From Verrucomicrobiota bacterium (GTDB taxonomy: Bacteria; Verrucomicrobiota; Verrucomicrobiia; Limisphaerales; SXTU01), in NCBI GenBank assembly GCA_016235545.1, contig JACRKB010000011.1:1-33837 (forward strand): a DNA stretch of 33,837 bases, given 5' to 3'. Under the pieces are notes generated by a model. The model was not told where the DNA came from. It saw only the letters and a list, made by a program, of their open reading frames with translations, and did no database searches. Made by a program: the position numbers and the translations under genes. This document shows positions 1-33,837 of the stretch, piece by piece. Position 1 is the stretch's first letter. Each line of letters begins with the position of its first letter.

Positions 1-202
1 CGCGGTCGCGGATGACGTAGGAGGCGTATTGCAGGAAGCCCGTGTCCACGCGCCGATGCAGCGGCAGCTCGATCTTGTTCGGCGCGAACGGCCGGTGCGC
101 GACGCCCGGCGTCTCCTCCGCGACGATGTGCGCGCCGCCGTTGCCGTTGCCATTTGCGCCTGCGGGCTTCGCTCCGGCGGGCTTCTGCGTCGTGTCATCC
201 AT
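1..202 (-). CDS. DNA topoisomerase IV/gyrase subunit A, N-terminal fragment
   Basis: This is the first 67 codons of a type II topoisomerase A subunit (the DNA breaking and rejoining subunit); the rest lies beyond the left edge. The ATG reads leftward from 202. The first 40 or so residues are low complexity, with an NGNGNGG run at 17-23. After them comes HRRVDTGFLQYASYVIRDR, matching the conserved start of ParC/GyrA proteins, where FL-YASYVI-RA precedes the DGLKPVQRR motif (not reached here). The YASYVI form is closer to ParC-like proteins than to classical GyrA, from memory of the family. No clear Shine-Dalgarno is visible upstream. The call rests on about 20 conserved residues, so A subunit is fairly secure but ParC versus GyrA is not. 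Confidence 0.72.
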   Translation of the reverse strand, partial: MDDTTQKPAGAKPAGANGNGNGGAHIVAEETPGVAHRPFAPNKIELPLHRRVDTGFLQYASYVIRDR

Positions 203-357
203 CGGTAATTCAGGCTGGTCGGAATCGGATTGTCTCTTCGCTGCGCTCATGCGTCGCCCGGGATTGGAGCAGAACGCGCCGCGCGGTGGCAAGGAGTCCC
301 GCGTGCGTCCGGCGGGCGCATCGCGATTGGGCGCACCTCTGTTCCATGCAGCCAAGC

Positions 358-458
358 GGCTTTTCCTCTTGCTCGTAATCCTGATCCTAATCCTGCTCCA
401 GTGCGGGGAAGGGCAAGATGAGCAGGATCAGGATTACGAGCAAGAAGAGGGAAAAGCC
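358..458. repeat. Inverted repeat with period-6 word arrays
   Basis: The two arms are 358-398 and 420-458. The left arm reads as hexamers tcttgc-tcgtaa-tcctga-tcctaa-tcctgc (367-396). The right arm is its complement with one hexamer fewer: gcagga-tcagga-ttacga-gcaaga (422-445). A second copy of this family lies at 7941-8038. The element fills the middle of the 376-base gap between the topoisomerase fragment and the TIM-barrel gene. I see no gene in the rest of that gap. Confidence 0.9.
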
Positions 459-578
459 TCTGCGTCGCAAGAAACTGAGATGCGCCCCTCCGCCACGGGT
501 GCCGCAATTTGGCATTGAACCCGATGCGTCCCTTGTTACGCTCCCACCGCCTTTTCCAACGCAATCAACCGCACAATT

Positions 579-1631
<1,053 letters not shown>

Positions 1632-1651
1632 ACTGCTGGTGTGTTTTTCTG

Positions 1652-1689
1652 AGAGGGGAAGTCCACGAGGGCTTCCCCTCTTTCCTTTT
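1652..1689 (+). terminator. Rho-independent terminator after the TIM-barrel gene
   Basis: A perfect 10-bp stem (1652-1661 with 1672-1681) encloses a 10-base loop and runs into a T-rich tail, tttccttttg. It starts 20 bases after the stop codon at 1631. Confidence 0.85.
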
Positions 1690-1715
1690 GGCCGCTACTG
1701 GACTTCGGCTCCTCT

Positions 1716-1870
1716 CATTAGCACCCGGCTTCAGCCGGGTGGTGCCGGGCGATTGGAGGGCAAACCGTTTCAACGGTTTGCCCGATTGCGGGTCAGACCA
1801 AACGGAAAGCCGTTGAAACGGCTTCCTGCGGTTCGCTCCAAAAACACCCGGCTGAAGCCGGGTGCTAATG
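1716..1870. repeat. Compound hairpin element, copy 1
   Basis: The outer arms 1716-1741 and 1845-1870 are a perfect 26-bp inverted repeat. Each arm is also a hairpin by itself: cacccggc, tc(a), gccgggtg. Between them lie two more hairpins: 1758-1783 (12-bp stem, gggcaaaccgtt with its complement) and 1804-1826 (core aagccgtt with its complement). The result is a four-hairpin cassette. Copy 2 is at 23101-23251. It fills most of the 306-base gap between the TIM-barrel and exonuclease genes. Confidence 0.93.
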
Positions 1871-1937
1871 GGAAGGAATTCTGATTCGGGATTCCGGTTG
1901 AAAAATTCAACGCCCGCACAAACCATCCGCCAACACT

Positions 1938-2651
1938 ATGGCCACACTCGTCTTCGACATCGAGACCTCGCGCCTTCCAGTCGAGCTGTTCGACGAAGTG
2001 CAGCAGGAATACCTTTTCCGCGAGGCGCAGAAACTTCCCGAGGACCAGCAGCCCGCCAAGCGCGAGGAGATTGCCCGGCTCTTCAGCCTCTGGCCGTTCA
2101 CCGCACAGGTCGTGTGCATCGCCATGCTGAACACGGACACGCAGGGCGGGCAGGTGCTCTTCCAAGCCGAGGATTTCGAGGAGGAGGCCGAGACGGGACC
2201 GGTGAAGTTCGTCCCGTGCGCGGACGAGCACGAGCTCCTCACCGCCTTCTGGGACGCGGCCAAGCACTACCAGCAGGTCGTCACCTTCAACGGGCGTGGC
2301 TTTGACGTGCCCTTCCTTTACCTGCGCTCCGCCGTGCTGAACGTCCCCATCACGCGCAAGGACTGGCTCGGCTACCGCTATGCCACAGCCCCGCACTGCG
2401 ACCTCGCGGAGCAACTGACCTTCTACAGCGTGAGCGGACGCGACGGCGCGGCGCGGAAGTTCAACCTGGATTTCTACTGCAAGGCCTTCGGCATCGAGTC
2501 ACCGAAGAGCCACGGCGTCACCGGCAATGACGTGACCCGCATGATGGAGGAAGGCCGCCACAAGGAAATCGCCGACTACTGCCTCCGCGACGTGCGCGCC
2601 ACCGTGCTGCTCCACAAGATTTGGAAGGAGCGGCTGGCCGGCATCAAGTAG
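1938..2651 (+). CDS. Predicted 3'-5' exonuclease, PolB-like (DNA_pol_B_exo2 family)
   Basis: A 237-residue DEDD-type nuclease of the family related to the proofreading domain of family B DNA polymerases. It would remove nucleotides from DNA or RNA 3' ends using two metal ions. The three exonuclease motifs are visible. FDIET near the N terminus gives Asp6 and Glu8. VTFNGRGFDVPFL near 115-128 supplies the ExoII aspartate. ADYCLRDVRAT near 213-223 is ExoIII, spaced as in the family. There is no polymerase domain, so it is a stand-alone nuclease of normal length. It has its own gap on both sides and the next gene is convergent, so it is probably monocistronic. Biological substrate is not known. 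Confidence 0.85.
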   Translation: MATLVFDIETSRLPVELFDEVQQEYLFREAQKLPEDQQPAKREEIARLFSLWPFTAQVVCIAMLNTDTQGGQVLFQAEDFEEEAETGPVKFVPCADEHELLTAFWDAAKHYQQVVTFNGRGFDVPFLYLRSAVLNVPITRKDWLGYRYATAPHCDLAEQLTFYSVSGRDGAARKFNLDFYCKAFGIESPKSHGVTGNDVTRMMEEGRHKEIADYCLRDVRATVLLHKIWKERLAGIK

Positions 2652-2697
2652 TCGCAACCTTCAGGTTGCAGTGCTTGGCTGCGCGGAAAGGTTTGAA

Positions 2698-3348
2698 TCA
2701 TCTGGCAAACTGTCTCTCAAACGCCTGCAAAAACTGTGCAATCGCAGTGTCTGCTGCAACCGCCGTCGCCGCATTACCCTCTTTGGTGATAGTGGCCTGA
2801 CGTGACACCTGAAGCGTCGAACTCCCTTCGGCAACTCCCAAGTCTGAGGTCTGTCCGGAATACGTCGCAGTGGAACTGAAGCGGCAACGGCCTTCAGCAT
2901 AGATTGGCTGGCCAAGGAGCGCGCCAACTGTCTTCTCGGTGATGGTGGCGCGAGTCGGCAATCGTCCGAACCAGGACGCTAGCGACAAGTGGACCACGAT
3001 GCCATCGGCGGGTGGCACCTCGCCCGGCAGAGCGACTCGCGCACGCGTCGTGATGCCCTTGCGCTCCATGAGGCGGCAAATGTCCACACCAAGAGCCTGT
3101 GCAGCGCGATTCGGGTCAGCGTTATCTACGGTGTAGAGATAGAAGCCGCTGGGGTCGCCCTGACGCTCTACCGGCGCACGCTGGTCCTGAATGCTGAAAT
3201 AAACCGGTATGCTCAGACGCGCCCTGCTCGGTGTAGAGAGATAGCTGGCAGCGGTCGGCGTGGATGTGCTGGCACATCCTGCGAGCAGTGAGATGAGGGC
3301 AGCCGATGCGACAATCAGTAGAGATTTAGTAATCTGGTGCGTGTTCAT
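2698..3348 (-). CDS. Predicted lipoprotein, unknown function
   Basis: A 216-residue protein with a lipoprotein signal. A basic N terminus (MNTHQITKS) and a hydrophobic stretch lead to LLAGC, with the lipidated cysteine at 25. The reading frame is open upstream to 3534, but the start at 3348 places the signal peptide correctly and leaves repeat DNA upstream untranslated. The mature part (YFSIQDQRAPVERQ, then GVDICRLMERKG and HLSLASWFGR) has no motif I recognise. The mix of beta-rich segments and TATYSGQTSDLG resembles DUF-type envelope lipoproteins. It is convergent with the exonuclease gene, ending 46 bases from that stop codon. Confidence 0.75.
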   Translation of the reverse strand: MNTHQITKSLLIVASAALISLLAGCASTSTPTAASYLSTPSRARLSIPVYFSIQDQRAPVERQGDPSGFYLYTVDNADPNRAAQALGVDICRLMERKGITTRARVALPGEVPPADGIVVHLSLASWFGRLPTRATITEKTVGALLGQPIYAEGRCRFSSTATYSGQTSDLGVAEGSSTLQVSRQATITKEGNAATAVAADTAIAQFLQAFERQFAR

Positions 3349-3428
3349 TTCGCGTGAGGAGTTGCTGCCGCCTAACTTGTTACCAAGCCGCAGTTCGTGC
3401 GGCTTTGTTGTTCGCTGCGTTTCTATTG

Positions 3429-3638
3429 CGGGCAGGCTTTCCAGTCCAGCCCAGAGTCGCGCGCGTTGCCGCCGCAGCTCGGTTTCTTGCAGCCCCAACG
3501 GGGCTGTGACCCCCAGCCCAGGGTTGCGAGGCACGAGCTACCCTGGGTCTGCCGGTCGTCCGCAGCCAACCCCAACGGGGTTGCGTCCGCGTCTGGCCGA
3601 AGCCACAGCCCCGTTGGGGCTGGCAAAGGCAGGCCCGC
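3429..3638. repeat. Nested inverted repeat with three GGGG/CCCC hairpins
   Basis: The outer arms are 3429-3441 and 3625-3638. Inside are hairpins at 3490-3506 (cagccccaacggggctg), 3567-3583 (caaccccaacggggttg) and 3606-3622, the last being the exact reverse complement of the first. A further stem pairs 3517-3523 with 3541-3547. No credible gene was found in 3349-3954: this element, the next one (3704-3849) and the heptamer array at 3911-3938 account for most of that 606-base gap. Confidence 0.85.
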
Positions 3639-3703
3639 AGGAAACTGAGATGTTCCGCCGCATATCCCGTGGAGTGCGCGCCGGAGCGATGCGAGTGGTT
3701 CAG

Positions 3704-3849
3704 GGTGGAACGGCCAACCTGGCCGTTCTCGGCGGCAACTTGCCGCCGAGCTTCGGCACAGCCAACTTTCGAACCAATTGGCGCGTGCTGGGCGCAGCAC
3801 AAGCGGCGGGCGGGTCGCCCGCCGCAACGGGCCGGTGGCCCGTTCCACC
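3704..3849. repeat. Nested inverted repeat with inner palindromes
   Basis: The outer arms 3704-3727 and 3826-3849 are inverted (ggtggaacgg-type word, with some mismatches). Inside are a perfect 11-bp stem around one base at 3728-3750 (ctcggcggcaa), a 5-bp stem at 3785-3800 and a 9-bp stem at 3803-3825 (gcggcgggc). It is non-coding and lies between the divergently transcribed lipoprotein and aroE genes. Confidence 0.85.
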
Positions 3850-3910
3850 CAGACCCAACTCCATCGTCCCGGCTGCGACGCGCCCGCGCGGGCACCTGAA
3901 CCTTCTCCGA

Positions 3911-3938
3911 CTTTGAACTTTGAACTTTGAACCTCGAA
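3911..3938. repeat. Heptamer array upstream of aroE
   Basis: Three exact copies of ctttgaa and one cctcgaa, with an exact 7-base period. The array ends 16 bases before the GTG start of aroE. I see no inverted partner arm nearby. Confidence 0.9.
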
Positions 3939-3954
3939 CTCCTACTCTGCGCCG

Positions 3955-4875
3955 GTGTCCGAACCGGCTGAACTCCGCGCCAGCACGCGCTTTTGCGCGG
4001 TCTTCGGGCATCCGGTCCGCCACTCCGCCTCCCCCGCCATGCACAACCCCGCGCTCGCCGCGCTGGGCCTCGACTGGCGTTACCTCGCCTGCGACGTGCA
4101 TCCCGACCGGCTGCGCGACGCCATCGCCGGAGCGCAGGCGATGAAGTTTATCGGCCTCAATCTCACCCTCCCGCACAAGCTCCTCGCCGTGGACATCGTG
4201 GATGAACTCGACGCGTCCGCGAAGACGTGGGGCGCGGTCAACACCGTGCGCTTCGAGGCGAAGGACGCGTCCGGCGCGTGGCAGCCGCTGGCGAAGCTGA
4301 ACCCGGACGACATCGGCGAACTGCGCTCGCACGGCTTCAACACGGATGCCGACGCCATCACGCGTTCGCTGCGCGAAGACCTCGGCTTCGAGCCGCGTGG
4401 CGCGAGCGTGCTGCTGCTTGGGGCAGGCGGTGCAGGCCGCACCGCTGCGCTGAAGCTTGCTTCCGAAGGCGTTGGCTCGCTGTTCCTCGTCAACCGCACG
4501 ACTAGCAAGGCGGAAGAAGTCGCAGCGGAGATTCGCACACGCTTTCCATCCGTGCGCGCGCACGCGGGTTGGCCGGACGCTGATGTTGACCTCGCGTTGA
4601 ACTCCACTTCGCTCGGCTTGAAGCCCGGCGATGGCTCGCCGCTCGACGAGGCGAAGTTCCCGCTGCGTCGCGCGCGCGCCGTGTATGACATGATTTACCG
4701 CCCCGCAGAGACGCCGCTGCTCCGCGCCGCGAAGGCCGCCGGCTGCAAGGTCGCGAACGGCCTCGGCATGTTGCTCTACCAAGGCACGAAGGCGTTGGAG
4801 ATTTGGACCGGCCAGCCCGCGCCCGTCGAATTGATGCGCGCGGCGTTGCTCAAGGATGTCTATGCCCGCGCCTGA
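3955..4875 (+). CDS. aroE: Shikimate dehydrogenase
   Basis: A 306-residue enzyme that reduces 3-dehydroshikimate to shikimate with NADPH in aromatic amino acid synthesis. Shikimate-binding serines lie in HSASPAMHN (23-31). NLTLPHK (69-75) ends in the catalytic lysine 75. GAVNT (93-97) and GFNTD (127-131, catalytic Asp131) follow. GAGGAGR (156-162) binds the nucleotide, and NRT (about 180) suggests NADP. The segment between VNTV and GFNTD is about 20 residues longer than usual (103-125, AKDASGAWQPLAKLNPDDIG). The start is GTG at 3955, with a heptamer array rather than a Shine-Dalgarno upstream. Its 3' end overlaps the prepilin peptidase gene, so the two are probably cotranscribed. Confidence 0.93.
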   Translation: MSEPAELRASTRFCAVFGHPVRHSASPAMHNPALAALGLDWRYLACDVHPDRLRDAIAGAQAMKFIGLNLTLPHKLLAVDIVDELDASAKTWGAVNTVRFEAKDASGAWQPLAKLNPDDIGELRSHGFNTDADAITRSLREDLGFEPRGASVLLLGAGGAGRTAALKLASEGVGSLFLVNRTTSKAEEVAAEIRTRFPSVRAHAGWPDADVDLALNSTSLGLKPGDGSPLDEAKFPLRRARAVYDMIYRPAETPLLRAAKAAGCKVANGLGMLLYQGTKALEIWTGQPAPVELMRAALLKDVYARA

Positions 4876-5962
4876 ACCCTCCACACTGGCCGCCGTGCCG
4901 TTCCACTTCTGGACGTTCACGTTTTTCGTGTTCGGGTGCATCGTCGGCAGCTTTCTGAACGTGTGCATCCACCGGATGCCGCTGGGTCAGAGCATCGTCA
5001 CGCCGCCGTCGCACTGCCCGCATTGCCAGTATCAAATCCCCGGCTACCTCAACATCCCGCTGGTGACGTGGCTGTGGCTGCGCGGCAAGTGCGCCAACTG
5101 CTCCGCGCCGATCTCGCCGCGCTACTTCGCCGTGGAGCTGCTCACGGGGCTGACGTTTCTGGCGACCTGGCTGCAATTCGGGGGCGATGGCTTTGCTGTG
5201 CCCATCATTTTCTGCGTGCTGCTCGCCGGGTTCATCGTTGCCACGTTTATAGACCTCGAACACTTCATCATCCCCGACGAGATCACGATCGGCGGCATCG
5301 TGGCGGGCGTGGTGCTGTCCGGGCTGTTCCCGGAAATCCACGGCGTCGGGAAGGCTGCAGCCGGCTTGAAGGCTGCGGCGCTCGGCGGCGTGATGGGCGG
5401 GGGGCTGATTTACGGGATACTGCGCCTTGGGAAACTGCTCTTCGGCCAGCACCGAGTTGCCCTGCCGGAAAGCTCGCACATCACCTTCACCGAGAATGAG
5501 CTGCTCCTGCCCACCGGCCCGGTGACTTACGAGGAGCTGTTCTACCGCCAGACCGACACGGTTGTTTTCAATGCAGTGCGGCTGGAGATGGTGGACCGCT
5601 CCTACTGGAACGTGGACGTGCGGCTCTCGCCGGCGAGGCTGCGGGTGGGACAGGACGAGTTCGACCCCTCGACCGTGCATCACATGGAGGCGGTGACGAG
5701 CAGCCTCGTGCTGCCACGCGAGGCGATGGGCTTCGGTGACGTGAAGTTCATGGCGGCGATCGGCGCGTTCCTGGGCTGGCCGGCGGTGCTGTTCTCGCTG
5801 ATGGCCAGCGCCATCATCGGCTCGGTCGTGGGCGTTACGCTCATCTTGGCTGGGCGTCGCGAGTGGTCCAGCCGGCTGCCCTACGGCCCCTACATCGCGC
5901 TGGCTGCGGTCATCTGGCTCTTCGGTCGCGGGAACATCATGAACTGGCTGATGGCGCGGTGA
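4862..5962 (+). CDS. pilD: Prepilin peptidase (type IV leader peptidase, A24)
   Basis: An inner-membrane aspartic protease that cleaves and usually N-methylates type IV prepilins and pseudopilins. ATG 4862 is preferred because AAGGA (4852-4856) sits five bases upstream; ATG 4856 overlaps that site. Counting from 4862, an N-terminal GSFLNVCIHRMP segment leads to two zinc-type cysteine pairs (CPHC 52-55, CANC 77-80). Active-site aspartates are in FIDLEH (Asp131) and GFGD (Asp293). Several hydrophobic helices are present. At 366 residues it is about 100 longer than typical, because a soluble, charged insert (about 194-286) separates the two catalytic halves. It overlaps aroE. The GspA/GspB-like genes at 8051-9711 may belong to the same secretion machinery. 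Confidence 0.93.
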   Translation: MPAPEPSTLAAVPFHFWTFTFFVFGCIVGSFLNVCIHRMPLGQSIVTPPSHCPHCQYQIPGYLNIPLVTWLWLRGKCANCSAPISPRYFAVELLTGLTFLATWLQFGGDGFAVPIIFCVLLAGFIVATFIDLEHFIIPDEITIGGIVAGVVLSGLFPEIHGVGKAAAGLKAAALGGVMGGGLIYGILRLGKLLFGQHRVALPESSHITFTENELLLPTGPVTYEELFYRQTDTVVFNAVRLEMVDRSYWNVDVRLSPARLRVGQDEFDPSTVHHMEAVTSSLVLPREAMGFGDVKFMAAIGAFLGWPAVLFSLMASAIIGSVVGVTLILAGRREWSSRLPYGPYIALAAVIWLFGRGNIMNWLMAR

Positions 5963-5968
5963 GGAGAG

Positions 5969-6222
5969 TGCCCGCGGATGACGTGGATTCAGCCGGAACC
6001 ATGCAGCTGGCTTGAACCACAAAAGCACGAAGAGCACAAAGGCCAGCGGCAGGAGCGGGGCCGTTCAACTCGTCCAGCCGCACCGTTTGGTGCGCCATCA
6101 CCGCCTTCGTAACACTTCAGATTGCCCTGGCTGGCCTTCGTGTTCTTTGTGCCGTTGTGGTTTCAAAGGAATCGTTACGGTTCAGAGTTTTTCATCCGCG
6201 TGATCCGCGTCATCCGTGGGCA
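5969..6222. repeat. Two nested inverted repeats (period 9 outside, 8/9 inside)
   Basis: Outer arms are 5969-5988 and 6192-6222. The right arm reads as nonamers tcatccgcg-tgatccgcg-tcatccgtg. Inner arms 6015-6046 and 6131-6162 are both 32 bases and match at 27 of 32 when inverted (aaccacaa...aaggccag). The element fills almost the whole gap between pilD and the convergent RluA-RlmI gene. Confidence 0.9.
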
Positions 6223-6233
6223 AACAATCCGGC

Positions 6234-7925
6234 TTAACTCACCCGCAGCCACACGGTCTTCAAATGCGCCGGCTCCTCTCGCGTGATGGGGAAGTCCGGC
6301 GGTTGCGGGACGTAGTGCTGCAGCACGATGCGCCGGCCCGCGCGCTGAATCATCGCTTCGAGAGTGGCGAGGAATTCCTCCGGGGTGAGCGTTGCGCAGT
6401 TCGTGGAGGCGAAGAGGATTCCATCCGGCTTCAGCAGCGGCAGCGCCTGCGTGACAAGTTTCCCGTAGTCCTTCTCCGCGCGGAAGACGCCGCTCTCCTT
6501 CGACTGTGAGAAGGTCGGCGGGTCCAGCAGCACGGCATCGAACGCCCGCCCTTTCTTCGCCAGCCGCCGGAGCCAGTCGAACACATCGCCGTAGATGAAG
6601 TCGTGCGCCGCCGGGTCGATCCCGTTCAGCACGAAGTTGCGCCGGCCCCATTCCAGATACTTCTTCGAGAGGTCGAGGCTCGTGGCGCGCGCACCGGCCT
6701 TCGCGGCTGCGACGGAGAAGCCGCAGGTGTAGGCAAAGCAGTTGAGAACGGTGAAGGGTGAAGGGTGGAGGGTGAAGGGGAAGCCAGCCGCGATGTGGCC
6801 GGTGAGCAGGCGGCGGCGGTTGTCGCGCTGGTCGAGGAAAAGGCCGTAGCTGTAGCCCTCGGTGAAGCTGAGTTCAAACTGCAGTCCATTCTCCTGCACG
6901 GTGAAGCGCTCCGGGGCCGGCTCGCCGAGGACGAGCTGCGGCGAGGCTTGCACGGTTTTTGTTTCACGCACGAGGCGGTCGAGGTGTTTGTGATATGCAC
7001 CGCGCAGCTTGAGCTGCTCAAGCCGTGCGGCGAGCTGGGCTGACTGCGCGTCGGTGAGCGCGGCCTCGGATTGCGACAAAAGGAAATCGCCGAGCCGCTC
7101 GACTTGCCAGCCGGGCCAGCCGTCCGCTGAGCCGTGGATGAGGCGGAAGGCGGTGGTGGGTTCCGTGGCTGCGTCGTGCAACCCTTCCCTTGGAGCGCGG
7201 ACGCCCACGTCCGCAGCCGCTCCTTCGCAGAGCAAGGTTGCTTCGGACGTGGGCGTCCGTGCTCCAGCCAGCGCCCGCCGCAAACTGAGGCGTGCGTCGG
7301 CCGCGAAGTTGGCCGGCGCGCAATACGTGACTGCCTCGCCGGTGACGGGGTGGTTGATCGTGATTTTTTGCGCGTGGAGAAACACGCGCCCGGCAGGCGT
7401 GCCGCCGTAGAGCGTGTCGCCAAGGATGGGGAAGCCGTTCGCGGCGGCGTGGACGCGAATCTGATGCGTCCGGCCCGTGAGCGGCTCGGCGGTGATGGCC
7501 CAGGTTTTGAGTTCTGGGTTTTGAGTTTCGAGTTGGAAGCGCGTCTCCGCCGGATCTCCGCCGGCGTCAGTGGGCAGGCTCGTGTAGCGCTCGCCCTCGC
7601 GCGCGATGTTGCTGCGCACGACGAGTTCGGTCTGCGGTGGAGGGCGGTCGCTGACGAGGAGGTAGCGCTTCGAGACCTTGCGCTGCTCGAACTGCTGGGT
7701 GAGCGACCTGTTCGCCAGCGGCGTCTTGCCGAAGACGAGGACGCCGCTGGTTTCCTTGTCGAGCCGGTGGAGGATGGCGAGGTCTGCCCAGCGCGGCTCG
7801 CGGTGGCGGAGCCAGTCGTAGATGCCCTCGCCCGCGAAGGGCGCGGGAGCGTGCGTGTTCCAGCCGGCGGGCTTGTTCACGACGAGCAGGTGCTCATCTT
7901 CGTGAAGGATGCAGGGGGGAATCAC
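6234..7925 (-). CDS. Fused RluA-type pseudouridine synthase and RlmI-type RNA methyltransferase
   Basis: A 563-residue two-domain RNA modification protein. Residues 1 to about 215 are an RluA-family pseudouridine synthase, with catalytic Asp56 in HRLDKETSG (53-61), GRTHQIRVH (151-159) and LGDTLYGG. Residues from about 255 to 563 resemble RlmI/RlmK 23S rRNA cytosine-5 methyltransferases. EGYSYGLFLDQRDNR (356-370) is typical, NCFAYTCGFSVAAA is the SAM-binding loop and LLDPPTFSQSK (466-476) is the catalytic motif. The linker (221-245) is encoded by an inverted repeat. Two heptamer arrays are also translated: QLETQNPELKTW (131-142) and FPFTLHPSPFTV (382-393). All are in frame. The gene follows the GspB-like gene across a period-6 inverted repeat. 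The exact rRNA targets are not known. Confidence 0.9.
   Translation of the reverse strand: MIPPCILHEDEHLLVVNKPAGWNTHAPAPFAGEGIYDWLRHREPRWADLAILHRLDKETSGVLVFGKTPLANRSLTQQFEQRKVSKRYLLVSDRPPPQTELVVRSNIAREGERYTSLPTDAGGDPAETRFQLETQNPELKTWAITAEPLTGRTHQIRVHAAANGFPILGDTLYGGTPAGRVFLHAQKITINHPVTGEAVTYCAPANFAADARLSLRRALAGARTPTSEATLLCEGAAADVGVRAPREGLHDAATEPTTAFRLIHGSADGWPGWQVERLGDFLLSQSEAALTDAQSAQLAARLEQLKLRGAYHKHLDRLVRETKTVQASPQLVLGEPAPERFTVQENGLQFELSFTEGYSYGLFLDQRDNRRRLLTGHIAAGFPFTLHPSPFTVLNCFAYTCGFSVAAAKAGARATSLDLSKKYLEWGRRNFVLNGIDPAAHDFIYGDVFDWLRRLAKKGRAFDAVLLDPPTFSQSKESGVFRAEKDYGKLVTQALPLLKPDGILFASTNCATLTPEEFLATLEAMIQRAGRRIVLQHYVPQPPDFPITREEPAHLKTVWLRVS
6751..6778. repeat. Heptamer array inside the RluA-RlmI gene
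   Basis: Four words with an exact 7-base period: gtgaagg, gtgaagg, gtggagg, gtgaagg. Read on the minus strand it encodes part of FPFTLHPSPFTV just before the SAM-binding loop. The frame is kept. Confidence 0.88.
7191..7266. repeat. Protein-coding palindromic element, copy 1
   Basis: The arms 7191-7213 and 7244-7266 are a 23-bp inverted repeat with one mismatch (core cggacgcccacgtccg). Read on the minus strand the element encodes GARTPTS, a short loop, then AADVGVRAP (residues 221-245), precisely at the junction of the two enzyme domains. Each arm differs from the corresponding arm of the copy in FadJ (25588-25646) at only one base. Confidence 0.95.
7504..7537. repeat. Heptamer array inside the pseudouridine synthase domain
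   Basis: Words gttttga, gttctgg, gttttga and gtttcga, then a partial gttgg, with an exact 7-base period. On the minus strand it encodes QLETQNPELKT (131-141), a polar segment before AITAEPLTGRTHQIRVH. Confidence 0.88.
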
Positions 7926-7940
7926 GGGGAAAGGAGAGGA

Positions 7941-8038
7941 GCAGGATTAAGATTAGGATTAGGAGCAGGAACGGGAGAGAATGCGACGGGGTGGATTAAC
8001 AAATTTCCTCCTGCTCGTAATCCTAATCTTGATCCTGC
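7941..8038. repeat. Inverted repeat with period-6 word arrays, copy 2
   Basis: The left arm is five hexamers, gcagga-ttaaga-ttagga-ttagga-gcagga (7941-7970). The right arm is five hexamers, tcctgc-tcgtaa-tcctaa-tcttga-tcctgc (8009-8038), the complement with two or three mismatches. It lies between the GspB-like stop and the RluA-RlmI start and is the same family as 358-458. Confidence 0.92.
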
Positions 8039-8050
8039 TCCCCAGTCCCC

Positions 8051-8899
8051 TCATCGCAGCAGGAACAACTCCCGCCTCGCCCCGCTCTTCTCCACGGTGA
8101 CGCTGTCCACATCAATCTTGACCAACATCACGCCTTCGATGCGGTCGCCGAGGGAGACGGTCTTGCCGTTCACTGTGGCGAAAGTCTTCTTCTTGCCCCG
8201 GCTGATGCCCTGAAGTTTGAGGTCGGGAAACTCGACCGAGGCAACTTGCGTGGGGTGGCTCTCGCTCTTCTTCGGCAGGACCGGCGCCGGAGTGGGCGCG
8301 GGAGGATTCGAGTTGGTTGCGGTGGCTGCCACCGGTGGCGGAACGGCAGGCGGCGCAGGCGGGTTGAGGGCGACGCTGACCACTGGGTTGGTGGCCTTGG
8401 GCGCGGGTGGCTCCATCGCGACCGGCTGCGGAGGCGGAACGACGGGGACGACCGCAACTGGCGGGATGTTGGTCTTCGGCGGCTCGGGCGGAGGGGTGGG
8501 CGGGTTGACGGCGATTTTGACCGCCGGCGTGGGATTGGTGGCTGCGGGGGCGGGTGTGACCGGAGGCTTTCCGGCCGATGGCCGTGTGACCTTGGGTGGT
8601 TCTGCCTTGGCGACCAGGTTGGTCTTCGGCTGGCCGTCTTCATCAAGGTCCTCGGCTGCGTAGGGCTGCCACGATTGCCGCTTCTCCCACCACTGCACGA
8701 AGAAGAATCCGGACGCAGCGAGCAGCGCGACAACGACCAGTCCGATGCCCATCACCGGCACCCATGCGCGCCTCTCGCGGCTGGGAGCAGGCAGCATCGG
8801 CACCGGCAAATCCTGGACGCCCTTTGGGCCGCGCGGGCGGGCCTGGGCCTGGGCCTGGGCCTCGCTCGCTCGCTTGAGGGCGTCGTTGATGAGACTCAT
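8051..8899 (-). CDS. GspB-like membrane protein of a type II secretion or pilus system
   Basis: A 282-residue bitopic inner-membrane protein. It begins MSLINDALKRASEAQ, like the conserved cytoplasmic start of GspB-type proteins, then has one transmembrane helix at about 47-69. A long Pro/Ala/Val-rich periplasmic linker covers about 85-245. The C-terminal domain (KLQGISRG, AFTVNGK-like ATVNGKTVSLGD, VDSVTVEKSGARRELFL) matches the GspB/PilP-type fold. Residues 15-20 are an AQAQAQ run from a tandem hexanucleotide. The start at 8899 overlaps the ATPase stop as ATGA, so translation is probably coupled. The reading frame is open further upstream, but that region lies inside the ATPase gene. GspB-like proteins pair with GspA to help assemble the secretin in other bacteria. 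Confidence 0.82.
   Translation of the reverse strand: MSLINDALKRASEAQAQAQARPRGPKGVQDLPVPMLPAPSRERRAWVPVMGIGLVVVALLAASGFFFVQWWEKRQSWQPYAAEDLDEDGQPKTNLVAKAEPPKVTRPSAGKPPVTPAPAATNPTPAVKIAVNPPTPPPEPPKTNIPPVAVVPVVPPPQPVAMEPPAPKATNPVVSVALNPPAPPAVPPPVAATATNSNPPAPTPAPVLPKKSESHPTQVASVEFPDLKLQGISRGKKKTFATVNGKTVSLGDRIEGVMLVKIDVDSVTVEKSGARRELFLLR
8842..8862. repeat. Tandem hexanucleotide in the GspB-like gene
   Basis: About three and a half copies of gcctgg in a row, encoding alternating Ala-Gln on the minus strand. A plausible slippage site. Confidence 0.6.
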
Positions 8900-9711
8900 A
8901 CGCGGATGCGGCCCTCCAGCTCGCGGATGGCGGTGCCGACCATGTTGAAGTTCACGCGGTCGCGCTTCTGCACGAAGGCGGCGAGCAGGCATTTGTCTGC
9001 GAGCGCGTTGACCAGGCGCGGGATGCCGCCGCTGTAACGGTGGATGCGCCAGACTGCGGGCGCGCTGAAGTAGGGCGAGCCGTTCGCCCCGCACGCAGCG
9101 AGGCGGTGCTGGATGTATTGGCTGACCTCGCGCGGCGTGAGCGGGGCGAGATGGTAGCGGACGGTGATGCGCTGTCGAAGCTGGCGCAGCTCGTGTTTGT
9201 TCAGCCGGTCGCGCAGCTCGGGCTGCCCGAGCAGGATGATTTGAAGGAGCTTGCGGTCGTCGGTTTCGAGGTTGGAGAGCAGCCGGACCTGTTCGAGCAG
9301 CTCCGGTGTGAGGTCCTGCGCCTCGTCAATGATGAGCACGGCGTCGTGGCCCTTCATCACCTGGTCGAGGAGGAACTGGTTGAGCTCCGCAACTGTCTCC
9401 AGACGGTCCAAGCCTTTCACTTGAAGGCCGAACTCCATCGCGATGGCCTTCATCAACTGATCGGAGTTCAGGACCGGGTTGAGGATGAGCGCGGTGGCGT
9501 AGTTGGGGCCGAGGTGCTCGAGCAGCGCGCGGCAGATGGTGGTCTTGCCCGCGCCGACTTCGCCTGTGAGCTGGACGAAGCCCTTGCGCTCGCGGATGCC
9601 GTAGAGCAGATGGTTCAGCGCCTCGCGATGCTTCGCGCTGTAGAACAGGAGCCGCGGGTTCGGGTTGATGTTGAACGGCGGCTCGCGCAGTCCGTAGTAG
9701 TTGAGATACAC
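8896..9711 (-). CDS. ExeA/GspA-like AAA+ ATPase
   Basis: A 271-residue ATPase of the ExeA/GspA family, which uses ATP to help place the type II secretin through peptidoglycan, together with GspB. It begins with the family signature YLNYYGLREPPFNINPNP. Walker A is GEVGAGKTT (50-58) and Walker B is LIIDEAQDL (126-134); the arginine-rich sensor region follows (LRQRITVRYHLAPL). The protein stops before the C-terminal membrane and peptidoglycan-binding parts of classical ExeA, so it is the short cytosolic form. The start codon at 9711 is GTG. Its stop overlaps the GspB-like start (ATGA). Confidence 0.88.
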   Translation of the reverse strand: MYLNYYGLREPPFNINPNPRLLFYSAKHREALNHLLYGIRERKGFVQLTGEVGAGKTTICRALLEHLGPNYATALILNPVLNSDQLMKAIAMEFGLQVKGLDRLETVAELNQFLLDQVMKGHDAVLIIDEAQDLTPELLEQVRLLSNLETDDRKLLQIILLGQPELRDRLNKHELRQLRQRITVRYHLAPLTPREVSQYIQHRLAACGANGSPYFSAPAVWRIHRYSGGIPRLVNALADKCLLAAFVQKRDRVNFNMVGTAIRELEGRIRV

Positions 9712-9778
9712 GCGTTAGCCGAAGTGTTAGGGCAAAGGCGCTTGGCAGGAAAGCCCAGAAATGCACGGGGTGGTAATC

Positions 9779-9883
9779 AGGAGCCAGAAGTCAGGAGACA
9801 GGAGTCAGAATGCAGCGTTCCATGCGTCGGCAGCTCTGAAGATGCAAGTGACGCTGACTCATGGCTTCTGACTCCTGACTCCT
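9779..9883. repeat. Inverted pair of heptamer arrays
   Basis: The left array 9779-9813 is aggagcc, agaagtc, aggagac, aggagtc, agaatgc. The right array 9856-9883 is gactcat, ggcttct, gactcct, gactcct. The two are complementary in inverted orientation and both keep an exact 7-base period. It occupies the gap between the convergent-side end of the MBL hydrolase gene and the ATPase start. Confidence 0.9.
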
Positions 9884-9894
9884 CCCCCCAGCCT

Positions 9895-10827
9895 TCAGAA
9901 CACCTCCGGCACGCCCTCCTCCATGATGCGGAGATGCTGCGTGAGCTTGTCACGCCGCGCGATGTCGCGCAGCCAGCGCGGCGGCTCGTCCATCTCCTCG
10001 AAGGACAGCTTGAATGTGCCGTAGTGCATCGGGATGAACCATTTTGACTTAACCTCGCGGAAGGCCTTCGCCGCCTCGTCCGGCCCCATGTGGACCTTGC
10101 GGAAACTCTCCGGGTAGTATGCGCCGATGGGCAGCAGCGCGATCTCGGGCGCGAGGCGCGAGCCGATCTCCTTGAAGCCGTCGAAGTAGGCGCTGTCGCC
10201 CGCGTGATAGACGGTGCGGCCCTGGTGCTCCAGCACGAAGCCGCCGTAGCCGCGGTGCTTGTCCGTAATCGTGCGCGCGCCCCAGTGCTTGCAGGGCGTG
10301 AGCGTCACCTTCCAGTCGCCGTGGCTGAAGCTCTCCCACCATTGCAGCTCGACGATGCGGCTGAAGCCCAGCCCCTTCGCCAGCGGGGCCATGCCCCAGG
10401 GCATCACGCCGATCTTCGGGTGCGGCAGCTTGCGGATGGACGGCTTGTGGAAGTGGTCGAAGTGCGCGTGCGTGAGCAGCACGAGGTCAATCGGCGGCAG
10501 GTCGTCAATCTTCAGGCCCGATCGCTTGAGCCGCTTCAGCATGAAAAGCCAGTTGGCGAAGTTCGGATCAATCAACGCGTTGAGGTCGTTGAACTGCACG
10601 AGGAACGACGCGTGGCCGATCCACGTCAGCGCGAGCTGGCCGCGATCGAGCTTCGGAAATGTCGGCGGCTTGTGCTCACCGAGCCGTCGAGTGATGAGCG
10701 CCTTCCACACCATCTCGCGGAAGAACGTGCGCGGGTTGAAAGCCTTCGTTGGCGTGAGCTCCTTGAGCGACCTCGGCAGCTTGCGGCGACCGGAAGCGGC
10801 GTGACCGTGTCCTGAACCTGGCTCCAT
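9895..10827 (-). CDS. Metallo-beta-lactamase-fold hydrolase (UlaG/NAPE-PLD-like)
   Basis: A 310-residue metal-dependent hydrolase. ATG 10827 is chosen over an in-frame start at 10899, because the extra residues would overlap the divergent gene's upstream region and an AGAGAG stretch lies just upstream of 10827. IGHASFLVQF (70-79) is the first beta motif. THAHFDHFH (119-127) is the metal-binding motif. GDSAYFDGFKEIG and MHYGTFKL later in the protein supply further metal ligands. Members hydrolyse phosphodiesters or lactones, for example N-acylphosphatidylethanolamine or ascorbate lactone. The substrate here is not clear. A basic, serine-rich N terminus of about 20 residues has no obvious signal function. 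Confidence 0.85.
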   Translation of the reverse strand: MEPGSGHGHAASGRRKLPRSLKELTPTKAFNPRTFFREMVWKALITRRLGEHKPPTFPKLDRGQLALTWIGHASFLVQFNDLNALIDPNFANWLFMLKRLKRSGLKIDDLPPIDLVLLTHAHFDHFHKPSIRKLPHPKIGVMPWGMAPLAKGLGFSRIVELQWWESFSHGDWKVTLTPCKHWGARTITDKHRGYGGFVLEHQGRTVYHAGDSAYFDGFKEIGSRLAPEIALLPIGAYYPESFRKVHMGPDEAAKAFREVKSKWFIPMHYGTFKLSFEEMDEPPRWLRDIARRDKLTQHLRIMEEGVPEVF

Positions 10828-10928
10828 AGCGTGCTCTCTTTGACGGGGTAATGAAGCCACAAGCCCCGCGATCTGAAAGCCCAATTTTGCGCTTTGCACA
10901 ACCCGCCCTGCCGCCGTTTCATCGCCGC

Positions 10929-11480
10929 ATGACTTTGGAAGAACGGCTCGACACCTACCTCCGCAACAAGCCCGTGCTGGGCAACGGCGTTTATCTCGCC
11001 AAGACCGCCGTCGTCCTGGGCGACGTGACGCTCGGCGACAACTCCAGCGTGTGGTTTGGCGCGGTGCTGCGCGGCGACATCAACCGCATCGTCGTCGGCG
11101 CGAACTCCAACATCCAGGACAACGCCGTCGTGCATCTCGCCGACGAGTTCCCCTGCCTCATCGGCGATTGGGTCACGGTGGGCCACTCCGCCATCATCCA
11201 CGCCTGCACCATCGGCGACGAATGCCTCATCGGCATGGGCGCGACCATCCTCGACGGCGCGGAGATCGGCGCGCAGAGCATCGTCGGTGCGAACGCGCTG
11301 GTGACGGGCGGGACGAAGGTGCCGCCGGGTTCACTTGTGCTCGGTTCCCCGGCAAAGGTAGTCCGTGCGCTCACGCCGGAGGAACGCGCGGGCTTGAAAT
11401 ACTGGGCGGAGAAATACGTGGGCAACGGCGCCTTCTGCCTGAAGCACAATCTCAACATGGGCGCGCCGCTGGCTACGTAG
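10929..11480 (+). CDS. Gamma-class carbonic anhydrase family protein
   Basis: A 183-residue left-handed beta-helix protein of the gamma-carbonic anhydrase/YrdA/PaaY family. These are trimers that bind zinc between subunits. Hexapeptide repeats run through GDVTLGDNSSVWFGAVLRGD, GANSNIQDNAVVH and TIGDECLIGMGATILDG. The three metal histidines are the one in NAVVH and the two in GHSAIIHAC. An in-frame ATG lies at 10851, but the family normally starts close to MTLEERLDTYL, so 10929 is used. It is divergent from the MBL hydrolase with about 100 bases between starts. Carbonic anhydrase activity is not assured, as many members act on other substrates or are inactive. Confidence 0.9.
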   Translation: MTLEERLDTYLRNKPVLGNGVYLAKTAVVLGDVTLGDNSSVWFGAVLRGDINRIVVGANSNIQDNAVVHLADEFPCLIGDWVTVGHSAIIHACTIGDECLIGMGATILDGAEIGAQSIVGANALVTGGTKVPPGSLVLGSPAKVVRALTPEERAGLKYWAEKYVGNGAFCLKHNLNMGAPLAT

Positions 11481-11554
11481 TCGGAGGCTTCACCCTGCGC
11501 TTCGGGAATTGCGACTCGCCATCCGCGTCCTGAAGGCTTCGACCACGGTTGCCA

Positions 11555-12391
11555 CTACGGCTTCCGCGTGTGGGACAGGAACCACTCGTAGAGCTTCGGG
11601 TTGTTGTAGGTCGCAGTCCACGAGTCGTGACCCGCCTCGGGATAAACCGTCAGTTGCACATCCTTCACGCCAGCCTTCTTGAGCGCCTCCACCATGCGCT
11701 CCGATTCGGCGAGCGGCACGCCTGTGTCCTTCCCGCCGTGAAACGCCCAGACCGGGAGCGACTTGAGCGCATCCGCCTTCGTGCGCGAGGCCACGAGGAT
11801 GTCAATCCGCTCGCCCCCGCCGCAGATGGGCGCGACCGCCGCGAAGCGCTCCGGAGATTTGGACAGCAGCGCCCAGGAGCCATAGCCGCCCATGCTCAGG
11901 CCCGTGAGACAAACCCGGCCCGTGTCCACCTTGTGGCTGGCGATGACGCTGTCCAGCAGCGCAAGCAACGCCTCCGCCTCCCAGCGCCCGCCGACGGGGC
12001 ACTGCGGCGAGACGACGATGAAATTCTCAGTAAGCAGCTTCGTGGCGGCCTCGCGGCCCTTGCGGCCCTCGTCGGACTCGTTCTTCGGCACGGGCGGATT
12101 CCGCTTCACCAGCTTGGGCGGGCCGTGGACGGCGACGAGCGGGAGGTTCGTGCCGCGTTCGCCCGAGCCGTGGAGGAAGAGGATGAGCGGCCACCTCTTC
12201 GCCGCCTTCGCGTCGTAGCCAGGCGGCAGGTAGAGCAGGTAGCCGAGCTCCACTTTCTGGGTGAGCTGTGTCTGGAACTTCTGATGCGTCTGCATCAGTT
12301 CTGGGTCGGGAGCTTGGGCTGCTGCAGCTGCTACGAAAAACAAGCTGGCGGCGCACAACCAGCCAAGCGAGGGAAGGGCGTGTCGAGTCAT
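11555..12391 (-). CDS. Secreted alpha/beta hydrolase (predicted esterase/peptidase)
   Basis: A 278-residue exported alpha/beta hydrolase. A signal peptide covers about 1-26, ending AAAAAQA. FLHGSGERG (72-80) forms the oxyanion region, GLSMGG (164-169) carries nucleophile Ser166, KDTG supplies Asp222 and AGHDSW carries His255. The combination resembles the COG4099 predicted peptidase/PHB-depolymerase-like group common in Verrucomicrobiota. The reading frame is open far upstream of 12391, but that upstream part is antisense to the divergent gene. The substrate is not clear; ester-linked plant polymer side chains are a reasonable guess only. It ends 74 bases from the convergent carbonic anhydrase gene. 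Confidence 0.87.
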   Translation of the reverse strand: MTRHALPSLGWLCAASLFFVAAAAAQAPDPELMQTHQKFQTQLTQKVELGYLLYLPPGYDAKAAKRWPLILFLHGSGERGTNLPLVAVHGPPKLVKRNPPVPKNESDEGRKGREAATKLLTENFIVVSPQCPVGGRWEAEALLALLDSVIASHKVDTGRVCLTGLSMGGYGSWALLSKSPERFAAVAPICGGGERIDILVASRTKADALKSLPVWAFHGGKDTGVPLAESERMVEALKKAGVKDVQLTVYPEAGHDSWTATYNNPKLYEWFLSHTRKP

Positions 12392-12502
12392 AGAATTGGG
12401 AGGAGTATTGCCGGACGCGGTGCCGCTGTGCAAGCCGCCCCCAGCGCACCCGCAAGATGCCTCGCTTGACAAGCGGCGGACGCGCCGATTGAGTCGCGGG
12501 CC

Positions 12503-12970
12503 ATGAAGCACGCCGACAATTCTCTCGCCCGCCTCCCAGCGCTTTGGCTCGCAGGCGGCTGGCTCAGCCTCGCTCTCCTCAGCCCGCTTCTTGCCGCAGA
12601 CAAGCTGGAGAAGCTGGAGAAGCCCGCCGCAGCCGCGACCCAGTCCGTCACCGGCAAGTGGACATACACGCTTGAAGTTTCCTTCGACACCTCCCTCGAT
12701 TTCACCGCCGAGTTGAAGCAGGACGGCGAGAGCGTCACTGGCTCCGTCACGGTGCAGGAGGTGAGGACCGCGATTGAGAAGGGCAGGTTCAAGGAGGGCC
12801 AGCTCACCTTCGAAATCCCGCGCGAGTATGGCGGCACGAAGTTCATGTCCCGCTACCAAGGCAGGCTCGCCGGCGACACGCTCAAGGGCAAAATCCTTTC
12901 CGGCACCGCGCCGCTGGAGCGCAGCTACGAGTGGAACGCCAAGCGGGCCAAACCCGCTGCGAAGCCGTGA
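12503..12970 (+). CDS. Secreted small beta-sheet protein, unknown function
   Basis: A 155-residue exported protein. The signal peptide ends near SPLLAAD (about 31). The mature part reads VTGKWTYTLEV, FTAELKQDGESVTGSV, GQLTFEIPREYGG, RYQGRLAGDTLKGKI, SYEWNAKR. This is the repeated beta-strand pattern of a small lipocalin-like secreted domain I know from Planctomycetes and Verrucomicrobiota, of unknown function, in which the closing W-AKR is typical. A basic, alanine- and proline-rich tail follows. It is divergent from the esterase with about 110 bases between starts. A TTGACA lies at 12466-12471, but no convincing -10 box follows it. Confidence 0.78.
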   Translation: MKHADNSLARLPALWLAGGWLSLALLSPLLAADKLEKLEKPAAAATQSVTGKWTYTLEVSFDTSLDFTAELKQDGESVTGSVTVQEVRTAIEKGRFKEGQLTFEIPREYGGTKFMSRYQGRLAGDTLKGKILSGTAPLERSYEWNAKRAKPAAKP

Positions 12971-12995
12971 GCGGAGCCGTTCGACCACTCAACTG

Positions 12996-13188
12996 AACCT
13001 AAATCCGGCAGTTGAAACTTAACGCAAAGACGCAAAGACGCAGGGCCGCAAAGAAAACCGACTTGGTTGGTTTCGCTCCCGACTTCACCGCGCCGGTGAA
13101 TGCACTTCAGCTTGGCAACCCAACCCAATTCTTTCCTCACTGCGCCTTTGCGTCTCTGCGCCTTTCCGTTAACTGCGGTTTCCAGGTT
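12996..13188. repeat. Inverted pair of period-8 arrays
   Basis: The left array is acgcaaag, acgcaaag, acgcaggg, ccgcaaag (13022-13053). The right array is tgcgcctt, tgcgtctc, tgcgcctt, tccgttaa (13141-13172). Less regular outer arms are 12996-13012 and 13171-13188. It is non-coding. Together with the next element it explains most of the 338-base gap before the M81 gene. Confidence 0.9.
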
Positions 13189-13202
13189 GATCTGACTTGG
13201 AC

Positions 13203-13308
13203 AATGGCGAATGGCGAATTCCGAGCGGCGACTCCCGGCGCTTGCGCCACCAAGCCAAGTGCAGACTGGCTGAGATTTGACATTCGCAATTCCTGATTTG
13301 CCATTCTC
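13203..13308. repeat. Inverted pair of heptamer arrays ending at a start codon
   Basis: The left array is aatggcg, aatggcg, aattccg (13203-13223). The right array is cattcgc, aattcct, gatttgc, cattctc (13281-13308). The last heptamer touches the ATG of the M81 gene at 13309, so the gene has no Shine-Dalgarno and the array is its leader. Confidence 0.9.
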
Positions 13309-14784
13309 ATGCGTGTCCTCTTCGCCGGCCTCTTCCACGAGACTCACACATTCCTCGCCGGCACCACCGGCCTTGCGGACTTCCAAGTGCGGCTCGGTGA
13401 TGAGCTGCTCACCAGCGCCGGTGACGCCTCGCCGCTCGGTGGAGCGCTGGAGTCCGCGCGCGGCTACGGCTGGACCGTGCTCCCGACCGCCGACTTCCGC
13501 GCCTCGCCCAGCGCGACGGTGACGGATGAAGTCGTCGAAATTTTCTGGCACGAGTTCCGCCAGCGCGCCGAACCGGAGTTGCAGCGCGGCGTGGACGCCA
13601 TTTATCTGGTGCTGCACGGCGCGATGGTTTCCGAATCGCTGCCGGACGTGGAAGGCGAGCTGCTCGCGCGGCTCCGTGCGCTGCCGGGAGCCGCGAGCAT
13701 CCCCGTCTTCGGAGTGTTCGACCTGCACGCGAACTTCTCGCCAGCGATGGCGGCGCACGCCAACTGCCTTGTCGCCTACCGCGAAAACCCGCACACCGAC
13801 GGGCGCGAATCAGCGGTGCGTGCCGCCGGGCTCCTGCAACGCTGCTTCGAGACCGGCCAGGTTCCGCGCATGGTTTTCGAGCCGGTGCCAGTGATGTGGC
13901 CGCCCACGGGCACTGGCACCTCGGGCGAGCCGATGCGTGGCTTGGAGGCGCTGGCCCGGCAAATCGAGTCGGCGCACGCCGGGATTTGGGCCGCGAATGT
14001 TGTCGCCGGCTTCTCCTTCGCCGACACGCTGGACACGGGCGTGAGCTTTTTGATCGCCACGACCGGCAGCGATGCCGAGGCCCGTGCCGCGCTGGCGGAA
14101 CTTTCTTCACTCGCCCTGCGCACCAAGGAGATCGGCAACGCCACCGAGCCGCCGGTGGATGAAGTGCTCGCGAAGCTGCTCCCCGTGCCGCCGGGCCTCA
14201 CCGTGCTCGTCGAGCCGTCGGAGAACATCGGTGGCGGCGCACCCGGCGATGGCACCGGCCTGCTCCGCGCGATGCTCCGGCACCGCCTGCCCAATTGCGC
14301 CATCGCCATCAACGACCCCGAGGCAGTCGCACGGCTCGCCGCCTTGCCGCTCGGCGCACGCGTCACCTTGCCCATCGGCGGCAAGGGCAGCCGGCTTGAC
14401 GCAGGCCCTCTGTCGCTCGAAGTGGAATTGCTCTCCTGCCGCGACGGGCACTTCAAACTCGAAGACAAGCAAAGCCACCTCGCCTCGATGTGCGGAGACG
14501 CGTTTGACATGGGGCCGTGCGCTGTCGTGCGGCACGCGGGCGTGACGATTCTGCTCACCAGCCGCAGGACACCGCCTTTCGACCTTGGCCAATGGCGCAG
14601 CCAGGGCTTGGAGCCAAAGAGTTTTTCCTTCATCGGCGTGAAGGCCGCCGTCGCGCACCGCCGCGCCTATGACTCGATTGCCGCACGGATGCTGTGGGTG
14701 GACACGCCCGGCCCCTGCACGAGCAACCTCCGCTCGCTGCCGTATCAACGCATCCGCCGACCGGTGTTTCCCCTCGACCGTTAG
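13309..14784 (+). CDS. M81 family metallopeptidase (MlrC-like)
   Basis: A 491-residue cytosolic protein of the MlrC (DUF1485) family. Its founding member finishes the breakdown of linearised microcystin; most relatives have unknown substrates. The start RVLFAGLFHETHTF and the later VFDLHANFS (near 143) supply the conserved metal residues His and Asp/His. YRENPHTDG, the central GAGISF-like VVAGFSFADT, NIGGGAPGDGT and the C-terminal GHFKLEDKQSHLASMCGDAFDMGPCAVVR block all match the family order. Length is normal. A short inverted-repeat arm overlaps the stop codon at the 3' end. The name does not imply toxin degradation here. Confidence 0.92.
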   Translation: MRVLFAGLFHETHTFLAGTTGLADFQVRLGDELLTSAGDASPLGGALESARGYGWTVLPTADFRASPSATVTDEVVEIFWHEFRQRAEPELQRGVDAIYLVLHGAMVSESLPDVEGELLARLRALPGAASIPVFGVFDLHANFSPAMAAHANCLVAYRENPHTDGRESAVRAAGLLQRCFETGQVPRMVFEPVPVMWPPTGTGTSGEPMRGLEALARQIESAHAGIWAANVVAGFSFADTLDTGVSFLIATTGSDAEARAALAELSSLALRTKEIGNATEPPVDEVLAKLLPVPPGLTVLVEPSENIGGGAPGDGTGLLRAMLRHRLPNCAIAINDPEAVARLAALPLGARVTLPIGGKGSRLDAGPLSLEVELLSCRDGHFKLEDKQSHLASMCGDAFDMGPCAVVRHAGVTILLTSRRTPPFDLGQWRSQGLEPKSFSFIGVKAAVAHRRAYDSIAARMLWVDTPGPCTSNLRSLPYQRIRRPVFPLDR

Positions 14785-14805
14785 GGAAGCGCTGAACAAA
14801 TGCCC

Positions 14806-14883
14806 AACCACAAAGACACCAAGAACACAAAGAGCCAATTTCTTGGGGCTTTCTCTCTGTGTCCTTCGTGTCTTTGTGGTTAA
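14806..14883. repeat. Inverted repeat with mixed period-8/9 words
   Basis: The left arm is 14806-14834 (aaccacaaagacaccaag, then aacacaaagag). The right arm is 14853-14883. The same word family forms the inner arms at 6015-6046 and 6131-6162. Shorter outer arms at 14780-14795 and 14885-14900 pair imperfectly (13 of 16), and the left one overlaps the M81 stop codon. Confidence 0.88.
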
Positions 14884-14894
14884 ATCAGCGTTTC

Positions 14895-15097
14895 CTTAGC
14901 CGGAGCGATGCAGTTGGCTGGGGAGCGCACGCGGCCCGCGTGCTGTCGTCGCCGGCCCGGCGACGACTTCGTTCCACCATTCTGCTCCGCACTGCTGGGT
15001 GGGAAGAAAGATGGAGTGGCGAAGGGATTTGGCGGGCCGCCCAATCCAGCAGGCCGGCGGCCTGCGCTCCCCAGCCAACTGAATCGTTCCGGCTTAG
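14895..15097. repeat. Long inverted repeat, 35-bp arms
   Basis: The arms 14895-14929 and 15063-15097 match at 32 of 35 when inverted. Smaller hairpins inside include gcacgcggcccgcgtgc and a CGTCGCCGG palindrome. No coding signature is seen. The remaining part of this 588-base gap holds only the possible small gene at 15193-15309. Confidence 0.9.
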
Positions 15098-15192
15098 GGC
15101 GGGACCTCCCGCCAGCAGGAGCGCGGCTGTCTCGGGTGAATTCCTCAGGCAGTTTGGAGTGCGAAGGGCACTGCCAGTGCTCAAATCCTTCC

Positions 15193-15309
15193 GTGCGCTC
15201 GCTCTGTCAAATCGTGGATGAAGTGCTGCCCGTGCTGGCGTTTCTCGTCTATGTGCTGGCGGAGGCGGCGGTCATATACGGGGTTCTCAAGTGGGCCGGG
15301 GCGGTGTGA
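15193..15309 (+). CDS. Possible 38-residue single-helix membrane protein
   Basis: A short frame from GTG 15193 (or GTG 15214) to the TGA at 15309. It encodes an acidic N terminus (CQIVDEVLPV), one clear hydrophobic helix (LAFLVYVLAEAAVIYGVL) and a short KWAGAV tail. It is followed 63 bases later by rsmI. The frame stays open upstream through repeat DNA, which weakens the start assignment. No good Shine-Dalgarno is visible. The only evidence is the helix and its position, so it may be chance. Confidence 0.3.
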   Translation: MRSLCQIVDEVLPVLAFLVYVLAEAAVIYGVLKWAGAV

Positions 15310-15372
15310 GAGCGCCGGCTTCTACGTTGAAAATTCGTTTCGCTCCGCCCTCTCCACTGGCACGCTGCGCGC

Positions 15373-16113
15373 ATGGAACGCACGCTGCCACCGCTGGCTC
15401 CCGGCACCCTCTACCTCGTCGCCACGCCCATCGGCAACCTTGAGGACATCACGTTCCGCGCGCTCCGTGTGCTGCGGGAGTGCGACGTGATCGCCGCCGA
15501 GGACACGCGCCGCACAGGGCAGTTGCTGAAGCACTTTGAAATCTCCAAGCCGATGGTGAGCTACTTCCAGTTTAACGAGGCGAAGCGTTCCGAGGAAATC
15601 CTTTCCCGACTCGAACGCGGTGAGAAAGTCGCGCTTGTCACCGACGCTGGCACACCCGGCATCAGCGACCCCGGCGAGCGCGTCGTGCGCGCGGCGGTGG
15701 CAGCGGGCCGGCGCGTCGAGTCGGTGCCCGGCCCGTGCGCGCTGGTCGCCGCACTGACAGCGAGCGGGCTGCCGACGGATGAGTTTCATTTCATCGGCTT
15801 TCTGCCGCACAAGTCCGGGCGGCGGCGCAACCAGCTTGAAGCGTTGAAGCAATTTGCCGGCACGCTTGCGCTCTACGAGTCGCCCTACCGCATCGAGAAG
15901 CTGCTGGGCGAGCTGAACGAGGTTTTCCCCGGCCGCACCGTGGTCCTGGCGCGAGAGCTGACGAAGAAGTTCGAGGAGTTTCTGCGCGGCAAGCCCGCTG
16001 AACTGCTCGCGCTCGTGGCCAAGCGCTCGCTGAAGGGCGAGTTCGTCGTGCTGGTCAGCGGCGAGGAAGAGTTGCCCACGGGTGACGCGGGTCACGCGGA
16101 TGAAACTCCCTGA
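15373..16113 (+). CDS. rsmI: 16S rRNA (cytidine1402-2'-O)-methyltransferase
   Basis: A 246-residue SAM-dependent methyltransferase that modifies C1402 in the decoding centre of the small ribosomal subunit. Family motifs appear in order: LYLVATPIGNLEDITFRAL, CDVIAAEDTRRT, VALVTDAGTPGISDPG, VPGPCALVAALTASGL, FHFIGFLPHKSGRR, YESPYRIEKLL and LARELTKKFEEFLRG. It is slightly shorter than the E. coli enzyme. The last ten or so residues (TGDAGHADETP) are encoded by a period-9 repeat arm that overlaps the stop region, so the natural C terminus seems to have been replaced. It starts with ATG 15373. Confidence 0.95.
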   Translation: MERTLPPLAPGTLYLVATPIGNLEDITFRALRVLRECDVIAAEDTRRTGQLLKHFEISKPMVSYFQFNEAKRSEEILSRLERGEKVALVTDAGTPGISDPGERVVRAAVAAGRRVESVPGPCALVAALTASGLPTDEFHFIGFLPHKSGRRRNQLEALKQFAGTLALYESPYRIEKLLGELNEVFPGRTVVLARELTKKFEEFLRGKPAELLALVAKRSLKGEFVVLVSGEEELPTGDAGHADETP

Positions 16114-16161
16114 CGCCGGGGTTCGTTTTCCATCCGTGCCAACCGAGTTATCTGCGCGCAA
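16072..16161. repeat. Inverted repeat with period-9 words, overlapping the rsmI end
   Basis: The left arm 16072-16105 lies inside rsmI and closely matches the complement of 6192-6222. The right arm 16127-16161 is a weaker inverted partner (catccgtgc, then caaccgagttatctgcg). The stop codon (16111-16113) falls between the two arms. Confidence 0.82.
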
Positions 16162-16259
16162 AACGTCTTCCTCCGAATAGCGCTCCACCGTGTCGCGTCG
16201 CCCATTAGCCGGCGTGGCGGTTGGCTTTTCTCCGCTGTTCGATACGCTGGCCGAGTCGC

Positions 16260-19200
16260 ATGACCAATATGTTTTCAACAGTCCGCTTTGCGGCGTTCGC
16301 CATTGTGTTCGTTCTGCACGTGGACGCCGCCGACTCCCCTGCCGGGCACGACTTCTTCGAGAACAAAATCCGCCCGCTGCTCATCGAGCATTGCCTCAAA
16401 TGTCACGACGGCGCGGCGACGGAGAAACCCAAGGGAGGCCTCGCGCTCGACACGCGAGCCGGCTGGACCAAGGGCGGCGAAAACGGCCCCGCCATCGTCC
16501 CGGGCCAACCGGACAAGTCCCTCTTCATCCGCGCGATTCGCCACACGGACAAAGACCTCCAGATGCCGCCGAAGGAAAAAAGGCTCACGCCGCAACAAAT
16601 CGCGCTCTTCGAGGAATGGGTCCGCATGGGCGCGCCCGACCCGCGCACTGGCAAGCCCTCCGGCCCGCCGCTCTCGGACCCGAACGTGGTGAAGAATCAC
16701 TGGGCGTTCCAGCCGGTGCGGGAGCCGCAGGTGCCGGCGCTGCCCGGAGAAGTGATTGGCAAGAAAGTAATTAGTAATCAGTCCACGAAGCCCAAGGCTG
16801 CCCCAACCGCGCCATCACTAATCACAAATCACTCTTCCCCGATTGACGCCTTCGTCCTCGCCAAGCTCGCGCCGAAGGGCTGGACGCTGTCCCCGCCCGC
16901 CGACAAGCGCACGCTCATCCGTCGCGCCTGTTTCGACCTGCACGGTCTGCCGCCCTCGATGGCAGAGGTCGAGGCATTCGTCGCTGACAAGTCGCCCGAC
17001 GCCTTTGCGAAACTCGTGGACAAGCTGCTTGCTTCACCACGCTACGGCGAGCGCTGGGGCCGGCACTGGCTGGATGTCGCGCGCTACGCGGATACGAAGG
17101 GCTACCTCGCCGGCGACGAGCAGCGGCGGTTCGCCTTCAGCTACACCTACCGCGACTACGTCATCCGCAGCTTCAACGAGGACACGCCTTACGACCGGTT
17201 CCTTATGGAGCAGGTAGCCGCCGACCAGCTTCAGCTCGGCGAGGACAAGCGCCCTCTTGCGGGCCTGGGCTTTCTCACGCTGGGCCGCCGTTTCCTGAAC
17301 AACGTCAACGACATCATTGACGACCGGATTGACGTGGTGACGCGCGGCACGATGGGGCTGACCGTCCAGTGCGGACGTTGCCACGACCACAAATACGACC
17401 CGGTCTCGACTGCGGAGTATTACAGCCTCCACGGCATCTTCGCCTCCAGCCAGGAGCCGGCGGAGAAACCACTGCTTGGCATCAAGCCCGACCCAGGGGC
17501 GCACGCGGCCTACCTCGCCGAGAAGAAGAAGCACGAAGACGACCTGGAGAAATACCGAGTCGAGCAACTCGACAAGCAGCTCGGGATGCTCCGCAAGCGC
17601 ACCGCTGACTACCTGCTCGCCGCCGACGAGGTCAGCCCGCAAGTCGCCCGCGCTTCCGCGACCGCCCAGCGCCGGGACCGCGACAAGTATTTCCAGGAGC
17701 GCAAGCTCGTCCCCGCCGTCGTGCGCCGCTGGCAGGATTTTCTCGCCAAGTCCTCGAACGCGCAGACGCCGGACCCGGTCTGGTCCCTCTGGCACGCATA
17801 CGCGAAGCTTCCCGATGCGACCTTTGACTCCGGGGCTCCTCACGCAACACGCAGCACGCAGCACGCTTCTCCGCTTGTCGCCGCCGCCTTCGCCAATCCG
17901 CCGAAGTCCATGAAGGAGGTCGCCGAGCGCTACGGCAAGCTGCTCACCGACGCTGACGCAGCAGCGCCGCACGCGGACAAGGAGAAGGAAGCCTTGCGCC
18001 TCGCCCTGCGCGCCGCCGACGCGCCGCCGAACCTGCCCGCGCCGGAGAACGACACCTTGCTCGAAGACGCGCGCCCGCGCCTGCGCCAGTTGAAGGCAAA
18101 GGTGGACGAAGTGGACGCCACGCATCCCGGCGCGCCGCCGCGCGCGATGGCGCTCGTGGACCGCGACCCGCCCACGCGCCCATACATCTTCGTGCGCGGC
18201 AACCCCGCCAACCGCGGCCCCGAGGTGGAGCGTGGCTTCCCGAAGGTCGCGTCGCTCGGTCAGCCCGTGATCTTTCCGGCGAAGTCCAGCGGCCGCCTCG
18301 AACTCGCCCGCGCCATCGCGAGCAAGGACAACCCGCTCACGGCGCGCGTCCTCGTGAACCGCGTCTGGGGCTGGCACTTCGGGCAGGGCCTCGTTCGCAC
18401 GCCCAGTGACTTCGGCGTCCGCAGCGATCCGCCCTCACACCCGGAGTTGCTCGACTGGCTGGCCACGCGCTTCGTCGCCGCCGGTTGGAGCATCAAGCAG
18501 CTGCACAAGGTCATCCTGCTCTCCGCGACCTACCAGCAGGCCAGCGACGACCGCGCCGAGTGCGTGAAGGCCGACCCCGCGAACACGCTGCTGTGGAAGT
18601 TCAACCGCCAGCGCCTCGACTTCGAGCAGCTCCGCGATTCGCTCCTGCTCGCGTCCGGCAAGCTCGACCTCACGCCCGGCGGCCTGCCCGTGGACCTGAC
18701 CGCGCAGCCCTTTGCCACGCGCCGCACGGCTTACGGCTACATTGACCGGCAGAATCTCCCCGCGATGTTCCGCACGTTCGACTTTGCCAGCCCGGACGTG
18801 AGCGCGTCGCAGCGCTTCCAGACCACCGTGCCTCAGCAGGCGCTCTTCCTCATGAACGCGCCGTTTGTGTTGCAGCAGGCGCAGGCTCTCGCCACGCGCG
18901 ATGACTTCAAGAAATTCACGACTGACGACGCGCGCATCGGCTTCCTCTACGAGACCATTTTTCAGCGCCGCCCCGCAGCCGAGGAGGTGGCGATGGCCAG
19001 GACATTCCTCACCGCGCCCGGCGAAGGTGCCGCTGAGTCCGCGCCAAAGGCCGGCTGGCACTACGGCTACGGCGAGTTCGACGAGGCCGCGAAACGGGTG
19101 AAGAGCTTCACGCCCTTCGCCTTCTTCACGGGCGGACAGTGGCAGGTGGGGCGCGATTTCCCCGACAAGGAGTTCGGCCATCTCCTTCTCCGCGCCGAGG

Positions 19201-19667
19201 GCGGTCATCCCGGACAAAACCAATCGCGCGCCGTCATCCGCCGTTGGGTCGCACCGCGCGACGGCACGGTGGCGGTATCGGGCACGCTGTCGCACGCGAA
19301 CCCCCAGGGCGACGGAGTGCAGGGGCGCGTCGTGAGCAGCCGCGCGGGCGTGGTCGCCGAGGCGGTGGCGCAGAATGGTTCCGCCGAGCTGAGGGCGACG
19401 GACTTGGCGGTGAAAGCCGGTGGCATCGTGGACTTTATCGCCGACTGCCGCGCGAACTCGAACAGTGACAGCTTCGAGTGGGCGCCAAAGCTCAAGTTCA
19501 CCGACCTCGCGCGCCGCTCCAAGCAGTCCCCGCCGGGCTACGAAGCCGAATGGGATGCAAAGGTGGACTTCGCCAAGCCACGCGCCGAAGCGCCGAAGAA
19601 TCTGACAGCCTGGGAGAAGCTCGCCCACATCCTCCTTGTCTCGAATGAGGCGGCATTTATGGATTGA
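16260..19667 (+). CDS. PSCyt1-DUF1549-DUF1553 planctomycete-type cytochrome protein
   Basis: A 1135-residue exported protein of a family greatly expanded in Planctomycetes and Verrucomicrobiota, thought to take part in extracellular polymer degradation. ATG 16260 gives a signal peptide (cut near HVDAADS); an upstream TTG is less likely. CLKCH (45-49) is a heme c site in the PSCyt1 domain. DUF1549 starts near 194 (SPIDAFVLAKL) and DUF1553 near 677 (RLELARAIASKDNP). Residues about 932-1110 are an extra beta-rich domain before the normal family end. Two heptamer arrays are translated in linkers (about 164-192 and 528-537). The DUF1501 gene that usually follows is absent. The enzymatic role is unproven. 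Confidence 0.9.
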   Translation: MTNMFSTVRFAAFAIVFVLHVDAADSPAGHDFFENKIRPLLIEHCLKCHDGAATEKPKGGLALDTRAGWTKGGENGPAIVPGQPDKSLFIRAIRHTDKDLQMPPKEKRLTPQQIALFEEWVRMGAPDPRTGKPSGPPLSDPNVVKNHWAFQPVREPQVPALPGEVIGKKVISNQSTKPKAAPTAPSLITNHSSPIDAFVLAKLAPKGWTLSPPADKRTLIRRACFDLHGLPPSMAEVEAFVADKSPDAFAKLVDKLLASPRYGERWGRHWLDVARYADTKGYLAGDEQRRFAFSYTYRDYVIRSFNEDTPYDRFLMEQVAADQLQLGEDKRPLAGLGFLTLGRRFLNNVNDIIDDRIDVVTRGTMGLTVQCGRCHDHKYDPVSTAEYYSLHGIFASSQEPAEKPLLGIKPDPGAHAAYLAEKKKHEDDLEKYRVEQLDKQLGMLRKRTADYLLAADEVSPQVARASATAQRRDRDKYFQERKLVPAVVRRWQDFLAKSSNAQTPDPVWSLWHAYAKLPDATFDSGAPHATRSTQHASPLVAAAFANPPKSMKEVAERYGKLLTDADAAAPHADKEKEALRLALRAADAPPNLPAPENDTLLEDARPRLRQLKAKVDEVDATHPGAPPRAMALVDRDPPTRPYIFVRGNPANRGPEVERGFPKVASLGQPVIFPAKSSGRLELARAIASKDNPLTARVLVNRVWGWHFGQGLVRTPSDFGVRSDPPSHPELLDWLATRFVAAGWSIKQLHKVILLSATYQQASDDRAECVKADPANTLLWKFNRQRLDFEQLRDSLLLASGKLDLTPGGLPVDLTAQPFATRRTAYGYIDRQNLPAMFRTFDFASPDVSASQRFQTTVPQQALFLMNAPFVLQQAQALATRDDFKKFTTDDARIGFLYETIFQRRPAAEEVAMARTFLTAPGEGAAESAPKAGWHYGYGEFDEAAKRVKSFTPFAFFTGGQWQVGRDFPDKEFGHLLLRAEGGHPGQNQSRAVIRRWVAPRDGTVAVSGTLSHANPQGDGVQGRVVSSRAGVVAEAVAQNGSAELRATDLAVKAGGIVDFIADCRANSNSDSFEWAPKLKFTDLARRSKQSPPGYEAEWDAKVDFAKPRAEAPKNLTAWEKLAHILLVSNEAAFMD
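16752..16835. repeat. Inverted pair of heptamer arrays inside the PSCyt/DUF1549 gene
   Basis: The left array is gtgattg, gcaagaa, agtaatt, agtaatc (16752-16779). The right array is tcactaa, tcacaaa, tcactct (16815-16835). Translation is a polar, low-complexity linker (GKKVISNQST to SLITNHSS) between the heme domain and DUF1549, with the frame intact. Confidence 0.88.
17841..17868. repeat. Heptamer array inside the PSCyt/DUF1549 gene
   Basis: cacgcaa, cacgcag, cacgcag, cacgctt in an exact 7-base period, translated as HATRSTQHAS between DUF1549 and DUF1553. The same word (cacgcaa) forms the non-coding element at 30288-30361. No partner arm is seen here. Confidence 0.88.
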
Positions 19668-19735
19668 GGGGCGTTCCTGATGCGGGTTTTTGCAGATGAG
19701 GCTACCGACTCGGGCCGTTCCAAGTCTTCTCAAGT

Positions 19736-19763
19736 TTGACAGGCACGAAACCTGTTCTACGTT
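19736..19763 (+). promoter_or_regulatory. Possible sigma-70 type promoter
   Basis: TTGACA at 19736-19741, a 16-base spacer and TACGTT at 19758-19763. The -35 box is perfect but the -10 is weak. It lies about 95 bases before the first gene of the lipid cluster, which fits its position as promoter of that cluster. Confidence 0.35.
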
Positions 19764-19855
19764 GAGCCAAGACAGAGAAGCAAAATGGGCAGCACACACA
19801 GTTTAGCCTTAAGTGGCAGCGATGACCGGCCAGCGGGCCGTCTGGAGTAGCGTGG

Positions 19856-21592
19856 ATGGTTCCGCAGCAGCCGTCGCTCAGGAAGACGGAAATGCCTGCG
19901 TCGCATCCAACCGAAAAGTCAGTGTGGGACCTCCGGAGGGCCGAACTCCTCTCCTCCCTCGCCCGTCCGCCGCAGGCCGCCTTCAACCGTTCCGGTCGCC
20001 TCACCGCCCTCGCCTCCGCATCTCGCCGCATCCCGGACCGCCTGGTCGCCGAGTCGCTTGCGCAAATGCTTCAATCCGTCACCGGCGAGCGCGTGCTGCT
20101 GCTGCTGCTGGTGCCGTCGGACGCTGGCGCAACGGCGAAAGTCTGGAGCCCGATCCATTCGCTTCCGAACAACGGCTTCGCCTTCGCGGACCAGCTCCAG
20201 CATCTCGGGAGCTTCGACCGCCTCACGCTCCGGGTGACAAACCATCTGGCGGAGCGGCCTTTCCTCTCCGCCTTCTTCGGCCACTGCGCGCGGCATTTCG
20301 GCCATGTGCTCATCCATGTGGACGCGGACGCGCCCCGTCAGGCTCTCGCCGAGGCTGCGACTCGTTCCTCCGCGACCTACGTGCTCGCGCAGCAAACGGT
20401 GGACAGCCTCTTCGAGTTCAACCAGCTCGACCGCGAGCTGCGCGTCGCGCGCGACGGAGTGGCGACGGATTTGAAGCTCGTGCTCTGCCTCGAACACGAC
20501 GAGGTGCCGCAGCCGGCGGAGGATTTCATCAAGCAAATCGGCCAGCCCGCGCACCTGAACCTGCACGAGTCGCCCGCCACGATGGACTCGCTCCACTCGC
20601 ACTGCGGCGGCGTGTGGCCGGTGGCGTTCAAGTTCGACCTCCGCCGGCTCGCGCGCGAAATCGGCCGCTGCCGCGTGGGCCTCGCGCTGTCAAGCGGCGG
20701 TGCGAAGGGCCTCGCGCACGTCGGCGTGCTGCAAGTGCTGGAGGAGAACGGCATCGAGGTGGACGTCGTCGCCGGCACGAGCATGGGTGCTTACATCGGC
20801 GCGCTGTGGGCATTCGGGCACGACGGCCAGTTCCTCGGTCGCAAGGCCCGCGAGCTCGAGGGCAAGTGGGGCCTGCTCAAGCTGATTGATCCCGCCTTCC
20901 CGCCACGCCGTGGTTTCATCCACGGCCACGCGATTCGAGAGCGGCTCGAACGCAGCATCGGCGACGCGCGTTTCGAACAGCTCGCGCGGCCGTTGCATGT
21001 GGTTGCGACGCGTTTCGACACGCTGGAGCGTGTGGTGTTCAGCGCGGGCCAAGTCTCGAGCGCGGTTCACGCGAGCTGCGCGATTCCAAGCGTCTTCGTT
21101 CCCGTGCGGCTCGACGGCGAGACCTACATTGATGGCGGCGTCTCGGACCCGCTGCCGGTGGACGTGCTGCGCGAGGCGGGCGTCGAGCGTGTCATCGCGG
21201 TGAACATCATTCCCACGCCGGCCTTCCTGCGCTGCGCGCGCGAGCACGAGCGCGAGCAGGTGGACGTGAAGCGCAGCCACTTCAATTTCCTCCGGCTGCT
21301 CAACCAGCAGATCAACTATTTCGCCTACGGCAACATCCTCGACGTCACCCAGCGCGCCGTCATCGGCGGGCAGATTCGGGCCGCCGAGGATGCTTGCCGT
21401 CAGGCAGACGTTGTTCTCCGTCCGCTCGCATGCGACTCCCGCTGGCACGATTTCTCCAACCCCGGAAAATACATTTCTCTCGGCCGCCGCGTGGCCGAGG
21501 AGAACCTCACGGAAATTACAAAACTCGTGAACCGAAAGGATCCAATCCATGAGCACGAAAGTCCTCACCACGAACTGGCAGCGGCTGCCTGA
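19856..21592 (+). CDS. Patatin-like phospholipase
   Basis: A 578-residue lipid acyl hydrolase. The C-terminal half is a patatin domain: ALSSGGAKGLAHVGVLQ (277-293) is the oxyanion loop, GTSMG (307-311) carries nucleophile Ser309 and YIDGGVSDP carries catalytic Asp426. The N-terminal 270 residues (VLLLLLVPSDA near 80-89, HVLIHVDADAP near 150-160) resemble the part preceding patatin in bacterial NTE-like proteins, but there is no cyclic-nucleotide domain. ATG 19892 with AGGAAG upstream is an equally good start; use of 19856 gives 12 more residues. The 3' end overlaps the next gene by 44 bp. In this setting it probably frees fatty acids for the downstream enzymes. Confidence 0.9.
   Translation: MVPQQPSLRKTEMPASHPTEKSVWDLRRAELLSSLARPPQAAFNRSGRLTALASASRRIPDRLVAESLAQMLQSVTGERVLLLLLVPSDAGATAKVWSPIHSLPNNGFAFADQLQHLGSFDRLTLRVTNHLAERPFLSAFFGHCARHFGHVLIHVDADAPRQALAEAATRSSATYVLAQQTVDSLFEFNQLDRELRVARDGVATDLKLVLCLEHDEVPQPAEDFIKQIGQPAHLNLHESPATMDSLHSHCGGVWPVAFKFDLRRLAREIGRCRVGLALSSGGAKGLAHVGVLQVLEENGIEVDVVAGTSMGAYIGALWAFGHDGQFLGRKARELEGKWGLLKLIDPAFPPRRGFIHGHAIRERLERSIGDARFEQLARPLHVVATRFDTLERVVFSAGQVSSAVHASCAIPSVFVPVRLDGETYIDGGVSDPLPVDVLREAGVERVIAVNIIPTPAFLRCAREHEREQVDVKRSHFNFLRLLNQQINYFAYGNILDVTQRAVIGGQIRAAEDACRQADVVLRPLACDSRWHDFSNPGKYISLGRRVAEENLTEITKLVNRKDPIHEHESPHHELAAAA
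21535..21540 (+). promoter_or_regulatory. Ribosome binding site of the acyl-CoA ligase gene
   Basis: AAAGGA, eight bases before ATG 21549 and inside the patatin coding region. It supports the overlapping start. Confidence 0.7.
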
Positions 21593-23084
21593 AGCCACCG
21601 TCCGCGCCTTGCAGGCGGAGAAGCTCCACCGCTGGCTTCGCGACTCGGTGCTGCCCTTCTCCGCGCACTACCGCGAGCTGTTCCGCCAGTTGAAGCTCAC
21701 AGCTGAGGACTTTCGCTCGCTCGCCGACTTGCGCCGCCTGCCCTTCACCAGCAAGACCGACCTGCTCAACACGCCGGAGAATTCGCAGAAGGTCCGCGAC
21801 TTCCTCCTCGTCCCCGACCGCAACACCCTCTCGCGACGCCCGTCGTCCATACTCCGGGCACTGCTCCACGGCCGCGCGCATGTCGCTGCGGGATTTGAAA
21901 ATGAGTTCCGCCCCATCTTCCTCACGAGCACCACGGGCCGGAGCGCCGACCCGGTGCCGTTCCTCTACACCAACCACGACATCGCGAACCTCCAGCTCGC
22001 GGGCGAGCGCGTTTTCGGCGTGTGCGGCGCGCGACGCGAGGACAAGCTCCTGAACATGTTCCCCTACGCGCCGCACCTCGCGTTCTGGCTCACGCACTAC
22101 GGCAGCACGAGCTTCGGTGCGTTCACCGCCAGCACCGGCGGCGGCAAGGTCATGGGCACCGAGGGACAGATTCGTTTCCTCCGCAAGATTCGCCCCGACG
22201 TGCTCATCGGCATGCCGACATTCGTCTATCACGTCCTGCATCAAGCAGCGGAGGAAGGCGTGCGCTGCGAAAACCTCCGGCGCATCGTGCTCGGTGGCGA
22301 AAAGGTGCCCGACGGTATGCGCCTGAAACTGCGCAATCTCGCCCTCGAACTCGGTGCGCGCGAACTCGACGTCGTCACCACCTACGGCTTCACTGAGGCG
22401 AAGATGGCCTTCGCCGAATGCCCTGTGCCCGTGGACGAACCCTCCTCCGGCTACCATCTCTATCCCGATCTCGGCGTCGTCGAGGTGGTGGACCCGAAGA
22501 CCGGCGAACCGGTGCCGAATGGCCAGCCCGGCGAGGTTGTCTTCACCCCGCTCGACTCGCGCGGGACAGTCGTCCTCCGCTACCGCACCGGCGATTACAT
22601 TGACGGCGGCCTGACTTACGAAGCCTGCCCGCACTGCGGTCGCCAGCTCCCGCGCCTCGTCGGCAAAATCTCCCGCAGCTCCGCGTTCAAGGAAGTGCAG
22701 CTCGACAAAATCAAGGGCACGCTCGTGGACTTCAACGAGCTCGAGCACGTCCTCGACGACGCCCCGAACGTCGGCGCGTGGCAGATTGAACTCCGCAAGC
22801 TCCACGACGACCCGCTCGAAGTGGACGAACTCGTCCTGCACGTCCAGAAAATCAACGGAGCCGACGACGACCATCTCATCCACGACCTCCGCGCCCGACT
22901 CACCACGCGCTGCGAAATCTCCCCGAACCGCATCGAGTTCCACAACGCCGAGAAGATGCGCGACCTCCAGGGCGTCGGCGTGCAGCTCAAGGAACAGAAG
23001 CTCGTGGACCATCGCCCGAAGGCCCCTGTAGCGGCGGTCTGCGAACGCCGTCCCGAACCCGCCACCGCGAAGGAGGCTGCATGA
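21549..23084 (+). CDS. PaaK-like acyl-CoA ligase (AMP-forming)
   Basis: A 511-residue adenylate-forming enzyme resembling phenylacetate-CoA ligases. It would activate a carboxylic acid with ATP and join it to CoA. TSTTGRSADP (126-135) is the phosphate-binding loop, YGFTE (279-283) the second ATP motif and RYRTGDY (344-350) the ribose-binding Asp. CPHCGRQ (360-366) looks like a structural cysteine pair, seen in some PaaK-type enzymes. The last 25 residues are low complexity and partly encoded by a GGCGGTCTGCGAACGCC-type hairpin. It overlaps the patatin gene, so patatin products are the likely substrates, most probably fatty acids rather than phenylacetate; that is inference from context. Confidence 0.85.
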   Translation: MSTKVLTTNWQRLPEATVRALQAEKLHRWLRDSVLPFSAHYRELFRQLKLTAEDFRSLADLRRLPFTSKTDLLNTPENSQKVRDFLLVPDRNTLSRRPSSILRALLHGRAHVAAGFENEFRPIFLTSTTGRSADPVPFLYTNHDIANLQLAGERVFGVCGARREDKLLNMFPYAPHLAFWLTHYGSTSFGAFTASTGGGKVMGTEGQIRFLRKIRPDVLIGMPTFVYHVLHQAAEEGVRCENLRRIVLGGEKVPDGMRLKLRNLALELGARELDVVTTYGFTEAKMAFAECPVPVDEPSSGYHLYPDLGVVEVVDPKTGEPVPNGQPGEVVFTPLDSRGTVVLRYRTGDYIDGGLTYEACPHCGRQLPRLVGKISRSSAFKEVQLDKIKGTLVDFNELEHVLDDAPNVGAWQIELRKLHDDPLEVDELVLHVQKINGADDDHLIHDLRARLTTRCEISPNRIEFHNAEKMRDLQGVGVQLKEQKLVDHRPKAPVAAVCERRPEPATAKEAA

Positions 23085-23100
23085 GTGCCCGCGCCGCCAT

Positions 23101-23251
23101 CTCATTAGCACCCGGCTTCAGCCGGGTGTATCGCCCGCTCGCGAGGGCGAACCGTTTCAACGGTTTGCCCGTCCGCTCGGCAGAAACCGTTGAAACGGTT
23201 CCCGCCTCATTTTCCGTCGCTGACACCTGGCTGAAGCCAGGTGCTAATGAG
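23101..23251. repeat. Compound hairpin element, copy 2
   Basis: The outer arms 23101-23128 and 23224-23251 match at 26 of 28. Each arm is itself a hairpin, and the two mismatches are a base-pair swap within the right hairpin (ccgg to ctgg with matching ccag), so its own stem is intact. Inner palindromes around aaccgtttcaacggtt match copy 1 (1716-1870) almost exactly. It lies between the ligase and thiolase genes. Confidence 0.93.
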
Positions 23252-23278
23252 AGCGTGTCACGTCGCACCACGCCTCCC

Positions 23279-23305
23279 CATCCGCATCATCCGCGCTATC
23301 TGCGG
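23279..23305. repeat. Nonamer array in the leader of the thiolase gene
   Basis: Three nonamers, catccgcat, catccgcgc, tatctgcgg, then gcaac, ending 12 bases before the thiolase ATG at 23323. It is the same word family as 6192-6222 and 16072-16105. No Shine-Dalgarno is visible between it and the start. Confidence 0.85.
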
Positions 23306-23322
23306 GCAACCCTCTCCCTGCC

Positions 23323-24618
23323 ATGAGCGCTCCTCGCCTCGTCATCGTGGACGGCATCCGCACGCCGTTCTGCAAAATGGGCACCGACCTCGCCGCCCTC
23401 GGCGCGGACGAACTCGGCCGCATCGCCACGCAAGCCCTCCTTACCCGCACCGGCCTCGACCCCGCGCTGATTGACGAGGTCATCTTCGGCTGCGTCGGCC
23501 AGCCTGCCGACGCCGCGAACGTCGCACGCGTCATCGCCCTGCGCGCCGGCATTCCCGAACACGTCCCCGCCATCACCGTGCATCGCAACTGCGCCTCCGG
23601 CCTGGAGTCGCTCACGCAGGCTTACGAGAAGATGACTGCCGGACGGGGCTCCATCTTCCTCGTCGGCGGCGCGGAGAGCATGAGCAACTACCCGTTGCTC
23701 TACACGAAGGCGGCGGCGGAGAAGTTCGCCAAGCTCGGACGCGCAAAATCCCTCCTCGAAAAAGCCTCTGCCCTCGCCGCGTTCCGCCTCGCCGACTTCA
23801 ACCCGCGCATCACCCTCCAGCTCGGCCTCACCGACCCCGTCTGCGGCATGAACATGGGCGACACCGCCGAGTTGCTCGCCCGCGAGTCCGGCCTCAGCCG
23901 CGAGGAGCAGGACGCCTTCGCCCTCGAATCCCACAAGCGCGCCGCCGCCGCGAAGACCAAGCTGGCCGAGGAAATTTGCCCCGTCTTCAACTCCGACCCC
24001 AAAGGCAGGAACTCAAAACCCATCGTCGCCGACAACGGCGTCCGCGAATCGCAAACGATGGAAGCCCTCGCGAAGTTGAAGCCCGTCTTCGACCGCCGCC
24101 ACGGCACCGTCACCGCCGGCAACGCCTCGCAAATCACCGATGGCGCGGTCGCCTTGCTCGTGATGACCGAAGAGCGTGCCGCCGAGCTGGGCTTCACGCC
24201 CATCGGCGCGTTGCTGGGCTACGCCTACGCGGGCTGCGACCCATCGCGCATGGGCCTCGGTCCCGTCTTCGCCATCGCGAAGGCCGAGGAGAAGACCGGT
24301 CTCGCTGTGAACTACGCCGACCTTGTCGAAATCAACGAAGCCTTCGCCGCCCAGACACTCGCCGTTCTCAAGTGCTGCGAGTCGGAGAAGTTCGCCAAGA
24401 AGATGCTGGGCCGTGCGTATCCCGTCGGCGAAATCCGCCGCGACCGGCTCAACGTCAACGGCGGTGCCATCGCCCTCGGCCACCCCGTCGGCGCGACCGG
24501 CGCGCGCCTCGTGCTGACAAGCCTGAAGGAACTCAAACGACAAAACCTGAAGCGCGCGCTCGTGACCGTCTGTGTCGGCGGCGGCCAGGGCGCAGCCATC
24601 TGGCTGGAGGCGTTATGA
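23323..24618 (+). CDS. fadI: Acetyl-CoA acyltransferase (thiolase, FadI/HADHB type)
   Basis: A 431-residue thiolase that splits 3-ketoacyl-CoA with CoA, releasing acetyl-CoA, the last step of each beta-oxidation round. Nucleophile Cys90 lies in HRNCASGLES. The C-terminal GHPVGATGAR (386-395, His387) and CVGGGQGAA (Cys417) complete the active site. MEALAKLKPVF-GTVTAGNAS is typical of the trifunctional-protein beta-subunit group. The gene overlaps fadJ by ATGA, which makes equal expression of the two likely. It is the third gene of the lipid cluster. Confidence 0.94.
   Translation: MSAPRLVIVDGIRTPFCKMGTDLAALGADELGRIATQALLTRTGLDPALIDEVIFGCVGQPADAANVARVIALRAGIPEHVPAITVHRNCASGLESLTQAYEKMTAGRGSIFLVGGAESMSNYPLLYTKAAAEKFAKLGRAKSLLEKASALAAFRLADFNPRITLQLGLTDPVCGMNMGDTAELLARESGLSREEQDAFALESHKRAAAAKTKLAEEICPVFNSDPKGRNSKPIVADNGVRESQTMEALAKLKPVFDRRHGTVTAGNASQITDGAVALLVMTEERAAELGFTPIGALLGYAYAGCDPSRMGLGPVFAIAKAEEKTGLAVNYADLVEINEAFAAQTLAVLKCCESEKFAKKMLGRAYPVGEIRRDRLNVNGGAIALGHPVGATGARLVLTSLKELKRQNLKRALVTVCVGGGQGAAIWLEAL
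24606..24610 (+). promoter_or_regulatory. Ribosome binding site of fadJ
   Basis: GGAGG, four bases before ATG 24615 and within the thiolase 3' end. It fixes the fadJ start despite a longer open frame upstream. Confidence 0.75.
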
Positions 24619-26849
24619 GCACGGCAACCCTACTCGCACCTGAGCAACTCAAACTCGACGTGATGAACGCACCTCAATCTCCACCCGCGCCGCGCGAGTT
24701 CAAAAATCTCCACCGCGAAGTCACCGCCGACGCCATCGCCGTCCTCACCTTCGACCGGCCCGACTCCGCCGCGAACATCTTCGACCGCGCCACGCTGGAG
24801 GAACTCAACGCCCACCTCGACGCCATCGAGCGCGACTCCACCTTGCGCGGCGTCGTGCTCGTCAGCGCCAAGCCCGGCATCTTCATTGCCGGCGCGGACC
24901 TGCATTCGCTTTCCACCGCGCCGATGAACGCGCTGCGCGAGATGGTCGAGTTTGGCCAGCGCGTCTTCAGCCGGCTCGCCGCGCTCCCGCTGCCGACTGC
25001 CGCCGCGATTCACGGCGCGTGCCTGGGCGGCGGGTTCGAAGTCTGCCTCGCGTGCGACTTCCGTTTCGCCACGCCCGACAAGGCCACAAAGCTCGGCCTT
25101 CCCGAGGTGCTGCTCGGCATCCTGCCCGCGTGGGGCGGCAGCACGCGGCTCCCGCGCCTCATCGGCCTGCCGAAGGCGCTCGACCTTATCCTCGCTGGTA
25201 AAACTGTTGTCTCTAAGCAGGCCCTCAAACTCGGCATGGTGGACGACCTCGTGCCGAACGAGAGCTTGCTCACCGTCGCGCTGGCGAAAGTCGCAAAGGC
25301 TGGCCGCAAGCCTCATCGCGTCACACCCCTTGAAATTAAGGCCACGAACAACATCATCGCCGGCAACCTCATCTCCATGCTCACCCAACCGAAGCTCTTC
25401 AAGAAGACACGCGGCCACTACCCCGCCGTGCTCAAGGCGCTCGAAGTCGTGACGCTTGGCGTGGGCCGCTCGGAGGAACGCGCGTTGAAGCTGGAGGCCG
25501 ATGCGATTTGCCAGCTCGCGCAGACCGAGGCGGCGAAGAATCTGATTCGCGTCTTCTTTCTCCAGGAGCGCGCGAAGAAACTCACCTTGGAGCCCGGACG
25601 CCCACGTCCGGGTCACGCGGCTGCGGACGTGGGCGTCCGCGCTCCAGTGAAGCGCGCCACCGTCATCGGCGCGGGCGTGATGGGCGCGGGCATCGCGCAA
25701 TGGCTCGCGGCGCGCGGCGTGTCCGTGATGTTGCGCGACATCAACACCGATGCCGTTGGTCGCGGCATGGCGACGGTAGGCAAGCTCTTCGCCGATGGCG
25801 TGAAACGCCGCACTTTCACGCCGGTCGAGGCGCGCGCGGCGATGGACAAGATTTCTCCGGTCGTCGAGTTGCCTTCGCTGCGTCGCGCGGATGTCGTCAT
25901 CGAGGCCGCCGTGGAGAAGATGGACTTGAAGAAGGACATCTTCCGCAAGCTGGAGCAGCTCGCCGGGCCGGACACGATTCTCGCCACGAACACCTCCGCG
26001 CTCTCCGTCACCGAGCTGGCCGAGAGCCTCATCGCTCGCGAGCGCGTCGTGGGCATCCACTTCTTCAACCCGGTGCATCGGATGCAGCTCGTGGAGGTCA
26101 TCCACACGCCGCACACGGATGCCGAGGTCACGCGGCGCGCGCTGAAGTTCGTGCAAGCAATGGGCAAGCTCCCCGTGCTCGTGAAGGACAGCCCGGGCTT
26201 CGTCGTGAACCGCGTGCTGATGCCGTATCTCGTCGAGGCGGCGCGGCTGTTCGAGATGGGCGCGGAAGTCATGGACCTCGATGAGGCGATGCTCGACTTC
26301 GGGATGCCGATGGGCCCGCTGCGGCTCGTGGACGAGGTCGGCACGGACGTTTCCCTGCATGTGGCCGAGACGCTGGCGAGCCATTACCACCGGCGCATGG
26401 CGGTGCCGGAAGTTCTCTCCAAGCTCGTGAAGGGTGGCCATCTCGGGCGCAAGTCGGGCGAGGGGTTTTACATTCACCAAGGCAAGGAAGCCTCAGTGGG
26501 CGAAGCCGCCGAGCGCTTCGTGAAGGACGACTCCGCCGCGAACCTCGACCGCGCCGACCTCACGCTCCGCATGGTGCTGCTCATGGTCAACGAAGCCGCG
26601 CGTTGCGTGGAGGAGGGCATCGTGAGCGGCCCGGAGGATGTGGACTTCGCGATGATTATGGGCGCGGGCTTCGCGCCGTTCCGTGGCGGCCCGCTGCGTC
26701 ACGCGGACACGGTCGGCGTGGCGAATGTCGTGCGCGCGATGAACGAGCTAGTGGACGAAGGCGAGGAACGCTTCGCCCCGTGCGCCTTGCTGAAGGATTT
26801 GGCTGCGAAGGATGGTAAACTCTACCCCGAGAAAGGAGTGTTGATATGA
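24615..26849 (+). CDS. fadJ: Fatty acid oxidation multifunctional enzyme (enoyl-CoA hydratase/3-hydroxyacyl-CoA dehydrogenase)
   Basis: A 744-residue alpha subunit that hydrates enoyl-CoA and then oxidises 3-hydroxyacyl-CoA with NAD. The crotonase domain (about 30-220) has FIAGADLHSL (90-99) and GACLGGGFEV (134-143), with Glu142 and Glu164 as catalytic candidates. The dehydrogenase domain starts at about 347 with GAGVMGAG, has His482 in GIHFFNPVHRMQ and ends normally. Between the two domains, residues 325-344 are encoded by a 59-bp palindromic element and include AADVGVRAP. ATGA overlaps join it to the thiolase upstream and the acyl-CoA dehydrogenase downstream. It pairs naturally with the FadI-type thiolase. 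Confidence 0.94.
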   Translation: MSTATLLAPEQLKLDVMNAPQSPPAPREFKNLHREVTADAIAVLTFDRPDSAANIFDRATLEELNAHLDAIERDSTLRGVVLVSAKPGIFIAGADLHSLSTAPMNALREMVEFGQRVFSRLAALPLPTAAAIHGACLGGGFEVCLACDFRFATPDKATKLGLPEVLLGILPAWGGSTRLPRLIGLPKALDLILAGKTVVSKQALKLGMVDDLVPNESLLTVALAKVAKAGRKPHRVTPLEIKATNNIIAGNLISMLTQPKLFKKTRGHYPAVLKALEVVTLGVGRSEERALKLEADAICQLAQTEAAKNLIRVFFLQERAKKLTLEPGRPRPGHAAADVGVRAPVKRATVIGAGVMGAGIAQWLAARGVSVMLRDINTDAVGRGMATVGKLFADGVKRRTFTPVEARAAMDKISPVVELPSLRRADVVIEAAVEKMDLKKDIFRKLEQLAGPDTILATNTSALSVTELAESLIARERVVGIHFFNPVHRMQLVEVIHTPHTDAEVTRRALKFVQAMGKLPVLVKDSPGFVVNRVLMPYLVEAARLFEMGAEVMDLDEAMLDFGMPMGPLRLVDEVGTDVSLHVAETLASHYHRRMAVPEVLSKLVKGGHLGRKSGEGFYIHQGKEASVGEAAERFVKDDSAANLDRADLTLRMVLLMVNEAARCVEEGIVSGPEDVDFAMIMGAGFAPFRGGPLRHADTVGVANVVRAMNELVDEGEERFAPCALLKDLAAKDGKLYPEKGVLI
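25588..25646. repeat. Protein-coding palindromic element, copy 2
   Basis: The arms 25588-25610 and 25624-25646 are inverted with one mismatch in 23 bp. It is translated in frame as PGRPRPGH then AADVGVRAP at the hydratase/dehydrogenase junction of FadJ. A 30-base stretch ending at 25646 is identical to the complement of the right-hand part of copy 1 (7191-7266). Confidence 0.95.
26832..26838 (+). promoter_or_regulatory. Ribosome binding site of the acyl-CoA dehydrogenase gene
   Basis: AAAGGAG, seven bases before ATG 26846. It is the strongest Shine-Dalgarno in the window. Confidence 0.85.
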
Positions 26850-28780
26850 AAACGCTCGAACCTCCCACTATGGAAACACGCCCCACACCCCACGGTGACG
26901 ACGCCGCGCAGGTCATCGACACCTCGAAGATGAACGCCGGCCAGCGCGCCGCACTGGAGATGACCGAGTCCGCGCGCGACGCCGCGTCCGAGAAGGGCAG
27001 CTTCGCCGCGAACCTTTTCATGGGCCGCTACGAGCTGGACCGCCTGCTGCCGTATCCCGTGCAGTCGCACGAGGACCGCGACCAGGGCGACGCCTTTCTC
27101 GCGCGGCTGGAATCGTTCCTCCGCGCCAACGTGGACCCCGACGAGATTGACCGCACCGGAGAGATTCCCGACGAGGTCATTGAGGGCCTCGCGAAGCTCG
27201 GCGCATTCGGCATCAAGATTTCACCGTCGCTCGGCGGCCTCGGGCTGTCGCAAACCAATTACTGTCGCGCCGCCGTTTTGCTCGGCAGCTATTGCAGCAA
27301 CCTCGCCGCGCTCGTCTCCGCGCACCAAAGCATCGGCGTGCCGCAGCCGTTGATTCTCTTCGGCACCGACGAGCAGAAGAAGAACTGGCTGCCGCGTTGC
27401 GCGAAGGGCGAGATTTCCGCCTTCGCGCTCACCGAGCCGGGCGTCGGCTCGGACCCCGCGACGCTCCAGACGCACGCGGAGCCAACGCCCGACGGTCAGC
27501 ACTTCGTCATCAACGGCGAGAAGCTCTGGTGCACCAACCTTCTCAAGGCTGGCGTGCTCGTCGTGATGGCGCAGACACCGCCGAAGCTCGTCAACGGCAA
27601 GGAACGCAAGCAGGTCACGGCGTTCATCGTGGACATGGATACGCCGGGCATCGAAATCGCGCACCGCTGCCGCTTCATGGGCTTGCGCGCGCTCTACAAC
27701 GGCGTCGTGCGCTTCACCGACGTGAAGGTGCCGCGCGCGAACATCATCCTCGGCGAAGGCAAGGGCTTAAAGGTCGCGCTCTCCACGTTGAACACAGGCC
27801 GCCTCACGTTGCCCGCCGCATGCACGGGCCTCGCGAAGCGCTGTCTCGAAGTCAGCCGCAAGTGGTCCGCCGAGCGCGTCCAGTGGGGCGCGCCCATCGG
27901 CAAGCACGCCGCCATCGCCGACAAGCTCGGGCGCATGGCCGCGAACATCTTCGCGATGGAGGCGATGACGCTCTACACCGCGAGCCTCGTGGACCGCGAC
28001 AAGAAGGCGGACATCCGCCTCGAAGCCGCGATGTGCAAACTCTGGGGCAGCGAGCGCGCGTGGGAAATCGTGGACGACACGATGCAGATTCGCGGCGGGC
28101 GCGGCTACGAGACCGCGCAGTCGCTGAAGGAGCGCGGCGAGGAACCTATCGCCGTCGAGCGCCTCCTGCGCGACTGCCGCATCAACACCATCTTCGAGGG
28201 CAGCAGCGAAATCATGCGGCTCTTCATCGCGCGCGAGGCGTTGGACCCGCATTTGAAAGTGGCAGGCGCGGTGCTGAACTCTCAGTTGCCCCTGGGCGTT
28301 CGCGCCGGGGCCGCCATGAAAGCCGGACTCTTCTACGCCGGTTGGTATCCGCAGCAATGGTTCCCGTCGCTCGGGTCGGTGGGCGCGCATCCCAAGCTCG
28401 CGAAGCATCTCAAGTTCGCCCGCCGCACTGCGCGGAAGCTCGCGCGTTCGCTCTTCCACGCGATGGCGCTGAACGGCCCGAAGCTGGAGAAGCAGCAAGT
28501 CTTGCTCGGCCGCTTCGTGGACATCGGCACGGAAATCTTCGCGCTCACCGCGACGTGCGCGCGGGCCGAGGCGAAGTTGAAGGAGGCCAAGAGCCTCGAA
28601 GAGAAGGAGTCGCTGCTCCAGCTCGTGGAATGTTTTTGCCAGCAAGCCCGCCTGCGCATCGCACGGCACTTCGACGGCTTGCATCACAACGCCGACCGCG
28701 CGGGCTACAAGCTGGCGCAAGGCGTTCTCTCCGGTCGGCTCGGCTGGCTGGAGGAAGGAATTGTCGCTCACAAGAAGTGA
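26846..28780 (+). CDS. Acyl-CoA dehydrogenase (long-chain, VLCAD/ACAD9-like)
   Basis: A 644-residue FAD enzyme that introduces the first double bond into acyl-CoA. The core (about 85-470) has the FALTEPGVGSD and GEKLWCTN motifs (193-203 and 224-231), the FAD-contacting GGRGY (417-421) and base Glu451 in IFEGSSEIMRLF. An extra C-terminal alpha-helical domain (about 490-644) makes it the longer, VLCAD/ACAD9-like type rather than the 380-residue short-chain type. The first 80 residues are a low-complexity extension and no signal peptide is seen. It overlaps fadJ by ATGA and is followed by a good terminator. With fadI and fadJ it completes one full turn of beta-oxidation. Confidence 0.94.
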   Translation: MKTLEPPTMETRPTPHGDDAAQVIDTSKMNAGQRAALEMTESARDAASEKGSFAANLFMGRYELDRLLPYPVQSHEDRDQGDAFLARLESFLRANVDPDEIDRTGEIPDEVIEGLAKLGAFGIKISPSLGGLGLSQTNYCRAAVLLGSYCSNLAALVSAHQSIGVPQPLILFGTDEQKKNWLPRCAKGEISAFALTEPGVGSDPATLQTHAEPTPDGQHFVINGEKLWCTNLLKAGVLVVMAQTPPKLVNGKERKQVTAFIVDMDTPGIEIAHRCRFMGLRALYNGVVRFTDVKVPRANIILGEGKGLKVALSTLNTGRLTLPAACTGLAKRCLEVSRKWSAERVQWGAPIGKHAAIADKLGRMAANIFAMEAMTLYTASLVDRDKKADIRLEAAMCKLWGSERAWEIVDDTMQIRGGRGYETAQSLKERGEEPIAVERLLRDCRINTIFEGSSEIMRLFIAREALDPHLKVAGAVLNSQLPLGVRAGAAMKAGLFYAGWYPQQWFPSLGSVGAHPKLAKHLKFARRTARKLARSLFHAMALNGPKLEKQQVLLGRFVDIGTEIFALTATCARAEAKLKEAKSLEEKESLLQLVECFCQQARLRIARHFDGLHHNADRAGYKLAQGVLSGRLGWLEEGIVAHKK

Positions 28781-28808
28781 GCGAGCCTAGCCGAGCGGCT
28801 AGCCCGGC

Positions 28809-28853
28809 ACCCGGTCGCGTTCTCTGTCCCCCCGCGGCCGGGTTTCCATTTTC
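28809..28853 (+). terminator. Terminator after the lipid-degradation cluster
   Basis: An 11-bp stem with one G-T pair (28809-28819 with 28833-28843, core cccgg) is followed by tttccatttt. It starts 29 bases after the acyl-CoA dehydrogenase stop. A smaller hairpin (ctagcc, ggctag) lies at 28787-28802. Confidence 0.75.
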
Positions 28854-28855
28854 CC

Positions 28856-28926
28856 GTGCCGGCGATTTGAAACCGCCGTTTGTTCGGTCGGGAGAACGAA
28901 AGACGGCGACTGGAGGTCGCCGGCAC
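28856..28926. repeat. Inverted repeat, GTGCCGGCGA family
   Basis: The arms 28856-28880 and 28902-28926 share the outer gtgccggcga with its complement and an inner cgccgt. It lies just downstream of the terminator, and part of its right end touches the 3' side of the convergent oxidoreductase. A single-armed relative (aagtcgccggca) is at about 32557. Confidence 0.8.
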
Positions 28927-28931
28927 TCTGC

Positions 28932-30233
28932 TCAGACCTTTGGTTCCCAGCCGGGGCGATACTCGCGCTTCCAAAGCTTTTGCGCCTCAGGGTTGCCGAG
29001 GATGCGGCCGGTCTTCGGGTCAATGTTCAGCACTGAGCTGGTGCGGTAGGCGATGTTCGCAAGGTGGCAGAGCAGCGTGCTTTTCTGGCCTTCGCTGATG
29101 GGCGAGTTCAGCGGCTTGTTCTCGCGGATGGCGTCGGAGAAATTCTTGAAGTGTGGGATGTCGCCGCCGCCGGGGCCGCCGGTCTTTTTCTCCACTTCCT
29201 TGCCCGTGTTGTCGAAGACGGTGTAGTCGTTGCCGCCGTTCATGGTCATGGAACCCTTCTCGCCATAGAAGGCGACGAACGGGTTCTTCTCGCCCTTGCG
29301 CGGGTTGCACGAGCTTACGTCCCACGAGGCACCGGAATGGCCGAAGTCAAAGAGCGCCGATCCCGTGTCAGGTGTCTCCTGGTCGTCGTCGAAGTGATAA
29401 CGTCCGCCAAGGAAGGTGACTTTCGTCGGGTAGTCCACTCCGAGACCCCAGCGGGCGACGTCCAGCCCGTGCGGCCCGTTGTTGGCCAGCTCGCCGCCGC
29501 CGTAATGCCAATGCCAGTGCCAGTCGTATGGATGGAGGTTGCTCTTGTAAGGCCGCTCCGGAGCGGGGCCTTGCCAGAGCGACCAGTTCAATGTCTCCGG
29601 CGGATTGCCGAGCTGGCCCTTCTTAATGGAGGCGCGCGCGCCGCTGTAATAGCTGCGGGAGCAAAGGATTTTGCCAATCACGCCCTCACGCAGTTTTTGG
29701 ATCCCCTCGATGACATTGGCGTAGCTGCGACGCTGGTTGCCCATCTGGCACTTGCGCTTGTGTTTCGCCGCCGCAGCGACGATGGCCTCGGCTTCCCAAG
29801 GATTGTGGCTTCCAGGCTTCTCGACATAGACGTGTTTGCCGGCCTGCATGGCCATGATGGCCGCTGGCGCGTGCCAGAAGTTCGGCGTGGCGATGGAGAC
29901 AGCGTCCACGTTCTTGTCGTCGAGGATGCGTCGGAAATCGCCGACTCCCTGGGGCTTGCGGGTCGCTGTCGGCTGCTTGGACTCGGCTGTCTTGAGGCCG
30001 CTGGCAAGCCGCGCGGAGTCCACATCGCACACGTAGGCGACCTCGACGTTGTTGACGCCCAGATGCCCGGAGACATGCGCCATGCCGCGCGAGAGGCCGA
30101 TGACGCCGACAACGACGCGGTTGCCAGGGCTTTCAGCGGGCAGGACGGATGGCGGCCTGCTCAACGCGAGTATTGCGCCGAGAGCGCCGGTGGACTGGAC
30201 GAAACCGCGACGAGTGACAGGCGAGGAGTTCAT
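28932..30233 (-). CDS. Tat-exported Gfo/Idh/MocA family oxidoreductase
   Basis: A 433-residue NAD(P)-dependent oxidoreductase. The N terminus has a twin-arginine signal (TRRGFVQ, about 7-13) followed by a hydrophobic stretch, so it is predicted to be folded in the cytoplasm and exported. A Rossmann region ([11 protein letters not shown], about 41-51) and the family motif EKPGSHNP (about 137-144) follow. The C-terminal half is rich in His and Trp ([22 protein letters not shown]), as in the substrate-binding part of these enzymes. The exported group is expanded in Verrucomicrobiota and thought to act on sugars, though the substrate is unknown. It is convergent with the lipid cluster. Confidence 0.9.
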
Positions 30234-30287
30234 TTGTGAAGTTTTCGATGCGAGAACGGGCGGTTGAATTCAGCGGAGCTTTGGGCC

Positions 30288-30361
30288 TTGCGTGTTCCGT
30301 ATTGCGTGTTGCGTGAACTCGGCAGTGCGCCTTGGTTTTTCACGCAACACGCAACACGCCC
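30288..30361. repeat. Inverted pair of heptamer arrays
   Basis: The left array is ttgcgtg, ttccgta, ttgcgtg, ttgcgtg (30288-30315). The right array is cacgcaa, cacgcaa, cacgccc (30341-30361). It sits between the superoxide dismutase stop and the oxidoreductase start and is the non-coding form of the array translated at 17841-17868. Confidence 0.9.
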
Positions 30362-30367
30362 AACCCC

Positions 30368-30952
30368 TCACTGCTTCGGGTTCGCCACGCCGATGGTGCC
30401 GAAGCCAATGCGTGCGCCCGCGTTGCCCACCGGCTGTCCGCCGTCGTCGGGCTTCGCGTGGACGATGACGCCGCGTCCGACGATGGGGTTCTTCACGCCG
30501 ATCATGGAGATGTTGTTGAATTCGGCGCGATAGACCGCCTTGCCGGTGCTGTCCGCCTGCAGGTTGCCGAGATCGCCCGCGTGGCGCTCGTTGGTTCCAG
30601 GCAGGCCGTGGGTCTTTTCCTCCGGATTGTAATGGCCGCCCGCCTTCATGCCGTCAGGAGTGGTGCCGTCGCCAAACTCATGGATATGCATTGCGTGCTG
30701 CTGGTTTGGCGTCAGGCCGGAGATTTCCGCATAGACATACACGACCCCGGCGACCTCGGTGAAGCGCACGACGCCCGAGCACTTGTTCCCGGCGGTGGGC
30801 TGCACGACAGCGACGAGTTGTTTGATGCTGTCAAACCCGTGGTTGTGGTCGTGGCGTGAGTGGTCGTCGTGACCCGTGGAGGCGCAGCCGGAGGTGAAGA
30901 CGGCGTAGGCGGCGGCGAGGACGCTGGTGGCGAGCGAGAACGGTTTGTTCAT
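30368..30952 (-). CDS. sodC: Cu/Zn superoxide dismutase lipoprotein
   Basis: A 194-residue exported enzyme that converts superoxide to peroxide and oxygen. The lipobox SGC gives lipidated Cys23. A His/Asp-rich strip (GHDDHSRHDHNHG, 27-39) may bind or deliver metal. Copper ligands are His89, His91, His107 and His165. Zinc ligands are His107, His115, His124 and Asp127. The guiding Arg181 (GNAGAR) is kept. Both cysteines of the usual intrasubunit disulfide are missing: the loop reads FGDGTTPDGMKAGG, and the C-terminal CGVIG is FGTIG with Phe184. The only other cysteine, Cys58, lies elsewhere. A heptamer element follows the stop. Confidence 0.92.
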   Translation of the reverse strand: MNKPFSLATSVLAAAYAVFTSGCASTGHDDHSRHDHNHGFDSIKQLVAVVQPTAGNKCSGVVRFTEVAGVVYVYAEISGLTPNQQHAMHIHEFGDGTTPDGMKAGGHYNPEEKTHGLPGTNERHAGDLGNLQADSTGKAVYRAEFNNISMIGVKNPIVGRGVIVHAKPDDGGQPVGNAGARIGFGTIGVANPKQ

Positions 30953-31140
30953 GGAGGAGGCGAGTAGAGCAGTGGTGAATTAATGGTTCGCGCGGAAAGT
31001 AGCGACCGCCCCGCCCGCAAACAAGCGGGGAATCAGTCATAGATGAGTGCAGGGCGCGTTTGAATGAGGCCGCACGTAGCAAGCATGGCGCGCAGCCAGC
31101 TCGTGTTCTTGAAGCTCATTCGATGGCGTCCGGCACGCTG

Positions 31141-32466
31141 CTACCTCTTCCCCACCAGTTCCAGCACCGCCGCTGTCATCGCAGTCACGCCGGTCTTGAG
31201 CGTCGGCTCGGGGACGGGGGCGAACTTGCTGGAGTGCAGCGAGGGGAGGGTCTTGCCGGTCTTGATGCTCTCGGTGACGGATTCCTTCGTGATGGTGCCA
31301 AGCCAGAAGATGCAGATGGGAATCTTCGGCTCCACGCGGCCGAACAAGCCGAAGTCTTCCGCACCCATCACGGGTTTCTTCGCGACGATGTTGCCGTCGC
31401 CCACGGAGCGGCCAATCGCGCCCATGATGCGCTTGGTGAGCGCGGGGTCGTTGTAGGTGGACTTCGCGCCTTCGTCGGAAACCTCGACGGTGGGCATCAG
31501 CTTCTCGGGAACGCCGGCGGCGAGGGCTTGCCCGCGCACGATGCGCCTCAGCGCGGCTATGGAGTTGTCCCGCACTTCATCCGAGTAGCTGCGGAGCGTG
31601 AGCTGGAGGCGGACTTCGTCGGGGATGATGTTGTGCTTGGTGCCGCCGTGGATGGAGCCGACGGTGACGACCGCCGGGTCGGTGGGCGAGGTCTCGCGGC
31701 TCACGATGGTCTGGAGGCCGAGGATGATTTGCGCGGAGAGGACGATGGGGTCCTTGGCCGTGTGCGGCCACGCGCCGTGTCCGCTCACACCGCGCACGAG
31801 GATGTCCACGGTATCGGCGTTCGCGAGCGCGAAGCCCTCGGTGTGACCCACGGTGCCGGCGGGCAAATCGCTCGCGGCGTGCAGTGCGAGGCAGAAGTCG
31901 GGCCGGGGAAAACGCTTGTAAAGCCCCTCGGCCAGCATCGCCTTCGCGCCGCCGACACGTTCCTCGGCGGGCTGGCCGATGAAGACGAGCGTGCCGCTCC
32001 ACTTGTCGCGCAGCGCGTTGAGCACGCGCGCGGTGCCGATGAAGGAGGTCATGTGGATGTCGTGCGCGCAGGCGTGCATGGTGGGCACGTCGTTGCCCTT
32101 GTCGTCCTTCGTGCGGGCCTTGCTGGCGTAGGGCAGACCGGTTTCCTCCAGCACGGGCAGGCCGTCCAGGTCAGTGCGGACGAGGATGGTTGGGCCGGGG
32201 CCGTTCTTGAGCACACCGACGATGCCGTGACCGCCGACCTTCGTGGTGACGTCGAAACCGGCTTGCCTCAACTCGTCAGCCACGCGCGCGGCGGTCTTCA
32301 CTTCTTGGAAGGAGATTTCCGGGTTGGCGTGGAGGTGTTTGTAGAGTTCGAGCAGGCGCGTGTATTCGGCCTCCAAGCGGGCGCGGACGGCGGGCTGGGC
32401 ATCAGCGGCGGGGAGTTGAACTGCCGTGAACAGCGCGGCGGCGAACAGGGCGGAGAGAGGTTTCAT
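31141..32466 (-). CDS. Secreted M20 family amidohydrolase
   Basis: A 441-residue exported metallohydrolase of the IAA-amino acid hydrolase/hippuricase-like M20D group. The signal peptide is MKPLSALFAAALFTAVQLPAADA. Metal-binding candidates are Cys133 and His135 in HACAHDIHM, then AEERVGGA with paired Glu, and later LHAASDLP and HGAWPH. The C-terminal MGAEDFG motif completes the family pattern. M20D enzymes remove acyl groups from amino acids or cleave amide-linked conjugates; the natural substrate is unknown. The frame is open upstream past 33000, but that part overlaps the NfeD gene and lacks the signal peptide start, so ATG 32466 is used. Confidence 0.9.
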   Translation of the reverse strand: MKPLSALFAAALFTAVQLPAADAQPAVRARLEAEYTRLLELYKHLHANPEISFQEVKTAARVADELRQAGFDVTTKVGGHGIVGVLKNGPGPTILVRTDLDGLPVLEETGLPYASKARTKDDKGNDVPTMHACAHDIHMTSFIGTARVLNALRDKWSGTLVFIGQPAEERVGGAKAMLAEGLYKRFPRPDFCLALHAASDLPAGTVGHTEGFALANADTVDILVRGVSGHGAWPHTAKDPIVLSAQIILGLQTIVSRETSPTDPAVVTVGSIHGGTKHNIIPDEVRLQLTLRSYSDEVRDNSIAALRRIVRGQALAAGVPEKLMPTVEVSDEGAKSTYNDPALTKRIMGAIGRSVGDGNIVAKKPVMGAEDFGLFGRVEPKIPICIFWLGTITKESVTESIKTGKTLPSLHSSKFAPVPEPTLKTGVTAMTAAVLELVGKR

Positions 32467-32570
32467 GGATGGAAGAGTTGCGGCGAGCGTAGGAAAATGG
32501 CGACGCGAGAGCAAGCTGCGGAGCTGCGGATAACCGCTCTCTGTCCTAGCCACTGCAAGTCGCCGGCAAT

Positions 32571-33837
32571 TCAGACGGCTTCGACCACGGCTTCGTGGCC
32601 GCTGCTGCCGATGACGCGGACCTGGCCGCCCTTCTCGATGAGATCGCCTTCGGTGACTACATCCAGGATTTCGTTGCCGAACTGCGCCTTGCCGCCGGGC
32701 CGCAGCGTCGAGAGCGCCACGCCAACCATGCCGAGACGTTGTTGCTGGGCTGCTGCCAATGCTTCCTGGGTCTTCATGCCGCTCGCGCCCTGCGACACCA
32801 GAGCGGGATAGAGACTGGTGCGAGGCAGCACGCGGCTGAGAACCAGGATGACGATGACCGCGCCCACCGCCGCGAGGACGAGGTCGTTCAGCGGCAGCGT
32901 CAATTGCGGCAGTGTCGGCAGGCTGGGCGCGCCAGGATAGATGTCCACCATCGCCATCACGAGTGACGCGAGGATGAGGCCGAAGCCGGCCAGGCCCAGC
33001 ACGAGCGTTCCCGGAAAGAAGAACAGTTCCAGCACCACAAGCCCGATGCCCACGATGAACACCGCCACCCACTCCAGCCCGGTCAACCCCGCGACGTAGC
33101 CCCCGAAGAAGTAAATCGCGAAGGCCGAGATGCCGATGATGCCCGGCAGGCCGAAGCCCGGCGTCTTGAACTCGATGTAGATGCCCGCCATGCCGATGAT
33201 GAGAAGCACCGGCGCGATCGTGTTGACCCACGAGGCGAGCTTCTCCATGCCGCTGGGCTCAATGCGCTTCACCTGCACGCCCTCCAAGCCGAGCTGCTTG
33301 AGCAGCGCATCAAGGTTCTCGACGGTGCCGGCGGAGAGGAGCGGCTTGGCGGGCTTGCCATACGTGCGCGCAGCCTCCTGGTCTGTGAGCGTGAGAATCT
33401 GCCCCTTCTCGTTGATCACCTTTTCGTCCAGCTTGAGTTCCGTGGTCTTCTTCACCATCGCGTCGGCGACGGCTGGGTTGTGGCCGTTCTTCTCCGCGTT
33501 GGCCCGCACGAGCGCGCTGATGGCGGAAGATGCCTTCACCTCCATCGTGCCGCCGATTTCCTGGGCGCCGCCCGTGGGTGAAGCCATGATGGGAGCCGCG
33601 GCACCGATGACGCTCTGCGGCGCCATGTAAATCTTCTGCGTGGCGAAGGAAATGAACGCGCCGGCGCTGAACGCCTTCTTGTTCACGAAGGTCACGGTCT
33701 GGCCGGGGAACTTGCCGATGATGCCGATGATTTCCTCCGTCACGTCCACGCGTCCGCCATTGGTCTCCATGTCCAGCACGAGCACGTCAGCCTTGGCTTC
33801 CATCGCCTCCTTCACGCCGCGCCGCACGACATACACG
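32571..33837 (-). CDS. NfeD family membrane serine protease, 5' end missing
   Basis: About 422 residues of a ClpP-class membrane protease fused to an NfeD domain; the N terminus continues beyond the right edge, and the first visible codon is not a true start. ADVLVLDMETNGGRVDVTEEI is the ClpP-like core and KKAFSAGAFIS carries the serine nucleophile. At least four transmembrane helices follow (from WVNTIAPVLLIIGMAG to LVLAAVGAVIVILVL). The end (GMVGVALSTLRPGGKAQFGNEILDVVTEGDLIEKGGQVRVI) is the soluble NfeD OB-fold. In other bacteria these act with flotillin-like proteins in membrane quality control. Gene partners lie outside the window. Confidence 0.9.
   Translation of the reverse strand, partial: VYVVRRGVKEAMEAKADVLVLDMETNGGRVDVTEEIIGIIGKFPGQTVTFVNKKAFSAGAFISFATQKIYMAPQSVIGAAAPIMASPTGGAQEIGGTMEVKASSAISALVRANAEKNGHNPAVADAMVKKTTELKLDEKVINEKGQILTLTDQEAARTYGKPAKPLLSAGTVENLDALLKQLGLEGVQVKRIEPSGMEKLASWVNTIAPVLLIIGMAGIYIEFKTPGFGLPGIIGISAFAIYFFGGYVAGLTGLEWVAVFIVGIGLVVLELFFFPGTLVLGLAGFGLILASLVMAMVDIYPGAPSLPTLPQLTLPLNDLVLAAVGAVIVILVLSRVLPRTSLYPALVSQGASGMKTQEALAAAQQQRLGMVGVALSTLRPGGKAQFGNEILDVVTEGDLIEKGGQVRVIGSSGHEAVVEAV

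Follow-up and report, generated by a model that had tools for sequence, protein, structure and literature searches.

GGAG-tagged, REPIN-like hairpin pairs lie in frame within unrelated genes of a Verrucomicrobia genus

A family of short palindromic elements, each built of two inverted REP hairpins with a GGAG tag, is dispersed through the genome of a Verrucomicrobiota bacterium and throughout its genus. Part of the copies lies within genes of unrelated function, where the reading frame continues through the element at sites that are empty in genus mates. Within genes, the 3′ arm is strongly biased towards one reading frame and, at two sites (PheT and FadJ), the element has taken the place of a native loop. 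The element is real and mobile-looking, with a predicted translation; this GGAG-tagged family is new, its kind is known. We consider it likely that the family represents a REPIN-like non-autonomous mobile element that is moved by a RAYT (that is, a REP-associated HUH/Y1 transposase) and is tolerated inside genes as a near-neutral linker peptide.

Two copies lie in the 33,837-nt stretch of DNA analysed here (the window; Table 1). A first-pass annotation had described them as palindromes in frame within two enzymes, both encoding AADVGVRAP; positions, frame and peptide were all found as claimed, each copy standing inside a continuous open reading frame (ORF), as was the stretch of 30 identical base pairs that the copies have in common. 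The further claim that corresponding arms are one base apart holds over the 23-nt arms used there, but over 24-nt arms the 5′ arms differ at two positions, which are both closing positions of the hairpin stem. The window contains four arm matches at three or fewer mismatches, compared with none in 100 shuffles.

Table 1 Element copies in the window and their host genes
Feature	Position	Strand	Description
Element copy 1	7191..7266	.	76 bp TGGAG...CTCCA; 74 bp from GGAG to CTCC; inverted pair of 24-nt arms
Peptide of copy 1			Minus-strand reading, GARTPTSEATLLCEGAAADVGVRAP
REP arm of copy 1	7191..7214	+	Exact consensus: GGAG, 1 nt, 7-bp stem GCGGACG/CGTCCGC, loop CCCA
Second REP arm of copy 1, inverted	7243..7266	-	2 differences from consensus; closing pair A/A unpaired
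Host gene 1, RluA-type pseudouridine synthase / RlmI-type methyltransferase fusion	6234..7925	-	Insert between both domains
Element copy 2	25588..25646	.	59 bp; 57 bp from GGAG to CTCC; short class
Peptide of copy 2			Plus-strand reading, EPGRPRPGHAAADVGVRAP
REP arm of copy 2, variant type	25588..25611	+	Closing pair C-G; 2 differences from consensus
Second REP arm of copy 2	25623..25646	-	Exact consensus
Host gene 2, FadJ-type enoyl-CoA hydratase / 3-hydroxyacyl-CoA dehydrogenase	24615..26849	+	Element replaces native linker

The window also holds two copies of a second palindromic family (1713–1873 and 23100–23252), with outer arms TCTCATTAGCACCCGGCTTCAGCCGGGTG and with inverted repeats around AACCGTTTCAACGGTT within or near each copy.

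Dispersal and anatomy of the hairpin pairs

The window's own genome (G000; 5.0 Mb in 311 contigs) contains 177 matches to the 24-nt arm at three or fewer mismatches, compared with a single match to the backward pattern; that is, the unit is a short imperfect palindrome at high copy number, as in REPINs. When relatives were searched as well (58 genomes in total: G000, ten genus mates designated G001–G010, and 47 others of the order; 23-nt arm, two or fewer mismatches), the family was present in all ten genus mates, with 2 to 179 arms each, and in seven of the 47 other genomes, with one to three arms. This search of the whole genome and relatives, which the first-pass annotation had proposed, agrees with its view that the palindrome is inserted DNA and not a common protein motif, given that copies are dispersed genome-wide, both within and between genes. 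An exact arm scan of named genome contigs returned at least 87 stretches, and the believable titles among the matches listed were those of Verrucomicrobia (Limisphaerales, Pedosphaera). Titles naming Klebsiella pneumoniae, Akkermansia muciniphila and Proteobacteria stand on sister bins (loci L012, L017, L026 and sister loci, L numbers denoting the loci examined); for element-bearing bins of this genus such titles appear to be wrong, presumably through mislabelling.

For anatomy, 78 stretches of the own genome plus the window were sampled (chosen from 100 listed of the 177 arms plus DNA matches, a choice that under-represents weaker copies). At five or fewer mismatches, these contain 147 arms, of which 29 stand alone and the others form 59 plus-minus groups. 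All 59 pairs have the same head-out orientation, with GGAG outermost, and no other pairing occurs within 400 bp. Lone arms make up 29 of the 88 own-genome elements, 15 of them at contig ends; one (L112:1336, five mismatches) was treated as chance. Each arm folds alone into a hairpin, comprising GGAG, one base, the stem GCGGACG/CGTCCGC and the loop CCCA. The tag GGAGC is present in 137 of 149 own-genome arms, and each of the seven stem pairs is intact in 134–146 of them. Among 293 arms, the closing pair is G-C but also A-T (11) or C-G (7), the partner arm being mostly G-C, and the closing position is unpaired in 25. Support from covariation is modest, consisting of these 18 double changes, which partly reflect inherited subfamily structure.

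Common element sizes in the own-genome sample are near 57 and 74 bp, and neither a common spacer nor a hidden autonomous element was recognized in own-genome pairs by listing and k-mer count. At three orthologous sites measured, 19–23 of 23 arm positions are identical, compared with 14 of 28, 7 of 10 and 8 of 9 spacer positions; thus, arms outlast spacers clearly at one of the three. One arm of L143 is itself degraded. Two inverted REPs around a short variable spacer are the layout of REPINs, and we use the name REPIN-like because the tag, GGAG, departs from the foot tetranucleotide GT[AG]G. Given that RAYTs with GGAG hairpins exist in the genus, GGAG may be a variant tag.

Empty sites and transposase genes

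Also in support of inserted DNA, alignment of orthologues showed that the peptide is absent from 14 other FadJ and 29 other RluA–RlmI proteins (the latter including one C-terminal part only). In FadJ, the family is absent from all eight genus mates with a full copy, and the corresponding segment measures 99 nt in six mates, 90 in one, 144 in one and 120 in the window; therefore, the FadJ of the window carries the element in place of the native linker of about 13 residues that is usual there. PheT lacks the element in all nine mates examined (G008, a partial match, was left out), in eight of which the loop reads TNVNGQPK or differs from that by one residue, whereas the own genome has 25 residues, a net gain of 51 nt. 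For target-site duplication, few sites are resolved, and PheT and FadJ show replacement of native codons. The element is also absent from a short-chain dehydrogenase/reductase (SDR) gene in five of the six mates seen. Some copies are common to several species: the glycogen-debranching enzyme carries the element in G000, G006, G005 and G010, lacks it in G001 and G002 and has no intact arms in G003 (three further mates were not placed).

The 3′ end is missing from the SDR copy of G006 (L265), and a change of frame occurs over the copy, indicating either a broken gene or an assembly error. Different inverted repeats occupy the same linkers elsewhere, namely in FadJ of G010 (24-nt arms, 75% complementary) and in RluA–RlmI of G006 (30 nt, 90%) and G010 (33 nt, 79%); the long RluA–RlmI linker of G007 showed no clear inverted repeat.

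An alignment search for RAYTs gave matches in eight of the 11 genomes of the genus, and among eight proteins tested against NCBIfam seven were assigned to REP_Tyr_transpos and one to IS200. The NCBIfam cut-off of 80 was exceeded by L107 and L102, and the three own-genome proteins scored below it (69.6, 76.9 and 52.8). Of 16 RAYT loci scanned, five (L296 at G000:C4, L291, L292, L289 and L297) have hairpins of the form GGAG, one nucleotide and a 7-bp stem, which in L296, L291 and L292 read TGGAG-T-GCGGTGA...TCACCGC; L297 has a single GGAG-type hairpin. Among the other loci, the GGAG of L285 directly adjoins the stem, hairpins of GTAG or GTGG types occur at four, and six lack tagged hairpins. Shuffled sequences contained on average 0.1 tagged hairpins of any kind per locus (four loci, ten shuffles each).

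In REPINs the cognate RAYT is flanked by the same REP. Here, no RAYT flanked by the element family was found among 16 Y1/RAYT loci (six or fewer mismatches) or in another scan of 17 loci, the sole near match in the 16, with 6 of 23 mismatches, being in L010 at a distance of about 1.3 kb from an IS200-type gene. These are draft genomes and 15 of the 29 lone arms lie at contig ends; therefore, a cognate RAYT locus could be unassembled. The putative link to RAYTs is one of architecture and not direct. We also considered an IS200-type TnpA as the source and rejected it, as no family arm at six or fewer of 24 mismatches lies near the three own-genome genes.

RAYT domains were themselves observed within other genes. 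The own-genome alaS (L290/L305, G000:C51:13152-16442, minus strand) was called as an ORF of 1,097 amino acids with no stops and contains an in-frame RAYT-type HUH transposase domain at about residues 414–634 (NCBIfam 69.6, below the cut-off), flanked by inverted GTGG-tagged hairpins. In G007, alaS (L105/L289/L306, G007:C172:1671-5045, minus strand) has another RAYT domain at the same linker, flanked by GGAG-tagged hairpins; the two RAYT domains are 55% identical and the whole ORFs 73%. The linker is short in G002 and G008, and in G004 (L307) and G001 (L308) the region is about 100 residues longer with other sequence and no palindrome evident by eye. In L107/L285 (G006:C27:165041-165676), a proline racemase/hydroxyproline epimerase ORF is followed in frame by a fused RAYT, around which lie GGAG-tagged hairpins.

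A different kind of transposon should be weighed at this point. The near-perfect terminal inverted repeats of the window copies, 57–76 bp in all, together with in-frame insertion as in Rickettsia (PMC10969869), could indicate a classical MITE with terminal inverted repeats, mobilized by a DDE transposase and closer to the Rickettsia elements than to REPINs. We consider this unlikely: each arm is a hairpin unit of its own and can occur singly (the lone arms described above, about half of them at contig ends), no common spacer was seen, the layout matches that of RAYT-flanking hairpins, and at PheT and FadJ, the empty sites that are resolved best, replacement is seen and not duplication. The same two sites also count against the REPIN/RAYT explanation, as they are not clean insertions, and we know of no RAYT step that predicts replacement of native codons.

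Copies within genes and their reading frame

Genes were called with a home-made Markov coding model, by which the coding density of the own genome is 0.855. Its 59 pairs divide into 39 intergenic, 15 mid-gene, four over a gene edge and one in the N-terminal part of an ORF; genes are therefore strongly depleted of pairs relative to coding density. A mainly extragenic distribution is what characterizes REPINs, although the excess is weaker here than in Pseudomonas. Of the 61 distinct pairs in the 87 stretches listed from other species, 14 are mid-gene (10 of 55 in 80 stretches and 4 of 6 in L092–L098). The mid-gene class requires an open frame, and out-of-frame copies could be missed elsewhere. 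Together, the 15 and the 14 make up the 29 mid-gene pairs considered below, from which lone arms and terminal cases are excluded. Outside genes (80 loci plus the own-genome sample), 52 pairs lie between same-strand, 24 between convergent and five between divergent genes.

Pairs within genes are shorter. None of the 29 mid-gene pairs exceeds 90 bp, compared with 20 of 78 intergenic pairs (P = 0.001), and pairs of 60 bp or less are enriched in genes (11 of 29 versus 11 of 78, P = 0.013), with the caveat that a stop is likelier within a longer spacer. As described for intragenic REP dimers, insertions are in frame in genes of unrelated function: across all species sampled, the hosts include PheT, apolipoprotein N-acyltransferase (Lnt), MnmE, SDR, aldehyde dehydrogenase, FdhD, an M1 peptidase, the glycogen-debranching enzyme, AMP-binding enzymes, several PSD1/PSCyt2 proteins and a polyketide-synthase-like protein. 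The first-pass annotation placed the insert between two catalytic domains, and this is correct for both window copies by Pfam (RluA–RlmI fusion: PseudoU_synth_2 1-147, insert 206-230, Methyltrans_SAM 246-542; FadJ: ECH_1 24-222, insert 310-329, 3HCDH_N 333-510), but does not extend to the family, in which the inserts of PheT, SDR, aldehyde dehydrogenase, MnmE and Lnt lie inside a single Pfam domain or fold and some others between domains. In L098, two copies (5237-5317 and 5549-5629) each follow a carrier (PP-binding) domain and are tandem-duplicated with it, a related copy in L061 (7906-7986) is cut by the end of the locus, and a copy in L012 also follows a carrier domain; we take these domains to be carrier domains from their Pfam names. 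Other REP families, too, are represented by mid-gene arms in the loci examined. Separately, GTAG-tagged family hairpins were seen several times inside called genes (L125 520-1345; L130 1636-1775).

In 25 of the 29 mid-gene pairs, the 3′ arm reads ADVGVRAP or a near variant (P = 6e-9 against one third). After merging of related copies (the orthologous pairs L018/L049 and L076/L115 and the L098 tandem duplication), 23 of 26 are in this frame (P = 9e-9), and inclusion of the L061 copy gives 25 of 30 (P = 2e-8). The four exceptions are L125 and L096, which read RTWASAL, and the two L098 tandem copies, which read GRGRP; outside the 29, the L061 copy also reads GRGRP and an N-terminal copy in L019 reads RTWASAL. 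In the stretches L092–L098, three of the four mid-gene pairs go against the frame rule. The 5′ arm, by comparison, uses all three frames (GARTPTS-type 17, ERGRPRP-type 8 and SADAHVR-type 4 of the 29), and wherever the 3′-arm rule holds its frame is set by element length modulo 3.

The own genome's coding model scores the ADV frame best for the 3′ arm (+0.78, compared with -1.76 and -4.92 for the other frames), whereas for the 5′ arm GARTPTS, the commonest frame, scores worst and is thus the least gene-like, so that choice by peptide leaves the 5′ arm unexplained. The RTWASAL hosts are Lnt (L125) and a PAP2/PMT_2 protein (L096), both of which we take to belong to families of integral membrane proteins; RTWASAL in membrane-protein families fits choice by peptide and is suggestive, with two cases. 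The freedom of the arms from stops was considered as a coding adaptation and rejected: although none of the six frames contains a stop, the same is true of 3,794 of 5,000 shuffles.

Intragenic copies might instead be functional, whether by providing a portable linker or by slowing translation between domains through strong mRNA hairpins. Both window copies do lie between domains, four genomes retain the element in the linker of the debranching enzyme, copies follow carrier domains in L012 and, co-duplicated, in L098, and the predicted RNA folds of the two window elements are very stable (-59.3 and -51.7 kcal/mol; z -8.6 and -8.0). We nevertheless regard a function as quite improbable, because most mates lack the element in PheT, FadJ and SDR, and because it sits inside single domains as well, has unrelated hosts and is depleted in genes relative to coding density.

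Strong hairpins in coding sequence also recall the bypass elements known from the mitochondria of some yeasts; if ribosomes bypassed the element, or if it were removed in another way, the coding frame would be irrelevant. The phase common to 25 of 29 pairs would then be needless. Split genes near close copies were considered as a sign of bypass or breakage and rejected, since among 26 closely flanked same-strand pairs outside genes, the eight checked by Pfam contained no gene split by an element. One frameshifted copy, that of the G006 SDR, does exist, and we judge bypass very unlikely. That the common peptide of the two enzymes is a conserved protein motif is refuted by aligned orthologues without the peptide, unrelated hosts, 5′ halves in three frames and a palindromic DNA sequence that also lies between genes.

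Related systems and implications

The first-pass annotation knew of no description of such elements in this group, but that they are undescribed there is not supported: in-frame intragenic REP dimers of GTAG and CGTC families, coding for 20–30 amino acids, were reported in 2013, with the most GTAG-type dimers in Opitutus terrae, a member of the Verrucomicrobia, and flexible linkers or loops were suggested as their sites (PMC3733652). Like these dimers, members of the present family are short, carry two tagged hairpins in inverted orientation and lie in frame within unrelated genes; they differ in tag (GGAG in place of GTAG), genus and sequence family, and the accessible text of that report makes no mention of a preferred reading phase or of native-loop replacement. 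With the REPIN/RAYT system (PMC3116915) it shares inverted REP doublets around a spacer and the presence in the genus of RAYTs with flanking REPs of their own. REPINs, though, are largely extragenic (14 of 1,067 core 16-mers overlap genes in Pseudomonas fluorescens; PMC3116915), whereas 15 of 59 sampled pairs are mid-gene here and no RAYT flanked by the family was found.

In-frame REPs inside tnpA-REP genes (subclass 2.4) are similar in that an in-frame REP lies in a peripheral part of a protein, although the protein there is the transposase, compared with housekeeping enzymes here, where the converse, a RAYT domain inside alaS, is also seen (PMC6006769, in which GT[AG]G is the canonical tag). 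The parallel drawn beforehand with the coding palindromes of Rickettsia is an apt analogy, as those too are palindromes in frame within unrelated genes (PMC10969869, PMC3733652, PMC2635572), but the structure of the present element fits REPINs better; the Rickettsia elements are, by a review, about 150 bp long, and they belong to another host phylum. In the literature searched, which lay mostly outside subscription papers, frame bias, loop replacement and a RAYT within alanyl-tRNA synthetase were not found. The REP dimer class itself is therefore known, and the frame bias and loop replacement are the informative additions to it.

We suggest that the element, a pair of inverted REP hairpins separated by a short spacer without conservation and scattered through a single Verrucomicrobia genus, is moved in trans by a RAYT, which would act on single-stranded hairpins. 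Copies that land in genes would survive in a tolerant linker or loop with the frame kept, and the survivors would mostly be those whose phase makes the 3′ arm encode ADVGVRAP, a bland peptide. The element would then amount to an extra or substitute linker peptide that is close to neutral. A more far-reaching scenario can be envisioned, which as a whole we hold to be doubtful: the REP/RAYT system of the genus might be adapted to coding DNA, with several families riding, translated, in essential enzymes, and RAYT genes with their flanking REPs riding too, as in alaS of G000 and G007. Landing might replace the native loop, and the element might be chosen by its peptide, bland in soluble and hydrophobic in membrane proteins, with later amplification together with a host domain, as between the carrier domains of the polyketide-synthase-like protein.

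In summary, the family provides a countable case of mobile DNA recruited into proteins: its inserts number in the dozens and close relatives have the sites empty, which makes it possible to measure what frames, positions and lengths are tolerated by a protein. The 3′-arm bias and its exceptions form a sharp, testable regularity, and the RAYT domain of alaS, if expressed, would join a transposase to an essential enzyme in an unusual fusion.
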